A stretch of 64,000 nucleotides of DNA from Muricauda sp. MAR_2010_75. Lineage in GTDB: Bacteria; Bacteroidota; Bacteroidia; Flavobacteriales; Flavobacteriaceae. The stretch is taken from the NCBI RefSeq assembly GCF_000745185.1, contig NZ_JQNJ01000001.1, forward strand, positions 2,069,501 through 2,133,500, in the 5' to 3' direction. The first letter of the stretch is position 1. Every line of letters begins with the position of its first letter. Position numbers and translations under genes: made by a program. The notes under the pieces are model-generated. The model did not search any database and was not told the origin of the DNA. It saw only the letters and a program-made list of their open reading frames with translations. Below, in pieces: positions 1 through 64,000 of this stretch.

Positions 1-1
1 C

Positions 2-646
2 GACACCCGCGTGGTCATAGCAAACGGAGGTGAAGAGATTCTGCCAGCTGCCTACGGAATGGATTTGGGAACCATTATAAAACCAGCGAACAGATTGGTC
101 TTGAATACCACCTTATGGACCTTGTTCTTAGATCAAGAGTTTGTGTACGTTGGCGATGCAGGTATTGTGGAACCCAGTGGAAAAACCAGAAGAATGGGGC
201 TTGAGGTAGGGGCAAGGTACCAACCTTTGGATTGGCTTTACCTATATACCGATGCCAACTACACCCATGCCCGTAGCACCGAGGAGGCCGATGGGGAGGA
301 TTATATTCCTTTGGCACCTGATTTCACGATGACGGGTGGAGTGACTTTAGGTGGCGACCAAGGCCTTTCGGGAGGATTGAACTACAGGTATATCGATGAC
401 AGACCTGCCAACGAGGACAATTCAATTGTAGCCGAAGGCTATTTTGTGACCGATGCCGCTCTCAACTATAGTGTCAACAACTGGACCTTTGGACTTATCT
501 TGGAAAACCTGTTCAACACGGAATGGAATGAAACCCAATTTGCCACAGAAAGCCGTTTGTTCAACGAACCGAATTCGTTTGAGGAAATTCATTTTACCCC
601 AGGAACACCTTTTTATTTACGAGGAAAGGTTACAATTGCCTTTTAG
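2..646 (+). CDS. TonB-dependent outer-membrane receptor, C-terminal part (5' end outside window)
   Basis: Only the last ~214 residues are present; the frame is open from base 2, so the gene starts upstream of the window. The sequence is a run of short amphipathic beta-strands rich in Tyr, Gly, Asn and Asp. It has the segment LENLFNTEWNETQF, typical of the last strands of TonB-dependent receptors, and ends in KVTIAF. A terminal aromatic residue is the usual outer-membrane-barrel assembly signal. Such receptors import siderophores, vitamins or glycans with TonB energy. The plug and N-terminal domains that would suggest a substrate are not visible. The next gene, 115 bp downstream, encodes a small TonB-like lipoprotein. 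The family is fairly certain; the substrate is unknown. Confidence 0.8.
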   Translation, partial: DTRVVIANGGEEILPAAYGMDLGTIIKPANRLVLNTTLWTLFLDQEFVYVGDAGIVEPSGKTRRMGLEVGARYQPLDWLYLYTDANYTHARSTEEADGEDYIPLAPDFTMTGGVTLGGDQGLSGGLNYRYIDDRPANEDNSIVAEGYFVTDAALNYSVNNWTFGLILENLFNTEWNETQFATESRLFNEPNSFEEIHFTPGTPFYLRGKVTIAF

Positions 647-761
647 TGGTTTTTGGTTGTGTTTATTGGTATGGCAAGAGGTTTGAAAATATTTCAGGCC
701 TCTTTGCATTTACCTTTCTTCACTAAAAAATTGTAATTTCAGCCAAATTCTCGGGGCTGTT

Positions 762-1238
762 ATGCGGAAGTACATGTTGTTATCCTTATTTGGCTTGCTG
801 GTTTCCTGCGAACTTTTTATGTCAAAGGAAGACAAGACCCAAAAATTGGTCAATGAAGAACTTTTGGCCATAGATTGGAACGATGTGGACCAATATCCCC
901 ATTTTGATGGATGCGACGAAACGGCCACCAAACAGGCCCAGCGTGAGTGTTTTCAAAACGTGATGTTGGACTCTTTTTCCAACGCCTTGGACAGCCTGGA
1001 ATTTCAGGTAAACCAGGATTTAAACGATACTGTATACATTGACTTTGTGATTGATGAACATGGTTTTATTTCTGTGTTGCATGTGGAGGAAAAAACCTCC
1101 GTCCTGAATGAGATAGCCGATTTTAACACCAAAGTATCCGAACTACTGAACGACCTTACCACAGTGGCACCGGCCATAAAACGGGGAAATCCGGTGAGCC
1201 TCCGGTTTCGGTTACCGCTGGTACTAAACACCAATTAG
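762..1238 (+). CDS. small lipoprotein resembling a TonB C-terminal domain
   Basis: This 158-residue protein begins with a short signal peptide ending in a lipobox (LLVSC, Cys16), so it should be a lipoprotein. The segment YPHFDGC followed by CFQNV, then NDTVYIDFVIDEHGFI, resembles the region seen in many Bacteroidota energy-transducer TonB C-terminal domains. There is no N-terminal membrane anchor plus proline-rich linker, so it is not a complete TonB. A periplasmic partner role for TonB-type systems is inference. It ends 4 bp before the TTG start of ruvC, so the two are probably co-transcribed. Family placement is moderate and the function is unknown. Confidence 0.6.
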   Translation: MRKYMLLSLFGLLVSCELFMSKEDKTQKLVNEELLAIDWNDVDQYPHFDGCDETATKQAQRECFQNVMLDSFSNALDSLEFQVNQDLNDTVYIDFVIDEHGFISVLHVEEKTSVLNEIADFNTKVSELLNDLTTVAPAIKRGNPVSLRFRLPLVLNTN

Positions 1239-1242
1239 CGAT

Positions 1243-1794
1243 TTGGCAACAGAGAAAATCATTTTAGGGATAGACCCAGGAACAACCGTTATGGGTTTTG
1301 GCATCATAAAGGTGGTCAATAAGCAAATGCACTTTGTGCAGATGAACGAGTTGATGCTCCGAAAATATGAGGACCCCTACACCAAACTTAAACTTATTTT
1401 TGAGCGTACACTGGAATTGATTGATACCTACCATCCCGATGAAATCGCCATTGAGGCGCCTTTTTACGGAAAAAATGTGCAATCCATGTTAAAATTGGGC
1501 CGGGCACAAGGCGTGGCCATGGCCGCGGGCTTATCTAGGCAGGTGCCGATTACGGAATACATGCCCAAGAAAATCAAGATGGCCATTACCGGAAATGGAA
1601 ATGCCAGCAAGGAACAAGTGGCCAAAATGCTGCAAAGCCTGCTGAAGCTGAAAACCCTCCCCAAAAATTTGGACAGCACAGACGGACTCGCCGCTGCCGT
1701 TTGTCATTTTTATAATGATGGAAAGGTAGAAGTGGGTAAAAGCTATTCGGGTTGGGAAGCTTTTGTTAAACAGAATCCGGATAAACTTCGCTGA
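1243..1794 (+). CDS. ruvC: crossover junction endodeoxyribonuclease RuvC
   Basis: RuvC resolves Holliday junctions made during recombination, acting with RuvAB. The 183-residue length is normal. The RNase-H-like fold residues are visible: Asp11 in GIDPGT, Glu71 in AIEAPFYG, and Asp144 and Asp147 in the DSTDGLAAAVCH segment. They match the four-acid metal site of E. coli RuvC. The start is TTG at 1243; no in-frame ATG precedes the conserved GIDPGT. The gene follows the upstream lipoprotein by 4 bp and precedes hemW by 2 bp, so the three are likely one operon. Identification is secure. Confidence 0.95.
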   Translation: MATEKIILGIDPGTTVMGFGIIKVVNKQMHFVQMNELMLRKYEDPYTKLKLIFERTLELIDTYHPDEIAIEAPFYGKNVQSMLKLGRAQGVAMAAGLSRQVPITEYMPKKIKMAITGNGNASKEQVAKMLQSLLKLKTLPKNLDSTDGLAAAVCHFYNDGKVEVGKSYSGWEAFVKQNPDKLR

Positions 1795-1796
1795 CC

Positions 1797-2942
1797 ATGT
1801 CTGGAGTCTACATTCACGTGCCGTTTTGCAAACAAGCTTGCCATTATTGCGATTTTCATTTTTCCACACAATTGGGAAAAAAGGAGGCCATGGTGGATGC
1901 ACTTATCAAAGAGATAGAACTACGCAAAGAGGAGCTGCCCAATGAGCTAGTGGAAACCATTTATTTTGGGGGAGGAACGCCATCCATCTTGGAAATTGAA
2001 GAGATTGAGCGGCTGATTCAAACAGTGTATGACCATTACAACGTAATTGACCAACCAGAAATCACCTTGGAAGCTAACCCGGATGATTTGGTGTCATCTC
2101 GAGCGCAGTCGAGAGTTCTCCTTTCGGAATACAAAAAGACGGGGATTAATCGATTAAGCATTGGAATACAATCGTTTTTTGAAGAAGATCTTCGTTTGAT
2201 GAACCGGGCGCACAATGCCCACGAAGCCGAAAACTGTATTCGGGAAGCCGCAAAATACTTTGACAATATCTCCATCGATTTGATTTATGGAATACCCGGT
2301 CTAGATCATGAACGGTGGAAGTCCAATATCCAAAAAGCGTTGGATTTTAATCTGCCCCATATCTCGAGCTATGCGTTGACCGTAGAACCCAAAACAGCCC
2401 TTAAAAAGTTCATTGAAAGAGGCGTGGTCCCCAATGTGGATGACGAACAGGCCCAAGAACAGTTTAATATGCTGATGGATATGCTGGAAGCGAGCGGATT
2501 CATCAATTATGAGATTTCCAACTTTGGAAAACCGGGTTTCTTTTCCCAAAACAATACTTCTTATTGGTTGGGGAAAACCTATTTGGGCATTGGCCCATCG
2601 GCCCATTCCTTTGATGGCAGCAACCGAAGCTGGAACATTCGGAACAACATTAAATACATCAAATCTATAGAAGCAGACGAACTTCCCAATGAAACCGAAA
2701 CCTTGACCCAAACAGACCGCTACAACGAGTATGTGATGACCGGTCTCAGAACCATTTGGGGCGTTTCTTTGGAACGGATAGCAGCCGAATTCGGTGCAAA
2801 ATACGCAAAGTACCTGAACCAACAGTCCCATAAATTTTTGGAGCAGGGTTTACTTTTTCTGGAAGATGGAAAACTGCTCACCACCAAAAAAGGAAAGTTT
2901 TTGGCAGATGGCATTGCCAGTGATTTGTTTTTCTTGGAGTAG
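1797..2942 (+). CDS. hemW: radical SAM heme chaperone HemW
   Basis: HemW is the CPDH-like radical SAM protein now regarded as a heme chaperone (often mis-annotated as oxygen-independent coproporphyrinogen oxidase). The 381 residues have the CX3CX2C iron-sulfur motif at Cys11, Cys15 and Cys18, then IYFGGGTPS and INRLSIGIQSF. The fourth Cys of true HemN (CX2CXC pattern) is absent, as expected for HemW. The ATG lies 2 bp after ruvC. Oddity: between NPDDL and INRLSIG there are about 18 residues where relatives I recall have about 12. The DNA there (2091-2120) is an inverted-repeat element, so part of a repeat appears to be translated in frame. Confidence 0.92.
   Translation: MSGVYIHVPFCKQACHYCDFHFSTQLGKKEAMVDALIKEIELRKEELPNELVETIYFGGGTPSILEIEEIERLIQTVYDHYNVIDQPEITLEANPDDLVSSRAQSRVLLSEYKKTGINRLSIGIQSFFEEDLRLMNRAHNAHEAENCIREAAKYFDNISIDLIYGIPGLDHERWKSNIQKALDFNLPHISSYALTVEPKTALKKFIERGVVPNVDDEQAQEQFNMLMDMLEASGFINYEISNFGKPGFFSQNNTSYWLGKTYLGIGPSAHSFDGSNRSWNIRNNIKYIKSIEADELPNETETLTQTDRYNEYVMTGLRTIWGVSLERIAAEFGAKYAKYLNQQSHKFLEQGLLFLEDGKLLTTKKGKFLADGIASDLFFLE
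2091..2120. repeat. REP-like palindromic repeat inside hemW
   Basis: TCTCGA-gcgcag-TCGAGA (2097-2114) is a perfect 6-bp inverted repeat with a 6-base loop, inside GTGTCATC...GTTCTC. It resembles short palindromic elements common between genes in flavobacterial genomes (recollection, not searched). Here it is read in frame within hemW as VSSRAQSRV. Confidence 0.6.
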
Positions 2943-3076
2943 CGTTGGAGGGTGTGTGCTTATAGTTAAACCAAAATGAGTGTGTAACCCATTTGCTCGA
3001 AGCAGGAAGAGTCTCCTATTTTGCATCGACTTTTCAGATGACTCAGCTCGCATATTCATTTTAGTGTCTGTGAGAT

Positions 3077-3661
3077 TTATTTTTTATTTAAATAAACTCT
3101 TCCAGACAATAAATAAATCATAACAAGCCAAAGAGCTGCAAATGGACCTATATCCAAAAGGCCTTTTTCGTGTGGATTAATTGGAAAAGTTATTAGATTA
3201 AAGACTATTTGCATTGGTTGTAGCACAAATCCAATTAGTCCTACTATCAACCAAATTTTTCCTTCACGTATCATTTGTACGCACAGAAATATCAAACCTA
3301 TACCTATGAAAAAATCAAAAGCAATATCAGTTGATAATTGTATGTAGTTGAATGCTTGTATCCCATTACTACTTGAACCAGAATTGTTGTAAGCACTTAA
3401 CCCATGCTGAAGGATTAACATATAAGACATAAATATTCCGCCGAGAAGCGACAATAATCCTCCTACTATTGAAAATATGGACTGTGTGAAAATCTTGCTT
3501 AAACCGAATAGTGAAACACCCAGTAATACTCCAATACTAAAACTGTTTAAGTGCCAGAAGAATCCCTTTAAGGGTATAAGTATTGCTAAAAAATAACATC
3601 CAATTGATATGATTCCTGTAATAGATGTGAAAAGGGCCCATTGTCGCACTTCATTTTTCAT
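3077..3661 (-). CDS. uncharacterized multi-pass membrane protein (DUF4386-like?)
   Basis: This 194-residue hydrophobic protein has about six predicted membrane helices, for example GIISIGCYFLAILIPL, IFSIVGGLLSLLGGIFM, IAFDFFIGIGLIFL and IWLIVGLIGFVLQP. The length and helix pattern recall DUF4386 proteins, but no diagnostic motif can be confirmed by eye. It is on the minus strand between plus-strand operons and is more AT-rich than either neighbour, which could mean acquisition or weak expression. The ATG at 3661 is supported by the basic MKNEVRQW start. Function unknown. Confidence 0.7.
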   Translation of the reverse strand: MKNEVRQWALFTSITGIISIGCYFLAILIPLKGFFWHLNSFSIGVLLGVSLFGLSKIFTQSIFSIVGGLLSLLGGIFMSYMLILQHGLSAYNNSGSSSNGIQAFNYIQLSTDIAFDFFIGIGLIFLCVQMIREGKIWLIVGLIGFVLQPMQIVFNLITFPINPHEKGLLDIGPFAALWLVMIYLLSGRVYLNKK

Positions 3662-3724
3662 AATTTTAAATTGAATCTAACCACAGAGACATAAATCCGT
3701 ATTAACGATTTATAACCAACGATG

Positions 3725-3744
3725 CCTGCCTGTCGACAGATAGG
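3725..3744. repeat. dispersed palindromic repeat, copy 1
   Basis: CCTGCCTGTCGACAGATAGG matches CCTGCCTGTCGGCAGACAGG at 18281-18300 with three differences. Both are preceded by ATG and followed closely by AATAAA. The right-hand copy forms a cleaner CCTGTC/GACAGG hairpin. It lies in the otherwise featureless 3662-3920 spacer. Confidence 0.6.
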
Positions 3745-3920
3745 AATAAAATTATGGTTTTTGGAACAAAAAATCAACGCAGTATTAGACCAGCATGCCT
3801 TCTAAGTTTATTAAACATGGCTTCCAGTGAATCAAAATTCTTTTAAGCTTTCACTCAAGCCAACAATTAATTGCATTTATCAAATGAATTGATTTAATTA
3901 CTGTTTTAAGTTACGATTGA

Positions 3921-4673
3921 ATGATAGCCACCATAAAACACAATTCCAGAAACTATAAAATTGATTTGTCCAAACCCCTTGATATCTCCATACCGCTCCA
4001 AGATGGAGATAGAGGTGTGAATGCCTGGTACTTGGACCCACCGAAAATCTCCCCCCACAAACAAGATGGTTTTACGGGAAAGGTGACCGAGGGCGCGTCC
4101 ACCAATTTCAATGATATTTGGTTCAATCCACATAGCCATGTTACGCATACAGAGTGTTTGGGGCATATTACAGAAGCATTTCATTCCGTCAACAAGAAAC
4201 TAAAGCAGTTCTTCTTTTTGGCTGAGGTCATCACTGTGGCCCCTGAGCAGGAAGGCGAAGACTTTGTCATTTCCGAAAAGCAACTCAAATACGCCTTGGG
4301 CAACAAAAAACGGGAAGCAGTTGTCATTCGGACTTTGCCCAATCTCAAGGACAAACGCTCCCACAACTACTCCGATACCAATCCACCGTATTTAATGGAA
4401 AAAGCCGCGAAGTACTTGGTGAAAAAAGGGGTGAAACACTTGCTGGTAGATTTGCCTTCGGTGGACAAAGAACGGGATGCAGGTGCACTTCTGTGTCACA
4501 ATGCCTTTTGGAATAGCAAAGGCAAACCTCGGGAAAAAGCCACGATCACAGAATTTATTTACGTACCCAACAAAGTGGTGGACGGTACCTACTTTTTAGA
4601 CCTTCAGGTGGCGCCATTCGAAAATGATGCCAGTCCCAGTCGCCCAGTTTTGTATAAAATCCTGGAAAAATGA
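3921..4673 (+). CDS. cyclase family protein (kynurenine-formamidase-like metal hydrolase)
   Basis: The 250 residues fit the cyclase/KynB-like superfamily of metal-dependent hydrolases. PLDISIPL is near the start and a His-rich metal motif, NPHSHVTHTECLGH, lies around residues 69-84. In the family the motif is HxGTHxDxPxH; here it is altered but keeps several His residues. The later segments LVDLPSVDKERDAG and FLDLQVAPFENDASPSRPVLY also fit. The family includes formamidases and amide or lactone hydrolases, so the substrate cannot be predicted. It is the first gene of a tight operon: its stop overlaps the next start (ATGA). Confidence 0.8.
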   Translation: MIATIKHNSRNYKIDLSKPLDISIPLQDGDRGVNAWYLDPPKISPHKQDGFTGKVTEGASTNFNDIWFNPHSHVTHTECLGHITEAFHSVNKKLKQFFFLAEVITVAPEQEGEDFVISEKQLKYALGNKKREAVVIRTLPNLKDKRSHNYSDTNPPYLMEKAAKYLVKKGVKHLLVDLPSVDKERDAGALLCHNAFWNSKGKPREKATITEFIYVPNKVVDGTYFLDLQVAPFENDASPSRPVLYKILEK

Positions 4674-5026
4674 AAGTAATTCTTAAGCTTGAGGAACTCA
4701 TGATGTTCGGTTTAGGCATCTACCTGTTCAGTTTAACGCCCTATGCCTGGTGGTGGTTTTTGGTGTTGCTCCTGACGCCTGATATTGGGATGCTTGGCTA
4801 CCTTTTTGGTAATAAGATCGGGGCATTTTCCTATAATCTGTTCCATCACAAAGGAGTTGCCTTGGTGGTGTACCTCATGGGTATCTACTTTTCAATACCT
4901 TTATGCCAACTCCTAGGAATCATCCTGTTTTCGCATTCGGCATTGGATAGAGCCTTGGGTTATGGACTAAAATATGACAAAGGATTTAAGTTTACCCACT
5001 TGGGTGAAATAGGTAATCATGGGTGA
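4670..5026 (+). CDS. DUF4260 small membrane protein
   Basis: The 118-residue integral membrane protein matches DUF4260 by recollection: WWWFLVLLLTPDIGMLGYLFG, then YNLFHHKGVALVVY, and the end SALDRALGYGLKYDKGFKFTHLG. Four membrane segments are apparent. The conserved Asp, His and Arg residues near the membrane are typical of the family, whose function is unknown. It overlaps the upstream cyclase gene by 4 bp and the next gene by 8 bp, so translational coupling is likely. Confidence 0.82.
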   Translation: MKVILKLEELMMFGLGIYLFSLTPYAWWWFLVLLLTPDIGMLGYLFGNKIGAFSYNLFHHKGVALVVYLMGIYFSIPLCQLLGIILFSHSALDRALGYGLKYDKGFKFTHLGEIGNHG

Positions 5027-5642
5027 AATAGTTGATACCATTCTCGGTGTAATATTAGGGGCAATACTCATGTATTGGGTGTACTCCCTGTTCCGTAAAA
5101 AGAAGAGCAGAGAAATCACCGAACAGCAATCCACAGTGTTGTTGGACAAGATTCGCAGTGTCTGCAAATTGGTTTCGGTGGAAGGCGATTTTGCTGAAAT
5201 CTATCATTACGAAAACACTAAGGACAGTTTTATGAGCCTTTTGCGCAGCAAGAAAAAGGCACTGATTGTAGTGAAGGCCAAGGCACATATTGGATATGAT
5301 CTAGGGAAACTGGATTTATCCGCCGATATCCAGAATAAAAGAATCGTATTGCGTAATTTTCCAGTGCCGGAAGTGTTGTCCATTGAGCCCGACCTTCAGT
5401 TTTATGATATCAAGAACGGACTGTTCAACAGCTTTTCACCAAACGACCTCACCAAATTGAATCAGGAGGCCAAGGAACACATCAAACAGAAAATCCCTGA
5501 AAGTGGTTTAATGGAAACAGCACGTAAAGAAGCCTTGCAAGCCGTTTTGGTGGTGGAAAAAATTGTGGAGACCATTGGTTGGACCTTGGATTATTCTGCC
5601 TTGGAAATTTCAAATCGAGAAAAACAATTTATAGAACAATAA
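5019..5642 (+). CDS. DUF4230 membrane-anchored protein
   Basis: The 207-residue protein has one N-terminal membrane helix (IVDTILGVILGAILMYWVYSLF) followed by a basic stop-transfer stretch and a soluble domain. The segment VCKLVSVEGDFAEIYHYE, then KKKALIVVKAKAHIGYDL, fits the DUF4230 family. Its role is unknown; the domain probably sits on one side of the inner membrane. It starts inside the preceding gene (8-bp overlap) and is followed 6 bp later by the Dabb lipoprotein gene. Confidence 0.82.
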   Translation: MGEIVDTILGVILGAILMYWVYSLFRKKKSREITEQQSTVLLDKIRSVCKLVSVEGDFAEIYHYENTKDSFMSLLRSKKKALIVVKAKAHIGYDLGKLDLSADIQNKRIVLRNFPVPEVLSIEPDLQFYDIKNGLFNSFSPNDLTKLNQEAKEHIKQKIPESGLMETARKEALQAVLVVEKIVETIGWTLDYSALEISNREKQFIEQ

Positions 5643-5648
5643 ACAAAC

Positions 5649-6044
5649 ATGAAAACAAGAATCATTATTCTATTTTTGGTGGGAATAGTTTCCTCCAGTT
5701 GTGTACAAATCAAAAATGACATGAAAAACTTTGACGACGCATTTGCGCATACCGTTTATTTCTGGTTCAAAAACCCAGATAGCGAGGCCGACAGGGACAA
5801 GTTTGAAGCTTCCCTAAGAAAGTTTCTGGACAATTCGCAATACGCCAAGACCCAATATATTGGAAAACCACCCAAAGCAGTTCGGGATGTAGTGGATGAT
5901 TCGTTCACTTATGCACTCATCGTGTCATTTGAGTCAGCCGAAGATCAAGCAGCTTACCAAACAGAACCACCGCACCTTGTTTTTATTGAGGAATGTAAAG
6001 ATCTTTGGGAAAAGGTCATTGTGTACGATTCGCAAGGTATCTAG
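5649..6044 (+). CDS. Dabb-family lipoprotein (stress-responsive alpha/beta barrel)
   Basis: The 131-residue protein has a signal peptide with lipobox VSSSC (Cys18). The rest is a Dabb domain: FAHTVYFWFKNPDSEADRDK, YIGKPPKAVRDVVDDSFTYALIVSF, then a C-terminal His/Tyr region. Dabb proteins are small dimeric ferredoxin-like barrels; some are enzymes and many have no known role. The lipid anchor suggests a periplasmic or outer-membrane site. It stands in the middle of the 3921-8182 operon, 2 bp before the MmcQ-like gene. Confidence 0.82.
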   Translation: MKTRIIILFLVGIVSSSCVQIKNDMKNFDDAFAHTVYFWFKNPDSEADRDKFEASLRKFLDNSQYAKTQYIGKPPKAVRDVVDDSFTYALIVSFESAEDQAAYQTEPPHLVFIEECKDLWEKVIVYDSQGI

Positions 6045-6046
6045 CC

Positions 6047-6412
6047 ATGAATGTTGAGGAACTTCGTGAATATTGCCTCACAAAAAAGGGGGTGACGGAG
6101 GAGTTCCCCTTTGATGCAAATACGTTGGTGTTTAAAGTGATGGGAAAAATGTTCGCCTTGGTATCCTTGGAACGACTCCCTCCACAGTGCAATTTAAAAT
6201 GTGACCCAGAACGTGCCGTGGAACTGCGTGAGGAATACGATGGGACGATTATTCCGGGTTACCACATGAGCAAAACCCATTGGAATACCCTTTTCTTGGA
6301 AAACCTTCCTGCTAAATTGATTCTGGAACTGGTGGACCATTCCTACGAACTTGTGGTGGCTGGACTTACCAAAAAACTACAGCAGGAATTGCAAAATATG
6401 GGCAGAGATTAG
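6047..6412 (+). CDS. MmcQ/YjbR family protein
   Basis: The 121 residues match the MmcQ/YjbR family: EELREYCLTKKGVTEEFPFD, LVFKVMGKMFALVSL, and the late HWNTLFLENLPAKLILELVDHSYELV. The fold is a small double-wing, CyaY-like domain, often called DNA-binding, though the function is not established. The ATG at 6047 is preferred over an upstream start at 6005 because MNVEELREYC begins directly at the conserved helix and lies 2 bp after the upstream stop. The stop TAG abuts the ATG of the next gene. Confidence 0.88.
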   Translation: MNVEELREYCLTKKGVTEEFPFDANTLVFKVMGKMFALVSLERLPPQCNLKCDPERAVELREEYDGTIIPGYHMSKTHWNTLFLENLPAKLILELVDHSYELVVAGLTKKLQQELQNMGRD

Positions 6413-8182
6413 ATGGTGGATTTACAGCATTTTTACACATCCCAAAGAGATAAACATCAGCAGGAACTTCAGCAGGTAAAAAAGCGATTGGGGTTGCTGG
6501 CCACGTTACGGTTGTCCATATTTGTGGCATTGGCCTTTGGGACTTACTTCTTTTGGGGAACGGAGGCAATTTTTGTACTGCTGCCCTTAGGCGTTGGGTT
6601 GTTCATATTTCTGATTATTCGTTTTATCAATGTAAAGCGGTATAAGGCATATGTACAACGCTTGATTGACATCAATACAAAAGAACTGGAAATCTTGGCC
6701 CGCCGTTATCACCATTTACCAGACGGAAGAGAATTTTTACAACCCGACCATCCTTATGCGCAAGATTTGGATTTGTTCGGGCGGGGTTCCTTTTATCAAT
6801 ATACCAACCGAACGACATTGGTTCAGGGCAGGAAAGTTTTTTCGAGCCTTTTATTGGACGGATATCCGAAGGATATTACCAAAAAACAAGAAGCGATTCA
6901 AGAATTGGCCCAATTGCCCGAATGGCGACAACATTTTTCCGCTTTGGCTGGCGAAACTAAGCCCAGGATTTCACCTGATTTGGTTTCCAATTGGATGAAA
7001 AACCATGTTTCGTTCACACCAAAGTGGACAGGGATGGTAACCCTCATTTTTGCATTGATTTCTGTTTTGTTGATTTTTTTGAGCGTTTTTAGTTTGGTAC
7101 CCAATAGTTTGGTGGTACTCTGGTACTTTTTGGGTTTTGGGATTATCGGTCGTTTTTCCAAAAGCATTCTCAAGTTTGCGGTTCAAGTGTCCGAAGCGCA
7201 AGAAACCATGCAGCAACACCAGTGCTTGATTTCTGAACTGGAAGGACAAAATTTCAAATCGGAACTCTTGCAGGACCTTCAAAAAAAGCTGGAGGTCGAA
7301 GGCACGAAGACGTCAAAAATATTGAAAAACTTTAGTCGACGGATGGACAACTTTGAACAGCAAAACAACCTTTTGGTGTTGCTTATCGGTCAAGGTTTTT
7401 TCCTTTGGAGTTTATACTTTGCTTATAAAGTGGAGTCTTGGATTGAAAAATACGGGGATGAGGTTGAGGAATGGTTTTCGGCCATTGCCCAGTTTGATGC
7501 CTACGTTACCTTGGGTACCTATGCTTTTAATCATCCAGATCATACCTATTCTAACTTGGTTCAGGGTGATGCGGTTTTGAGTGGAAAGGAAGTGGGCCAC
7601 CCCTTGGTAGATTCCAAAAAGAACGTATTGAACGATTTTGAGATAGGAAAGGGTCGTTTTTGTATCGTTACCGGGGCCAATATGGCCGGGAAAAGTACCT
7701 TTTTACGGGCCGTTGGCCTACAGATAGTCATGGCAAATATGGGTTTGCCCGTAAAAGGAAAGGAAGTAAAATATGCTCCTGTTCGCTTGTTGACGAGTAT
7801 GCGTTCTTCGGATTCACTGACCGATGAGACCTCCTATTTTTATGCAGAGCTGAAACGCTTAAAATATATTGTAGAAGAGTTGGAAAAAGGGGACGGTTTC
7901 GTCATTTTGGACGAAATCTTAAAAGGAACCAACAGTGTGGATAAGGCCGAAGGTTCTAAAAAATTTATAGAACGTTTGGTGAAAAATGGGTCAACGGGCA
8001 TGGTGGCCACCCACGATTTAAGCCTTTGCACCCTTGCAGATAAACTTCCCCAAGTGGAGAACCACTATTTTGATGCCCAGATTATCAATGGGGAGCTGTT
8101 CTTTGATTATAAGTTCAAAGAAGGGGTTTGCCAAAATATGAATGCCTCTTTCCTATTAAAAAATATGGGGATTGTGGACTAG
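6413..8182 (+). CDS. membrane-anchored MutS-like ATPase
   Basis: The 589-residue protein combines two N-terminal membrane helices (about residues 28-70), another pair near 205-245, and a C-terminal MutS ATPase domain. Walker A is GANMAGKST with Lys427 and Ser428; downstream are the Walker B-type segment FVILDEILKGTNSVDKAEG and ATHDLSL. The mismatch-binding N-terminal MutS domains are missing. Similar MutS-related membrane proteins are widespread in Bacteroidota and their role is unknown. It is the last gene of the operon and overlaps the convergent DUF4407 gene by 4 bp. The ATPase assignment is secure; a role in DNA repair is not shown. Confidence 0.88.
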   Translation: MVDLQHFYTSQRDKHQQELQQVKKRLGLLATLRLSIFVALAFGTYFFWGTEAIFVLLPLGVGLFIFLIIRFINVKRYKAYVQRLIDINTKELEILARRYHHLPDGREFLQPDHPYAQDLDLFGRGSFYQYTNRTTLVQGRKVFSSLLLDGYPKDITKKQEAIQELAQLPEWRQHFSALAGETKPRISPDLVSNWMKNHVSFTPKWTGMVTLIFALISVLLIFLSVFSLVPNSLVVLWYFLGFGIIGRFSKSILKFAVQVSEAQETMQQHQCLISELEGQNFKSELLQDLQKKLEVEGTKTSKILKNFSRRMDNFEQQNNLLVLLIGQGFFLWSLYFAYKVESWIEKYGDEVEEWFSAIAQFDAYVTLGTYAFNHPDHTYSNLVQGDAVLSGKEVGHPLVDSKKNVLNDFEIGKGRFCIVTGANMAGKSTFLRAVGLQIVMANMGLPVKGKEVKYAPVRLLTSMRSSDSLTDETSYFYAELKRLKYIVEELEKGDGFVILDEILKGTNSVDKAEGSKKFIERLVKNGSTGMVATHDLSLCTLADKLPQVENHYFDAQIINGELFFDYKFKEGVCQNMNASFLLKNMGIVD

Positions 8183-9279
8183 AGTCCCTTTACTTGCACG
8201 TTGTGGAAGGAATCGGCTTGTAGCCGAAGCAACTCTTCCGCCTTTTCCTTTTTGTAGCGATAGAGTTCTTCCTCGCTCTTGATATCGGCATAGATTTGCG
8301 TATTGATTTCCCCATCGGTGGCCATCAAGAGTTTGCGTTGTGCCACTTTTTGGGTCACCCATGTGGCCACTACACTTTCCTGCTCCTCAAATTTATAGTC
8401 GTACTCTCCTTTTGGTGCCAACAACTTGGCAATAATAGGAGCGGTTTCAATCGCCAAGAACAATAAAAAGATAAAGAAGGAAGGAAACCAAGGCAGTTTA
8501 CCCAGTGCATTGATGCGGGCCATGAGCCCATCAAATCCATCAATAATAGGCTGGGAATTGGTTACGGCCGTGTTGTAATCCGTTTCCAACGCCGCAATTT
8601 GGGATTCGAGCCCTTCAATTTTGGTGGCATTGGTTTCCTTTAAGGTGTTCAGTTCGGCCAGATAAGCATCATGCTTTTCTCGCTTTTCCTTATATACAGG
8701 ACCTTTACCCAATAGACCCGTTCCAGCGGTTCCTTCTGCTTCAGAAATATAGGTATCGTAGAGGGCATTTGTTTCCGCTTCTTTGGTAGCTATTTCATTT
8801 TTCAGACTAGTAATATCTTGATTGAGACTTTCAATCTTTGGGGTGTATTGCAAGGCCAATTGTTCCTTATTGTTCAAGGTCATGGCGTTTTTTTCTTCCA
8901 ACAACACCTGATTGATTTCCTTTTCAAAAATCTTCATTTCCAACGGTTTGGAAATCACCAAAGCAATGATGATGGCCAGTACAATTCGTGGAGCTGCCTG
9001 TAGCAATTCACTTTTAAAATTATCACGTTTCTTAATGGTGGATACGATATATCGGTCCAAATTAAAAATCAACAATCCCCAAATAAGTCCAAAAAAGATA
9101 GCCGTAAAGAGGTTGTCAAAAACGGTGTACAAGGCATAGCCACTGGCAATGAAAGCCATAACGGCGGTAAAGAAAACCGTAGCGCCAATACCAGCGTATT
9201 TGTTGCGTTCCCCGTTGGAACACGTTTTAAGAATAAGGGTGTCAGCCCCTGAACAGAAGATGAAAAATCGTTGTAGCAT
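8179..9279 (-). CDS. DUF4407 membrane/coiled-coil protein
   Basis: The 366-residue protein opens with FFIFCSGADTLILKTCSNGERNKYAG, typical of DUF4407. Then come about three membrane helices to residue ~115, a long charged coiled coil (about residues 125-245, with repeated LNQDITSLKNEIATKEAE-like heptads), one more membrane helix (PSFFIFLLFLAIETAPII), and a soluble charged tail. The shape suggests an inner-membrane protein with a large extramembrane coiled coil. No enzymatic motif is seen. It converges on the MutS-like gene with a 4-bp overlap. Function unknown. Confidence 0.85.
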   Translation of the reverse strand: MLQRFFIFCSGADTLILKTCSNGERNKYAGIGATVFFTAVMAFIASGYALYTVFDNLFTAIFFGLIWGLLIFNLDRYIVSTIKKRDNFKSELLQAAPRIVLAIIIALVISKPLEMKIFEKEINQVLLEEKNAMTLNNKEQLALQYTPKIESLNQDITSLKNEIATKEAETNALYDTYISEAEGTAGTGLLGKGPVYKEKREKHDAYLAELNTLKETNATKIEGLESQIAALETDYNTAVTNSQPIIDGFDGLMARINALGKLPWFPSFFIFLLFLAIETAPIIAKLLAPKGEYDYKFEEQESVVATWVTQKVAQRKLLMATDGEINTQIYADIKSEEELYRYKKEKAEELLRLQADSFHNVQVKGL

Positions 9280-9477
9280 TATAGTGTTCTGATTTGATTG
9301 ATAGAATATTAGAACGCGATTTTGCAGATTTTGTTACATAATTGGCTTATAAATCATGGGTTTGCTCTCTATTTTAGGGAATGTTTAACGATGAGGCTAT
9401 GTCTTGATTATATGTGACTTAGGTTACTGTTTTTGGTGAATGGATGGTGTAATTTCACAGTAATAAATTCAAAGGCC

Positions 9478-10680
9478 ATGACAACAACAGTAGTAATTGG
9501 TGGAAATTTCGCAGGAATGACCGCCGCTTTGGAAATCAAACGAAAAGGGAAAAAAGAACACAAGGTGATTGTCATTGACAAATCTCCCTTATTTCTATTT
9601 GTTCCCTCACTGATCTGGGTGCCCTTTGGCAGAAGGGAGATCAAGGATATTTCTTTTAGAAAAGACACCATTTTGGAAAAGAAAGGGGTCGATTTCGTTC
9701 AAGCGGAAGCTTTACGGGTAGACCCCAATGAACAAATGGTCTATACCACAAAAGGGAATTATGCCTATGACCATTTAGTGATAGCCACCGGACCTAAGGT
9801 AAAATACGATGTGGCTCCCGGCGTAGCCGAATTTGCACATTACATTGGCACCCCCAATGGTGCTATGAAAACCAGAAAAGCTTTGGAAGAATTCAAGAAA
9901 AACCCAGGTCCCATTGTTATCGGTGCCACCCAAAATGCGGGTTGCATGGGTGCCGCTTATGAATTCCTCTTTAATGTGGAAAAATGGTTGAGGGAACAAA
10001 AGATTAGGAAGAAAGTTGACCTTCATTGGATTACTCCCGAAACCTTCTTGGGACACTTTGGGATTGATGGCATCACTGGTGGTGAGACCATGCTTAAATC
10101 CTTTATGAAAATGTTCAACATTCACTACCATACCGAAGTGGGAGTGAAAGAAGTGACAAAAGATAAGGTCATATTGACTTCAGGCGAAGAATTGGCTAGT
10201 GATTTTACTATGTTGATGCCCCCATTCGTAGGTGTGGACTTTGTAGTGAACTCCACAGAACTTATGGCGACACCAGCTGGGTATTTACCCGTGGGAGATG
10301 ACTACAGACATTTAAAATACCCCAACATTTGGTCCGCAGGAATCGCTGTGGATGTAAAATTGCCCTTCAAACCTGGAAAAGTGCCATTTTCTGGCCCCAA
10401 AACAGGATATCCATCTGATGAGACCGGCAAAATTGTAGCCGAAAATATTGTTCGGGTCACCAATGGAAAAGAAAAACTGAAAACAAAAGCATGGGGAAAA
10501 ATTCCTGGTATCTGCGTGATGGATGCTGGTAAAAAAGAGGTGATTATTGTTAGCGACCACCTCTTTAAACCTAGAAACTTTGCAATTATGATACCCAATG
10601 TGTTCTACGATTTTTCAAAGGTGCTTTTTGAAAAATACTTCCTATGGAAGACCAGACACGGGTATTCTCAATTGCCTTGA
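9478..10680 (+). CDS. sulfide:quinone oxidoreductase-type FAD flavoprotein
   Basis: The 400-residue protein starts with a Rossmann motif, VVIGGNFAGMTAALEI, for FAD binding, and has a second dinucleotide region at PIVIGATQNAGCMGA. Family members oxidize sulfide and pass electrons to quinone at the membrane. Two cysteines that could form the redox pair are visible: Cys156 (NAGC) and Cys346 (GICVMDAG). This favours SQR over type II NADH dehydrogenase. ATG at 9478 is chosen over TTG at 9433 because the Rossmann strand begins right after MTTT. A strong terminator follows at 10701. Which SQR subtype, or a related persulfide role, cannot be settled. Confidence 0.82.
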   Translation: MTTTVVIGGNFAGMTAALEIKRKGKKEHKVIVIDKSPLFLFVPSLIWVPFGRREIKDISFRKDTILEKKGVDFVQAEALRVDPNEQMVYTTKGNYAYDHLVIATGPKVKYDVAPGVAEFAHYIGTPNGAMKTRKALEEFKKNPGPIVIGATQNAGCMGAAYEFLFNVEKWLREQKIRKKVDLHWITPETFLGHFGIDGITGGETMLKSFMKMFNIHYHTEVGVKEVTKDKVILTSGEELASDFTMLMPPFVGVDFVVNSTELMATPAGYLPVGDDYRHLKYPNIWSAGIAVDVKLPFKPGKVPFSGPKTGYPSDETGKIVAENIVRVTNGKEKLKTKAWGKIPGICVMDAGKKEVIIVSDHLFKPRNFAIMIPNVFYDFSKVLFEKYFLWKTRHGYSQLP

Positions 10681-10700
10681 GAGTTGTTGTGGTTTTTATG

Positions 10701-10732
10701 AAATCCACTCATGTATGTGAGTGGATTTTTTC
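10701..10732 (+). terminator. rho-independent terminator after the SQR-like gene
   Basis: AAATCCACTCA (10701-10711) and TGAGTGGATTT (10718-10728) form a perfect 11-bp stem with a 6-base loop, followed by T-rich TTTTCTTTTT. It ends the flavoprotein transcript 20 bp after its stop. Confidence 0.88.
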
Positions 10733-10802
10733 TTTTTAGACCTTTTATCAGACTAAGTATTATTTGAAAAGTTCTAAGTTTGCATCGCTTAAAAAAACAA
10801 TA

Positions 10803-11381
10803 ATGGGATTACTGGAAGATTTGCAGGAACGAAGTGGCGCAAGATGTGAACTGTGCAGCGCAACAGAAGGGTTGGACATCTACGAGGTGCCGCCAGTTTC
10901 CACGGGAGGGTTGGATGGAAGCATTTTGGTGTGTGCTACCTGTAAAACCCAAATTGAAAATCCGGATGAAGTGGATGCCAATCATTGGCGTTGTTTAAAT
11001 GATAGTATGTGGAGCGAGCACGATGCAGTAAAGGTTGTCGCCTGGCGTATGCTCCATCGATTGAAATCCGAAGGATGGCCACAAGACCTTTTGGATATGA
11101 TGTATTTGGGTGAGGAGACCCTAGCTTGGGCGAAAGCTACTGGCGAAGGTGAGGCAGAAAGCGAGAAAGTAATCCACAGGGATGCCAACGGCGCCATTTT
11201 GGAAAATGGCGATAATGTTGTTTTGATCAAAGATTTAAAAGTAAAAGGCTCCAGTATGGTCGCAAAACAGGGAACCGCAGTACGACGAATTTCCCTGGAT
11301 CGCGAGAATGCTGAATATATTGAGGGCAAGGTGGATGGTCAACAAATTGTGATTCTTACCCAGTACGTGAAGAAGACCTAA
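10803..11381 (+). CDS. PhnA domain protein (zinc-ribbon, alkylphosphonate-utilization family)
   Basis: The 192-residue product has an N-terminal zinc ribbon (CELCSATEGLDIYEVPP and LVCATCKTQ, around residues 15-50). A C-terminal SH3-like PhnA domain follows: DANGAILENGDNVVLIKDLKVKGSS ends in KVDGQQIVILTQYVKK. Despite the name, a role in phosphonate breakdown is not established. ATG at 10803 fits better than TTG at 10764, since MGLLEDLQERSGARCELC aligns with the usual start. The gene ends with a 4-bp convergent overlap with the M20 dipeptidase. Confidence 0.85.
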   Translation: MGLLEDLQERSGARCELCSATEGLDIYEVPPVSTGGLDGSILVCATCKTQIENPDEVDANHWRCLNDSMWSEHDAVKVVAWRMLHRLKSEGWPQDLLDMMYLGEETLAWAKATGEGEAESEKVIHRDANGAILENGDNVVLIKDLKVKGSSMVAKQGTAVRRISLDRENAEYIEGKVDGQQIVILTQYVKKT

Positions 11382-12766
11382 GACTTCATCTCCATATAAT
11401 ATTTGTAGAAATAGGGTATGGTCTCAATGCCCTTTAAGAAATTCCAGACCCCAAAATGTTCATTGGGGGAGTGGATGGCGTCGCTGTCCAATCCAAATCC
11501 CAAGAGAATGGTCTTGCTGTCAAAAACTTTTTCAAAAAGCGCCACAATGGGAATGCTTCCTCCTGTTCGTTGTGGTACCGGAGTTTTTCCAAAGGTAGTT
11601 TCCATGGCTTTGGAAGCAGCTTGATACCCATCACTGTCAATAGGGGTTACATACGCCTGACCACCATGATGAGGGGTAACCTTTACTTTCACACTTTTTG
11701 GAGCGATAGCCATAAAATGTTTGGTAAATAGGTCCGTGATTTCATGCCAATCTTGGTTGGGAACCAATCGCATTGAAATTTTGGCGTAGGCTTTACTCGC
11801 AATGACGGTTTTGGCACCTTCACCGGTATAGCCGCCCCAAATCCCGTTCACGTCCAAGGTGGGTCGAATTCCAAAACGTTCGGTGGTGGTGTAGCCTTTT
11901 TCACCATGAACATCGTCAATATCCAAAGCTTTTTTATACGCTTCCAGGTTGAAAGGAGCTTTGGCCATTTCTGCGCGTTCCTCATCAGAAATGATTTCAA
12001 CCTTATCATAAAACCCAGGAATGGTAATATGGTTGTTCTCATCATGAAGCGAAGCAATCATTTTTGCCAATATGTTAATAGGATTAGGTGCAGCACCTCC
12101 GTAAATCCCCGAATGAAGGTCCCGGTTGGCACCGGTCACTTCCACTTGTACATAACTCAATCCTCGTAGTCCTGTAGTAATGGAGGGGGTGTCATTGGAA
12201 ATCATCCCCGTATCGGAAATCAAAATGATATCGTTTTTGAGTTTTTCGCTGTTTTCTTTTAGGAAATCCTCCAAGCTATCGCTTCCTACTTCCTCTTCAC
12301 CCTCAATCATGAATTTTACGTTGCAAGGAAGCTGGTTGTTCTTGATCATGAACTCCACGGCCTTTACGTGCATAAAAAACTGACCTTTGTCGTCACAGGC
12401 ACCCCGTGCAAAAATGGCCCCATCCGGGTGTAAATCGGTTTTCTTGATGACAGGCTCAAAAGGTGGTGAATCCCAAAGATTCATTGGGTCTGGAGGTTGC
12501 ACATCATAATGGCCATAGACCAAAACCGTAGGTAAATTAGGGTCAATTATTTTGTCTCCGTACACCACGGGATATCCTTTGGTCTCGCAGATTTCGGTAT
12601 TGTCGCAACCTGCATCGTCCAGTGATTTTTTCACAGCTTTAGCCGTTTCCAAAACAGCTGCCGAATAGGCGGGGTCTGCACTTATGGAGGGGATTTTTAG
12701 AAGTTCGATTAGCTCGTTTATGAATCGGTCTTTGTGGGTGTTGATGTAGTCGTTTATGTGTTCCAT
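11378..12766 (-). CDS. M20 family dipeptidase
   Basis: The 462 residues match the M20 dipeptidase group related to CNDP and PepV-like enzymes, two-zinc peptidases that hydrolyse dipeptides in the cytoplasm. Metal ligands are visible in order: VYGHYDVQPP (His, Asp), ARGACDDKGQ (Asp), and the catalytic Glu pair in IEGEEEVGS. A dimerization domain contains DLHSGIYGG, and the last ligand is the His in LDSDAIHSPNEHFG. There is no signal peptide. Convergent with the PhnA gene. The family call is secure; the exact substrate is not. Confidence 0.9.
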   Translation of the reverse strand: MEHINDYINTHKDRFINELIELLKIPSISADPAYSAAVLETAKAVKKSLDDAGCDNTEICETKGYPVVYGDKIIDPNLPTVLVYGHYDVQPPDPMNLWDSPPFEPVIKKTDLHPDGAIFARGACDDKGQFFMHVKAVEFMIKNNQLPCNVKFMIEGEEEVGSDSLEDFLKENSEKLKNDIILISDTGMISNDTPSITTGLRGLSYVQVEVTGANRDLHSGIYGGAAPNPINILAKMIASLHDENNHITIPGFYDKVEIISDEERAEMAKAPFNLEAYKKALDIDDVHGEKGYTTTERFGIRPTLDVNGIWGGYTGEGAKTVIASKAYAKISMRLVPNQDWHEITDLFTKHFMAIAPKSVKVKVTPHHGGQAYVTPIDSDGYQAASKAMETTFGKTPVPQRTGGSIPIVALFEKVFDSKTILLGFGLDSDAIHSPNEHFGVWNFLKGIETIPYFYKYYMEMKS

Positions 12767-12822
12767 ATATGTTTTAAAAAGGATACTAAAAGTACAAAAA
12801 ACAAGTTTTTAAAGTAGGCCGG

Positions 12823-12852
12823 TTTGCAAATCGGAAAATTGATTTATATTTG
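12823..12852 (+). promoter_or_regulatory. Bacteroidota-type promoter of the tRNA-Leu locus
   Basis: A -33 box TTTG (12823-12826) and a perfect -7 box TATATTTG (12845-12852, consensus TAnnTTTG) are separated by 18 bases. They stand 11 bp before the split tRNA-Leu. Transcription from here would run through the 5' tRNA fragment into the intact island-borne tRNA-Leu at 12938. Confidence 0.8.
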
Positions 12853-12863
12853 CACTCCATTTT

Positions 12864-12907
12864 GCGGGTGTGGTGGAACTGGTAGACACGCTAGACTTAG
12901 GATCTAG
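12864..12907 (+). pseudogene. tRNA-Leu(TAG) 5' half, split by the island (left junction, attL)
   Basis: GCGGGTG acceptor strand, D arm and anticodon arm CTAGA-CTTAGGA-TCTAG (anticodon TAG) are present. The variable arm, T arm and 3' acceptor strand are missing. The missing part is at 49163-49214. Joining 12864-12907 to 49177-49214 would rebuild a complete tRNA-Leu. The last 14 bases (12894-12907) are the duplicated core. Confidence 0.9.
12894..12907 (+). repeat. attachment-site core, left copy
   Basis: GACTTAGGATCTAG, identical to 49163-49176. It covers two bases of the 5' anticodon stem, the seven-base loop and the 3' stem strand. The flanking bases differ on both sides (A/T before, A/T after), so the shared core is exactly 14 bp. 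Confidence 0.9.
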
Positions 12908-12937
12908 ACAAGGAAAAGTTCATAAAATATTGAAAAA

Positions 12938-13019
12938 GCGGGTGTGGTGGAATTGGTAGACACGCCAGACTTAGGATCTGGTGCCGCAAGGCGTGGGGGT
13001 TCGACTCCCTTCACCCGCA
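12938..13019 (+). tRNA. tRNA-Leu (anticodon TAG), intact, carried by the island
   Basis: An 82-nt class II tRNA. Acceptor strands are GCGGGTG/CACCCGC with discriminator A (13019), anticodon arm CCAGA-CTTAGGA-TCTGG, variable arm with TGCCGCAAGGCGT, and T arm GGGGGTTCGACTCCC. It lies between the two cores and is therefore inside the element. It differs from the disrupted host copy in the anticodon stem (CCAGA/TCTGG against CTAGA/TCTAG), so it is not a simple duplicate. It has no promoter of its own that I can see and probably depends on the host promoter at 12823-12852. A terminator follows. Confidence 0.95.
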
Positions 13020-13044
13020 CTTTTTCATTTAAATAATTTCAAGG

Positions 13045-13075
13045 AAAAGCTCTTCAATTTTGGGGAGCTTTTTTT
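13045..13075 (+). terminator. terminator after the island tRNA-Leu
   Basis: AAAAGCTC (13045-13052) pairs with GAGCTTTT (13065-13072), followed by more T. It is a different sequence from the terminator after the host 3' half at 49225. Confidence 0.8.
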
Positions 13076-13080
13076 GTTCG

Positions 13081-13102
13081 GGTACAACATAGGTACAACA
13101 TT
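13081..13102. repeat. tandem GGTACAACAT repeat, left copy (possible recombinase arm sites)
   Basis: Two tandem GGTACAACAT units separated by one base, followed by T. The same 22 bases occur in the same orientation at 49040-49061. Placement near both island ends suggests arm-type binding sites for the recombinase. This is inference. Confidence 0.7.
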
Positions 13103-13260
13103 TGCTCATTTGCGCCCCCTGCACTAGATTTTTTTTCAATTGAAAACAATTGGGATTAAAAGTAATTCAGGTCATATTTTTTGGCATAATATCGGTCATT
13201 TTAAAAATCTATTTTGACCACCAATCCTTTCTTTCCCAGAAGTTTCTATTTATCCTTTGA

Positions 13261-14178
13261 TCAGGGATAGAACATGCTTGAATGTTTTTCTTGACTTTCA
13301 ATAAAAGAGTTTCGTTTGATACCTTTTAAAAGGAGTATTTCTTTTTCTATCATCGGATCGAACCATTCAATTTTTTCATTCGCCCACTCCAGCCATTTTA
13401 AAATTTCTTCGGTCAGTTCACCCTTGGATTCATGATACCTTTTAAAATCTTGGATATAACTTCTGAGCCGGGTTGTCATTTCATGTCTTTTCATGTCCTT
13501 GAAAAGTGACTTCATGGCTTTCAATTCTTTGTCTCTTAGTGCTTGAAGCTGCTGTTCTATTTTTTGTTCTTCCAAGTATCGTTTACGCCGTTCCTCTCTT
13601 TCAATTCTTTCTTTTTTCAGCTCCTTGGCAGTCAATTCCAATTTAGTCAGAATTTTGACGAGCTGTTCTTCCAAAAGTTCATTTTTATTGTCCGTCCATT
13701 TCTTTGTTGCAGAGTAATCAGCATCCATCTTAAACTTTAAAATGCCACTTGGGTGGTATTCATAATTTGTCCATCTCTCTTTTTTGACCATAACCCTTTT
13801 TGATTTTTCACGACACTTTATATTGATTTTTTCGTCAAATATGATAGCATAGGTTATATATTCTTCGACAACTATATCATGGCCTCTCTTGTGGAGTAAC
13901 TTGATCAATGCATTCATGAACCGAAGTGCCCTGGGAACCATCTGTTTTGAAACCTCTATGTTTAAAACCCCTTTCGTGGTATAGATTATATCCTTGTACT
14001 GATAGCTGGGATTGAAGTTTGAAGTTTCAAGATCGGATTTAGCATTTTGGATCAAAATATCTGGTTTGTACATTCTCGTTGGGACCGATAGCGGCAAGGA
14101 AGGATTGTTTTTGATTTCGTTTTTCAAGGCATTGTATTTGCTCAAGTACGGATCTATTATATTCTCTTCTAACCTCAA
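13261..14178 (-). pseudogene. uncharacterized coiled-coil protein, probably N-terminally truncated
   Basis: The remaining 305 residues hold a mixed domain (RALRFMNALIKLLHKRGHD around residue 80), a YHPSGILKFKMD segment, a highly charged coiled coil (about residues 165-240), and an end rich in Trp and Glu. It resembles the C-terminal part of longer mobile-element-associated proteins I recall, which have an N-terminal helix-turn-helix. The only nearby start is TTG at 14178. The open frame continues upstream into IS-derived DNA and meets a stop at 14290-14292. The original 5' end was therefore probably lost when the IS remnant (14220-14338) arrived. Function unknown. Confidence 0.6.
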
Positions 14179-14219
14179 ACAGAGTTTGATGTCACTAAGT
14201 TTTTTATCTGTTATTGGCA

Positions 14220-14338
14220 GAGTACTTTGAATATTACAACCATGAAAGAAGACACCAGTCCATCGACTATGAAAGACCCATTGATCTATTCAAGAGAGCA
14301 GCTTGATAATTATATTAGTTTTGTAGAGAAACTGTCCT
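14220..14338 (+). mobile_element. relic of an IS3-family insertion sequence
   Basis: Frame 14220-14306 reads EYFEYYNHERRHQSIDYERP and ends PIDLFKRAA-stop. This is the standard C-terminal tail of an IS3-family transposase. About 30 bp further the sequence ends in AACTGTCCTA, the reverse complement of TAGGACAGTT at the left end of the intact IS at 15.4 kb. The rest of the transposase is gone. Confidence 0.75.
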
Positions 14339-14342
14339 AAAG

Positions 14343-14417
14343 ATCGGGGTATCTACACGTCTTCTTCAAGCTGAAAAGGACAAGATTAATTATATGGAAA
14401 AACTTCTAAATAAATAG
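14343..14417 (+). pseudogene. possible 3' remnant of a gene cut by the IS relic
   Basis: Directly beyond the IS relic, an open stretch reads IGVSTRLLQAEKDKINYMEK and ends LLNK-stop. This resembles the C-terminal tail of small XRE-type helix-turn-helix regulators. It has no start of its own. The call is weak and rests on general resemblance and position. Confidence 0.35.
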
Positions 14418-14464
14418 AAGTTCTATTAGTTCAAATAATTGTTCTTTTGATAATCAATATTGAC

Positions 14465-14941
14465 TTAAGAAAATATTGACCAATCCTCCGGGTCAAATGA
14501 ACCGTATTGGCCATTTAAGGGAGGTAACTCAGCAAACTCACTAACATATTTTTCCAATTCTATAGATTCCGATTTCTTGGGAAAATCATTGGGAAATATT
14601 TGGATGAAGAGGTCTTGAATATTAATCTTATTTCGAATTCGATAATATTTCCTTCCCATTTGAGTATGACCGGAAGATACGGGCCCTGATCCATCTACAT
14701 TGGAGTTGTCAAAAAGTGCTTTTTGAAGATTGGATACTCTTTTAACCAATGGCACCTCGGTCATTCCTATGTACAGAATCCCGTTTTTGTCATTATTAAA
14801 AAGACGTGGTATTACTTTGGGATGCCCATTTTCAAAATAATATAGTTTATAAATCCCTATCCTCTGACTATCTTTTATCTTTTGCAGCTCTGATTGAAAG
14901 GATTTTGGTTCTTGATTGACTCTTAAATATGGACTATCCAT
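14465..14941 (-). CDS. GIY-YIG-like small protein
   Basis: The 158-residue protein has the two signature segments of the GIY-YIG nuclease fold: GIY at residues 29-31 (RIGIYKLY) and YIG at 57-59 (GILYIGMTEVPLVKR, with Arg68). A C-terminal ELEKYVSEFAELPPLNG follows, in which a Glu could complete the site. The spacing and single-domain size fit small GIY-YIG proteins often found on mobile elements. Whether it is an active endonuclease is not known. It lies on the minus strand downstream of bfmA, where a relaxase gene might be expected. Confidence 0.6.
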   Translation of the reverse strand: MDSPYLRVNQEPKSFQSELQKIKDSQRIGIYKLYYFENGHPKVIPRLFNNDKNGILYIGMTEVPLVKRVSNLQKALFDNSNVDGSGPVSSGHTQMGRKYYRIRNKINIQDLFIQIFPNDFPKKSESIELEKYVSEFAELPPLNGQYGSFDPEDWSIFS

Positions 14942-15172
14942 TTTCTGTTTTATGCTGTTATAAGCTAATTTACAACCACGCTCTTCATGAACCTGTAAGT
15001 CTTGACACTGATGAAGATATAAAATCTAAACTTTGTTCATCTATCTAATAAAATTTGAATACCTTTTAAAAGTGCTAAAACACTGTTATGTTTATGCATA
15101 TCCTGAATACTTTGTAAAGAAAAACACTGTAATTCTTTCCCGGTTTTTCTTGTGAAGTGGCGAAATCCCTTT

Positions 15173-15382
15173 TTACATATTCTTGAGTTTTGTTCGGTAT
15201 TTTTCGATGGCCCCAGGATTTAGATCCAATTTAAGGTAATCCTTACCGAAGCGGTTATGGTATTCCGATACATGGTCCAACACATAGGCGAAATCCTCCT
15301 TCAGCTCTTCCATTCGTTCCTCCAATCGGACATACCGGATTTTGGGAACTGTGGTCTCTTTATCCAATAGCTCCGGATCGGT
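15173..15382 (-). pseudogene. bfmA-like mobilization gene, 3' part (separated by the IS)
   Basis: This part encodes the last 69 residues (TDPELLDKETTVPKIRY ... IEKYRTKLKNM). Removing 15383-16608, i.e. the IS plus one target copy, joins this frame exactly to the upstream fragment at 16609. That gives a 195-residue protein with no stop or shift. The piece has no start signal and would not be made separately. Confidence 0.8.
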
Positions 15383-15449
15383 TGTAGCCTTCCCTAAAAA
15401 TAGGACAGTTTAAAATTCAGATTTTCTAACTTTAAATTTTAACTGTCAC

Positions 15450-15716
15450 ATGAAAAAAAGCAAGTTTACCGAGAGCCAGATCATCAAGGCACTGAAAGAG
15501 AACGAACAGGGCCGCAAGGTGGGTGACATATCCCGTGAGATGGGGATTGACACCAGCACTTTTTATTATTGGAGGAAGAAGTACGGGGGCATGGAAGTTG
15601 CGCATATGAAGCGCTTGAAGGAACTCGAGGAGGAGAACCGCAAACTCAAGCAGATGTACGCCGATGCCAGTCTTGACATCCGTATGCTCAAGGACGTACT
15701 GTCAAAAAAGTTCTAG
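15450..15716 (+). CDS. IS407-type transposase OrfA
   Basis: The 88 residues form the DNA-binding half of an IS3-family transposase. A helix-turn-helix (KFTESQIIKALKENEQG, then DISREMGIDTSTFYYWRKKYGG) is followed by a leucine-zipper-like helix (MKRLKELEEENRKLKQMY), ending LDIRMLKDVLSKKF. The final residues are encoded by A AAA AAG (15704-15710), a classic -1 slippery heptamer, directly before the TAG stop. Normal expression would give OrfA alone and an OrfAB fusion. Confidence 0.93.
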   Translation: MKKSKFTESQIIKALKENEQGRKVGDISREMGIDTSTFYYWRKKYGGMEVAHMKRLKELEEENRKLKQMYADASLDIRMLKDVLSKKF

Positions 15717-16588
15717 GGCCTTCCGACAAGAAGCAGCGCGCCAAATATCTCCAGGAGGCCTATTCTGTATGTGTATCGCGTTCCTGTGGGGTACTGGACC
15801 TTGCCCGGTCGATGTGGTACTACCATAGCAGGAGGGACGACACCGAGGTCGTCGATGCCCTTTCCAGGCTGGCCGAAGAGCTGCCGACAAGGGGATTCGA
15901 GGTGTATTACAAGCGTTTGCGTCGCGAAGGCCGCAACTGGAACAGGAAACGGGTGTTGAGGGTCTACAGGTCCATGAACCTAAAACTCAGGAGGAAGCAC
16001 AAGAAGAGGCTTCCTGCAAGGACAAAGAACCCACTGGGGGCCCCGATGGAGCTCAACGAGGTCTGGAGCATGGACTTTATGGCCGATGTGCTGTCCGATG
16101 GAAGGAAGATAAGGGTGTTCAATGTGATGGACGACTGCAACCGGGAGGCACTGGCCATGGACGTGGGGCTGAACTATCCGGCGATAAGGGTAGTGGAGAC
16201 CTTATCACAACTGGAGGAGGAAATAGGCCTGCCAAAGACCATACGCTGCGACAACGGTCCGGAGTTCATATCCAAGGCCCTATCACAATGGTGCAAGGCC
16301 AAACGTGTCGAGCTGCAGTTCATCCAGCCCGGCAAGCCCATGCAGAACGGATATATGGAACGCCTGAACAGGTTTTACAGGGAGGATGTGCTCGATGCCT
16401 ATTGGTTCAACGACCTCCACCAAGTAAGGGCACTGACCCAAAAATGGATGGAGGATTACAATACAAGGCATCCCCATTCATCCATCGGGGATATGCCGCC
16501 CAGGGAATACAAGAAACGTTTCGGGGAAGAATTCTTCCCCGAAACAGACAACATTAATGATAATTTTATGAATTTAGCGATGTCCTAA
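15710..16588 (+). CDS. IS407-type transposase OrfB (made as OrfAB by -1 frameshift)
   Basis: OrfB continues in the -1 frame from the slippery site at 15704-15710. VLGPSDKKQRAKYLQEAYSV leads to the first ATG at 15812. The DDE integrase core is visible: Asp in VWSMDFMAD, Asp in TIRCDNGPEF, and Glu in NGYMERLNRFYRE. The end is the usual YNTRHPHSSIGDMPPREY. There are about 293 codons including the stop. The catalytic triad and flanks are intact, so the transposase is probably active. Confidence 0.92.
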   Translation, partial: VLGPSDKKQRAKYLQEAYSVCVSRSCGVLDLARSMWYYHSRRDDTEVVDALSRLAEELPTRGFEVYYKRLRREGRNWNRKRVLRVYRSMNLKLRRKHKKRLPARTKNPLGAPMELNEVWSMDFMADVLSDGRKIRVFNVMDDCNREALAMDVGLNYPAIRVVETLSQLEEEIGLPKTIRCDNGPEFISKALSQWCKAKRVELQFIQPGKPMQNGYMERLNRFYREDVLDAYWFNDLHQVRALTQKWMEDYNTRHPHSSIGDMPPREYKKRFGEEFFPETDNINDNFMNLAMS

Positions 16589-16599
16589 AAGGGGTAAGG

Positions 16600-16986
16600 C
16601 TACACGGTTGGGGTATTTATCTCCGTCAGTTGCTTCTCAAAAAATTCGAAATCACCTTCCCATTCTTCGCCCACCTCCGTTTCCAGTTCCTGTTCAAAGA
16701 GCGCCTGAATCATACTTACAGTTGGCAAAGTCTGCTCCTTTTCGATACTTCGCATGATAGCCACCATTGAATTGAAACGTCTTTTGATCAAATATTTCAG
16801 GCTTGCTATGGTCTCGTGCATCCGTTCATCAGGTGAGATCCCATTGTGTTCAAAGAATTCCACCATGGCCAACAAGGTCATGGTCTGTGACTTCCCTTGC
16901 CGTTTGGAAAAACTCCTGAATTTCCTTGCCACTGAGACTTTGACCTTCATGGCCGCGAACCGTTCTTTTTCGTATCCTTTATCCAT
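16600..16986 (-). pseudogene. bfmA-like mobilization gene, 5' part (BfmA/BtgA family)
   Basis: The first 126 codons (16986-16609) are original. The final TV-stop is read from the insertion junction and IS end. MDKGYEKERFAAMKVKVSVA, with RKFRSFSKRQGKSQTMTLLA next and FFEHNGISPDERM after it, fits the BfmA/BtgA mobilization proteins of Bacteroidota. These are small DNA-binding accessory proteins that act at oriT beside a relaxase. The rest of the gene is at 15173-15382. Mobilization is presumably inactive while the IS is in place. No relaxase gene follows. Confidence 0.82.
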
Positions 16987-17258
16987 TTTTTCACCAAAAA
17001 TTCCTTGATTTTACTGGGCCCAGTCCATTTTTTCACCAAAAACCATTGGAGCTCAAATTCCTTTAGATTCCAAGAACCCTTATGAACAGTGCTTTTCCGA
17101 AGGAAAATGAATCAATAGCGCCGCGCTTGCGCGCTATCCTCTTGCTCTACCTTTTCGTCCCGCAGGGACAAAAATGAATCGCACAACATGGTTTAAAAAC
17201 CAGTTGCTTCCTATTTAAAAGTCAAATCGAATGGTACGGACTTCAGGAAAGTCAAATC
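16982..17258. other. candidate origin-of-transfer region upstream of bfmA
   Basis: No gene is seen between 16987 and 17405. The stretch holds a 19-bp direct repeat (16982-17000 and 17024-17042; the first copy overlaps the bfmA start codon). Between the copies is a perfect 12-bp palindrome, ACTGGGCCCAGT (17013-17024). A GC-rich hairpin lies at 17115-17137 (ATAGC...GCTAT arms around GCGC-TT-GCGC). GTCCC-gca-GGGAC is near 17158-17170, and AAAGTCAAATC is repeated at 17218 and 17248. In related elements oriT lies just upstream of the mobilization genes. The oriT call is inference. Confidence 0.45.
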
Positions 17259-17405
17259 AATGGGATTGCCGTACTTCGGGTATTGTTCATAACTGTTTTT
17301 AAAGGTATGGAATTCAATCTATTGAACATAGAAAAACCCAATCATAATGATTGGGTCGTTATGGCCGGTTTTGGCATCCATTGTTTTTTGCCATTTCCAT
17401 ATGGA

Positions 17406-17855
17406 TCACATCAAACCATGATCGGCAAAACTGAAATAGCTTCCATCGGGTGCCAAGATGATATGGTCCAAGACCTTTACATCAAAAAGCTGTGCAGCCT
17501 GTTTGATCTTTTGGGTCAATTGCCTGTCCTGTTCACTTGCCCTCAACTGCCCAGAGGGATGGTTATGGGTAAGGATTATCCCCACGGAAAGGGTCTTTAG
17601 GATAATTGCAAAAAGGATTCGTATATCCACCAAGGTTCCTGTGATACCTCCAATGGACAAGGGATAGATCCCTTTGACCTTATTGGATTGGTTGAGCAAT
17701 AGGATCTTGAACGTCTCGTGCAATCCTATGGTATCGGTATCCCAGTTCTCGAACAACAATCTCCCCACATCATTGGAATTGGTGATCGAGAGGGATTTCA
17801 AGGTGCTGGGTTTCTCATGGTAACTGATTCGTATTTCGTTGACTCTATGTTCCAT
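17406..17855 (-). CDS. RadC-like JAB domain protein
   Basis: The 149-residue protein has the JAMM metal-binding motif of the RadC family: THNHPSGQLRASEQD, with an upstream Glu in the core and ILAPDGSYFSFAD at the end. RadC-like JAB proteins are very common on Bacteroidota mobile elements; a role in repair is doubtful and the activity is unknown. The start at 17855 (MEHRVNEIRISYHEKPS) is preferred over one at 17924, which would overlap ssb. It lies between ssb and bfmA on the same strand, a usual mobile-element order. Confidence 0.88.
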   Translation of the reverse strand: MEHRVNEIRISYHEKPSTLKSLSITNSNDVGRLLFENWDTDTIGLHETFKILLLNQSNKVKGIYPLSIGGITGTLVDIRILFAIILKTLSVGIILTHNHPSGQLRASEQDRQLTQKIKQAAQLFDVKVLDHIILAPDGSYFSFADHGLM

Positions 17856-17892
17856 TTTACTCTTAATTATGGATAGATAAAGAAAGGGACGC

Positions 17893-18261
17893 CTATTTCC
17901 CATGGGCACCCCTGACCCGATCAATCGTTGTTATCTCCCAACAATAAATCTCACTTAAGACCACTTCGGTCACATAACGTCTGTTCCCTTCCTTGTCCTC
18001 ATAGGAACGGGAGGTCAATTTTCCATCTACGGCAATCTCTTTGCCCTTGTCCACAAATTCTTTGATGATGTCGGCCAGCTTTCCCCATCCGATAAGGGTG
18101 TGCCATTCGGTATTGGTCACCCGTTCCCCTTGTTTGTTCCTGTAGTGCTCGTTGGTGGCCAAGTTCACACGTGCCACGCGTTTTCCGTTTTCAAGATCGG
18201 TGATCACGGGATCTTGTCCCATATTTCCGATCAACTGCACTTTGTTTCTTAATGTACTCAT
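17893..18261 (-). CDS. ssb: single-stranded DNA-binding protein
   Basis: The 122 residues are a single OB-fold SSB domain: MSTLRNKVQLIGNMGQDP at the start, RVARVNLATNEHYRNKQGER, TEWHTLIGWGKLADI, then KGKEIAVDGKLTSRSYEDKEG. The acidic C-terminal tail of housekeeping SSBs is missing and the end (RVRGAHGK) is basic. This is usual for element-encoded SSBs, which help during transfer or replication of the element. The start at 18261 is favoured over 18273 because MSTLRNKVQLIG matches the family. Upstream is a palindromic repeat at 18281. Confidence 0.93.
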   Translation of the reverse strand: MSTLRNKVQLIGNMGQDPVITDLENGKRVARVNLATNEHYRNKQGERVTNTEWHTLIGWGKLADIIKEFVDKGKEIAVDGKLTSRSYEDKEGNRRYVTEVVLSEIYCWEITTIDRVRGAHGK

Positions 18262-18280
18262 GATAAAAAGCATTTAAATG

Positions 18281-18300
18281 CCTGCCTGTCGGCAGACAGG
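18281..18300. repeat. dispersed palindromic repeat, copy 2
   Basis: CCTGCCTGTCGGCAGACAGG, with CCTGTC-GGCA-GACAGG forming a 6-bp hairpin, 20 bp upstream of ssb. It is close to the copy at 3725-3744 in the chromosome, so this repeat occurs both inside and outside the island. Confidence 0.65.
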
Positions 18301-18398
18301 ATTAATAAATCCTCCTTATACTTTGTTCAATTGTTCCCAAATTTTAAGGGGGTGTTTGTTTGCTTCTTACGTGCATCGCACAATAAAAGAAGGGGGTT

Positions 18399-18510
18399 CT
18401 GTCAAGGCTTTTGGACGGAAATCGGGAGGCTCCGCAACATAGCAAAACCTTGAGGTTTTCAAGGCAGGGGAATCCCTATTTGCGAACAAAACCTGTCTTG
18501 GCCTTGACAG
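18399..18510. ncRNA. candidate structured RNA or cis-element
   Basis: The spacer 18301-18958 has no convincing gene but contains a distinctly GC-richer block. CTGTCAAGGC (18399-18408) and GCCTTGACAG (18501-18510) are perfect 10-bp inverted repeats that close a ~112-nt domain. Inside is a perfect hairpin AAAACCT-TG-AGGTTTT (18444-18459), next to GGGAATCCC. Such nested pairing suggests an RNA fold or a replication/transfer site beside ssb. The strand is uncertain. The minus-strand open frame across it is low-complexity and probably not a gene. Confidence 0.4.
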
Positions 18511-18958
18511 GTTCCATTGGAGCCCTTGGGAATGCCATCTGACCCATTGGCAAGGGAGCGTACGGAAAGTTAAGCGACTGTGGACGAAGGTGTCCTGATT
18601 GGAAGTCCCTGGGCACAACCCTGTTTTACGATGACCCGGAAAACAACAAAGGGCTTCTTTTATTAAGGACCCCTTAAAATTTGACCACTACCAAATACCA
18701 TTTAAAGTATTCCCACAAAGCTCCAAGAAAGCTTTGTGTTGGAAGACGGATAAGAAACTTTTAAACAAGTTTTGGTCAGAGCGTAAATCCCCATGTTTTA
18801 GGTATGAGAAAGAATTCAAGATTACTGTTTTAAGAAAGCTTGGTTAAAGGTCGCCGGTATCATATCTTCAATTGCATCTATTCATTCCAATTAAGTATAT
18901 AGATGTATATTACAATCATATTAATATGTTGTAGCTGATTAACCCAACCAAAAAAGGA

Positions 18959-19518
18959 ATGAAAAAAATAATAGTACTGTTATTACTTTCAACAATCACA
19001 TATATATCATGTGAAAAAGCTGAAAAAGAAACAGACAAAATTGAAATAGCGAAAAAGTTTTATGTTGCGATTGACAATTCAAATCACTCAAAAGTGACTG
19101 GATTAATTACGGAAGAGTTTACAACCATTGATGATGGATACGAACAAAAATATGTCCAAAATAAATACGCTGAATGGGTGAAATGGGACTCTGTTTTCCA
19201 ACCGACCTATGAAATCCTCAAAATCGAAAAAGATGACGATATTGTCAAAGCCAAGATTTCAAAAATTGATAAGAGAATTTCTTTTCTACACGACCAACCT
19301 ATAATAATGAATGAGACAATATTATTTGATGGTGATAGAATAGTGTTGAACGAACTTCTGTATCCTTCAACGTCGAAAAATTTATTAAACGCAGAGATGA
19401 ATTTGTAAGTTGGGTTGAGGAAAATCACCCAGACTTGAATGGCTTTTTACGTGACCAAACTTTGAGTGGCGGAATTAAATACTTAAAAGCGATTGAATTA
19501 TTTAAAGGATATCAATAA
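18959..19518 (+). pseudogene. lipoprotein with NTF2-like features, frameshifted
   Basis: The gene starts MKKIIVLLLLSTITYISCEK, with lipobox YISC at Cys18, followed by an NTF2-like beginning (KIEIAKKFYVAIDNSNHSKV). The first frame stops at 19408. From 19366 the -1 frame continues as FNVEKFIKRRDEFVSWVEEN and ends IKYLKAIELFKGYQ-stop at 19518, a sensible protein end. A one-base deletion near 19361-19366 explains both. The full product would be about 186 residues. Either a real lesion or a sequence error; function unknown. Confidence 0.6.
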
Positions 19519-19680
19519 CATGCCACAACAGCGTTAATTTGCAAAAACTACTGAATTTCCCGATTGAAATTCCAACTCCTTTTACTTATTGACATAGCTT
19601 GGCTAAAAGTATTCATAATATTTGTCGATTAGAGAAACCATACTATGCAATTTTGTAAGCCCTAGTTAATTGAAAAAACC

Positions 19681-20255
19681 ATGAAACTGGGTCAATATAT
19701 TCTTTTACTACTTATTGTTGTTCTCGGGACTTCCTTGTTCTTTTTTGGAAAGAATGAGATGAATGCCAAATCACTTATTGAGAGGTTTGAAAACGGACAG
19801 TTTCCAATCACCGAGTACAGAAAATATGCAAATGAAGATTATAGAGGAGCATCTGCCTTTCCCATGGATGCAAATTATGTAGGGTTAATTACATCGCACA
19901 GGGTAAAGAAGAGAAATAAAATATTAACTGTGGGAGGTGGGACTTCTGCGGCAATTATTATATTATTTTTTATTGCGTCATATTATGAAAACAAAACCAA
20001 CCCACTAAAAAATCTGGATGTTTTAAGGCGAAATGACATTATCTCCGAGTCGGAATTCGTTGAGAAAAAAGAACAAGCAGTAAGAAAAAATGCATCTAGA
20101 AAAGAGGAAAAGCTAAAAAAAGAGAATACGAGAAATTGGTCTCGGAATTAGATAATTTAAAAGCAAAAGGAATTATTTGCGATGAAGAGTATCAAGAAAA
20201 ATTAAATAGAATTAAAGAAAAACAGCGTTATAATTCATTGAAGCCTTTTACTTAA
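19681..20255 (+). pseudogene. membrane protein with two SHOCT-like segments, frameshifted at an A7 run
   Basis: The product begins with a membrane helix, then a soluble part, a second helix (TSAAIIILFFIASYY) and a SHOCT-like segment (LKNLDVLRRNDIISESEFVE). At CTAAAAAAAGAG (A7, about 20115-20121) the annotated frame runs to a stop at 20151. The -1 frame instead gives YEKLVSELDNLKAKGIICDE, then YQEKLNRIKEKQ, a second SHOCT-like segment, and ends at 20255. A AAA AAA is a possible -1 slippery site, so programmed slippage is possible, but a one-base change is simpler. Function unknown. Confidence 0.55.
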
Positions 20256-20338
20256 ATTAAGCCTATCATTACAGGAAAGGTCTTCCTACGGGCAATTCCC
20301 TTTTGAGTATTATTAGCCAAAATTTAAACAAAAGAAAA

Positions 20339-20545
20339 ATGCATGATGTCAGTTACACGAAATTTCAAAGATTTTTTTCTTATCTAAAAGATAAAGGATT
20401 AATAACACTAGAGGAAAGTGTTGATTTATTGACGGAGTATATTCAGAATGGCACCGTGACATTTAATACTTTATCTGAAAGCAAATCGAAAGAAGCAAAA
20501 GTGTTACTTCGACAATATGCAAACGGAGAACTAAAAATTGAATAA
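20339..20545 (+). CDS. small hypothetical protein
   Basis: A 68-residue open frame from ATG 20339 (or 80 residues from TTG 20303). It reads MHDVSYTKFQRFFSYLKDKG, then LITLEESVDLLTEYIQNGTV, predicted mostly helical, with no known motif or signal peptide. Codon use is AT-rich like the two preceding broken genes. I do not recognise the family. It may be a small regulator or a chance frame. Confidence 0.4.
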   Translation: MHDVSYTKFQRFFSYLKDKGLITLEESVDLLTEYIQNGTVTFNTLSESKSKEAKVLLRQYANGELKIE

Positions 20546-21066
20546 TAAGAGAAAATCATAGGTCTTTAAATCAAGTTAGCCCTATCATTTCTATTATTAA
20601 AAGGTCGGCAATTCAGTACCTATTCATTTCCCACCGTACTAATGACTTGGAAAATCATCGAAAGCATAAAAGTTTGAGTTCAACCTAACTCCTTATTTTA
20701 TGCTATTTAGGGTATATTTTGCCAAAATACGGGTACGTTTATTTTTGAGTTATAATACGAAAGAATATGAAGTGAATATACATTCAAGGATATTCCTTGA
20801 GCTATAGATGTACCGTACCCTGTAACGAGGACTTCCCTGTTCAATAGTTCTTCCCATCTATGTGATGGCACCGAAATTTCCTTGGTTCTCAAGGGAGTAA
20901 CCTACCTTTAGTATACCACTAAGCGACCCTTTCAGAACAAAGATGAAGGTCTTGATTTTTGCAAGCTATATTCTTATACTGCATTTTACTTTTTTGTAAA
21001 ATTCTCACGCAAACCATAACTACATATAATTTAAAAATAAATCCAAAAAGACGTTTTTTTGATAAA
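20546..21066. other. gene-free spacer before the arabinan locus
   Basis: About 520 AT-rich bases with no supported gene, RNA or clear repeat. Short minus-strand frames (20707-20892, and 20919-21188 across the operators) have no recognisable content. The useful signals begin with the operators at 21067. Confidence 0.5.
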
Positions 21067-21148
21067 TTTAAACGTTTAAATATTGCGGTATTATAATTTT
21101 TGTTACTTTTACAAGTAATTAAGTTTTGAAAAATACTTAAACGTTTAA
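21067..21148. promoter_or_regulatory. two LacI-type operators upstream of the first GH172 gene
   Basis: A perfect 16-bp palindrome ATTTAAACGTTTAAAT is at 21066-21081, and TTAAACGTTTAA is at 21137-21148. They lie 150-230 bp before the GH172 start at 21295. A weak promoter candidate surrounds the second: TTTG at 21125-21128 and TACTTTG at 21153-21159, with a long spacer. They match the operators near lacI, susC, GH97 and the second GH172. Confidence 0.75.
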
Positions 21149-21294
21149 CTTGTACTTTGGCATTTTGTACGGCTTGTTCCAAAGACATGGGTTCCTAAAA
21201 AGAATCATTTTTTATTATGTCAAAGAAAGTATTGGATTTATGTTATTGGTTCAAAATTTTATTGGAGATTAAACAAACAGAAATATAAATTATT

Positions 21295-22470
21295 ATGAAT
21301 AGAATGTGCATTTCGAAGACAACCTTTTACATCCAAACAATCCTCCTTTTGGTGTGTACTTATCCGCTTTTTTCTCAGCAAAAAGAGGAAGGGGCATTAT
21401 GGATGCCTATGGATTATACAATACAACGTATTTCCAGTTATGATGTAACTGGAGCTAACGACGATGGAAATTGGAAAAACAAGATCAAGCCTGGAGAGAC
21501 TCGAACTATAGGAGATGTAATTGGGCCTGGAATTATCAAGCATATTTGGGTTACTATAGCGAGTGGGGAATACTATCATCTTAAAAAAATAGTTCTCAGG
21601 ATTTATTGGGATGGTGAAAACAACCCAAGTGTTGAAACTCCTATAGGGGACTTTTTTGGGCTTGGTTTGGGGAAATACAATTTGTATGAGTCTAAATTTA
21701 CTTCTGTGGGTTCGCAAAGGGCACTCAATGCCTATTTTCCTATGCCCTTTAAAAAATCTGCAAAAATTACCATTACCAATGAAGGAGATGAGGCCATAGG
21801 TGCATTTTATTATAACATCGACTGGGAGAAACATAAATCCTTGCCAGATGAAACCCTTTATTTCCATGCACAATACAGGCAGGAAACCCCAACAGACGGA
21901 TGGACAAATGATTGGGAACGTAATAGCGATTCTATTGTCAACAATCATAAAAATCCTAAAGGCGAAGGGAATTACATGATTATGGAAGCTAAAGGAAAAG
22001 GACATTTTCTTGGTGTAACCCATAGTATCATCCAAAATCAAGGTGATTGGTGGGGAGAAGGAGATGAAATGATATTCATAGATGGTGCAGAGGATGCACA
22101 GATTAAAGGAACCGGAGCGGAAGATTATTATCTCGGAGCTTGGTGTTATGGTGGATGCGGAATCAATCCTTTTGGCAATGATAAGCCTGAATTTGCTTAT
22201 GACAGCTATGGCAACCCGTTGAACGGTGGTGATGATAGGGGGGCGCAGTGGACCGTTTATCGTTTTCATGATGAGTCACCGGTAACATTTACCAAGTCGA
22301 TTAAAATGACCATAGAGCATGGACATGCCAACCATAGGTCTGATAATTATTATACGGTGGGCTATTGGTACCAGACAGAACCTCATATGCCTTTCCCAAA
22401 ATTACCCGAGGTTAAAGAACGTTTACCAAATGTCAAAAATACAGAGGGACCAACTTTTGGTAAAAACTAA
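21295..22470 (+). CDS. GH172 (DUF2961) glycosidase, candidate exo-alpha-D-arabinofuranosidase (copy a)
   Basis: The 391 residues start with a signal peptide (to about residue 27, ...YPLFSQQ) and contain a DUF2961 domain, now GH172. Characterized GH172 enzymes act on alpha-D-arabinofuranosides or alpha-D-fructofuranosides by retention. Two conserved acidic motifs are present: GEGDE (Glu255) and GTGAEDYY, about 21 residues later, matching the proposed nucleophile and acid/base. IYWDGENNPSVETPIGDFFG is also characteristic. The signal peptide places it in the periplasm or outside. It is followed 9 bp later by a lipoprotein gene and preceded by two LacI-type operators. Sugar specificity is inferred from the locus. 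Confidence 0.88.
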   Translation: MNRMCISKTTFYIQTILLLVCTYPLFSQQKEEGALWMPMDYTIQRISSYDVTGANDDGNWKNKIKPGETRTIGDVIGPGIIKHIWVTIASGEYYHLKKIVLRIYWDGENNPSVETPIGDFFGLGLGKYNLYESKFTSVGSQRALNAYFPMPFKKSAKITITNEGDEAIGAFYYNIDWEKHKSLPDETLYFHAQYRQETPTDGWTNDWERNSDSIVNNHKNPKGEGNYMIMEAKGKGHFLGVTHSIIQNQGDWWGEGDEMIFIDGAEDAQIKGTGAEDYYLGAWCYGGCGINPFGNDKPEFAYDSYGNPLNGGDDRGAQWTVYRFHDESPVTFTKSIKMTIEHGHANHRSDNYYTVGYWYQTEPHMPFPKLPEVKERLPNVKNTEGPTFGKN

Positions 22471-22479
22471 TAAAGATTT

Positions 22480-23601
22480 ATGGTAACCATAGAAATTATA
22501 AAAATATTGACTTTGAATTTATTTGCTAGATTATTAAAAACCACTATGCCGGTATTTTGTATGACGCTCTTGGCCATATCTGTGAATTCCTGTAACTCAA
22601 AGAATGAGAAGGCCAATGATGGAGATGCTCAAGAGACCTACTCACATAATTGGATAACGCCCAATGCTGACGGAGGAGACTGCATACCTGTCTGGGGACA
22701 CCATGACGGTATCAGAATTGGTCTTGCACCGACAGGTGGGCCACGTGGACTTTTGCGTGTATATGCGCCTTACCTGAATCTAAGTACAGATTCGTTGAAG
22801 ATGATAAACTTCATTGCCTTGGAACCCATTATATCTGGTGGTGATTCAAGAGGTTTCTCGGAATTGGAGCCCAGTACACTTGACAATGTTAGGGGAAAGC
22901 GGTTTTGGAGTGCAAATAGAGCCGATGCCATTGAACCTCGATCTGTTCAAGATTGTGCATCGGGGGTAATAGAGCAGGTCAATGGGAGGGAGGCCCTAAC
23001 ACTTTATGTTCATTCAGAAGAATTTGATTCTGGTGCCAAAGTATATGTCCGGGTCCGGTTTTATGAAGATAGCCCTTATGAGATTGAACTTACATCCTAT
23101 ACTGCCGAGGAGTCGGCCCCATTGGATAATTTTATACTTACCGCAACCATGGGAAACTTTGCAAGGTTAAGAAATTTATATCTCAAAGATGGCATAAAAT
23201 CATCATGGGTATTGTGGCCGGATTATAGGGACAGCAATTTTACCCCACATGATTATACCTCGGTAAGCAATATGTTGGAGGATAAGAATGGGTCAGTTTA
23301 TTTTGTAGCGGCACCCAATGAGGATGACCCTACTGCTGTTACATATTCCTCGGATACAAAAGAACATTGGAAATACAAGGGACAGAAGGCTACCCAATAT
23401 TGGAAAAAACTAAACCCCAGTCCCAATTTAAATGGATTGGTGAATGGAAGATATGCCTATTGGGCCAGTGAATCACCAATCCCTGGAGGGATTTCATATG
23501 AAAATTTTGAATTGAAAGAACCCTTTAAAAATGGATCTGTATTTTATTTTGGGGTCAGCCCTTTGGACCCAGAAACCTTTATTGGTTCAATTGAAAAATA
23601 A
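22480..23601 (+). CDS. uncharacterized lipoprotein paired with GH172a
   Basis: A likely lipoprotein with lipobox SVNSC. The start at 22546 (MPVFCMTLLAISVNSC) gives a cleaner signal peptide than 22480. The body is about 330 residues of beta-rich sequence (LRVYAPYLNLSTDSLKMINF, YVRVRFYEDSPYEIELTSY, ISYENFELKEPFKNGSVFYF), suggesting a beta-sandwich or mutarotase-like fold. I do not recognise the family and see no catalytic motif. Its position 9 bp after GH172a parallels the GH172b plus lipoprotein pair at 40388-42783, but the two lipoproteins do not look alike. A role in binding or anomer handling is speculation. Confidence 0.75.
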   Translation: MVTIEIIKILTLNLFARLLKTTMPVFCMTLLAISVNSCNSKNEKANDGDAQETYSHNWITPNADGGDCIPVWGHHDGIRIGLAPTGGPRGLLRVYAPYLNLSTDSLKMINFIALEPIISGGDSRGFSELEPSTLDNVRGKRFWSANRADAIEPRSVQDCASGVIEQVNGREALTLYVHSEEFDSGAKVYVRVRFYEDSPYEIELTSYTAEESAPLDNFILTATMGNFARLRNLYLKDGIKSSWVLWPDYRDSNFTPHDYTSVSNMLEDKNGSVYFVAAPNEDDPTAVTYSSDTKEHWKYKGQKATQYWKKLNPSPNLNGLVNGRYAYWASESPIPGGISYENFELKEPFKNGSVFYFGVSPLDPETFIGSIEK

Positions 23602-23907
23602 GAATATGAATGTTCCGCACAAAATAACATGACCTTGCTGCGCAATGAATTTTATGGAAAAGCAGGGCATTAAAAGTAAGTTTATTTAGTTGTTTGAGTT
23701 AGTTAGGCATGCAAAGTTGGTTTTCCCTTTTGAAAGTTTACGCTTTTAAGCATTACTTTCTTGATAAATACGTTTCAACCAATTTATTTTTGGGAAACCA
23801 GCTTTCTGCATGTTAGTAAAGACTTCTCTTGTTCAATTTGTTTCTGTTGAAATTTTCCTTTTGGAAGTATGATGTCAACAGAGAGTTCATTTAGAAAGTT
23901 TTAGTTA
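23602..23907. other. spacer with no supported feature
   Basis: About 300 AT-rich bases between the lipoprotein gene and the LacI-type fragment. No gene, clear operator or hairpin terminator was found. Confidence 0.4.
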
Positions 23908-24279
23908 ATGATGTGCAGTATTACATTAAAGGAAATGGCCAAGTTATTGGGGTGTTCAGCGTCAACCATCTCCAAGGCACTTAATGATAGCCCGGAAATA
24001 AGTGAGGCAACCAAGGTTCAGATCAAAAGAGCTGCGCAATTCTATAACTATACTCCAAATGAGATTGCCCAAAGTTTAAAAGGAAAGGGAAAGCAGGTTT
24101 TAAACATTTCCATACCTAAATGGAAAGAAGAAAAATGTCAAAAATTGCTTAATGAGATCATAGATCTTTCCCAATCTGAATATGAAAGGGACAGTGCTCA
24201 CAACAATGTCCTGAATACGGGATTCCCAAATCGCAAGAATCAATCAAGAACAAGATTGGTTCTATTACGGTTTGAATAG
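23908..24279 (+). CDS. truncated LacI-type regulator (DNA-binding domain only)
   Basis: The first ~60 residues are a LacI/GalR helix-turn-helix: ITLKEMAKLLGCSASTISKA, then DSPEISEATKVQIKRAAQFY and YTPNEIAQSLKGKGKQ with the hinge. The sugar-binding domain (~270 residues) is missing; the tail (about 50 residues) does not match it, and the frame stops at 24279. It could be a relic of a second repressor of this locus or a short DNA-binding protein. It faces the convergent helical-barrel gene. Recognition residues differ from the full LacI at 39228, so the operator may differ. Confidence 0.65.
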   Translation: MMCSITLKEMAKLLGCSASTISKALNDSPEISEATKVQIKRAAQFYNYTPNEIAQSLKGKGKQVLNISIPKWKEEKCQKLLNEIIDLSQSEYERDSAHNNVLNTGFPNRKNQSRTRLVLLRFE

Positions 24280-24339
24280 TACTGATTGTGCCGATTATCA
24301 GTTAGCACATTTTAATAAAGGCACTTATATTTTTTTCAA

Positions 24340-26523
24340 TCAAGGGTTTTTATCTATCATAAAATCAGTTCCATAATGATCCCTGATACGGCCATACGCT
24401 TCTGAAGCAGCCCCATTGCCCCAATCGTAAATGGTAAAATCTCCAATGCCTAGGCCATCTTTTGAAGTAGTACCATTATGGCCATAATTTTCCATCGTAA
24501 ATCCATAGTCCTCTTTCCCAAAATGGGGGTGTTTGGACTCCCACTGTGTCTTGGTCTGCGGGTTCTCCGGGCAATACATCATCACAAAAGAGGCTCTAAG
24601 TGCCGCAAGCCCACGTTGCACATACTCTTTGGACCCCAATTCCTTTCCATACTTAATGATCAGTTCGGCGAACAGGCTCTGTCTAGCATCGTTCCATTCT
24701 GCATCGGCATTCATAACACCAAAACCTCCAAAGGTTTTTACATACATATAGGGAGGTTGCCATGTGGCTTGTGTCATTAGCAATTCATCCAATACAACTT
24801 GTCCATGATCCAAGTATTTTTGTTGTCCTGTAATTTGAAATGCCTCATAAAGTGCCTCAGAAGTCCAGAAAGTGGATAAATTGTTTTGTTTGAACATGTT
24901 GTTCCGTCCAATTTTTTTGTTGACCAGGTCAATGTTTCCATAACTGGAGCATGACCAATATGTTTCAAAGTCTTCCCATCTTCCAACTGGTACAACTTCT
25001 TTGATGAGTATATCAATTGCTTTTAGTGCAGCATCCCTGTATTTTGTATTCTTGGTGGTTTTATAGGCATTGAACAAAAATGTAGCTGACATGGCCGTTT
25101 CGGGTGATTGGTCCAGAATTCCCATGGGCTCATGAGTTCTTACTGAAATCCATCCGGGAAAGTACCCTTTTTTATCTTGTAGTTCCAAGAGCTGCTCGGC
25201 ATAGGTTATGGCATAGTCGAGCAATCTTGGATCCTTTTCCAGGTCCATATACCATAATAGCATTTGGTTCGCTGTCCAACTCATGTCCAAAATATGGTAA
25301 GGGGAATCATCGGGATTGCCCCAATGAATACCCTCAATTTGTGTAGGGTTCATAAATGGATTACGGTTGGAGTTTCCAAAATAGTGGGTATCCCATCCCT
25401 TGGACTTACGAAATGTACTTCCTTCAACAGTTGTATCTTTCATTTTGGTTGCGATTATTCCTGGGAAAAAACCGTTTTCTTGGGGGAACAACAAAGCCAA
25501 TTCCTTGGTCATGATGGCTTTTTCCATCAATAGGGTATCTCTTTTTCTTTTTGCGTAGCGGAAAAGGCCAGATGCGGAACGCAAAGAACTAAACCATGCT
25601 TGGTTCCAAATGGATTTGAATTCCCTCTCGAAAGGAGGTTTTTCATAGTTTGGGCTTTGACTCACATTTACAATAAAAGTGGGTGCGCCAACTTTTTTGC
25701 CCTTAAGTTCGAATTCCTGCCATACCACACCCTTCCAATCTTGAAAGGCCCATTGATAGGTGTGATCCACATATTTTTCCAAATCTATAGTTCCCAAGGG
25801 CTCCCTTTTTTTGTATAGTTTTTCACCAAATGAATCCCAATAGAAGGCCAAGATATCCCGCCATGGGTTCTTAGTCTGGTCCAACGTGTTACTTGCTTTT
25901 ATATAAAATGAAAAATTATAGACATCGGGCTTGTAAACGGTACCACCCTCTTTGACATAGAGAACATGTTCTTGAACTTTTGATTTACTCCAACCTAAAA
26001 TCATTTCGTTGTTTTCCGCATTCAAATCCATATACCATTTGGGACCGGATGCGGCAATTGACCGTAATTCAGGGAAAACCGCCAATCTTTGATTGTTCAC
26101 TTTTTCGGTCATAATCATGGCCGGTGCCCTAAAGACATGTTGGGGAACAATATGGCTGTCTGTGGGTGTCAAATGGGGAGACCAGTGAAAATCTGGTTGG
26201 AACGATGGCCGAATGGTAACTTTCCAATCGTCATCGTTCAAAAGCTCATCGACCGTAAAATTTATATTGATTCGGATTGTGCTGCTGTCAATGATATCAA
26301 GTCCTGTTTTTGGATTTATTCCTCCCAAAGATTCTATCTCAATATTTTCTATCAAATTTTTAAAGAGAGACGGTGCCTCAGTGCGACCAATATCCAAAAA
26401 GGGATCTTGATTGTTTGATTGACAGCCAGCCAAAACCAAAACTGAGAGCAATATGGGTTTTATCTGAATCAAGGTACTTGTTCGCTTAAATAAGGTATAA
26501 AATTGACTGATATATAAAATCAT
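24340..26523 (-). CDS. large lipoprotein with (alpha/alpha)6-barrel-like glycosidase features
   Basis: The 727 residues carry a lipobox (VLVLAGC, Cys34 from this start; the true start may be later). An N-terminal beta-rich domain of about 270 residues (VRININFTVDELLNDDDWKV ... FYIKASNTLDQTKNPW) resembles carbohydrate-binding or family-9-like modules. The C-terminal half has repeated helix pairs (DYAITYAEQLLELQDKKGYF, SATFLFNAYKTTKNTKYRDA, ASFVMMYCPENPQTKTQ) as in six-hairpin glycosidases. I cannot assign a GH family. It is the last gene of the susC operon next to GH183, so a role in cutting side chains or arabinan oligosaccharides is plausible. A possible new glycosidase family. Confidence 0.7.
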   Translation of the reverse strand: MILYISQFYTLFKRTSTLIQIKPILLSVLVLAGCQSNNQDPFLDIGRTEAPSLFKNLIENIEIESLGGINPKTGLDIIDSSTIRININFTVDELLNDDDWKVTIRPSFQPDFHWSPHLTPTDSHIVPQHVFRAPAMIMTEKVNNQRLAVFPELRSIAASGPKWYMDLNAENNEMILGWSKSKVQEHVLYVKEGGTVYKPDVYNFSFYIKASNTLDQTKNPWRDILAFYWDSFGEKLYKKREPLGTIDLEKYVDHTYQWAFQDWKGVVWQEFELKGKKVGAPTFIVNVSQSPNYEKPPFEREFKSIWNQAWFSSLRSASGLFRYAKRKRDTLLMEKAIMTKELALLFPQENGFFPGIIATKMKDTTVEGSTFRKSKGWDTHYFGNSNRNPFMNPTQIEGIHWGNPDDSPYHILDMSWTANQMLLWYMDLEKDPRLLDYAITYAEQLLELQDKKGYFPGWISVRTHEPMGILDQSPETAMSATFLFNAYKTTKNTKYRDAALKAIDILIKEVVPVGRWEDFETYWSCSSYGNIDLVNKKIGRNNMFKQNNLSTFWTSEALYEAFQITGQQKYLDHGQVVLDELLMTQATWQPPYMYVKTFGGFGVMNADAEWNDARQSLFAELIIKYGKELGSKEYVQRGLAALRASFVMMYCPENPQTKTQWESKHPHFGKEDYGFTMENYGHNGTTSKDGLGIGDFTIYDWGNGAASEAYGRIRDHYGTDFMIDKNP

Positions 26524-26562
26524 AGATAAGTTGTGTCTCCTATTTGTTAGAGTGTTTGCAAT

Positions 26563-27735
26563 TTAGTTTTCAAGTTCCAAGGATGCTTTCATCAGAAAAA
26601 CATTGTAGGGTTGCCACATGGACATGGTAAAGTAAATATCACTTCCCGTAATACTTTTGGGATGCATAAATGATCCATACATTATTGGATAGGTTTCAGG
26701 GTCTGCGATGATTTTTTCCTCAGACCACACACCATTGATATGTTCGGCAGTGCGCATAACCACTTTTTGATCTTTGTTTGAATGCCTGGTATATAGGGTG
26801 ATCCAAAGTTTAAATTTTTCATTGTAAATCAGCGAAATTTCACCAACGGGTGCTGGAAAAATTGGGGCAGCCATTGTATCATCCCCTTTGACCCATTTCT
26901 TTTTCATCCCTAAATACTCAAACTTTGAGAGATTGGGGAAATTTTCCTCGCTCACTTTGGCCAAATAAGCAGGGCCCTTTCTTCCAGATTTAGTACCTAT
27001 CATATAAATCATGCCATTTTTTTTAGCAAATGCCATTTGGGCAAATTTGCTATCACACTTAAAATGGACACCTTTCACCTTGGACCACGAATGGCCTTCA
27101 TCATTTGATTTGTAGATGGATGAATGATTGGTGGTCCATTCGCCTGGAGCATCCCATGACCTGACGTTCATATAATGCACATATTCTGTGCCAGCAATGC
27201 TAATGGCCGCGGTAGGAATGGAGGTCCAATCTCCTGTACCTATAGTGTCATGGGCGCTTAGTATTACTTCCTTTGCGTGACCTTTGGAGTTGGCCAACAT
27301 TGTGGAAAAAGTCAAGCCATCTTCCAAAATGGAATCTGTGGAGAAAGCCAATACATTGGAACGCCATGATCCCCCACTGGGACCTCCTCTAGGTGAGGCC
27401 TTAAAATCACTTCCGTAGGTATCCCCAAAGAAAGATCCTACCTTACCATTGTCCATTTTCCAAAAAATACCCAAATCGGTACCGCCCACATTATATTTTT
27501 GATGTGTCATGTTCGGATTTGCCAATACTTCGTCCTTTAAGGAAGCTCCTGTAACCCTAGCAAGGCGTTCGCAATACACTACCTTTAAACGCTTGTTCGA
27601 GTTGGGTTGCACACTATCAGAAATGGATTGTTTCATACCCTGTTCCTGACCATTGCAAGGAGCTTTGTGCCCTAAAAAGAAAAATACCAAGAGAACTGAT
27701 TTCAATAAAGACTTTATCAAATTTTTGTACATCAT
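26563..27735 (-). CDS. GH183 (DUF4185) candidate endo-D-arabinanase
   Basis: The 390 residues have a signal peptide (LLVFFFLGHKAPCNGQEQ) and a DUF4185 domain. Diagnostic segments are VGGTDLGIFWKMDNGKVGSF, FGDTYGSDF, WRSNVLAFSTD, SIPTAAISIAGTEYVHYMNV and SSIYKSNDEGHSWSKV, forming a five-bladed-propeller-type pattern. Members of DUF4185 were shown to be endo-acting D-arabinanases on mycobacterial arabinan and became GH183; I rely on recollection of that work. It is in the susC operon, 65 bp after the VCBS gene and 39 bp before the helical-barrel gene. This is the key gene for the D-arabinan reading. The catalytic residues are not known to me. Confidence 0.82.
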   Translation of the reverse strand: MMYKNLIKSLLKSVLLVFFFLGHKAPCNGQEQGMKQSISDSVQPNSNKRLKVVYCERLARVTGASLKDEVLANPNMTHQKYNVGGTDLGIFWKMDNGKVGSFFGDTYGSDFKASPRGGPSGGSWRSNVLAFSTDSILEDGLTFSTMLANSKGHAKEVILSAHDTIGTGDWTSIPTAAISIAGTEYVHYMNVRSWDAPGEWTTNHSSIYKSNDEGHSWSKVKGVHFKCDSKFAQMAFAKKNGMIYMIGTKSGRKGPAYLAKVSEENFPNLSKFEYLGMKKKWVKGDDTMAAPIFPAPVGEISLIYNEKFKLWITLYTRHSNKDQKVVMRTAEHINGVWSEEKIIADPETYPIMYGSFMHPKSITGSDIYFTMSMWQPYNVFLMKASLELEN

Positions 27736-27800
27736 GATTTCAATTTTGCTTTATGGCATTATACATGGAAATACTTTTTGGGTCAACCATCCGAAAAGCT

Positions 27801-30800
27801 CTACCTTTGATATATTTGAAGAGAATCATTGTTGTTCGTGATCAATATAAGGTCACCCGATAATCGATGGACCAAATTGATATGTCTACTGTCCTTTGGG
27901 ATGTTGATTCCTGATTTTGTTGGTGCTATAGGGGTAAAGTTGGAAGAACCATCCCCCAATAATAGACAGCCCAATCCAGAATCATACCTAATGGTTTCGA
28001 CTTCTACACCATAGTGATTTCCCACGACTAAAATGTCCATATGCCCATCGTTGTTGAAATCGCCGGTCAGGGATGATTTGATGGGAAATATTTGGGCCTC
28101 TGTCGGTAGCGGCTTTTGAATGAATTTATCTCCAGTATTAATTAAAATAATACTCTCCAAACTTTGAATCTCATGAAGTACGGCGCTCCCAATTCTTTCT
28201 TCTGGTAATATATCGGTAAGTTTAGATGAGGCATAACTGTGGTAATCCTTGAACTTGTTAGCTATATAGGGCATTTGGTTGCTCATACATTCACGTCCCC
28301 GTAAGGGAACATAGGCGTCTTTGTATTCTTTGGCCAACACAATGTCATTGGTGCCATTTTTGTCAAAATCGTCGGCATAGATTCGTAAAGGTTGGGCTTT
28401 GGTAGGTTTAAATTTATTATTCAGCCCAAGATTACCGACTACAAAATCTTCATCCCCGTCGTTATCGATATCCGCCGCAGTAATGGACCACCATATCCCT
28501 TTTGTTTTTTGTAGACCCCATTTCTCGGAATTGTCCACGAAGTGACCGTTGCTATTTTCAAGAAGTATAATGTTCATCCATTCACCTACTAGAAGAATGT
28601 CCATGTCCCCATCGCCATCAATATCAGAAAAGGTAGCATCTGAGACCAACCCTATATTGGCTAGGGCAGGTGCAATTTCAGTGGTCTTGTCTATATATTT
28701 TCCATCCTCGTTTATAAAAAGGTGACTACTTGCCGGATGTGGATATCGGCCGGGAACGAGGCGGGTTCCCACCAGCAGATCCAGATCGCCGTCTTTGTCA
28801 ATATCAGAAGCCCTTGCACATTGGCTGCTTACATATTTTTCTGGAAGTATATCCCTGTCATGATGAAATGTGCCCACTCCATTATTGATATACACTCTGT
28901 CTTCCAATAATTTGGAACCCTGACTGAACTCGTTTCCACCGCTCGCAATGAAAAGGTCCATGTCGTTATCGCCATCCACATCTAGGAAAATGCACCCGAG
29001 ATCTTCAGATTCTTTCTCCATTTCCCATGGCTGTGAGGGGTTCAGGGCAAAAGAGCCATCCTCTTTTTGGATGAACAACCTTCCTGATTGTCCACTGGCA
29101 CCACCGATGAAGACATCTTCAAGCCCATCACCATTTATGTCGGCAATGGCAGAAAAGGGGCCGTTCTCGGATAACCGGTGCGGTAAAAGTGTCTCTTCCT
29201 GAAAGTCGTTGTACTCATTTTCCTTATGGACGAACCTTAATCCGATGGAAGTTGGATTTATGCCAGAAAACATTTTGGACTTGACTCTTTCCTTTACTTT
29301 GTTGGTTTCAGCATTTTTATGCCGTACCACAATTGAGGTGTTGGGCATTGGGTCTTCAATTATGTTACGTTTGCCATCTGGCCATAGGACCTCTAATCTT
29401 TCAATTTTCTTTTCATTTCCCAAACCAAATAGGATGCTAGGTTCCATAGAGGATAGGTAACCCCTTGAAACATAATTCTCTGCACTTTGGAATTGGCCAC
29501 TATGGTAGAGGAGTGCTTTGGCACCATAACCAAACAAATTGTCTCTCGGTCCCTCAAAATACAACTTCAAGAAATTTCCACCCGTTGTGTTTCTGTATAC
29601 AAATGCGGGGGCATCAATGTTGTTTGTAATTATATCCATATCACCATCGTTGTCCAAATCACCATAAGCGATTCCAGTGGTAAACCCGGATTGATCAAAG
29701 CCCCATTCTTTTGACTCTTTTTTGAAGCGGAATCTCCCTTCGTTTTTAAAAATGTAATTGGGAAGGGGAACGGAAGGGGCATCTTTGCTGGCTTCCAAAA
29801 GATTTAAGGGGCCTTTTTCAATCTTTTTGCTGACCTTGTTTAAAAAGTCATTGTTACGGATGTCCTTTTTAATCCCATTGGAGACTACAATGTCCCTAAG
29901 GCCATCATTATCAAGGTCCACGAGCAATCCTGACCAACTCCAATCTGTCTTTGCCATCCCGGCTAAATTTCCAACATCGTAGAAATTTCCCTCACCGGAA
30001 TTTATCTGCAAGGTATTGAACATGTATTGCCGATGCTTGCCCCATTCCACAAGCTGGAAGAATTCTTTTGGGTTCATGGAGCCCATATTGGTCTTTGATC
30101 TATAATGGTCTTCAGCGGCCATATCCAAGGTTATCAGATCGGTATGACCGTCGTTGTTAACGTCTCCGGCATCAACACCCATACTGAACCTTGAAATGTG
30201 CCTTAATTTTTGGTCAATCACATTGCTGAAAGTGCCATCCCCATTATTGTAGTACATAAAGTCTGGTTCATCGTAGTCGTTGCTCACATACAGGTCCGTC
30301 CATCCATCATTGTTAAAGTCACTTGCTACAACACCAAGCCCATGGGTCAGTGACTGCGATAGGGTAGCTTTTTGAGAAATTTCTTTATATTTTCCGCCAT
30401 CGTTTCTATATAATTTATCCCGATGATAGACCGCTCTTGACCTTGGAATTTTATAGCGTAAAAACAATCTAGGGTCAGGAGGCTGGTTTACCTGATACAT
30501 ATCAAGATCACCATCATTATCCATATCAAAGAAAATCGCTTGGGTTGAGAACCCCTTATCGGCCAATCCGTAAACTTGTGCAGATTCGGTGAAGCTGAGA
30601 TCTTTATTATTGATATATAACAGATTTGCCCGATCATCTGGATTCATGGAATCCCCATTTCTGCTAATATAAATATCAAGATAACCGTCGGAATTTACAT
30701 CGGCCATGGTTACTCCCATGGACCAACCAGGATTTGACCCGATTCCTGCTGTTTGCGTGATATTCTTAAACTTGAAACTGCCTTCGTTCAAGTACAGTTG

Positions 30801-31124
30801 ATCGTTGACCATATTGCCGGAGAAAAAGACATCGGATAAACCGTCATTGTTAATATCTCCGATGGCTACACCTGCTCCATTATAGATTTGGCTATAGAAT
30901 AGATGATTTTTTTGCTGTGTTTCTTTGATTTGATTGTTAAATGTAATCCCCGTTTCTTGGAGGGTTAATAATTGAAACCCAGGGGTTCCTTTCTTGGTCA
31001 AGAATTCCTCGGATTCAGTGCACCCCAAGATAAGAACATACAAAATTATAGAACATTTGTATATGTTATTCCTATGAGGTTTGGCTTTTGGTAATTCCCA
31101 AAAAGATAACATATCTGTGTTCAT
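27801..31124 (-). CDS. VCBS/FG-GAP repeat lipoprotein with UnbV/ASPIC-like domain
   Basis: The 1,107-residue lipoprotein (lipobox LILGC) has at least 14 calcium-binding-type D-x-[DN]-x-[DN]-G repeats, for example DINNDGLSDV, DVNSDGYLDI, DMDNDGDLDM, DLDNDGDMDI, DIDGDGDMDI and DFNNDGHMDI. These form beta-propellers like FG-GAP proteins. Near the middle (about residues 570-605) an ASPIC/UnbV-type segment occurs: IERLEVLWPDGKRNIIEDPM. Such proteins are frequent in Bacteroidota polysaccharide loci and may bind glycans at the surface; no enzyme activity is established. It lies between susD and GH183 and is probably surface-exposed. Confidence 0.85.
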   Translation of the reverse strand: MNTDMLSFWELPKAKPHRNNIYKCSIILYVLILGCTESEEFLTKKGTPGFQLLTLQETGITFNNQIKETQQKNHLFYSQIYNGAGVAIGDINNDGLSDVFFSGNMVNDQLYLNEGSFKFKNITQTAGIGSNPGWSMGVTMADVNSDGYLDIYISRNGDSMNPDDRANLLYINNKDLSFTESAQVYGLADKGFSTQAIFFDMDNDGDLDMYQVNQPPDPRLFLRYKIPRSRAVYHRDKLYRNDGGKYKEISQKATLSQSLTHGLGVVASDFNNDGWTDLYVSNDYDEPDFMYYNNGDGTFSNVIDQKLRHISRFSMGVDAGDVNNDGHTDLITLDMAAEDHYRSKTNMGSMNPKEFFQLVEWGKHRQYMFNTLQINSGEGNFYDVGNLAGMAKTDWSWSGLLVDLDNDGLRDIVVSNGIKKDIRNNDFLNKVSKKIEKGPLNLLEASKDAPSVPLPNYIFKNEGRFRFKKESKEWGFDQSGFTTGIAYGDLDNDGDMDIITNNIDAPAFVYRNTTGGNFLKLYFEGPRDNLFGYGAKALLYHSGQFQSAENYVSRGYLSSMEPSILFGLGNEKKIERLEVLWPDGKRNIIEDPMPNTSIVVRHKNAETNKVKERVKSKMFSGINPTSIGLRFVHKENEYNDFQEETLLPHRLSENGPFSAIADINGDGLEDVFIGGASGQSGRLFIQKEDGSFALNPSQPWEMEKESEDLGCIFLDVDGDNDMDLFIASGGNEFSQGSKLLEDRVYINNGVGTFHHDRDILPEKYVSSQCARASDIDKDGDLDLLVGTRLVPGRYPHPASSHLFINEDGKYIDKTTEIAPALANIGLVSDATFSDIDGDGDMDILLVGEWMNIILLENSNGHFVDNSEKWGLQKTKGIWWSITAADIDNDGDEDFVVGNLGLNNKFKPTKAQPLRIYADDFDKNGTNDIVLAKEYKDAYVPLRGRECMSNQMPYIANKFKDYHSYASSKLTDILPEERIGSAVLHEIQSLESIILINTGDKFIQKPLPTEAQIFPIKSSLTGDFNNDGHMDILVVGNHYGVEVETIRYDSGLGCLLLGDGSSNFTPIAPTKSGINIPKDSRHINLVHRLSGDLILITNNNDSLQIYQR

Positions 31125-31283
31125 GGTTAGTATTGATAAATAATATGGAGGGCAATTGCGTAAATTATTTTACCCTTTACCTGTTTGTTTAATAGGACTA
31201 GACCTCAATAATATGAGGTCTAGTCTATATTTCGGCAACCTTCTCTTGATTCCTGAAATTTGATTTGTGAGCATATTGAAATT

Positions 31284-33164
31284 TTAGTTGTAACCCGGGT
31301 TCTGCTCTAACAATGGGTTTAAGTTGAGTTCATTTCTAGGAATGGGAAAAAGTTCGTGTTGTCCATCTATAAAATCCTTTCCTTGTGCCCTTAATAGTTC
31401 GCCAGCACGGCCTTGTCTCCTTATATCGAACAGACGATGCTGTTCCATGGCCAGTTCCACCCTTCTCTCATGCCAAATGGCCTCCAATAATTGTTGGCCA
31501 GATGAAGTTATGTCCGGCAGTAATTCTTCGGTGGTGATGGAAAGATTTAGCGTCTGTACGTTTGTGCTCTTTGAGCCGCCACTATACGTTTCCGTGATTC
31601 TGTCCACAACCACGGGAACCGATGAGCCTGGGGACAAAGATTCCATCTGGGTCCTGTATTCGGACATCGTAGAAACTGATACACCATCAATTGACTTGAT
31701 CACATCCAGGTTGTTTACCAGAAGTATAGAGTTGGATTCAACGAGTTCCCATTCAATGGGTTGTATCCCTGCGTCAAAAGAGGGTCCAGAGGGTCCGACA
31801 TATCTCACGAATGGACTTCCTGTAATTCCAGGCATTCCAACCGCATTGGCCACTACTCCGTCCAATGCTTCCGGAATGATCCCCAAAGTTGCCGATTGTC
31901 CGTTTCTAGCTCTAGCCCTCACCATATTAACGTACATCTGTGCATCTGCAACTTTTCCGTTTTGAAAGGCCGCCTCCGCCGCTGTGAGCAAAATATCAGA
32001 GTACCGAAGCCTACGGATATTGGTTCCGCTGTTGAGATTGCCTCCCGTATTTTCCAGTGGTGTAAAGGCTTTTTGGTTATATCGTTCATCAATCATAAAC
32101 GGATTGTCCGTCACAGCGGCTGCTGGTCCATAAGGTGTAGTCTCATGGACAAAGAGAACGGTTGACTGCATCCGGTTATCACCAGGCTCATAACTGTCCA
32201 AAAGATCTCTTTCTGAACTGTTAAAGCCCCATCCCAAATTAAGACCACCACGAACACCTTGAGGGTTACTGAAAGTTGTTCCTCCAGAGAAATCGCTTGC
32301 GGCCAATGCTTGTATTTCAAAGATGGATTCAACATTGTTTTCCCCTTCGGGAACAAAGATTTGGCTGTAATCAGGTGTCAGGGAATATTCACCTGAATTG
32401 ATTACCTCCAGTGCAAGATTTTCAGCTTCCTGGTACTCATTTTGGAACATGTGGACCTTGGCAAGTAACCCTTGCGCAGCTCCTTTTGTGGCCCTGCCCA
32501 AATCATTGAGCTCATATTCCGATTTTAGGGGAAGTGCCGCAATGGCATCATTGAGGTCACTTTCAATTTGATCATATACTGCCGAGACCTCTGCTCTAGG
32601 TTGTTCAAACTCTCCAATGGCAGAAGGGGCAGTGATTAAAGGCACACCGCCGTAAGACCGAACCAGAAAAAAGTACGAATAAGCTCGGATAAATTTGTTC
32701 TCCCCGATTAATCGGGTCTTCATCCCTTCATCCATTTCAATATTGGGAATATTTTCTATGGCTGAGTTGGCACGATAAATAATTTGATAATACCATTCCC
32801 ATAAACCATTGAAAACACCTTCTGCTGGGTCATAGTTCAGGTCGTCTATTCTACCAACATCGGTTCCGTCCGTTGGTTCGGTCCCCTTATTTGAATCGTC
32901 AGAGGCGATATCCGTCATGCCTAGATACCAGATGTAATGTACACTGCTCCAAAAGCCATCAGCCCGGTCAAAATTTACCATTTGCTCATAAGTTGCATTT
33001 GTCGCTTGTACGGCATCATCTTCTGTAAGGAAAAAATTGGACAGCGTACGTTCCCCTCGTGGAGGTTTTTCAAGTAAATCCTTGGTACAACCTACGGCTA
33101 GTATAGTAACCATTGTGGCGAACACAATGTAGAACTGTTTCATGAATATATTTTTTCGTTGCAT
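31284..33164 (-). CDS. SusD/RagB glycan-binding lipoprotein with a PDZ-like insertion
   Basis: The 626-residue SusD-family protein has lipobox LAVGC and the standard helical scaffold (KFIRAYSYFFLVRSYGGVPL; NGKVADAQMYVNMVRARARN; AIWHERRVELAMEQHRLFDI; FPIPRNELNLNPLLEQNPGY). SusD lids the SusC channel and captures glycan. About residues 432-550 interrupt the normal transition from RARARNG to the ITSSGQQLLEAIWHERR helix. This insert, GPSGPSFDAGI followed by VNNLDVIKSIDGVSVSTMSE and SLSPGSSVPVVVDR, looks like a PDZ domain. Start at 33164 or 33143. It lies 13 bp after susC. Confidence 0.92.
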   Translation of the reverse strand: MQRKNIFMKQFYIVFATMVTILAVGCTKDLLEKPPRGERTLSNFFLTEDDAVQATNATYEQMVNFDRADGFWSSVHYIWYLGMTDIASDDSNKGTEPTDGTDVGRIDDLNYDPAEGVFNGLWEWYYQIIYRANSAIENIPNIEMDEGMKTRLIGENKFIRAYSYFFLVRSYGGVPLITAPSAIGEFEQPRAEVSAVYDQIESDLNDAIAALPLKSEYELNDLGRATKGAAQGLLAKVHMFQNEYQEAENLALEVINSGEYSLTPDYSQIFVPEGENNVESIFEIQALAASDFSGGTTFSNPQGVRGGLNLGWGFNSSERDLLDSYEPGDNRMQSTVLFVHETTPYGPAAAVTDNPFMIDERYNQKAFTPLENTGGNLNSGTNIRRLRYSDILLTAAEAAFQNGKVADAQMYVNMVRARARNGQSATLGIIPEALDGVVANAVGMPGITGSPFVRYVGPSGPSFDAGIQPIEWELVESNSILLVNNLDVIKSIDGVSVSTMSEYRTQMESLSPGSSVPVVVDRITETYSGGSKSTNVQTLNLSITTEELLPDITSSGQQLLEAIWHERRVELAMEQHRLFDIRRQGRAGELLRAQGKDFIDGQHELFPIPRNELNLNPLLEQNPGYN

Positions 33165-33177
33165 TTTTTAAGATTTT

Positions 33178-36100
33178 TTAGAAACTAATTTCAACTCCAA
33201 GTGTACTTACAGATCCCACGGGATATGTTCCATTGTCAATACCATTTGCGATTACTGACTCACCGCCAATTTGCGGAGTGTATCCGGGATAATCTGTAAT
33301 GGTTAAAAGGTTCGTAGTGCTTACGTAGAATCTTATTCTATTAAAAACGGATGATTCCAGCGGAAGGGTATACCCTATTTGGATATTTCGCAACCTTATA
33401 AAGTCTCCGTCTTCAAGAAATCTATCCAAAACGGCATAGTTGTGTCCAGCCTCAGTTATTCTAGGTTCGGTATTGGATGTTCCAGGACCTGTCCATCGAT
33501 CCAAAAAGAATTTTTCATAGTTAAATATTGCAAATCCTCTTTCGGCCGTTCTTGAGTACAATACTTTGTTCCCCGCTTGACCGTCAATGTTCAGCGAAAA
33601 GTCAAAATTCTTAAAGTTAGCTGAGAAGTTCAAACCATAATAGATGTCCGGTATGGGTGATCCTAGAGTTGTCTTGTCATCTTCATTGATTATCCCATCC
33701 TCGTTTATATCGACAATTTTGATGTCGCCAGGCTGCTCACCGCCCCTAATGGCTGATGAGTTGATTTCTTCTTGGTCTTGAAAGATTCCCTCTTGCTTCC
33801 AACCATAAAAGGCGCCAATTTCTTGACCCACAATGGTTCGCGTGGACGAACCTATATTACGAACACCACCGGCAAAAATCTCTTCCAATCCACCTCCCAG
33901 GGAGAGAACTTCGTTATCAACCGTGGTTAGGTTCAGTCCAATATTATACTTAAATTCTGGAGCATCATTGTTCCAATTGAGATTGAATTCAAACCCTTTG
34001 TTGACAACTGCAGCAGCATTTACAACAGGAGCAATGGGTACACCCACGGAGTTTGGTATTGGCACCCTGACCAAGATATCGCTGGTTTCCCTTCGGTACC
34101 AGTCTACCTCTGCGCTCAGATGGTTGTTGAAGAACCCAAATTCCAAACCTACATCAATTTGTTCGGTTTCTTCCCATTTTAATTCTTCATTGGCAAGCTC
34201 CACCAAAGCGGCACCGGGATAAATAGACTGGTTTTGTCCAAAGACTGCATTTAAGTTTGAAGCAACTGTAGGGAAGGCGGCTCCAGTGTCTATTTTATCA
34301 TTTCCAATGATACCCCAACTCCCCCTTAGTTTTAAATAGCTGATGGCATCGGTTTTCATAAAGGGTTCGTTGGAAATCACCCATCCAGCAGCAATGGATG
34401 GAAAATCGCCCCATCTGTTCTTGCTGGAAAATCTCGAAGAACCGTCACGTCTAAAAGTCGCTGTAAATAAGTAGCGATCCTTATATCTATAATTGGCACG
34501 TGCCAAATATGACAATATGCCCCATGAAAATGAATTGTTCGAGTTGGTCTGCCCTTCGGTCTCTCCGGCATCGAGATAAAGTAGGTCTGATGAGGGGTTT
34601 AATTGGGAGGCTGGAAGGTTCAACCGTGTGCCGGATAAGTTTTCGGAAGTAAACTCCTGAAATGTTACCCCTGCCAATAGATCAACGTTGTGTTCACCAA
34701 ATGAATTCTTGTATTGGAGCAGGTTTTCATTCAACCAATTGTTATGTTGGCCCCTAGATACTGTAAGACGACTATCCTGTAGCATCTGTATCGGTGTTAT
34801 AAAATGGGCAGGTATAAAGAACTTACGCTCTCCTCGAAAATAGTCGATGCCAAAGCTGGTCTTAAAATTGAAGTTCTTTAAAAAATCAAACTTAAGATAG
34901 GCATTTCCCGTCGCTCGGAAACTTTTATTTTCATTGTTATTGAATGCCACTGAGGCTGCTGGATTTACCGTGCCTCCATTAGTGGAGGTATTGGTAAAGG
35001 TTCCATCCGGATTATAGGGCTCCAATGTAGGGTCTGCCTGCAGGGTTAAATTAATCAAACTATTGACTCCTCTACCTTCACCTTCTTCTTGTGAGTCAGT
35101 AAAAGTTAGGTTTAGATTTTGACCTGCCGTAATTTTATCTGAAATAAAATACTCGTTGGCAACCCTAAAACTTATGCGTTCAAAGTCTGACCTTCTGATA
35201 AGCCCATCTTGTTTAAAATAGTTTGTGCTAATGAAATAATTGGATTTATCACCACCCCCACTTGCGGATACGTAATGACTTTGAATAGGAGCCCCGTCCT
35301 GAATTAGCCAATCCTCCCAATTAAAGCCCTCACCATATTGGCTTGGATCTGCAAAAATGGGTGCTCTTCCCTCATTGGTTGCAGATTCGTTGGCCAAGGT
35401 GGCAAATTCGGTTGCATTGGCCATACCTATCTTGTCCACAACTGTTTGTACGCCATAATATGATCGAGCATATATTTCTGAAGTACTGGAAGACCCATTC
35501 TTGGTGGAGACAACGATAACACCATTGGCCCCTCTCGACCCATATATGGCAGTTGCAGAAGCATCTTTGAGTACTTGGAGCGATTCAACATTCTCTGGAG
35601 GCAAAAAGGAAATGTCATCCAAAAGAAGCCCGTCAACTACATATAGTGGAGAGGCATTATTCAGTGTTCCTACACCTCGAATCCTTACTATAGGCTGGGA
35701 ACCAGGACGTCCATTTTGAGGAGTTACTTGAACCCCTGCTATTTTTCCTTGAAATGCATCTTGGAGGGATTGGGTAGGAATACTGACAATGCCCTCAGCT
35801 TTTAGAGTAGATACCGCTCCAGTAAGGTCACGCTTGGTTTGGGTTCCATAGCCAATGACAACTACTTCGTCAAGCGCAGCTGTATCCTCTTCCAGGGTAA
35901 TGATCAGATTGGTTTGACTATTGACGGTTATTTCCTTGGATCTAAAGCCAATGTAGGATACAATGAGTGTGGTGTTAGGTTCAGAAACAGTAATGGTGAA
36001 ATTTCCATCAAAATCTGACTGGACGCCATTGGTTGTACCTTTTTCAATAATGTTGGCACCCGGCAAAACAGAGCCGTTGTTGTCATAAACCGTTCCACTG

Positions 36101-36267
36101 ATTTGCGACTGGGAGTTCTCAAAAAAATGTCCTTTTTTGGACTTGAAGTTATTTGCTTGGATGGTGAACACCGAAACAAGAAAAAGTAAAAGGGACAATC
36201 TCAATCTATAATCTGAATTGAATGAGATCAACCTATAATAGCATTGTTTAAAATTGAGGTTTTTCAT
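33178..36267 (-). CDS. SusC/RagA TonB-linked outer-membrane transporter
   Basis: About 1,029 residues from the preferred ATG at 36267 (MKNLNFKQCYYRLISF; an upstream ATG at 36300 also exists). Domains in order: signal peptide, carboxypeptidase-regulatory-like domain (SGTVYDNNGSVLPGANIIEK), TonB box/plug (DEVVVIGYGTQTKRDLTGAV; GRPGSQPIVRIRGVGTLNN; YVVDGLLLDD), and a 22-strand barrel ending VSTLGVEISF. There is no STN domain, so signalling through a sigma factor is unlikely; the LacI operators control it instead. It imports the oligosaccharide captured by the adjacent SusD. Confidence 0.94.
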   Translation of the reverse strand: MKNLNFKQCYYRLISFNSDYRLRLSLLLFLVSVFTIQANNFKSKKGHFFENSQSQISGTVYDNNGSVLPGANIIEKGTTNGVQSDFDGNFTITVSEPNTTLIVSYIGFRSKEITVNSQTNLIITLEEDTAALDEVVVIGYGTQTKRDLTGAVSTLKAEGIVSIPTQSLQDAFQGKIAGVQVTPQNGRPGSQPIVRIRGVGTLNNASPLYVVDGLLLDDISFLPPENVESLQVLKDASATAIYGSRGANGVIVVSTKNGSSSTSEIYARSYYGVQTVVDKIGMANATEFATLANESATNEGRAPIFADPSQYGEGFNWEDWLIQDGAPIQSHYVSASGGGDKSNYFISTNYFKQDGLIRRSDFERISFRVANEYFISDKITAGQNLNLTFTDSQEEGEGRGVNSLINLTLQADPTLEPYNPDGTFTNTSTNGGTVNPAASVAFNNNENKSFRATGNAYLKFDFLKNFNFKTSFGIDYFRGERKFFIPAHFITPIQMLQDSRLTVSRGQHNNWLNENLLQYKNSFGEHNVDLLAGVTFQEFTSENLSGTRLNLPASQLNPSSDLLYLDAGETEGQTNSNNSFSWGILSYLARANYRYKDRYLFTATFRRDGSSRFSSKNRWGDFPSIAAGWVISNEPFMKTDAISYLKLRGSWGIIGNDKIDTGAAFPTVASNLNAVFGQNQSIYPGAALVELANEELKWEETEQIDVGLEFGFFNNHLSAEVDWYRRETSDILVRVPIPNSVGVPIAPVVNAAAVVNKGFEFNLNWNNDAPEFKYNIGLNLTTVDNEVLSLGGGLEEIFAGGVRNIGSSTRTIVGQEIGAFYGWKQEGIFQDQEEINSSAIRGGEQPGDIKIVDINEDGIINEDDKTTLGSPIPDIYYGLNFSANFKNFDFSLNIDGQAGNKVLYSRTAERGFAIFNYEKFFLDRWTGPGTSNTEPRITEAGHNYAVLDRFLEDGDFIRLRNIQIGYTLPLESSVFNRIRFYVSTTNLLTITDYPGYTPQIGGESVIANGIDNGTYPVGSVSTLGVEISF

Positions 36268-36395
36268 TTTTACATAGTTATTATTAGTTTGATTAATCAT
36301 GAAGGTTATTTAATGTGCTGGTCGTTCATTGGTTTAAAAAATCTCCTGCCCTAAAGGTTAAACAGCTAAAGTGCTTGCTTAATCAATATGTTTAT

Positions 36396-36487
36396 TTAAT
36401 CGTTTAAGTAAATTTATATTAAACGTTTAAGTAATTAAATCAAATGTATAGGTATATATTTATTTTAACAAAAAAATTTTGTTAAAA
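36396..36487 (-). promoter_or_regulatory. susC operon promoter with two LacI-type operators
   Basis: On the minus strand the -33 box TTTG (36472-36469) and -7 box TACATTTG (36448-36441, fits TAnnTTTG) are 20 bases apart. Operator TTAAACGTTTAA (36419-36430) covers the predicted start site, and a one-mismatch copy TTAATCGTTTAA is at 36396-36407. An independent perfect inverted repeat (11-bp arms, 36463-36473 and 36477-36487) overlaps the -33 box and could bind a second regulator. The rest of 36301-36790 has no gene. Confidence 0.75.
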
Positions 36488-36790
36488 TTATCAATTCATC
36501 AGAAAAGACATACAATTACTGTAAAGTTGATAGAAAATGATGTTAATGGGATAGAAGTAAGCCATCATTTAATTTTTCGCTGGTACAGTCCATCCTTTCC
36601 TTCGTTTATAGACCCCTTCAGTTGGTGAAACATATAATTTTTCCTGTCATGTCAGATTTCACCACTATTATTGTATTTAGGGGATACTTATCAGACCTCC
36701 ATGCCAAATTGTAATTCGGTTTGAAGGGGATTTGGTACCGGACAGGAAAAACATTGGCTTCATGTTACCTTACATTGGTTAAGGGCAGGT

Positions 36791-38812
36791 TTAATGGACT
36801 TTGGTTAATCGTATTACCATTCCACCGCTGGCAGCCAACTGGATTTCCAAAACATCGTTGGCATTAACTTGTTTCTTTTCCTTATCTAGTTGGTTTGGGT
36901 CCAGATGAGCCTCCTTTCCATCTGTGTAGATTTCCGCCCAATAGTTCCCTTTTTCCAGAAACCCTAAATTAACATTGATGATTCTGGCTTTACTGTTGTT
37001 AAGGCTTCCCACGAACCATTGATTACCTTTTTTTCTAGCCGTGGTAACATATTCATCCACTTTGGCATCCAATATTTTGGTTTCGTCCCAATTGGTGGGT
37101 ATTTTTTTAAGGAAATCAAACCCGGGTTCCCCTAGATAGGCATCCGGATAATCACATATTGAGGCTAAATAGCTTTCCAAGACCACATACATGGCCAGCA
37201 TATGACATCTGGTAACTACAACCAACGGGCGTGTAAATTGCGTCTTGAAATCAGATTTAGGCACCGCTCGGAACCCGCCAAGGTGATAATCTGTGCTGCC
37301 GGCCAATAATCTGGTGAAAACAATATCCAAATCATGGTCAGCAGTTATGGGTTCAGGCTCCCATTTGTTGTATTCATAGTTGCGAGCACCCTCACGGGTA
37401 AATTCGTTGGGGTAGGTGCGATGAAGTCCAGTAGGTTTAAAGCTACCATGAAATTGAATGTAGAGTTTGTGCTCGGCAGCCTTTTGAAGAATCTCTTCCT
37501 GAATCAATACCATTTCTTGATCATCGCGATCCATGAAATCAACCATCATACCATTTATTCCCCATTCCTCAAATTTGGAAAAAGCTTTCTCTAGATTTGG
37601 ATAAATCGCTTGCCAGTGTACCCAAACATGGATGCCAACCCCTTTTTCTTTAGCGTAATTGCACACCCTTTCCATATCTAGACTAGGAACTGGTATAGTA
37701 ACGTCGGTTTGTGAGCCGACCGCTCCATAACCTGGAGCATTGCTGGAATACCATGCAAAACCACCATAGCCAATGACCGCATGATAGTCAATGTTGTTGG
37801 CGGCACAGAAGTCAATATAATATTTATTGGTCTCAAAATTGACCCCAGGGGCAAATGTAGTATCCGGGACAATGTCCCCGTTCCACCAATGGAATGATGT
37901 CTTTCCGGGTTTGATCCAAGATACATCCTTAATTTTTGAAGGCTCGTTTAAGTTTGTAAGGATATTTGATTCCAATAATGTGCCGATTCGGTCACTTATC
38001 ATCATAACTCTCCAGGGCGTTTGGTGGGGAAGAGCGGCCCTTACTTTAACTTCTGATTGTCCTGGGAGTGGGGAGAGCTGACACGTTAAATTTTCATTCT
38101 GTTTCATGAGATACATTCCCGCATAATTCCTAAGGTTGGCTTCTGTTATCGCCATAAACGTTTTTTTGGGAAATTCAAGCAAAAAGGGCATGTCCATTAA
38201 AGTATCTTTCGGTATGGAATCATAAGGTAATTTATTGTAAAACCCCTCATGGGTATTGGTATATGAGTCCCAAAATAGCGTTCGTACGGTTGGTTTGCCT
38301 ACAATTTTGAAGGAGGTCAATTCGTCCAAAAGCCCATAAGACTTCCATGCTTCTTGCTTAGGAAACTCATAACGAAATGCGATACCATCATTAAAAGCCC
38401 TTACGGCCAGAATAATGGTTCGGTTTGGTGCATTGTTTTCAACGAGTGGAATCCGTACTTCCCGGTATTCATTCCTTACCTTTTTATTTTTTCCCACCAC
38501 GAGTTCGTAAGTTTCATCAATTGAATTGTATTGGGGCTTTCCCATTTTCAGATGGGACGTAAAATATCCACCTTCTTCAAACTGGAACCCGAGATTGGAA
38601 TCATCAATGAGCGTAGTGCCTTTATAAGAGATGCTATATTTGGGAGCTTTTTCGGTAATTTTTAAGCTAAAATGGACAATGCTATTTGGGGAGGATAGCT
38701 GTACCTTTTTCTGCGCATTTAGGGCTGGGGTTAAACAAAAAAAGAGTAGGGCACAGCGGTTACGGAAACATAATTCCAAAAAGTTTTTTTTGATGTTAAA
38801 AAAATATGCCAT
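36791..38812 (-). CDS. GH97 glycoside hydrolase, probably a retaining member
   Basis: The 673 residues begin with a signal peptide (LLFFCLTPALNAQ). An N-terminal beta-sandwich follows (RTIILAVRAFNDGIAFRYEF), then a TIM barrel (SFHWWNGDIVPDTTFAPGVN; EEWGINGMMVDFMDRDDQEM; LYIQFHGSFKPTGLHRTYPN). The Asp in VDFMDRDDQ (about residue 424) sits where retaining GH97 alpha-galactosidases or beta-L-arabinopyranosidases place their nucleophile; inverting SusB-type alpha-glucosidases lack it. The substrate here is unknown; it may remove alpha-galactose-type decorations. It is a single-gene unit with a LacI operator at its promoter. Confidence 0.9.
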   Translation of the reverse strand: MAYFFNIKKNFLELCFRNRCALLFFCLTPALNAQKKVQLSSPNSIVHFSLKITEKAPKYSISYKGTTLIDDSNLGFQFEEGGYFTSHLKMGKPQYNSIDETYELVVGKNKKVRNEYREVRIPLVENNAPNRTIILAVRAFNDGIAFRYEFPKQEAWKSYGLLDELTSFKIVGKPTVRTLFWDSYTNTHEGFYNKLPYDSIPKDTLMDMPFLLEFPKKTFMAITEANLRNYAGMYLMKQNENLTCQLSPLPGQSEVKVRAALPHQTPWRVMMISDRIGTLLESNILTNLNEPSKIKDVSWIKPGKTSFHWWNGDIVPDTTFAPGVNFETNKYYIDFCAANNIDYHAVIGYGGFAWYSSNAPGYGAVGSQTDVTIPVPSLDMERVCNYAKEKGVGIHVWVHWQAIYPNLEKAFSKFEEWGINGMMVDFMDRDDQEMVLIQEEILQKAAEHKLYIQFHGSFKPTGLHRTYPNEFTREGARNYEYNKWEPEPITADHDLDIVFTRLLAGSTDYHLGGFRAVPKSDFKTQFTRPLVVVTRCHMLAMYVVLESYLASICDYPDAYLGEPGFDFLKKIPTNWDETKILDAKVDEYVTTARKKGNQWFVGSLNNSKARIINVNLGFLEKGNYWAEIYTDGKEAHLDPNQLDKEKKQVNANDVLEIQLAASGGMVIRLTKVH

Positions 38813-38875
38813 TGGTATTAATTTTTGGTTGAGTCATTTACATTTCGCATCCAAGATGAATTGGTCTTAGATTTA

Positions 38876-38901
38876 TTTAAACGTTTAAATTATCAAACAT
38901 A
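38876..38901 (-). promoter_or_regulatory. GH97 promoter -7 box with LacI-type operator
   Basis: On the minus strand the -7 box TATGTTTG is at 38901-38894 (perfect TAnnTTTG). Directly downstream is the 16-bp palindrome ATTTAAACGTTTAAAT (38875-38890), over the expected start of transcription, 63 bp before the GH97 ATG. A clear -33 box was not found. Confidence 0.72.
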
Positions 38902-39156
38902 ATAAGAAATCCATTAGGTTGAAAAATATATCTGTTAAAATGATTTTCAATATAATGGAAACTTGGTTATTGGTATGAAAGAGGTTTATATCATCGGTTT
39001 AACTGAACAAAAAGGTTCGCATCTATTTTTAATTGGATATTGTGCTAACTTTACTATTCGTTTGGAGTACAATAGAATGGTGTATCAGTTTCAGAACTTT
39101 TCCTATTTTGTAGGATAGATCTGGTGAATGCAAATGCATGTTGAAAGCAAAAAAAA

Positions 39157-39214
39157 TTTGGTATCATGTGTTCTTATTGATACTTTGCAATTCAAATTAT
39201 ATTTAAACGTTTAA
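39157..39214 (+). promoter_or_regulatory. lacI promoter with operator (autoregulation)
   Basis: The -33 box TTTG is at 39157-39160 and a near-consensus -7 box TACTTTG at 39181-39187, 20 bases apart. Operator TTAAACGTTTAA is at 39203-39214, 13 bp before the lacI ATG and downstream of the expected start site. The repressor probably limits its own synthesis. Confidence 0.7.
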
Positions 39215-39227
39215 GACACATCCGCCC

Positions 39228-40235
39228 ATGAAAAAAAAGACGTCCCTTAAAGATATTGCAAAAGAAGCGGGTGTTTCCATTGCCACGGTTTCATATGTCC
39301 TTTCAAAACAAGAAAACAGTGGTGTAAGCCAAGAGGTATCTGATAGAATTAAAGAAATAGCCAAAAGGCTGAATTATAGACCCAATCAAATAGCTAAGAG
39401 CCTTCAAAGTGGTAAAAGTCAGACCATTGGGTTGATTGTGGCTGATATTTCAAACCCATTTTTCGCACAAATTGCAAGAATTGTGGAAGATGAAGCTAAG
39501 AAATATGGATATACGGTCATTTTTGGAAGTTCTGATGAGAAGGCGACCAAATCTCATGATTTGATCAAGTTTTTATTGAACAGACAAGTTGATGGATTTA
39601 TCATTACTCCAACTGAAGGCTCGGAAAGCCAGATTGAGCTCTTGAAAGAGCAAAACATTCCATTTGTACTTATTGACCGCTATTTTCCCAACATTGAAAC
39701 CAACTATGTGGCCATTGATAATTATCAGGCGGCTTTTGACGCCACCAAAAAGTTGATGGATAATGGAAAAAAGCGAATAGGTATGATTGCCTATTCCACA
39801 GAATTGTATCACATGAAAGAACGGATAAAGGGACATAAGGACGCCCTAGGTGATGGGGTTTATGATACATCCTTGTTACAGGAGGTTGCCTTTGATAAGA
39901 TTGTGGAGAACATGCCTAAAGCCATTGAAAATTTGGTCAAAGGAAACGAACCGGTGGATGCCATTTTTTTTGCGACCAACACCTTGGGAGTAATTGGTCT
40001 CAAGTATCTTGATGAATTGAAACTTCAAGTTCCAGATGATGTCGCAGTTATTGTTTTTGACGAAAGTGAGGTATTTCACTTCTTTTATTGCCCATTGACC
40101 TACGTAAAACAACCATTATCTGATTTAGCCAAAATGGCGGTAACCGTTCTTTTAAACCACATAAAGGACTCAAATGCCAAGACAGACAAGGTAAAATTGA
40201 ATGCTAAGCTTGTAATTGGGAATTCCAGTAATTAA
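39228..40235 (+). CDS. LacI-family transcriptional regulator of the arabinan locus
   Basis: A full-length 335-residue LacI/GalR protein: helix-turn-helix and hinge (SLKDIAKEAGVSIATVSYVL ... LNYRPNQIAKSLQSGKSQTI), then the periplasmic-binding-protein-like ligand domain (GLIVADISNPFFAQIARIVE; VDGFIITPTEGSES; PFVLIDRYFP; DAIFFATNTLGVIG). It lies between the divergent GH97 gene and the catabolic operon. The palindrome TTAAACGTTTAA occurs at its own promoter and at each other unit, so it is the likely regulator. The inducer is unknown; D-arabinose, D-ribulose or an arabinan oligosaccharide would fit. Repression is inferred from operators overlapping promoter boxes. Confidence 0.93.
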   Translation: MKKKTSLKDIAKEAGVSIATVSYVLSKQENSGVSQEVSDRIKEIAKRLNYRPNQIAKSLQSGKSQTIGLIVADISNPFFAQIARIVEDEAKKYGYTVIFGSSDEKATKSHDLIKFLLNRQVDGFIITPTEGSESQIELLKEQNIPFVLIDRYFPNIETNYVAIDNYQAAFDATKKLMDNGKKRIGMIAYSTELYHMKERIKGHKDALGDGVYDTSLLQEVAFDKIVENMPKAIENLVKGNEPVDAIFFATNTLGVIGLKYLDELKLQVPDDVAVIVFDESEVFHFFYCPLTYVKQPLSDLAKMAVTVLLNHIKDSNAKTDKVKLNAKLVIGNSSN

Positions 40236-40300
40236 TGACAATTTTTTGAATAAAAAAACAATTTAATGGAGTAAAAAATAAAAATAATACATTTTATATT

Positions 40301-40329
40301 TTTGTTTAAACGTTTAAATAGTATATTTG
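40301..40329 (+). promoter_or_regulatory. GH172b-fucI operon promoter with embedded LacI-type operator
   Basis: The -33 box TTTG (40301-40304) and perfect -7 box TATATTTG (40322-40329) are 17 bases apart. The 14-bp palindrome TTTAAACGTTTAAA (40305-40318) fills the spacer between them. A bound repressor would directly block RNA polymerase. The start codon is 59 bp downstream. Confidence 0.82.
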
Positions 40330-40387
40330 AACGGTAAGATGGTCGAAGGGCCACAGTGATTTATTTAACTGAAAAATTATATATAGT

Positions 40388-41545
40388 ATGAAAAAAAGAA
40401 GAGGTTTTGTCCTGATATCACTAGTTGCTATGTTTTGTTTCCATTTAGGTTCTACGTATGCTCAGACCACGAATGGGCTGGGATCCAATCTGGGAAACAT
40501 TTTTACCTTATCAGATGCAAAAACACGATCCATTAGCCCGGAAAATTTCACTGGGGAGAAAGGCAAAGGAGGCATGGCCGAGTTGGGAAATGGAACAGGA
40601 AGCCACGCGGCCCGAGAATTGGGACAAGGCTGGAAAGTTAGTCCGTCCGTAAAGATTGCTCCGGGAGAAACTTTCACTCTTGCTGATATAGATGATGAGG
40701 GTGCCATTCAGCATATTTGGATGACTCCAACAGGAAATTGGCGATTCTCTATTCTTCGATTCTATTGGGATGGCGAAAAAGAGCCTTCTGTTGAGGTTCC
40801 CGTAGGGGATTTCTTTGGAATGGGCTGGGGTGAGTATACTCCTTTAAATTCATTGCCTATTACCGTCAACCCAGGTAGTGCGTTCAACTCTTATTGGCCC
40901 ATGCCTTTCCGAAAAAATTGTAGGATTACAATGGAAAACATTGGTACAGAGGAAATGTACCTCTATTATCAGATAGACTATACCTTAACCGATGTTCCGG
41001 ACGATGCTGCCTATTTTCATGCCCAGTTTAGAAGAAGCAATCCTACCGAAGGTGCTCTCTATACCTTAGTGGATGGAATAAAGGGAAAAGGTCATTATGT
41101 GGGTACCTATATGGCTTGGCAGGTCAACAACCGAGGTTGGTGGGGTGAAGGTGAAATCAAGTTTTTCATGGATGGGGATAAAAAGTTTCCGACCATAGCG
41201 GGGACAGGAACCGAAGACTACTTTTTGGGTTCATACAATTTTGAAAACAAAAGAAAAAGGGAGTATGAGAATTACTCCACCCCCTATGCGGGTCTACACC
41301 AAATTATTAGGCCAGATGGACTATATGATTCCCAACAGCGTTTTGGACTTTACCGTTGGCACATTCAAGACCCTATAAGGTTTGATAAGGACCTAAAGGT
41401 TACCATTCAAGACTTGGGATGGCGCAGCGATCATAGGTATTTACAGCAAAAATCCGATATAAGTTCAGTTGTGTTTTGGTATCAAGCCGAACCCCATGCC
41501 AAATTCCCAGCGCTTCCAGCCAAAAACGAACTTGAAGTGAATTAG
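40388..41545 (+). CDS. GH172 (DUF2961) glycosidase, candidate exo-alpha-D-arabinofuranosidase (copy b)
   Basis: The 385-residue secreted protein (signal peptide ...FHLGSTYAQ) has a DUF2961/GH172 domain. Motifs: FYWDGEKEPSVEVPVGDFFG, FNSYWPMPFRK, WWGEGEIKFFMDGD (Glu254) and GTGTEDYFLGSYNF. They are closer to the classic family motifs than those of copy a (GTGAEDYY). The two copies are clearly divergent, so they may split the work between linkages or between polymer ends and short oligosaccharides. First gene of a tight five-gene operon; the next start is 2 bp away. Confidence 0.9.
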   Translation: MKKRRGFVLISLVAMFCFHLGSTYAQTTNGLGSNLGNIFTLSDAKTRSISPENFTGEKGKGGMAELGNGTGSHAARELGQGWKVSPSVKIAPGETFTLADIDDEGAIQHIWMTPTGNWRFSILRFYWDGEKEPSVEVPVGDFFGMGWGEYTPLNSLPITVNPGSAFNSYWPMPFRKNCRITMENIGTEEMYLYYQIDYTLTDVPDDAAYFHAQFRRSNPTEGALYTLVDGIKGKGHYVGTYMAWQVNNRGWWGEGEIKFFMDGDKKFPTIAGTGTEDYFLGSYNFENKRKREYENYSTPYAGLHQIIRPDGLYDSQQRFGLYRWHIQDPIRFDKDLKVTIQDLGWRSDHRYLQQKSDISSVVFWYQAEPHAKFPALPAKNELEVN

Positions 41546-41547
41546 TC

Positions 41548-42783
41548 ATGTTAAAAAGGCAACTGTTTTTTGCAATAGCAATCACTTTTTTGATTACGGT
41601 ATCCTGTAAAGATCACGGTAAAAAAGATTCAAAGACTGAGACCATGGACAAAGATGATACTTTTATGGAAGGCTCTTTTGGTTATGATATAGATTTTCTT
41701 AAAAAATGGGATTCCAATCTCATTATATTGAAATCAGAGAACGCCTCAGTGGCGGTGTCGGGTAAATATCAGGCCAAGGTATTTACTTCCAGTGTATCTG
41801 GTAATGAAGGAAGGAGTATGGGATGGATCAACTATGATGCATTTGGAAAGAACGACCCACACATGAATGCATTTGGAGGGGAGAGTAGATTGTGGTTGGG
41901 GCCTGAAGGAAATGCTTTTTCCCTTTTCTTCAAACCAGGGACGGACATGATATTTGAAAATTGGAAAACCCCACCCCCAATTGATAGTGAAGATTGGGAT
42001 GTAACCGAAGAGAGTGAAACTTCCGTAGCCTTCGAAAGAACCATGGAGATTGAAAACTATGCGGGTCATAAACTCAATATCCGTGCCCAACGAATAGTCA
42101 AAATTTTGAGTGCCGAACATATGGAAGAATTGCTCGGAGTACAGACAAAGGGAGTCAAATCAGTGGGGTATAAAACAAAGAACACTATCACCAATATTGG
42201 TGATTTTGAATGGACGAAGAGTACTGGGGCTCCCTGTATCTGGATATTGGATATGTTCCCGCCATCAGAAGAAACAACTATTTTCATTCCGTATAAAAAG
42301 GAAGGTGCGGGGCCTATTGCCACTACCGACTATTTTGGAGAAATTGCTGAGGATAGAATTGGCTATGATGACGGTATTTTGTTCTTCAAAGCTGATGGCA
42401 AATCCAGAGGTAAACTGGGCATACCACCCCAGAGAGCCACTTCCATGGCCGGAAGCTATGATGCACACAATAATGTTTTGACCATAACCCTTTTCGATGT
42501 GGATTCCGATGCCACTTATCTTAATCAAGAGTGGAATCTGGAAGGAGAACCTTTTTTGGGTGACGCTGTCAATGCATACAATGACGGTCCATTGGAGGAT
42601 GGTTCCCAAATGGGTCCATTTTATGAGTTGGAAAGTGTGTCCCCGGCTGCATTTATTAAACCCAATGAATCGCTTTCCCATAACCATACGGTTTTTCACT
42701 TAACTGGAAAGAAAGAAAATCTAGAACAGATTGTAGAAGAAGTATTTGGAACTACTCTAGAGCTAATAACAAATTTTTTATAG
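41548..42783 (+). CDS. lipoprotein with galactose-mutarotase-like fold (DUF6786-like)
   Basis: The 411-residue lipoprotein (lipobox ITVSC) is mostly beta-rich. MGWINYDAFGKNDPHMNAFG, then GESRLWLGPEGNAFSLFFKP, recalls proteins named DUF6786, which I associate with the mutarotase-like superfamily (from memory). It could equilibrate sugar anomers or help present arabinose to the cell; no catalytic His/Glu pair can be assigned. It follows GH172b by 2 bp and precedes fucI by 12 bp, so it belongs to the same transcript. Confidence 0.65.
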   Translation: MLKRQLFFAIAITFLITVSCKDHGKKDSKTETMDKDDTFMEGSFGYDIDFLKKWDSNLIILKSENASVAVSGKYQAKVFTSSVSGNEGRSMGWINYDAFGKNDPHMNAFGGESRLWLGPEGNAFSLFFKPGTDMIFENWKTPPPIDSEDWDVTEESETSVAFERTMEIENYAGHKLNIRAQRIVKILSAEHMEELLGVQTKGVKSVGYKTKNTITNIGDFEWTKSTGAPCIWILDMFPPSEETTIFIPYKKEGAGPIATTDYFGEIAEDRIGYDDGILFFKADGKSRGKLGIPPQRATSMAGSYDAHNNVLTITLFDVDSDATYLNQEWNLEGEPFLGDAVNAYNDGPLEDGSQMGPFYELESVSPAAFIKPNESLSHNHTVFHLTGKKENLEQIVEEVFGTTLELITNFL

Positions 42784-42795
42784 TAACATATTAGA

Positions 42796-44574
42796 ATGAC
42801 CAAGAAAAACAATTATCCAAAAATAGGTATCCGTCCAATTATAGATGGAAGGCTAGGTGGAGTAAGGGAGTCCTTAGAGGCAACTACCATGAACATGGCC
42901 AAGAACGTCGCCAAGCTTTTCAGTGAGCAGCTGAAGTATCCGGACGGTAGCCCAGTGGAATGTATCATTCCAGACTTTTGTATTGGCGGTGTAAAGGAAG
43001 CTGTGGAATGTGGAGCGTTTTTTAGTGCCCAAAATGTTGGGGTGTCGCTGTCTGTTACACCCTGCTGGTGCTATGGGACCGAGACCATGGATATGGATCC
43101 ACAACTTCCAAAAGCTATTTGGGGTTTCAATGGTACCGAACGACCAGGTGCGGTATATCTGGCGGCAACCTTGGCCGCACACAACCAAAAAGGTCTTCCT
43201 GCCTTTGGGATATATGGCGAAGATGTCCAAGATCTTGATGACAGCCAGATCACTGAAGATGTGAAAAAGAAACTCTTGTCATTTGCCAGAGCAGGAATGG
43301 CGGTAGCCTTAATGAAAAACCGTAGCTACTTGGCCATTGGAAGCGTTTCCATGGGGATAGCCGGTTCCATGATAGACCCTGACTTTTTTCAGGACTATTT
43401 GGGCATGCGTAACGAATATGTGGACTCCTCAGAGGTACTCCGACGTATTGAACATGAAATCTACGACAAGGAAGAGTTTGCAAAAGCACTGGAGTGGACC
43501 AAGAATAACTGTCGTGAAGGTCAAGATTTCAACGAGAAAGAAAAACAGAGGAGCACCGAACAAAAGGAAGAGGATTGGGAGTTTGTGGTGAAGATGACCC
43601 TTATTATCCGGGATTTGATGGAAGGCAATCCAAAATTGAAGAAGATTGGGTATGGGGAGGAATCTCATGGCCACGATGCCTTGGTCTCGGGTTTCCAAGG
43701 GCAACGACAATGGACTGATTTTCTACCAAACGGGGACTTTTCAGAAGCTATACTGAACTCCTCCTTTGATTGGAACGGAATCAGGGCGCCCTATATGGTG
43801 GCCACTGAAAACGATGCTCTTAACGGTGTTTCCATGTTATTCAATTATTTATTGACCAATACGGCACAGATATTTGCCGATGTTCGTACCTATTGGAGTC
43901 CCAGCGCAGTCAAAAGGGTTACTGGATGGCAGCCCGATGGAATAGCATCGGAAGGCTTCATCCACCTGATAAACTCAGGGTCCGCCACCTTGGACGGTAC
44001 AGGTCAACAAAGTAAAGATGGAAAGCCTGTAATGAAATCATTTTGGGAGATAGACCAAAATGAAGTGGATGCTTGCCTAAAGGCAACCACATGGTACCCG
44101 GCCAATCTTGGATATTTTCGGGGAGGTGGTTTCTCATCAAACTTTCTTACAAAAGGGGGGATGCCCGTTACCATGTGCAGATTGAACCTTATTAAAGGTT
44201 TGGGCCCCGTACTTCAGATAGCAGAGGGCCACTCCATTGACTTACCAGAACATGTCCATAAAACCTTGGACGAAAGAACGGACCGTACTTGGCCAACAAC
44301 CTGGTTTGTTCCCAAGACAACGGGAAAAGGGGCATTTGCCAATGTGTATTCAGTGATGAACAACTGGGGATCCAACCACGGGGCCATCAGTTATGGACAC
44401 ATTGGGCACGACCTTATTACCATGGCCTCAATACTTCGTATTCCTGTTTGTATGCACAATGTTGAGGAAGAGCGAATCTTTAGACCATCAGCATGGAATG
44501 CACAGGGAATGGACAAAGAAGGTTCCGACTATAGGGCCTGCAAGAATTATGGACCGATATACGGAATGAAATAG
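42796..44574 (+). CDS. fucI: L-fucose / D-arabinose isomerase
   Basis: The 592 residues match FucI (E. coli 591). FucI interconverts aldose and ketose for L-fucose and, equally well known, D-arabinose to D-ribulose. The Mn site residues align in number with the E. coli enzyme: Glu338 in ATENDALNG, Asp362 in IFADVRTYW, and His528 in [16 protein letters not shown]. Next to a ribulokinase, and without fuculokinase or fuculose-phosphate aldolase, the likely job here is D-arabinose to D-ribulose. It is cytoplasmic and third in the operon. Family secure; substrate choice is inference. Confidence 0.95.
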
Positions 44575-44582
44575 GCGGGCAA

Positions 44583-45878
44583 ATGAAAAGTAAAAAAAGT
44601 TTGGAGAAAAATATCCCCGTTACCATGCCAGGTAATAAATGGCCCTTTATTCTCATTACCAGCTTATTCTTTTTGTGGGGACTGGCCAATAATATGACAG
44701 ATACGCTTTTAGCAGCGTTCAAGCGTATTATGAGCATGACCGATTTTCAGACCTCATGGATTCAGATGGCCTTCTATGGATCATACTTTTTGCTGGCTTT
44801 GCCAGCGGCCATTCTTGTCAAGAAGTATTCATACAAAACAGGAGTTCTAGTGGGTCTGGGACTATTTATAATAGGTGCCCTTCTTTTTTATCCAGCCAGC
44901 ATCAGTATGGTGTATGGTCATTTTTTGGCTGCACTTTTCATTTTAGCTGGTGGACTCTCCATTTTGGAAACTGCGGCCAATCCCTATATCATATCGATGG
45001 GGCCTGAGGAAACGGCAACAAGAAGACTCAATTTAGCCCAATCTTTCAATCCCATTGGAAGTATTACCGGAATATTGCTCAGCAAGATTTTCATCCTTTC
45101 CAATTTAAACCTATTGGACGCCGATGAAAGGGCATCCATGGCACCGCAGGAACTAAAAGCAATTCAATCTGAGGAGTTGACATCGGTTATGGGCACTTAT
45201 GTTGGGGTGGCCTTTTTCTTGCTGGTCATCTGGATATTGGTAAAGGTAACAAAGATGCCTATGGCAAAGGATAAAGTGAAAAAAATGGACATTTTGGGTT
45301 CTATAAAGAGACTTTTGGGCAATCGGAATTATTGCTGGGCGGTAACGGCACAATTTTTTTATATGGGTGCCCAAATAGGGCTTTGGTCCTATACCATTCG
45401 TTATGCAATGCAAGAGTTGAGCAAAAGTGAAGATGATGCCTCTGTTTACTATTTGGCATCCATAATACTGTTTTCTAGTTCAAGGTTTGTCTTTACAGCC
45501 TTAATGAAATATGTTGCTCCAAGAAGGTTATTGTTTATTGCCTCGGTGTTGGGAGTAATTTGTACGTTGACAGTTATCTATGGCTCTGGAATGGTCGGTG
45601 TAACTGCACTAATTCTGGCATCGGGATGCATGTCTTTAATGTTCCCGACGATTTATGGATTGGGAATGCAGAAATTGGGCAATGATTCAAAAATAGGAGG
45701 ATCAGGACTGATTATGGCCATTTTGGGTGGTGCTGTTCTCACAAGTGTGCAAGGTATCGTTTCTGATGGCTTCGGAAGCATCAACGTTTCGTTTTATGTA
45801 CCCTTGGTTTGTTTTCTTGTGGTAGCTCTTTATTCCAGAGTACAAAAGAACCTTCAACTTAACGAAACTACAAACTAA
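44583..45878 (+). CDS. fucP: FucP-type sugar:proton symporter (MFS)
   Basis: The 431-residue major facilitator protein has 12 membrane helices and FucP features: FFLWGLANNMTDTLLAAFKR (Asp in helix 1), LSILETAANPYIISMGP (Glu-Asn-Pro segment in helix 4) and a second half with AQFFYMGAQIGLWSYTIRY. E. coli FucP carries L-fucose and also D-arabinose across the inner membrane. Here D-arabinose import is the natural reading. It lies between fucI and the ribulokinase, with 8- and 14-bp gaps. Confidence 0.93.
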   Translation: MKSKKSLEKNIPVTMPGNKWPFILITSLFFLWGLANNMTDTLLAAFKRIMSMTDFQTSWIQMAFYGSYFLLALPAAILVKKYSYKTGVLVGLGLFIIGALLFYPASISMVYGHFLAALFILAGGLSILETAANPYIISMGPEETATRRLNLAQSFNPIGSITGILLSKIFILSNLNLLDADERASMAPQELKAIQSEELTSVMGTYVGVAFFLLVIWILVKVTKMPMAKDKVKKMDILGSIKRLLGNRNYCWAVTAQFFYMGAQIGLWSYTIRYAMQELSKSEDDASVYYLASIILFSSSRFVFTALMKYVAPRRLLFIASVLGVICTLTVIYGSGMVGVTALILASGCMSLMFPTIYGLGMQKLGNDSKIGGSGLIMAILGGAVLTSVQGIVSDGFGSINVSFYVPLVCFLVVALYSRVQKNLQLNETTN

Positions 45879-45892
45879 ATAGAGGAACACCT

Positions 45893-47566
45893 ATGGCAAG
45901 CGATGATTATGTGATCGGTGTTGATTTTGGCACAGGATCGGTGAGGGCACTTTTGGTAAACGCACATAATGGAGATGAAATGGCTTTCTCCGAATTTGAG
46001 TATCCAAGATGGAAAAAAGGGATGTATTGTGATGCAGTACTGAATCAATTTAGGCAACATCCATTGGATTATATCGAGGGCCTGGAACATACCGTCTCCA
46101 GTGTCGCAGAACAAGTGGGAGCTGACATTGTAGAAAAAGTCAGGGCCATTTCGGTGGATACTACTGGCTCTACACCTGTGGCAGTTGATAAAACGGGGCA
46201 ACCTTTGGCGTTGCAACAAAAATTTGAGCATAATCCCAATGCCATGTTCATTTTATGGAAGGACCACAGTGCCATGAAGGAAGCTGACGAAATCAATACT
46301 CATGCTACTAATTTTGATCAGGATTATCTCAAATATTCAGGGGGCATTTACTCGTCAGAATGGTTCTGGGCTAAATTACTGTATGTATTAAGAGTAGATA
46401 AGGATGTCGCCAAATCCTGCTTCACCTGGGTTGAACATTGTGATTGGATACCATTTTTGTTGACCGGTGGCAATGATGCCAAAAAAATAAAGAGAGGGGT
46501 TTGCGCTGCAGGACACAAGGCCCTTTGGGCAGATGAACATGGAGGTTTGCCCCCAAAAGAATTCTTTACCACTTTGGCCCCTGTGTTGGAGAACTTGGAA
46601 CATCCTCTTTTTACTACAACCTTTAATTCAGATAAATCTGTTGGGAACCTATCACAAGAATGGGCCAAAAGACTTGGGCTCTCCACTAATGTTTTGATAG
46701 GCGTAGGTGCTTTGGATGCCCATGTTGGAGCAGTTGGGGGACAGATTGAACCCTTTTATCTCAGTAAAGTCATGGGCACATCTACCTGTGATATGATGGT
46801 AGTGCCTACAAGTGATGATATAGCCATGGTTAGAGGAATATGTGGTCAAGTACGGGACTCCATTGTTCCCGGAATGGTTGGTCTTGAAGCTGGACAGTCC
46901 GCTTTTGGCGATGTATATGCGTGGTTTCAGGAACTCTTGGTCTCAACAGGGTTAAAGGCAATTCGCAATAAATCCATGGACCTGGGCATAAAGGCCGAAC
47001 TAGAACAAGAAATAACCCATCAACTATTGGAGCAACTAGGGAAGGAAGCCTCTAATCTTCCTCTGGAAGAAAATTCAGAAATGGCCATTGATTGGTTCAA
47101 CGGTAGAAGAACACCAGATGCCAACCCCTATGTAAAAGGAACGTTACTCAATCTTAATTTAGGAAGTGATGCCGCCAGAATATATAGGGCACTTGTGGAA
47201 AGTACGTGTTTTGGGGCCAAAATTATTGTGGACCATTTTGAGAAAAATAATATCTCATTAAAAGGAGTTATTGCTTTGGGAGGAGTGGCAAGAAAATCAG
47301 ACTATGTAATGCAAATGATGTCCAATGTATTGAACCTACCGGTTAAGGTTCACAACTCGGAACAAACCTGTGCTATGGGTGCTTGTATGTTCGCGTCCGT
47401 GGTGGGAAACATTCACAATGATGTGGAAGAAGCTATGACAAAAATGGGGAAAGGTTATGATAAGAGCTTTATGCCCGAATCTGATAGGGTGGAGACTCAC
47501 AAAAGAAGATACAATGTATATAAAAAACAGGGAGTCTTTCAAGAGAGGATATTAAATAAAGAGTAG
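45893..47566 (+). CDS. araB: ribulokinase, AraB type (predicted D-ribulokinase role)
   Basis: The 557-residue FGGY carbohydrate kinase (E. coli AraB is 566) starts VIGVDFGTGSVRALLV (phosphate 1 motif). It has ISVDTTGSTPVAVDK, WKDHSAMKEADEIN, GALDAHVGAVGGQ, and a late adenosine motif, IALGGVARKSDYVMQMMSNV. AraB enzymes phosphorylate L- and D-ribulose. With FucI upstream and no AraA, AraD or epimerase, the expected reaction is D-ribulose to D-ribulose-5-phosphate, which enters the pentose phosphate pathway directly. Last gene of the operon. Confidence 0.92.
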   Translation: MASDDYVIGVDFGTGSVRALLVNAHNGDEMAFSEFEYPRWKKGMYCDAVLNQFRQHPLDYIEGLEHTVSSVAEQVGADIVEKVRAISVDTTGSTPVAVDKTGQPLALQQKFEHNPNAMFILWKDHSAMKEADEINTHATNFDQDYLKYSGGIYSSEWFWAKLLYVLRVDKDVAKSCFTWVEHCDWIPFLLTGGNDAKKIKRGVCAAGHKALWADEHGGLPPKEFFTTLAPVLENLEHPLFTTTFNSDKSVGNLSQEWAKRLGLSTNVLIGVGALDAHVGAVGGQIEPFYLSKVMGTSTCDMMVVPTSDDIAMVRGICGQVRDSIVPGMVGLEAGQSAFGDVYAWFQELLVSTGLKAIRNKSMDLGIKAELEQEITHQLLEQLGKEASNLPLEENSEMAIDWFNGRRTPDANPYVKGTLLNLNLGSDAARIYRALVESTCFGAKIIVDHFEKNNISLKGVIALGGVARKSDYVMQMMSNVLNLPVKVHNSEQTCAMGACMFASVVGNIHNDVEEAMTKMGKGYDKSFMPESDRVETHKRRYNVYKKQGVFQERILNKE

Positions 47567-47687
47567 AAAGTCATTGGTCACAAGCAAGGGATGTTGGAGG
47601 GTCTTTAAGATTTGAATTATTGAATTGATGGATTCTGAAAATCAATACCTTGAGAGGTGATACAGGAAGGATGTGAAGATAGCTTCT

Positions 47688-47728
47688 TGAGATGGGACTG
47701 GACTCGAACCAGCGACCTTCGGGTTATG
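47688..47728 (-). pseudogene. tRNA 3' fragment (CAT anticodon loop, Met/Ile2-like)
   Basis: Read on the minus strand, CATAACCCGA (anticodon CAT and 3' stem) is followed by AGGTC, the T arm GCTGG-TTCGAGT-CCAGT and CCCATCT. This is a tRNA from the anticodon to near the 3' end. The 5' half is absent. It ends 10 bp from the integrase stop. The break falls in the anticodon loop, as for the tRNA-Leu junctions, so it may be a scar or attachment-site relic of another integration. Confidence 0.7.
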
Positions 47729-47737
47729 GCTCTGCCA

Positions 47738-48952
47738 TCAGAAGTTGATTACCTTAATCAAAGCGTCATCAGCCTCTTTGTGGATGAAATTTGATTGATA
47801 GTTTATTGTGGTTTTCAGGTCGCTATGCCTATAAAGTTTTTGGAGCATTAAGGGATGTATGCTGTCACCTGCAATATTGCCAAAACTGTGTCTGGCTATG
47901 TGCATTGTAAGCTTTTTGTCAATTTGTGCTTTCTCCGCAATGGCTTTTAATCTGATATTCAGTTTTGCATTCCCGTTCCTTATTCTTTTGTATAACTTTT
48001 TTGAGTCCTTTAGGTCAACACCTTTCAATTCCGGAAAAATGAAGTCGTTGGAACCGTTTTTGTATCTTTTATAGTGATCCAAAATGGGATAAACCTTTAG
48101 TGGAATTTTCAAGCTGAGAAGTTTTGAATTTTTACCCATACGATATTGGAGCCTGCCATCTTTTATATCACTCCATCTTGTCCTCAGGGCATCAGAGACC
48201 CTGATTCCCGCCAAATAAAAACAATAAAGCCATACGTTTCTAGCATGTATTTCGAGTTCTGACAAACCCTCTAGACCTTCAATTTTTAAAATCTCTTCAA
48301 CGGTAAGTCCAATTTTTTCACTTTCGGGAAATTTGATTTTTACCTTACCTGCTCCAAAGGGATATAATTTTCTTTTTACAACTCCTTCCTTTATGGCCTT
48401 GTTATAAAGTAACCGGATATAAACTAATACGTTCATGACACTGACCTCTTTCAAGGAATGTTTCTTTTTAAGAAAGATTTTCAGTCTTTTCAAAAAACGT
48501 TCATCAATATCTTTAAAGGTTAGGTCTTTGGTTTTGTAGAAGCTTAAAATGTATTTTGTATAGGCCGTTTCAGAGATATATCTACCATGTTTTCCCATTA
48601 ATTCAGCTTCATCTAAATGTTCTTGGGCAAATTCAAAAAAGCTAAGATGTTTAGTGGGCTGGAAGATTTCCTTTTTTATTGAATGGACCGTGTTGTCCCT
48701 TCCTTTGGCCTGTATGGTGACCATCTCCTTTTTGGCTTCTTTCAGCTTGACTTTTATAAGTCTGTTCAATTCCTTCGAGTTTGGATGGGTCTTTCTAATC
48801 CTTTTCTCGGTTTCATCCCAATACTCTTTTTTGATGCGCGGCCCGATATGTTTGTAGGAGGATTTACGATTTTTTGTAATCCTCATGGCCAATGGATATT
48901 CTCCCAGCTTATTGGGCTTCTTTCTTAAGATAATTTGTATACTTGTCGCCAT
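47738..48952 (-). CDS. tyrosine recombinase (island integrase)
   Basis: A 404-residue phage-type integrase of the Bacteroidota class with an N-terminal arm-binding domain (TSIQIILRKKPNKLGEYPLA), a SAM-like core-binding domain (LSFFEFAQEHLDEAELMGKH) and a catalytic domain. Active-site residues are visible: Arg in AGIRVSDALRTRW, His and Arg in HIARHSF, and His then Tyr in LYRHSDLKTTINYQS. Its N-terminal side faces the right att core, 210 bp away; its 3' end abuts a tRNA fragment. It probably cuts at the tRNA-Leu anticodon core, although the tRNA-Met-like fragment leaves an earlier target possible. Confidence 0.93.
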   Translation of the reverse strand: MATSIQIILRKKPNKLGEYPLAMRITKNRKSSYKHIGPRIKKEYWDETEKRIRKTHPNSKELNRLIKVKLKEAKKEMVTIQAKGRDNTVHSIKKEIFQPTKHLSFFEFAQEHLDEAELMGKHGRYISETAYTKYILSFYKTKDLTFKDIDERFLKRLKIFLKKKHSLKEVSVMNVLVYIRLLYNKAIKEGVVKRKLYPFGAGKVKIKFPESEKIGLTVEEILKIEGLEGLSELEIHARNVWLYCFYLAGIRVSDALRTRWSDIKDGRLQYRMGKNSKLLSLKIPLKVYPILDHYKRYKNGSNDFIFPELKGVDLKDSKKLYKRIRNGNAKLNIRLKAIAEKAQIDKKLTMHIARHSFGNIAGDSIHPLMLQKLYRHSDLKTTINYQSNFIHKEADDALIKVINF

Positions 48953-49039
48953 TATCCTCCTGTTGGGAAAGTCAAATCAGGAGTGGCACACTTGTCTAGT
49001 AGTGCTCTAGTAAATGTACTTAAAATTCAAAACATTTTT

Positions 49040-49061
49040 GGTACAACATAGGTACAACATT
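49040..49061. repeat. tandem GGTACAACAT repeat, right copy (possible recombinase arm sites)
   Basis: Identical in sequence and orientation to 13081-13102. It lies 101 bp inside the right att core and 87 bp upstream of the integrase start, the position of arm sites in other tyrosine-recombinase elements. Confidence 0.7.
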
Positions 49062-49162
49062 GATTGATTTCGTATGGTTTTGCATATGTCCAATTGAAAT
49101 CAAAAATTATGTAACTAATTATAAATCAACTGATTTGACTTAGTTTGTTGCAAGATAATAAT

Positions 49163-49214
49163 GACTTAGGATCTAGTGCCGCAAGGCGTGGGGGTTCGAC
49201 TCCCTTCACCCGCA
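49163..49214 (+). pseudogene. tRNA-Leu(TAG) 3' half, split by the island (right junction, attR)
   Basis: It begins with the 14-bp core (49163-49176), then the variable arm TGCCGCAAGGCGT, T arm GGGGGTTCGACTCCC and acceptor CACCCGC with discriminator A (49214). It lacks the acceptor 5' strand and D arm, which are at 12864. Excision would restore the host gene. Confidence 0.9.
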
Positions 49215-49224
49215 CAGAAAGTAC

Positions 49225-49253
49225 AAAGCCTCTCAACTTGAGAGGCTTTTTTA
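49225..49253 (+). terminator. terminator of the original host tRNA-Leu
   Basis: AAAGCCTCTC and GAGAGGCTTT form a 10-bp stem with a 5-base loop, followed by a T run. It ended the tRNA-Leu transcript before the island inserted. Confidence 0.85.
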
Positions 49254-49293
49254 TTGGGATATAACCTTAGTTTGGTTTTCTAGGATGAATCTT

Positions 49294-50437
49294 TTATAAC
49301 GGGTTTTGTTCCATATTAGGATGAAATGTGCGCCAGCTATGCCAAAATTCCTGATAGGCATTTATCTTTTTTAAGGGAGGTATGGAATCTTCAATAGGTT
49401 CGCCCCATATAGTGTATTTGTGCTTGCCCATAAGAGTATCGTTGTGTATGTTGAAAACAGTGTTGTCCGGCCGTTCATGGGCAAAGAAGCTCAGGGTATC
49501 TTGTGCCAGTGCCAACAGAATTGGTCTTCCACCAAGCTCAAGATTTATGACCCGCTCTTCTTTAAGCTGGTTCCAGTCAACTACTTTACTGTCCTCTCCA
49601 ATTTCAATTCCCACTACCCAAGATTTTTCCTTCCAGGAGAGTGTGTCCGTTCGGGTGAGGTCGCCTCGTTCAATACCAAAATCATAGTCATCCAAATCGT
49701 CATACTCTTCGTTAAAGGTAGAATCCCGTTGCATTACCAAACTGTTGGGATAACGTTCCAGCCACTGTTTTAAGCTAGACTGTTCGCTCTTGAGTTCGGG
49801 CAGGGTACTACCCTTCAATGGACCAGCAATTGCTTCCCCACTGACCTGTCGCCACCAACTGCCGGTAGTTTGGTCCTCGAACATGGCGTTGAAATGATCC
49901 ATACCTACCAATCGGAACGTTTCAGGGGTACCATTGACCACAGGTTCAAAAATGCGTCCAGTTCGACAAACGGAACAATAGGTCACCATGATGGGCTTTC
50001 CCCCAAGGGTATCGAGCACTTGGTGGTGGTAGGCAATGAGCTGTATCGGATAGGCCTTGGCCTCATTATTGATTTGTATGCCCAAAACCAGTTTGTTCAA
50101 GGGTATGGTATTGGATACGGAATCGGCAAGAGTTAATTGTCCAGGTTGGTAGAACATTTTGTCTGCAGCCATTTTAAAATTGAACATGAATCCTACGGCC
50201 AAACAGGCTAATAAGTAGGGTCAACATCAACCAGCGTCTGGAAGAATAGGCATGGTAAGCTCCGATAATCATCAAGAGTACAAAGCCTACACGGAAAGCC
50301 CAACGCCAAGTATGGAGAAAGTAAGCCAAATCAATACTTTCCATTTCCTGGCTCCCGGGCATGGGCATTATGAAGTACACGTTCAGTACTTCAAAAAGTA
50401 TCATTCCAATGGCACCAATGTAGAACCACTTTTTCAT
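49294..50437 (-). pseudogene. DUF3179 membrane protein, frameshifted
   Basis: The first frame (50437-50174) encodes an N-terminal membrane part (KKWFYIGAIGMILFEVLNVY, then FVLLMIIGAYHAY), ending RRWLMLTLLISLF. The second frame (from about 50199) continues AVGFMFNFKMAADKMFYQPG into a full DUF3179 domain (VTYCSVCRTGRIFEP, GSWWRQVSGEAIAGPL). Joined, they give a protein of about 380 residues as in relatives I recall. One extra G in a GG near 50199-50200 explains the break. It could be a true lesion or a sequence error. DUF3179 function is unknown; the TYCSVCRTG motif is characteristic. Confidence 0.7.
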
Positions 50438-50678
50438 CTTGGTCAGTTTTTTGGGTGGTAATGGGCATAATCTTCTTTGGCATGCTGTTTTTACTATTGA
50501 TGTAGAAATTACAATCAGTAGGTAAGTCGGCCCACGTACCGATTAAACATACAAAATATTGCGGAGATTAGTTGCGTATCATAGGTTTCCATATTGGTGG
50601 CTCCCAGATTTTTGGCATGTTCAATTTAAATTACTGTAATCGTTTACTCAGAGAAGGAGCTGGGAAGGTTGGATTCTC

Positions 50679-51221
50679 TCATGAAAAAATCAGAAGCATG
50701 AAACCCAAAAAAGTAAACAAATCTTCTTTAAGATGCGACCTTAAGAAAGCGTAGGATCTTTTAATCTGTGTTTTTACTGTGTTTATGGATATACCACTGG
50801 CATGGGCTATTTCGCTATAGGTATGACCTTCCAGAACGGAGGAGATGAAAATTTCCCTACGTTTTGCAGGCAATTGGTTTAAAATTTCGAATATTTTCTT
50901 CTGGGTTTTTTCCTTGTCCAAAAGTTTCTGGACCTCAAATTCAGGAATGGGGATATCCTTGATCATGGACTTTTCCTTGACTTCCTTTTTGACAGCAAGC
51001 AGACTAAGATTTTTAACGGCCTTGATCGCATACGCTTTAAAGGAAACTTTTAAGGAAAGTGAATTGTGTTTTTGCCAATAAGAGATAAAAAAATCTTGAA
51101 CAACATCCTTGGCCTTATCCTTATCTTTTAAGATGGCAAAGGACACTAGACACAACAGCTCATAATGTTCCTTAAAAAGGAAATCAAAACTGTCTTTTCT
51201 GGCGGGGGACACTTTCTTCAT
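50679..51221 (-). CDS. ECF-type RNA polymerase sigma factor
   Basis: The 180-residue sigma-70 group 4 factor has region 2 (FDFLFKEHYELLCLVSFAIL, then AKDVVQDFFISYWQKH) and region 4 (LNQLPAKRREIFISSVLEGH, then YSEIAHASGISINTVKTQIK). The size and motifs fit Bacteroidota ECF factors that work with a FecR anti-sigma factor and an STN-containing TonB receptor, both encoded downstream at 53422 and 54709. A perfect 9-bp inverted repeat precedes the gene. Confidence 0.93.
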   Translation of the reverse strand: MKKVSPARKDSFDFLFKEHYELLCLVSFAILKDKDKAKDVVQDFFISYWQKHNSLSLKVSFKAYAIKAVKNLSLLAVKKEVKEKSMIKDIPIPEFEVQKLLDKEKTQKKIFEILNQLPAKRREIFISSVLEGHTYSEIAHASGISINTVKTQIKRSYAFLRSHLKEDLFTFLGFMLLIFS

Positions 51222-51689
51222 ATCACTTTGAACACTTAAATTTATTATAATATCAAGAAAATGTTAAGTGTTTGGCGGATTAAGATAAAAAATTATTGTT
51301 TCAAAAAAAAAACTACGCTTTGTCACCCTTATTAAGAATTTTCACAACATATAATTGAAAACTTAATTCTATGTGAATGTGAAAGATTTTAGAACCACTC
51401 TTTCCAATAGCGGAAACTTCTTACAATTACTTCCGGATTATACTTTTAATGCTGCTTTGAAAGAAAAAAGCCCGCACCAAAGTTACAGCTCCAAATGTTT
51501 GGAAACACCAAAACAGAAAGGTGTTGGAAGTCTGTTGAATTCGAAGGGAACCAGAAGTGTCCTCCTTAATAGGTTAGGTTTTAAATAAATGGACCTGAAG
51601 AAAGTCCAAATGTTGTTGTGGTCTCCCCCAATATTTTAACCAACTAAAAATCAAGTATCTTTTAATCATCATTTTTTAAAACTTTTTTT
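51222..51689. promoter_or_regulatory. sigma-factor upstream region with inverted repeat
   Basis: AACACTTAA (51231-51239) and TTAAGTGTT (51264-51272) form a perfect 9-bp inverted repeat 10 bp upstream of the sigma factor ATG at 51221. It may be a regulator site or an mRNA leader hairpin. Elsewhere the spacer has only a 71-codon plus-strand frame (51373-51588) with no recognisable content. Confidence 0.4.
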
Positions 51690-53273
51690 ATGAAGCGTTT
51701 TTTACTTACCACATTAATGATGCTGCCCCTGTTGGTGGTAGCCCAAACGATTGGCGCACCTGACCGTAAAGCAGGAGAAGGTGAAGGCCCGTTTAACCGA
51801 CTTATAATCAGAGGGGCCACATTGATAGATGGAACCGGGGGACCACCGGCCGGTCCCGTTGACATTGTAATAGAGAACAACAAAATTGTGGATGTTGCCA
51901 GGGTAGGTGCCCCAAAAGTACCTATAGATGAATCAAAACGACCTAAAATTGGAACAGGCAATACCAAAGAAATTGATGCCACTGGCAAATACGTAATGCC
52001 CGGTATTATTGATCTTCATGTGCATACAGGGGGAAAACCTAAGGCCCCAGAAGCAGAGTATGTATATAAATTGTGGATGGCCAACGGGATTACCACGGTT
52101 AGGGGAGTGCCTTTTGGTGACTTGGAATGGTCCCTTAAAGAGCGCGAAAGAAGTGCTAAAAATGAGATTGTGGCCCCTAGAATGGTTTCATTTCACCGTA
52201 TTGGAACTGGAAAAGAGTGGGAAGGCAAGAAAATCCTTACCCCCGAAGATGCCCGGGAATGGGTCCGCTATGCCAAGAAAAAGGGTGTGGACGGGTTAAA
52301 ACTAGGTTCGCATCGCCCAGAAATTATGAAAGCAGTATTGGAGGAGGCCAATTCATTGGGAATGGGTAGTACGGCCCACCTTGGTCAAAGTGGTGTGGCC
52401 CAAATGAACGCCTTAGATGCGGCAAGAATTGGATTGACGAGCATGACCCACTTTTATGGATTGTTTGAATCCATGTATGAGAACAATGATGTACAACCAT
52501 GGCCAGTGGACATTAATTATGGAGATGAGCAACACCGATTTGGCCAAGTGGCACGTCAATGGAACTTGGTGAAGCCCGGTGGTGAAAAATGGAACGCCCT
52601 ATTGGATGAGTTTTTGGAGTTGGATTTTTACATTAACCCTACCATGACCATCTATTCTGCGGGAAGGGATGTAATGAGAGCCAGAAATGCGGACTGGCAT
52701 GAGAAATATACCTTGCCTTCATTGATGGATTTCTTTTCACCCAGTCGTACAAGCCATGGCGCGTATTGGTTCGATTGGACCACAGAGGACGAGGTGGCTT
52801 GGAAAAAGTATTACGAAGTATGGATGAAGTTCTTGAACCAATACAAGAATATGGGAGGTAAAGTCACCGTAGGATCCGATTCTGGATTTATCTACCAATT
52901 GTATGGATTTGGTACCATTTTGGAACTTGAGATGTTGCAGGAAGCCGGTTTCCACCCATTGGAAGTAATTCGGTCTGCTACCATGCATGGTGCCGAAGAA
53001 ATCTTCAAGCCCCTGAAAAAACCCATTGAGTACGGTGTAATTCGTGAAGGTTTATTGGCCGATATGATCATTGTGGATGAAAATCCATTGCAGAACCTAA
53101 AAGTACTCTATGCAACAGGTGCTGTTCGTTTGAATGATGAAACTGCCAAAGTGGAACGAGTAGGAGGCATTGAGTACACCATAAAGGATGGCATTGTTTA
53201 CGATGCCAAAAAATTGCTTTCCGATGTGGAAGAAATGGTGAACAAACAAAAGAAAGAAAGAGAAGGAAAGTAG
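51690..53273 (+). CDS. secreted amidohydrolase-family enzyme
   Basis: The 527 residues begin with a signal peptide (LLTTLMMLPLLVVAQ), then an amidohydrolase fold: LIIRGATLIDGTGGPPAGPV, the metal motif GIIDLHVHTGG, a later GSTAHLGQSG and SMTHFYG, VGSDSGF, and the C-terminal YGVIREGLLADMIIVDENPL. Metal-dependent hydrolases of this type cut cyclic amides, peptides or amines. A periplasmic peptide or amide substrate is likely here. The partial gene at 63903 begins with a similar mature end (QIEKAPERTEG), so it may be a paralogue. Confidence 0.87.
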   Translation: MKRFLLTTLMMLPLLVVAQTIGAPDRKAGEGEGPFNRLIIRGATLIDGTGGPPAGPVDIVIENNKIVDVARVGAPKVPIDESKRPKIGTGNTKEIDATGKYVMPGIIDLHVHTGGKPKAPEAEYVYKLWMANGITTVRGVPFGDLEWSLKERERSAKNEIVAPRMVSFHRIGTGKEWEGKKILTPEDAREWVRYAKKKGVDGLKLGSHRPEIMKAVLEEANSLGMGSTAHLGQSGVAQMNALDAARIGLTSMTHFYGLFESMYENNDVQPWPVDINYGDEQHRFGQVARQWNLVKPGGEKWNALLDEFLELDFYINPTMTIYSAGRDVMRARNADWHEKYTLPSLMDFFSPSRTSHGAYWFDWTTEDEVAWKKYYEVWMKFLNQYKNMGGKVTVGSDSGFIYQLYGFGTILELEMLQEAGFHPLEVIRSATMHGAEEIFKPLKKPIEYGVIREGLLADMIIVDENPLQNLKVLYATGAVRLNDETAKVERVGGIEYTIKDGIVYDAKKLLSDVEEMVNKQKKEREGK

Positions 53274-53322
53274 CCTTCTAAAGGTATTTTATATCAGGAA
53301 GTTGTTGGTTGATTGACTATAC

Positions 53323-53352
53323 GCCATTTGCACCTGATCAGGTGCAAATGGC
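53323..53352. repeat. perfect 30-bp palindrome between amidohydrolase and fecR
   Basis: Fifteen bases from 53323 (GCCATTTGCACCTGA) are followed by their exact reverse complement to 53352, with no loop. A T tract on the correct strand is missing, so it is not a standard terminator. A binding site or cruciform is possible. Confidence 0.75.
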
Positions 53353-53421
53353 AAAAAGTTGAAATTTTTGTCACCCTGTTTTGCAAAAGCCACAACATTA
53401 TTATGTAACAACGATTCAAAT

Positions 53422-54585
53422 ATGTCCAAAGAAGAAAGATTGAGGGGAGTTCTGGAATCAATTAAAGCGTCCGGTAAGCTGGATTTGCATTATTTGAAGG
53501 ATGTTTCAGAGGAAGAAAAGGACATCATCAAAACCTTGTTTCATAATGGTTTGGTGGAAGAAGCATTGGAATTTATCTCTGAGCTGAATACCGATAAGGA
53601 ATTAAAAGAGCTCAAGGACAAACTTGAAGATGAGGAAGCTGAACGGGATGTTGTTCCTTTATGGAAATCTGTTGTAAAGTATGCTGCTATCTTTATTGGA
53701 ATTTTTGCGCTTACCTACTTTTTTCAGACTGAAAAAACGTTGGAGCCGCAGCCCGCAATTTCCGATGGGTCCATCCTACTGATCATGGAAAAGAATGGGG
53801 TTAAGATGATCGATCAATCCGATAGCCGGTCAATTCTTTCCAATTCAGGTGAGGTCATTGCGGAACAGCAAGGCAATATCCTCCATTACCGTGCAGATTC
53901 AAATATAGATGAGCTGGTGTATAACGAACTGGAGGTCCCAAATGGAAAAATGTTCGACGTTGAGCTTTCGGATGGAACGTTGGTACATCTAAATTCGGGG
54001 ACCAAATTAAAATATCCAGTAAAATTTTTACACGGCCAAAAAAGGGAAGTGTTCATTGAAGGGGAAGCCTATTTTAAAGTTGCAAAGGATAAGGCCCATC
54101 CATTTGTCGTGAATGCGGACGACGTAGCCGTACAAGTGCTGGGAACGGAGTTTAATCTATCTTCCTATAAAGATGATGCTGAGATAACCACAGTTTTGGT
54201 TGAAGGCTCGGTAAGCATGACCAATACATTGCAACCACAGGAAAACATGGTGCTTACCCCTGGAACAATGGGTTCATGGAACAAAAATGAACGTTCTGCC
54301 AAAATGGAGGAGGTGGACACGGAGCTTTACACAGGCTGGATCAAAGGAGAGCTCATTTTTAGGAACACAACCTTCCAGAGCATGGCCAAGAGATTGGAGC
54401 GAAAGTATAATGTCATCATTGAGAACACCAACACAGCTCTTGCCGAAAAGGTACTTACCGCCACTTTTAACGCTAATATAGAAAGTATAGAAGATGTGCT
54501 GAAGGCCATAAAGGAAATTCACCCACTTGATTATAAAATAACCGACCAACATATACGAATATTAACCAAATCAGAAAGCCAATGA
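53422..54585 (+). CDS. FecR-family anti-sigma factor
   Basis: The 387-residue protein has an N-terminal cytoplasmic sigma-binding part (MSKEERLRGVLESIKASGKL), one membrane helix near residue 100 (VVKYAAIFIGIFALTYFF), a periplasmic FecR domain (EVPNGKMFDVELSDGTLVHL; EGEAYFKVAKDKAHPFVVNA; VQVLGTEFNLSSY), and a C-terminal STN-contact domain (LIFRNTTFQSMAKRLERKYN). ATG at 53422 is preferred over 53359. It senses the loaded SusC/FecA-type receptor (next gene) and controls the ECF factor at 50679. Confidence 0.92.
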   Translation: MSKEERLRGVLESIKASGKLDLHYLKDVSEEEKDIIKTLFHNGLVEEALEFISELNTDKELKELKDKLEDEEAERDVVPLWKSVVKYAAIFIGIFALTYFFQTEKTLEPQPAISDGSILLIMEKNGVKMIDQSDSRSILSNSGEVIAEQQGNILHYRADSNIDELVYNELEVPNGKMFDVELSDGTLVHLNSGTKLKYPVKFLHGQKREVFIEGEAYFKVAKDKAHPFVVNADDVAVQVLGTEFNLSSYKDDAEITTVLVEGSVSMTNTLQPQENMVLTPGTMGSWNKNERSAKMEEVDTELYTGWIKGELIFRNTTFQSMAKRLERKYNVIIENTNTALAEKVLTATFNANIESIEDVLKAIKEIHPLDYKITDQHIRILTKSESQ

Positions 54586-54623
54586 AATAAACCCTCTTCT
54601 AGTAAAAAAGATTCATAAAAAAA

Positions 54624-54651
54624 ATCGGGAAATGCGGCAACATTCCCCGAT
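54624..54651 (+). promoter_or_regulatory. hairpin between fecR and the STN-SusC gene
   Basis: ATCGGGAAATG and CATTCCCCGAT form an 11-position stem with one mismatch and a 6-base loop. No T run follows, so it may act as a processing or attenuation element that sets different levels of FecR and SusC rather than as a terminator. Confidence 0.45.
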
Positions 54652-54708
54652 GGTTATGAATTGTGAATTAAACATTGTAAGGACAACGATTTAAATCAAC
54701 TCAAAATT

Positions 54709-57700
54709 ATGAAAAAAACTACAACCAGAAATTTACCATTCTGGAGGTTACCTAAAATCGACCTAAAAATGAAACTTATCGCAATTTTATTTGTTTCGTT
54801 TTTTGAGATTCAAGCCAACCCTAGCTCAGCTGAAGAATTATTGACCTTAAACTTGGAAAAGGTAAGTGTTGAACAAGCCTTTGAGCAAATTGAAGCTATT
54901 TCCGAATACAGATTTCTATTCGAGGGAAAACAAGTTCGCCTTGAAAGAAAAGTGACCTTAAAACTTGAAAAGAAAAAAATCTCCGAAGTTCTTGATGTTC
55001 TTTTTAGAGGTACAGACATTACCTATAAGATAAAAGGACGGCAGGTTATCCTGTTAAAGAGCAAGAACGAGGGAACTTCCACAAATCCACAGGCCGTTCG
55101 CGATCGTCTCGAATTAATCGGGCCAATGCAGCAATTGGTTACGGGAACAGTGGTGGATATTCAGGGCCAACCTTTACCAGGGGCCAACGTTGTGGAGAAA
55201 GGAACCATGAACGGTACCCAAACCGATTTTGATGGAAACTTTACCTTAGAAGTGCCAGGAGATGCAACTCTTGTGATTTCCTATATTGGTTTTTTGACCA
55301 CAGAAGTTCCAGTGGCCAACCAAAGTACCATTAATGTAACGCTTGAAGAGAATTCACAGCAATTGAACGAGGTTGTAGTTACGGCCTTGGGGATTTCGCG
55401 TGAGAAAAAATCTTTGGGATATGCCACACAAGAGGTGGATGGCGAAGAGGTTAACAGGACCCCGACCGATAACGTGGTCAATGCACTTTCTGGTAAGATT
55501 GCCGGTGTGCAGATCAAGAACAATACCAACTTAGGAGGATCCAGTAACGTTGTGATCAGGGGTAGTACATCCTTGACCGGGAACAATCAGGCCCTATTTG
55601 TGGTAGATGGTGTGCCAGTGAGTAACTCAAACTTCAACACATCTGACCAGCAAAGTGGATCAGGTGGTTTTGATTATGGGAATATGGCTTCGGACATCAA
55701 CCCTAACGATATTGAATCCATCAACGTGCTAAAAGGTGCAGCTGCAACAGCGCTATATGGTTCACGGGCTACAAATGGAGCGGTGATCATCACTACAAAA
55801 TCTGGTTCTGGTGCAAAGCGAAAACCAACCGTGACAATCAATTCCAATGTAACAGTGGGTTGGATAGACAAGTCAACATGGCCAGAATTCCAATATGAAT
55901 ACGGTACCGGTTACGGAGCGGTATATGGAAGTACTGGTGATAGCTTTTTTGTGGATACCGATGCCAACGGAGACGGTGAAATCGACTTGGTTACGCCATC
56001 AACGGCCTATGGATCGTATGGAGCCCCATTTAACTCCAATTTAATGGTGTATCAGTGGGATTCTTTCTATGAAGGTTCCCCTACCTATTTGCAGCCTACC
56101 CCGTGGGAAGCACCAAAGGACAAATTAATATCCTTCTTTGAAACTCCTGTGACCATTACCAATAGTGTAGCTGTTGCCGGCGGAAGTGATTCAGCAAATT
56201 ATAGGATTGCCTATACCCGGTTTGAACAAGATGGTATTATGCCCAATAGTAACCTTACCAGGGATAATATTTCAATCAATGCAGCCTTTGATGTAAGCGA
56301 TAAATTGTCTGTATCTGGTAGTGCCAATTACATATTGACTGACGCACTTGGCAGAAACAGAACAGGTAACGAAACAGGTTCCAATGCCCAAAACGTAATC
56401 TCTTCCATGCGTAAATATTGGGCTATGAACGTAGGTGTTCAAGAACTTAAGGATGCCTACTTCAATACTGGGCTTAATGTTGATCCTTTTATGGGGGGTA
56501 CCATAGACAACCCATATTGGGTAGTATATGAAAACTATCAAAACGATACCCGTAGCCGGATATTTGGAAACGTTTCCGTAAAATATGAGTTCACCGATTG
56601 GTTGAATATTGAAGGACGGGTTTCCTTGGACACCTATTCCTTTGAACAAGAGGAAAGAAACGAACAAGGTACAGCTGGAGCCGTGGGAAGATATTATAGA
56701 AGAAATATCAACTATGATGAGGAGAACTATGACCTTATGTTGAACTTCAACAAGAACATCACCGAAAAACTTAACATCAGTGGGGTTCTTGGAACCAACA
56801 TTCGTAGAACACACCTTAGCTCTATTGCAGCTGAGACCAATGGAGGATTGGTATTGAAAAACCTTTTCTCCCTATCCAACTCGCTTAGCCAACCCGCAGC
56901 TCCAGTTGAGAATGTTGAAAAAGTGGGTGTGGACGGTTTCTATGGATTGGCATCTTTTGGGTATGACAACTTCCTTTACTTGGATGTTACCGGTAGATTT
57001 GATCACTCATCAACCTTGCCTTCTGAAAATAGTACATACTTCTATCCATCTGTATCCTCCAGTTTTGTGTTCTCCAGTTTAATGGATAGCAGCTGGTTGA
57101 GTTTTGGAAAGTTCCGGTTAAACTATGCAGAGGTGGGTAGTTCAGCACCTGCCAACAGTTTGGTGGATGTATTGGACAAACCAACTCCATTTGGATCGGT
57201 TCCACTTTACGGAACCAACGATACCAAGAACAATCAAAATTTGTTGCCAGAGAAAACCGTGAGTGTTGAAGCAGGTTTGGAGATGCGCTTTTTAAGCAAC
57301 AGAGTTGGAATGGATCTTTCATTGTATAAGACCAATTCCAAAGATCAAATTATTCCCGTTGCTATATCAACCGCAACAGGATACTCTTCCAAATTTGTAA
57401 ATGCTGGGGAAATTGAGAACAAAGGTATAGAAGTTGCCCTTGATGGTAACATTATACCCGAAGGCGATTTTCAATGGAAAGTCAACCTAAACTGGGCGAA
57501 GAACCAAAGTAAGGTGTTGTCGCTGTTTGAAGGCGGTAGCAATCTGCAATTGGGTTCGGTGAATGGGGTGACCATAAACGCAACTGTTGGAGAACCCTAC
57601 GGAACCATCCAGGGAACAGATTTCATCTATGTTGACGGAAAACGCCTTATCAATCAAGATACAGGAACTTTTGAGAGAACCACTACCTCCAATAATGTAA

Positions 57701-58275
57701 TCGGAAATATTACACCAGATTGGACTGCGGGTATTACCAACTCCCTTAAGTACAAAAACTTTAACCTTAGTTTCTTGATCGATATTCAAAGCGGTGGAGA
57801 TGTTTATTCCAATGATATAAACACGGGGAACAGATCAGGTCTTTATAAGTGGTCTGTGGGTCTTAACGACTTGGGTAACCCTATTCGTAACTCATTGGCA
57901 AATGGTGGTGGTATCATTTTGGATGGTGTTGCGCCAGACGGATCTCCCAACACCGTTAGAACAGCGATGGATTCATACAGAAATGCCACAGGAAGCATTA
58001 TGGCCCCAAGGGCTTATTTTGTGTATGATGCATCTTATGTGAAGCTAAGAGAAGTTGCTTTAAACTACAATTTTCCAAAAATGCCATTTATGGAAAAACT
58101 CAGTATCCAAGCACTTAGATTTGGAGTGGTGGCTTCTAATTTATGGATCATCCACAAGAACCTACCCTATGCGGACCCAGAGGCGGGCTTAAGCTCAGGT
58201 AACTTGCAAGGTTCCCAAAATGGGGTTTTGCCAACCGTTAAAAATTTAGGTGTTAACCTTCAAGTTCAATTCTAA
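54709..58275 (+). CDS. SusC/RagA TonB-linked receptor with STN signalling domain
   Basis: The 1,188 residues carry a signal sequence, an STN domain (about residues 45-115: LTLNLEKVSVEQAFEQIEAI, KKISEVLDVLFRGTDITYKI), a carboxypeptidase-regulatory-like domain (GTVVDIQGQPLPGANVVEKG), a plug (NEVVVTALGISREKKSLGYA; ALFVVDGVPVSN) and a C-terminal barrel ending VNLQVQF. The STN domain lets a receptor signal to FecR and an ECF factor, both encoded nearby. The cargo is probably a peptide or amino-compound, given the peptidases downstream. Confidence 0.94.
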   Translation: MKKTTTRNLPFWRLPKIDLKMKLIAILFVSFFEIQANPSSAEELLTLNLEKVSVEQAFEQIEAISEYRFLFEGKQVRLERKVTLKLEKKKISEVLDVLFRGTDITYKIKGRQVILLKSKNEGTSTNPQAVRDRLELIGPMQQLVTGTVVDIQGQPLPGANVVEKGTMNGTQTDFDGNFTLEVPGDATLVISYIGFLTTEVPVANQSTINVTLEENSQQLNEVVVTALGISREKKSLGYATQEVDGEEVNRTPTDNVVNALSGKIAGVQIKNNTNLGGSSNVVIRGSTSLTGNNQALFVVDGVPVSNSNFNTSDQQSGSGGFDYGNMASDINPNDIESINVLKGAAATALYGSRATNGAVIITTKSGSGAKRKPTVTINSNVTVGWIDKSTWPEFQYEYGTGYGAVYGSTGDSFFVDTDANGDGEIDLVTPSTAYGSYGAPFNSNLMVYQWDSFYEGSPTYLQPTPWEAPKDKLISFFETPVTITNSVAVAGGSDSANYRIAYTRFEQDGIMPNSNLTRDNISINAAFDVSDKLSVSGSANYILTDALGRNRTGNETGSNAQNVISSMRKYWAMNVGVQELKDAYFNTGLNVDPFMGGTIDNPYWVVYENYQNDTRSRIFGNVSVKYEFTDWLNIEGRVSLDTYSFEQEERNEQGTAGAVGRYYRRNINYDEENYDLMLNFNKNITEKLNISGVLGTNIRRTHLSSIAAETNGGLVLKNLFSLSNSLSQPAAPVENVEKVGVDGFYGLASFGYDNFLYLDVTGRFDHSSTLPSENSTYFYPSVSSSFVFSSLMDSSWLSFGKFRLNYAEVGSSAPANSLVDVLDKPTPFGSVPLYGTNDTKNNQNLLPEKTVSVEAGLEMRFLSNRVGMDLSLYKTNSKDQIIPVAISTATGYSSKFVNAGEIENKGIEVALDGNIIPEGDFQWKVNLNWAKNQSKVLSLFEGGSNLQLGSVNGVTINATVGEPYGTIQGTDFIYVDGKRLINQDTGTFERTTTSNNVIGNITPDWTAGITNSLKYKNFNLSFLIDIQSGGDVYSNDINTGNRSGLYKWSVGLNDLGNPIRNSLANGGGIILDGVAPDGSPNTVRTAMDSYRNATGSIMAPRAYFVYDASYVKLREVALNYNFPKMPFMEKLSIQALRFGVVASNLWIIHKNLPYADPEAGLSSGNLQGSQNGVLPTVKNLGVNLQVQF

Positions 58276-58292
58276 ACCAAAAAAAGTAGAAA

Positions 58293-59711
58293 ATGAAAAA
58301 CTATTATATCATACTAGTAATAACACTGTTTTTCTCGTGCTCAGGGGATTTGGAAGATATGAACGTGGACATCAAAAATGCTACGGAAGCTCCAGCCGAG
58401 ACCTTTTTCAATAATGCGATGAAAAACCTGTCTGATAGATTGAGTACTGTAACTTACGGTGCTACCGGAAGTCCATGGGACATTTCCAGATTGTTTGTTC
58501 AGCAGATGTCTTCGGTTACCTACAATGAAGGAACCACATACTATGTGAGCTTTACTTGGGATGATGTCTATATGGGCGTCTTAAACAATCTTCAACAGAG
58601 TAGACAGATCATTGAGACGGAAGAAAGTGAACTGTCAACAAGTACAAACAAATTGGCAATTCTTGAGATTGCCACGGTCTATACTTATGCCAAGCTTGTA
58701 GAATCCTTTGGAGACATTCCTTACTCACAGGCGTTGGATGTTGATATCATTTCACCGGCATTTGATCAGGATGAAGCCATTTATGCAGATTTGATTGCAA
58801 GATTGACCGCTGCCATTGGAAACTTGAATGAAGCACAAGGAGCTTGGGATCAGGATATTGTCTATGATGGAAATGTGTCCAGTTGGAAAAAGTTTGGAAG
58901 CTCCTTGCTTTTTCAAATGGGGATGCGTGTTATAGATGCCGATGCCACTCTTGGCACACAGGCCATAACTGCGGCTTTGCCCAATGTCTTTACCTCAAAT
59001 GAAGATGTAGCAGAAATTGATATGTTGGCTTCACAACCCAACACTTCAGATCTTTATGTGGATATAGCCGTGGGGAACAGACGTGACCTGGTTGGAGCTG
59101 AGCCATTTGTGGATTATATGAACAATCTAGATGATCCTAGAAGAACCGTTTTCTTCCAAGAAGTGGATGGAACCGATGGGGTATATCTAGGATCTCCTTC
59201 AGGATTGACAGTGTCCTATTTTGACTTTTCCAGATTTGGCACACTGTTCTATGAGCCCACAACTGCGGTAATCCTTTTGGATTATGCAACTATTGAATTC
59301 CTTTTGGCAGAAGCTGCCGAGCGTGGACTGGGTGGTGTAACGGATGCCGCTGGTCATTACGAGGCAGCCATTCGTGCTTCATTTGATTATTACGGTCTAG
59401 GAGATAGCGCGGATACCTACTTGGCTAATCCAGAAGTGGCTTATGCCACTGCTCCTGGAACTTGGCAGGAAAAAATTGGAATGCAAAAATGGGTGGCACT
59501 ATTCAACCAAGGATTGGAAGCATGGACAGAATACAGAAGATTGGATTATCCCATTCTTGAAGCTCCGCCGCAGTCATTTGTCCCCACTGTACCGGTTAGG
59601 AATGTATACCCAATTTCAGAACAGACCCTAAACAGGGAAAATTATGAAAGTGCAGCGGCCTCTGTTGGTGGCGATTTACTGACGACCAAGCTATTTTGGG
59701 ATGTAAACTAA
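58293..59711 (+). CDS. SusD/RagB-family lipoprotein
   Basis: The 472-residue SusD-like protein has a lipobox in LFFSCSG. Motifs: LAILEIATVYTYAKLVESFG followed by DIPYSQAL (TPR-like core), VSSWKKFGSSLLFQMGMRVI, IEFLLAEAAERGLGG and the end EYRRLDYPILEAPP. It captures substrate over the SusC channel encoded 18 bp upstream. It resembles the SusD-like group common in peptide-type loci rather than the glycan SusD at 31284. Confidence 0.92.
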   Translation: MKNYYIILVITLFFSCSGDLEDMNVDIKNATEAPAETFFNNAMKNLSDRLSTVTYGATGSPWDISRLFVQQMSSVTYNEGTTYYVSFTWDDVYMGVLNNLQQSRQIIETEESELSTSTNKLAILEIATVYTYAKLVESFGDIPYSQALDVDIISPAFDQDEAIYADLIARLTAAIGNLNEAQGAWDQDIVYDGNVSSWKKFGSSLLFQMGMRVIDADATLGTQAITAALPNVFTSNEDVAEIDMLASQPNTSDLYVDIAVGNRRDLVGAEPFVDYMNNLDDPRRTVFFQEVDGTDGVYLGSPSGLTVSYFDFSRFGTLFYEPTTAVILLDYATIEFLLAEAAERGLGGVTDAAGHYEAAIRASFDYYGLGDSADTYLANPEVAYATAPGTWQEKIGMQKWVALFNQGLEAWTEYRRLDYPILEAPPQSFVPTVPVRNVYPISEQTLNRENYESAAASVGGDLLTTKLFWDVN

Positions 59712-59938
59712 ACGTATAAGACTTTGTTCAATAGTAGTTTGTTTTTAATAATTGTGGTTTAGTTTGAGTTAGCTAGAGTGAAAGGGCAAAAGTATAGTTG
59801 TTATGTGCAATTGTCTTTTGCCCTTCACAAAGCTACCTCATGAATTTTTTTGAATCCGATTCCTATTTGGGTTTTAAATAATGAATGAAATGTTTTGACG
59901 ATGGTTTCAGGCAGAACTTTATTTTGTAACGGTGCTTT

Positions 59939-62299
59939 ATGACGATTGATTTCAAAATTCCAATGAAGAGACTATCGGTTATTTTTTCTGTTCTTGGGTG
60001 TTTCATACTTCATGCACAGAAAAATGAGGTGTTGTCCGTTGAAAAGATAATGTCTGATTCGGTCTATCTGGGCAAAGTTCCAGAAGATATTCAATGGGAT
60101 GAAAACAGTGCGCAATTGTTTTTTACTTGGAGACCCATGGGGGAAAAACAGAATGCAACGTATAAAATTTCCACATCAGACCTAAAACTCGGTCCAATCT
60201 CAGAAGAATTGAAGCTTATGCTTCAAAAAAGACAAGTTTCCTATTCAAAAGATCTTAAAAAAGCCCTGTTTGAGAGAAATGGGGATATCTTCATCAAGAA
60301 TATAAAGACCGGGACAGAAATACTATTGATGGGTACTGTTGCGGAAGAAAGTAATCCTGTTTTTAACCATGATGAAACTTCTGTCATATTCCAAAAAGGC
60401 CAAAACCTATATACTATTTCTGTTACAGGGCAAGGATTGAGACAATTGACCAATTTCACATTCCATCCAAACAAAAAAGATAGCATAAACAGCCAAGATC
60501 AATGGTTGGAAGAGGACCAAATGGTCATCTTTGACATTTTTAAAAAGAACGGGGAGGATTCAAAGAACTCAAAAAAACCAAGCCCTTATTATCTACCCAA
60601 TTCAGGCTCAATATCCAGCATTAATGCAGACCCCACTTTACGATATGTGGTTTTTAACGTGGCCGACCAACCCAAGCACAGCAGAAACATTATCGTTCCC
60701 AATTATGTGACCCGCTCTGGATATACCGAAGACATTTACGGTAGAACCAAAGTAGGGTCCTATATGCCCACTTACACTACCAAAATTTATGATTTGGAAC
60801 GGGATACCATTTATGGGATTTCAACACATGATATTCCGGCTATTAAGAGCATCCCCGAATATTTAAAAGAATATCCGGACCAACTGGCACAACGCAAGCG
60901 AGAAAACAAAGATCGGGAAGTACATATTGGACAACCCATTTGGACTCCAAACCGTTCCACCGCCATTGTGAATGTAGTATCGATGGACAACAAGGACCGT
61001 TGGATTATGCAGCTTGACCCTACCAATGGAAACCTATCCCTCTTGGACCATCAGCATGATGAAGCCTGGATCGGGGGACCCGGTGTGGGACGGAGGTACC
61101 GAACCCCGGAGATGGGTTGGATTAATGACAACACCATCTATTTCCAGAGTGAGGAAACCGGATATTCCCATTTGTATACCCTTAAAATTTCGAATGGCGA
61201 GCGGAAACAATTGACCTCTGGAAAGTATGAAGTACAGACCTTGCAGCTTTCCAACGACAAAAAATCCTTCTATTTCACTGCTAACGTTGAGCATCCTGGA
61301 ATCACACATTTTTACAAAATGCCAGTTGGGGGCGGTAATAGGGTTCAACTGACCTCTTTGCGCGGCGGAAATGAAGCAACCCTATCTCCAGATGAAAAAT
61401 GGTTGGCCATAAAACACTCAACAACTACCCAGCCATGGGAGTTATATTTACAAGAAAATAAGCCTGGCGCAACGGCAAAACAGATTACCAAGACCACTTC
61501 GGAAGCTTTTAATGCCTATGAATGGAAAACACCGGAGATGATCACCTTCAAGAACAGGTATGGGGTGGATACTTATGCGCAGGTCCTAGTTCCAAAAACC
61601 CCCCTTCCCAATAAACCTGCAGTGGTGTTTGTACATTCCAATGGTTACCTGCAAAATGTACATTATTGGTGGAGCTATCATTTCAGGGAATATATGTTCA
61701 ACAATCTGTTGGTGGACAAAGGTTTTACGGTCATTAATGTAGACTATACGGCCAGTTCTGGTTACGGAAGGGACGTTAGAACGGGAATTTACCGCCACAT
61801 GGGAGGAAAAGACCTCTCCGATGTTACGGACGGAGCCCAACTTCTGATTGAAAAGTATGGAGTGAATCCCAATTACATTGGATTGTATGGTGGGTCTTAT
61901 GGCGGTTTTTTAACCTTGATGGCCCTTTTCACTGAACCAGATGTGTTTAAGTCTGGTGCGGCTTTGCGTTCAGTTACGGATTGGGCGCATTACAATCAAG
62001 GCTATACTTCCAACATCCTTAATGAACCCTTGACAGATGAAAAAGCCTATAAACGAAGTTCCCCCATTTATTTCGCGGACGGCTTAAAAGGAAATCTGTT
62101 GATGACACATGGTATTGTTGATGTCAATGTCAATTTTCAGGATATAGTTAGGCTTACCCAAAGGCTTATTGAGCTGGGCAAAGAGGATTGGGAACTTGCG
62201 GTCTACCCTTTGGAGGACCATAATTTTGTGGAGCCTGCCAGTTGGACGGATCAATACAAGCGAATTTTAAAACTGTTTGAAGACACTCTGATTGAATAA
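59939..62299 (+). CDS. S9-family serine peptidase (prolyl oligopeptidase / DPP4-like)
   Basis: The 786 residues (or 778 from ATG 59963, which gives a better signal peptide, MKRLSVIFSVLGCFILHAQ) have an N-terminal beta-propeller and a C-terminal alpha/beta-hydrolase domain. The nucleophile is in YGGSYGGF (Ser653 counted from 59939), Asp in HGIVDVNVNFQD, and His in LEDHNFVEP. Such enzymes cut short peptides, often after proline, in the periplasm. It lies 227 bp after the SusCD pair and 39 bp before an S10 peptidase, so a peptide-use locus is likely. Confidence 0.9.
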   Translation: MTIDFKIPMKRLSVIFSVLGCFILHAQKNEVLSVEKIMSDSVYLGKVPEDIQWDENSAQLFFTWRPMGEKQNATYKISTSDLKLGPISEELKLMLQKRQVSYSKDLKKALFERNGDIFIKNIKTGTEILLMGTVAEESNPVFNHDETSVIFQKGQNLYTISVTGQGLRQLTNFTFHPNKKDSINSQDQWLEEDQMVIFDIFKKNGEDSKNSKKPSPYYLPNSGSISSINADPTLRYVVFNVADQPKHSRNIIVPNYVTRSGYTEDIYGRTKVGSYMPTYTTKIYDLERDTIYGISTHDIPAIKSIPEYLKEYPDQLAQRKRENKDREVHIGQPIWTPNRSTAIVNVVSMDNKDRWIMQLDPTNGNLSLLDHQHDEAWIGGPGVGRRYRTPEMGWINDNTIYFQSEETGYSHLYTLKISNGERKQLTSGKYEVQTLQLSNDKKSFYFTANVEHPGITHFYKMPVGGGNRVQLTSLRGGNEATLSPDEKWLAIKHSTTTQPWELYLQENKPGATAKQITKTTSEAFNAYEWKTPEMITFKNRYGVDTYAQVLVPKTPLPNKPAVVFVHSNGYLQNVHYWWSYHFREYMFNNLLVDKGFTVINVDYTASSGYGRDVRTGIYRHMGGKDLSDVTDGAQLLIEKYGVNPNYIGLYGGSYGGFLTLMALFTEPDVFKSGAALRSVTDWAHYNQGYTSNILNEPLTDEKAYKRSSPIYFADGLKGNLLMTHGIVDVNVNFQDIVRLTQRLIELGKEDWELAVYPLEDHNFVEPASWTDQYKRILKLFEDTLIE

Positions 62300-62338
62300 T
62301 ATCAAGACTTCATAAAAACTGAATAATACTTAAATCAC

Positions 62339-63832
62339 ATGAAAATGAATCGAATTTTAGCAATTGTCCTGATGTGCCTTGTTTTTCCTTTACAGGGGCA
62401 ACAACTGAATACCGATATGGATTCCACCGTCACTACCTATGGTCAGGTGACCATAAAGGGAACACCGGTAAAATATAAAGCCATTACTGGAAAGCAACCC
62501 GTATGGGACGAAAAGGGAAAAATTATAGCGGGTCTCTTTTTTACTTATTATGAGAGAACAGGAGTCAGCAATAGGGCAAAAAGACCATTGGTCATTTCCT
62601 TCAATGGAGGTCCTGGTTCAGCATCAGTTTGGATGCACATTGCCTATACAGGACCCAAAATCCTGTCCATTGATGATGAAGGATACCCTGTTCAACCCTA
62701 CGGAATCAAAGACAATCCCTATTCTATTTTGGATGTAGCGGATATCGTTTACGTCAATCCGGTAAATACAGCATACTCAAGGGCTATTGATAGCATGGAC
62801 AGCAAAGAAGTATCAAAACGATTTTTTGGTGTAAACCCCGATATTGAGTATTTGGCAACCTGGATCAACACCTTTGTTACCCGTCAAAATCGTTGGGAAT
62901 CCCCAAAATATTTGATAGGGGAGAGTTACGGTACACCCCGTGTTTCAGGGCTTTCGTTGGAACTTCAAAACTCCCATTGGATGTATTTGAACGGAGTCAT
63001 TTTGGTTTCACCCACCGGTTTGGGGATTGAACGTGGAACAGCAGTGGAACCGGCCAGTTATGTTCCATATTATTCTGCAGCGGCCTGGTTTCACAAAAAA
63101 CTACCGTCGGATCTTCAATCCAAGGATTTGACCGATTTGCTACCAGAGGTTGAAAAGTACACATTGGACGAACTCATTCCTATTATGGCCAAAGGAGGTT
63201 CCATTTCAGAAGCAGAGCGTAAGGCAACAGCGAGTCGATTAGCGCGGTATACAGGATTGTCCGAAAAAGTTATTTTGGAACATAACCTCAGAATTCCTAA
63301 ACGTTTTTTCTGGAAAGAATTGCTTAGGGATGAGGGTCATACCATTGGTAGACTCGATTCCAGATATTTGGGATTGGATAAGGAAAACGCTGGAGAGCGA
63401 CCTGATTATTCTCCAGAGTTGACCACTTGGCTGCATTCTTTCACCCCAGCCATTAATTATTATATAAAAAATGTTCTTAAATACGATACAGATCTACACT
63501 ACAATATGTTCGGTCCAGTAAGGCCGTGGGACAGAAGTGATAACAATACTGGCGACAATTTACGTCAAGCTATGTCGCAGAACCCCTATTTACATGTAAT
63601 GGTTCAGTCCGGTTATTATGATGGGGGTACGGATTACTTCAACTCCAAATACAATCTTTGGCAAATAGATTTGAACGGCAGGTTGAAAGATCGGATGAGC
63701 TGGAGAGGATACCGAAGCGGTCACATGATGTACCTTAGAAAAGAAGATTTGGAGAATGCCAATGAGCATATCCGTGAGTTCATTGCGAAGACCATTCCTG
63801 CTGAGGGCCAGCCCGCCCAATATAAAAGATGA
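62339..63832 (+). CDS. S10-family serine carboxypeptidase
   Basis: The 497-residue secreted protein (signal peptide ...CLVFPLQGQQ) has the S10 hallmarks: ISFNGGPGSASVWMHIAYTG, the nucleophile in IGESYGTPR (Ser196), an Asp in VQSGYYDGGTDYF, and a His in YRSGHMMYL. It removes C-terminal amino acids at acidic pH in known members. Together with the S9 peptidase and amidohydrolase it would complete breakdown of imported or periplasmic peptides. Confidence 0.9.
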   Translation: MKMNRILAIVLMCLVFPLQGQQLNTDMDSTVTTYGQVTIKGTPVKYKAITGKQPVWDEKGKIIAGLFFTYYERTGVSNRAKRPLVISFNGGPGSASVWMHIAYTGPKILSIDDEGYPVQPYGIKDNPYSILDVADIVYVNPVNTAYSRAIDSMDSKEVSKRFFGVNPDIEYLATWINTFVTRQNRWESPKYLIGESYGTPRVSGLSLELQNSHWMYLNGVILVSPTGLGIERGTAVEPASYVPYYSAAAWFHKKLPSDLQSKDLTDLLPEVEKYTLDELIPIMAKGGSISEAERKATASRLARYTGLSEKVILEHNLRIPKRFFWKELLRDEGHTIGRLDSRYLGLDKENAGERPDYSPELTTWLHSFTPAINYYIKNVLKYDTDLHYNMFGPVRPWDRSDNNTGDNLRQAMSQNPYLHVMVQSGYYDGGTDYFNSKYNLWQIDLNGRLKDRMSWRGYRSGHMMYLRKEDLENANEHIREFIAKTIPAEGQPAQYKR

Positions 63833-63902
63833 TTCAAGGACAAATGCAAGAAAAGTAGGTTGTATCTTGACTTAAATTATACAAAACTAAAATAGAGGTT
63901 AT

Positions 63903-64000
63903 ATGAAAATTGTAAAAAAGGGTTTCCTATCACTTTTGTGCCTATTGCTATTTCAAAGTGGTTTTGGACAAATTGAAAAAGCTCCCGAAAGGACAGAAGG
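63903..64000 (+). CDS. start of a secreted protein (partial; possibly amidohydrolase)
   Basis: Only 32 codons are present: a signal peptide (LSLLCLLLFQSGFGQ) and the start of a mature protein, IEKAPERTEG. The mature end resembles that of the amidohydrolase at 51690 (IGAPDRKAGEGEG), so a second amidohydrolase is possible. The gene continues past the window. Confidence 0.6.
   Translation, partial: MKIVKKGFLSLLCLLLFQSGFGQIEKAPERTE

Follow-up and report, generated by a model that had tools for sequence, protein, structure and literature searches.

The locus at positions 21295-47566 of the window (the whole 64,000-nucleotide stretch of DNA analysed here, from Muricauda sp. MAR_2010_75) raises the question of which glycan, and which sugar, it serves. 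A first-pass annotation had read it as an island-borne route from D-arabinan to D-ribulose-5-phosphate, and had called the pathway complete and the locus new. Judged on its sequence, the locus is most probably (at about 85%) a mobile, LacI-controlled PUL for an α-D-arabinofuranose glycan, the sugar of which would be converted to D-ribulose-5-phosphate and so enter the pentose phosphate pathway.

Gene content and boundaries

Gene content, family membership, conserved residues, operator pattern and element ends were established by computation (Table 1), and searches covered the complete genome of 4,424,696 bases. Every gene named in the first-pass annotation lies where it had been placed and exceeds a curated profile, although the result for the kinase is qualified below. 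That list left out the 727-residue protein, the 373-residue protein and DUF6786. The SusC/SusD pair, glycan enzymes and regulator together are what defines a Bacteroidota PUL.

Table 1. Features of the locus, its operators and the surrounding element (window positions)
Feature	Position	Strand	Basis or remark
5' half of original tRNA-Leu(TAG), island left end	12864-12907	+	core GACTTAGGATCTAG at 12894-12907
Replacement tRNA-Leu(TAG), island-borne	12938-13020	+	ARAGORN
Two operator sites upstream of GH172 A gene	21067-21080 (exact), 21136-21149		motif search
GH172 A (DUF2961)	21295-22470	+	257.7 bits; PF11175 cut-off 27
373-aa protein, no Pfam or NCBIfam match	22480-23601	+	9 relatives (two, L001 and L105, being the same locus), 49-86% identity, in fetched loci
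Remnant of second LacI regulator, 123 aa	23908-24279	+	profile search
727-aa protein, predicted N-terminal β-sandwich and (α/α)6 barrel	24340-26523	-	candidate D-arabinofuranoside-active enzyme
GH183 (DUF4185), candidate endo-D-arabinanase	26563-27735	-	316.5 bits; PF13810 cut-off 39.5
FG-GAP/ASPIC-UnbV repeat protein	27801-31124	-	Pfam
SusD-like glycan-binding protein	31284-33164	-	Pfam
SusC-like TonB-dependent transporter	33178-36300	-	Pfam
Two operator sites upstream of susC	36395-36408 (1-2 mismatches), 36418-36431		motif search
GH97, nearest α-galactosidase-type structures	36791-38812	-	Pfam; structure-sequence comparison (308.8 bits)
Operator site upstream of GH97 gene, exact	38876-38889		motif search
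Operator site upstream of lacI	39202-39215		motif search
LacI-family regulator of island	39228-40235	+	Pfam and NCBIfam
Operator site upstream of GH172 B gene, exact	40305-40318		motif search
GH172 B (DUF2961)	40388-41545	+	325 bits; PF11175 cut-off 27
DUF6786 protein, predicted galactose-mutarotase/aldose-1-epimerase fold	41548-42783	+	profile and fold prediction
FucI, L-fucose/D-arabinose isomerase	42796-44574	+	TIGR01089 1058.4 bits; cut-off 850
FucP-type sugar symporter (MFS)	44583-45878	+	TIGR00885 470.8 bits; cut-off 280.4
FGGY pentulokinase of FucI-linked group, inferred D-ribulose 5-kinase	45893-47566	+	profile and tree
Tyrosine integrase of island	47738-48952	-	profile search
3' half of original tRNA-Leu(TAG), island right end	49163-49215	+	core 49163-49176

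The locus is carried on an element of ~36.3 kb between the two halves of a split tRNA-Leu(TAG), with a tyrosine integrase at one end, and the corresponding site is empty in relatives. These features bear out the island-borne location and mark the island as an integrative element in tRNA-Leu(TAG), its probable mobility being read from the structure of the element.

Enzymes acting on the glycan

Both DUF2961 proteins are GH172 members, as had been proposed, scoring well over the profile cut-off, and both retain the Glu pair aligned to Glu270/Glu291 of αFFase1, which we take to be its catalytic residues. GH172 B, at 427 bits against ExoMA1 compared with 138-145 bits for the other three solved GH172s, appears close in sequence to this exo-α-D-arabinofuranosidase. 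The corresponding scores of GH172 A are 109 bits against ExoMA1 and 219-221 bits against DgGH172c, 4kq7 and αFFase1.

The DUF4185 protein likewise proves to be the GH183 member that was claimed. The residues described for EndoMA1 as nucleophile, acid/base, third acidic residue and Arg (Asp33, Asp51, Glu243 and Arg198, respectively; PMC10509167) are kept as Asp87, Asp105, Glu299 and Arg252, and all four are invariant across 20 aligned sequences, the window's own included. Conservation of this kind makes the protein a candidate endo-D-arabinanase.

GH116, which published systems use, gave no match in the complete genome (PF04685, E 0.001), with a control search positive in 3 of 14 known genomes. 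Full breakdown would therefore require another enzyme or a substrate without β caps, and digestion of β-capped mycobacterial arabinan to completion, the sense in which the pathway could be called complete, is unproven. The family of the 727-residue protein is found within the genus in such loci only, and this protein is a candidate for the missing exo-β-D-arabinofuranosidase.

Isomerase, transporter and kinase

Glu338, Asp362 and His528 of FucI align with identical residues in two solved isomerases and are presumably its metal-site residues, in keeping with the original description. FucP passes its family model but, at 334.6 bits, falls short of the 427 bits required by the E. coli-type model NF007524. 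The DUF6786 protein, placed between these genes and GH172 B, has a predicted mutarotase-like fold, which is an addition of this analysis and would suit an aldose 1-epimerase.

It is the kinase, annotated as AraB-type, that needs qualification: it passes the broad ribulokinase model NF003154 (672.2 bits; cut-off 428) but at 559 bits misses the cut-off of the L-ribulokinase model TIGR01234 (583.25), against which the chromosomal AraB scores 618.2. These two are accompanied in the genome by two further FGGY kinases, GlpK and a XylB-like protein, and none of the four exceeds the FucK cut-off (TIGR02628, 470.9 bits; best score 105.4). The complete genome also yielded no FucA: its sole Aldolase_II match is the AraD of an araB-araD-araA operon separate from the island.

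A kinase tree included the best 30 AraB matches fetched in the genus and nine FucI-linked kinases of the genus. All 30 of these AraB matches have an adjacent AraD and none has FucI or FucP in its flanks; they fall together on one side of a branch with support of 100/100. The nine FucI-linked kinases lie on one side of another branch, supported at 96/79, where the second value is just below the tool's threshold of 80. This group would be a candidate D-ribulokinase.

A shared operator

The claim of an operator shared across the locus also stood. When at most two mismatches are allowed, the 13-mer TTTAAACGTTTAA has 16 strand-matches across the window, where 5.25 would be expected, and none of 100 shuffled controls reached this number (maximum 14); 14 of these matches correspond to the operator sites of Table 1, the other two lying elsewhere in the window. 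The exact 14-mer WTTAAACGTTTAAW occurs at three places in the genome, all within the island. With one mismatch allowed it occurs at 12 places (5 in the island), compared with 8 for a reversed control, so that specificity is limited to the exact form. In relatives, the operator core precedes the same kinds of genes, and the conserved operator regulon that this pattern points to is a further addition of this analysis.

Distribution in the genus

The core LacI-DUF6786-FucI-FucP-kinase was found as seven loci in 6 of 71 genomes of the genus, each of the seven with GH172. FucI and GH172 do not always occur together, however: four genomes have the isomerase without GH172 and seven others have GH172 without a FucI over 60% identity. 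Three of the four (G015, G039 and G060) have FucI at 63-67%; in the last, G054 (89% complete), LacI, FucI (78%) and the beginning of the kinase are present but DUF6786 is missing from among them. Only two of the six core genomes have GH183 at full strength; of the others, G007, G038 and G047 lack any DUF4185 match and G031 has only weak ones (41-47 bits).

Taken together, the gene content, the active-site residues, the failure to find FucA or FucK, the genus loci and the division among the kinases argue well for a route from D-arabinan to D-ribulose-5-phosphate, although one that we infer.

Which sugar and which glycan?

FucI, FucP and the kinase family also act on other sugars, and both FucI and FucP pass NCBIfam equivalog models for L-fucose, so that a fucoidan or fucoside locus with GH172 and GH183 as mere neighbours has to be considered. 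The L-fucose lower pathway is, however, what the genome appears to lack, since AraD is its only Aldolase_II match and its FGGY kinases all fall below the FucK cut-off; fucosidase and sulfatase families are absent among the 30 window proteins scanned, and GH172 accompanies every core locus of the genus. We regard an L-fucose locus as very unlikely. Equally improbable is that the GH172s are α-D-fructofuranosidases acting on caramel or difructose anhydrides, with a fructan-like glycan handled by the island. GH172 A does score near-equally against αFFase1 (221.3 bits) and DgGH172c (218.8 bits), but the position of αFFase1 Gly299, said to admit fructose (PMC10509167), is Cys284 in GH172 A, as in DgGH172c and 4kq7, and Asn284 in GH172 B, as in Asn253 of ExoMA1. 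On this sequence criterion, the lack of Gly in both would favour α-D-Araf over α-D-Fruf. GH172 B is, moreover, ExoMA1-like, and fructose use offers no part for GH183 or FucI.

A more serious possibility, to which we give somewhat less than even odds, is a variant of the preferred reading with the same sugar pathway: instead of a mycobacterial-type arabinan, the substrate would be a marine glycan that carries D-arabinofuranose only as a side branch or alongside other sugars, such as α-galactose. GH97 and the FG-GAP protein do not fit a pure D-arabinan substrate; the nearest structures to GH97 are of α-galactosidase type, and its gene has an operator site. The failure to find GH116 points the same way, as do G038 and G047, where the same core stands beside GH172 and sulfatase-family genes, with an operator before susC, which suggests sulfated D-arabinose glycans. 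Against this, the window proteins scanned include no sulfatase, and from GH183, a known endo-D-arabinanase family, some stretch of D-arabinan would be expected in the substrate.

Proposed pathway

For the α-D-arabinofuranose PUL, we infer substrates, localisation, step order and inducer as follows. Exported GH183, assumed to be at the surface, would cut the glycan chain, and the oligosaccharides would be taken up through SusC/SusD. Exported GH172 A and B would free D-arabinose from α ends, while linkages standing in their way would be removed by the 727-residue barrel protein and GH97. DUF6786 may accelerate interconversion of the ring forms of D-arabinose, which would be imported via FucP, isomerized to D-ribulose by FucI and phosphorylated by the FucI-linked kinase to D-ribulose-5-phosphate for the pentose phosphate pathway. 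The inducer that releases LacI from the palindromic operators would be D-arabinose or a compound derived from it.

An extended proposal, which we consider unlikely but worth stating, is that the 727-residue protein founds a new family of D-arabinofuranoside glycosidases and is the exo-β-D-arabinofuranosidase here, the island being a transmissible, self-sufficient D-arabinan pathway within a wider marine-flavobacterial cycle of D-arabinofuranose glycans, with sulfated substrates in some relatives.

Relation to known systems

The claim of novelty holds in part. A D-arabinan PUL and a D-arabinose scheme were published in 2023 (PMC10115798, PMC10509167), and systems of this kind thus have precedents among bacteria of gut and soil; what is added here is the mobile flavobacterial version, the operator regulon, the DUF6786 fold and the 727-residue protein. 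Literature searches gave no title or abstract match for a mobile or flavobacterial D-arabinan locus, most subscription papers being outside their coverage.

According to the published accounts, PUL42 of Dysgonomonas gadei similarly unites genes for GH172, GH183 and fucose isomerase in a single Bacteroidota PUL; in cells grown on D-arabinan the proteins of this PUL are abundant, a fucose isomerase being the organism's most abundant carbohydrate-active enzyme (PMC10115798). That PUL has three GH172s (PMC10115798) compared with two in the island, and the cluster is described with two GH183s (DgGH4185a and b) and a putative GH116 (PMC10509167), whereas the island has one GH183 and a GH97, with no GH116 found in the genome. 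Among the 78 loci compared, which do not include D. gadei itself, that of Dysgonomonas sp. Marseille-P4677 has a GH116 catalytic region, DUF6786, the 727-residue family, a GH172-like protein, FucI, GH183 and the kinase. The cluster of Microbacterium arabinogalactanolyticum (EndoMA1, ExoMA1 and ExoMA2) resembles the island in its GH183 endo and GH172 exo enzymes followed by a putative isomerase and kinase, for which a scheme from D-arabinose to D-ribulose-5-phosphate is given (PMC10509167). This organism is Gram-positive, with an ABC transporter, intracellular exo enzymes and GH116 (PMC10509167), in contrast to the SusC/SusD and FucP of the island and the genome in which no GH116 was found.

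If the proposal is correct, D-arabinan use has spread horizontally among Flagellimonas/Allomuricauda-type bacteria, which would imply a D-arabinofuranose glycan in their habitat; our literature searches found none named. The locus would also supply enzymes to try on D-arabinan, which is of interest for actinobacterial cell walls, as well as a possible new family of glycosidases and a testable function for the large DUF6786 family.

Alike also are the loci attributed to Muricauda sp. CP2A (L001/L105 and L133; NZ_LXTT01000054.1), which share the DUF6786-FucI-FucP-kinase and operator core together with GH183 (79%), the 727-residue protein (84%), GH172 A (89%) and GH172 B (95%). They differ in being spread over several contigs, in two more DUF4185 proteins, one fused to ricin-type lectin domains, and in a second FucI-kinase locus (L132).

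Predicted enzymes of D-arabinan breakdown

We infer from sequence comparison and predicted structure, with fairly high confidence, that the island encodes a route from D-arabinan into the pentose phosphate pathway. The genes listed in the first-pass annotation were present where it had placed them, and its DUF2961 (GH172) and DUF4185 (GH183) proteins passed curated profiles, as did the others apart from the kinase, which passed a broad ribulokinase model and failed the L-ribulokinase equivalog. The GH183 protein aligns to EndoMA1 with 199.5 bits and keeps the equivalents of its Asp33, Asp51, Arg198, and Glu243, all of which are invariant across a 20-sequence alignment. The island GH97 is nearest to α-galactosidase-type structures.

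Action on fructose instead of arabinose has to be weighed for the GH172 proteins. Excerpts of PMC10509167 describe Gly299 of αFFase1 as admitting fructose and Asn253 of ExoMA1 as blocking it. GH172 B, which is close to ExoMA1 (427 bits), has Asn284 at this position; GH172 A, nearer to DgGH172c, 4kq7, and αFFase1 (219–221 bits), has Cys284. DgGH172c likewise carries Cys there and is described in PMC10115798 as an active α-D-arabinofuranosidase. For FucI the rival substrate is L-fucose. The best solved relative by sequence is the D-arabinose isomerase 3a9r (975 bits), a score that does not settle the substrate because L-fucose isomerases also reach 871–911. Gene content elsewhere in the genome favors D-arabinose as the likely sugar: the sole genome-wide match to the Aldolase_II profile is AraD, in an araB-araD-araA operon outside the island; the four FGGY kinases are GlpK, an XylB-like kinase, the chromosomal AraB, and the island kinase; and no exit route for L-fuculose produced by FucI was found in the genome. 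D-Ribulose, once phosphorylated at O5, is itself an intermediate of the pentose phosphate pathway.

The island kinase was placed in a tree of 50 rows. Thirty AraBs, all with AraD adjacent and none flanked by FucI or FucP, part from nine FucI-linked kinases of the genus with support of 96/79, the second value falling just below the mark of 80. Eleven kinases from GH183 loci of other Bacteroidota form a separate group (100/98), with FucI in the fetched locus for nine and absent from the fetched loci L012 and L022. As the tree was drawn at its midpoint without an outgroup, a shared origin of the two FucI-linked groups cannot be read from it.

A tRNA-Leu element with a shared operator

The window covers bases 2,069,501–2,133,500 of a genome assembled as a single contig of 4,424,696 bases. 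The closest named relatives of its proteins are from Allomuricauda, Muricauda, and Flagellimonas, so that the host very probably belongs to this group within the Flavobacteriaceae. The tRNA-Leu(TAG) gene is split within the anticodon region; both halves contain the 14-base core GACTTAGGATCTAG, in copies 36,269 bases apart, and a tyrosine integrase sits just inside the right island end. DNA of the left flank was detected in 70 of 71 genus genomes. Thirty such loci were fetched, the island's own among them; in the 29 relatives the tRNA position is undisplaced (empty) in 21, displaced as in the window in seven, and assignable to neither state in one (L161), with 13 intact tRNA genes read directly. 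Together with the split gene, its complete replacement, and the integrase, the empty positions support the earlier view that the locus is island-borne and probably mobile.

Integrases 79–80% identical occur in three relatives (G033, G037, and G070), each surrounded by DNA with the same half tRNA, and G033 additionally has the left half and a replacement tRNA. Its element is ~25 kb and, when the two stretches were compared by blastn, matched the island only at the left end and in short stretches. The pattern resembles a family of tRNA-Leu elements whose cargo can be exchanged. The loci in which integrases of 79–80% identity lie close to the same half tRNA-Leu are L142, L143, L144, and L157. Transposase, RadC-like, and SSB genes within the island are remnants of mobile elements; the transposase has an integrase-core domain, is presumably of IS3 type, and is immediately preceded by a short frame that looks like its first frame. 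A second, truncated LacI gene lies between the GH172 A operon and the gene for the 727-aa protein, suggesting that the locus was put together from two pieces. An FG-GAP/ASPIC-UnbV repeat protein is encoded between SusD and GH183.

Positions of features in the window and in relatives
Feature	Position	Remark
5' half of tRNA-Leu(TAG)	12864-12907	core copy at 12894
Replacement tRNA-Leu, complete	12938-13020	just inside left island end
Transposase	15812-16588	inside island
Truncated LacI	23908-24279	
FG-GAP/ASPIC-UnbV protein	27801-31124	
3' half of tRNA-Leu(TAG)	49163-49215	core copy at 49163
Sulfatase profile match	L134:15278-16711	G047
Sulfatase profile match	L225:6861-8435	G038
GH172 profile match	L225:8425-10548	also in whole-genome GH172 scan of G038 and G047
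Two DUF4185 proteins	L105:7705-11388	Muricauda CP2A-like genome
Distant FucI-like protein	G008:C28:257029-260321	adjoins ribulokinase-like gene
Distant FucI-like protein	G029:C1:47325-50577	adjoins ribulokinase-like gene

The proposal of a shared operator held: a palindrome, the putative operator, precedes five start codons (21295, 36300, 38812, 39228, and 40388). The exact 14-mer occurs at three places in the genome, all within the island; with one mismatch allowed it occurs at 12, against eight for the control, and the pattern is no longer specific. The exact 12-base core was sought in 14 stretches from relatives and the strain's own araBAD region. It precedes lacI, DUF6786, GH172, GH97, or susC genes in L133–L136 and DUF6786 in L132. 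In L105 it stands ahead of GH172 A and of two additional DUF4185 genes, and both L141 and L194, the latter overlapping L135, have it in front of susC; it is absent from L137, L138, L139, L140, L193, and L104. One of these DUF4185 proteins from L105 is a fusion with ricin-type lectin domains and has a secretion tail.

Occurrence and possible substrates

Excerpts of two papers describe related gene sets. D. gadei PUL42 contains a fucose isomerase, GH172, and GH183 (PMC10115798), all three of which are also on the island, and a Microbacterium set has a published scheme to D-ribulose-5-phosphate (PMC10509167), the end point to which the island pathway would also lead. The island joins this already published kind of D-arabinan locus. 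Among the titles and abstracts listed by our literature searches, none describes such a locus that is mobile or comes from a flavobacterium.

A GH183 scan of 84,980 species genomes gave 252 pattern matches and 235 confirmed relatives, the best 80 of which, in 78 loci with flanks of up to 10 kb, were kept. Within these 78, FucI is present in 19, an AraB-type kinase in 11, FucI, FucP, and the kinase together in six, and this trio with an ExoMA1-like GH172 and DUF6786 in two (L005 and L048), so the gene combination recurs in other Bacteroidota.

Distribution within the genus is patchy. Full-strength GH183 is found in 2 of 71 genomes (any DUF4185 match, 10), FucI of >60% identity in 10 (any FucI match, 12), and GH172 in 13. 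The core LacI-DUF6786-FucI-FucP-kinase forms seven loci in six genomes (the window and L132–L137), all seven with GH172 in the same locus. Exceptions to the pairing of FucI with GH172 are G054, where a 5.4-kb contig (L138) holds LacI, FucI, and the kinase start with no DUF6786 between, and no GH172 match was found in the 89%-complete genome; G015, G039, and G060, with FucI (63–67%) and no GH172; and seven genomes with GH172 and no FucI >60%. In L193, from G007, a genome with no DUF4185 match, GH116 comes directly after the FucI-linked kinase, followed by a CobW-type protein, GH172, and the 727-aa family; the D. gadei cluster has a putative GH116, according to PMC10509167. The FucI-like proteins of G008 and G029 (26–27% identity) and their ribulokinase-like neighbors are possibly another sugar isomerase-kinase pair.

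G038 and G047, two of the relatives that share the LacI-DUF6786-FucI-FucP-kinase core, have sulfatase-family genes beside GH172, suggesting sulfated D-arabinose glycans as substrates for part of the group; their loci are possibly PULs for a sulfated D-arabinofuranose glycan. One sulfatase per genome was profile-scanned, its counterpart in the other being named by position and length only. In both (L134/L227 of G047, L136/L225 of G038), this core gives way to a sulfatase-family gene, SusC/SusD, another gene of sulfatase size, and a GH172 of 707 aa, and the operator core precedes susC. In G015, whose genome has no GH172, L141 combines FucI (67%), kinase, and LacI with SusC/SusD and a sulfatase-family gene.
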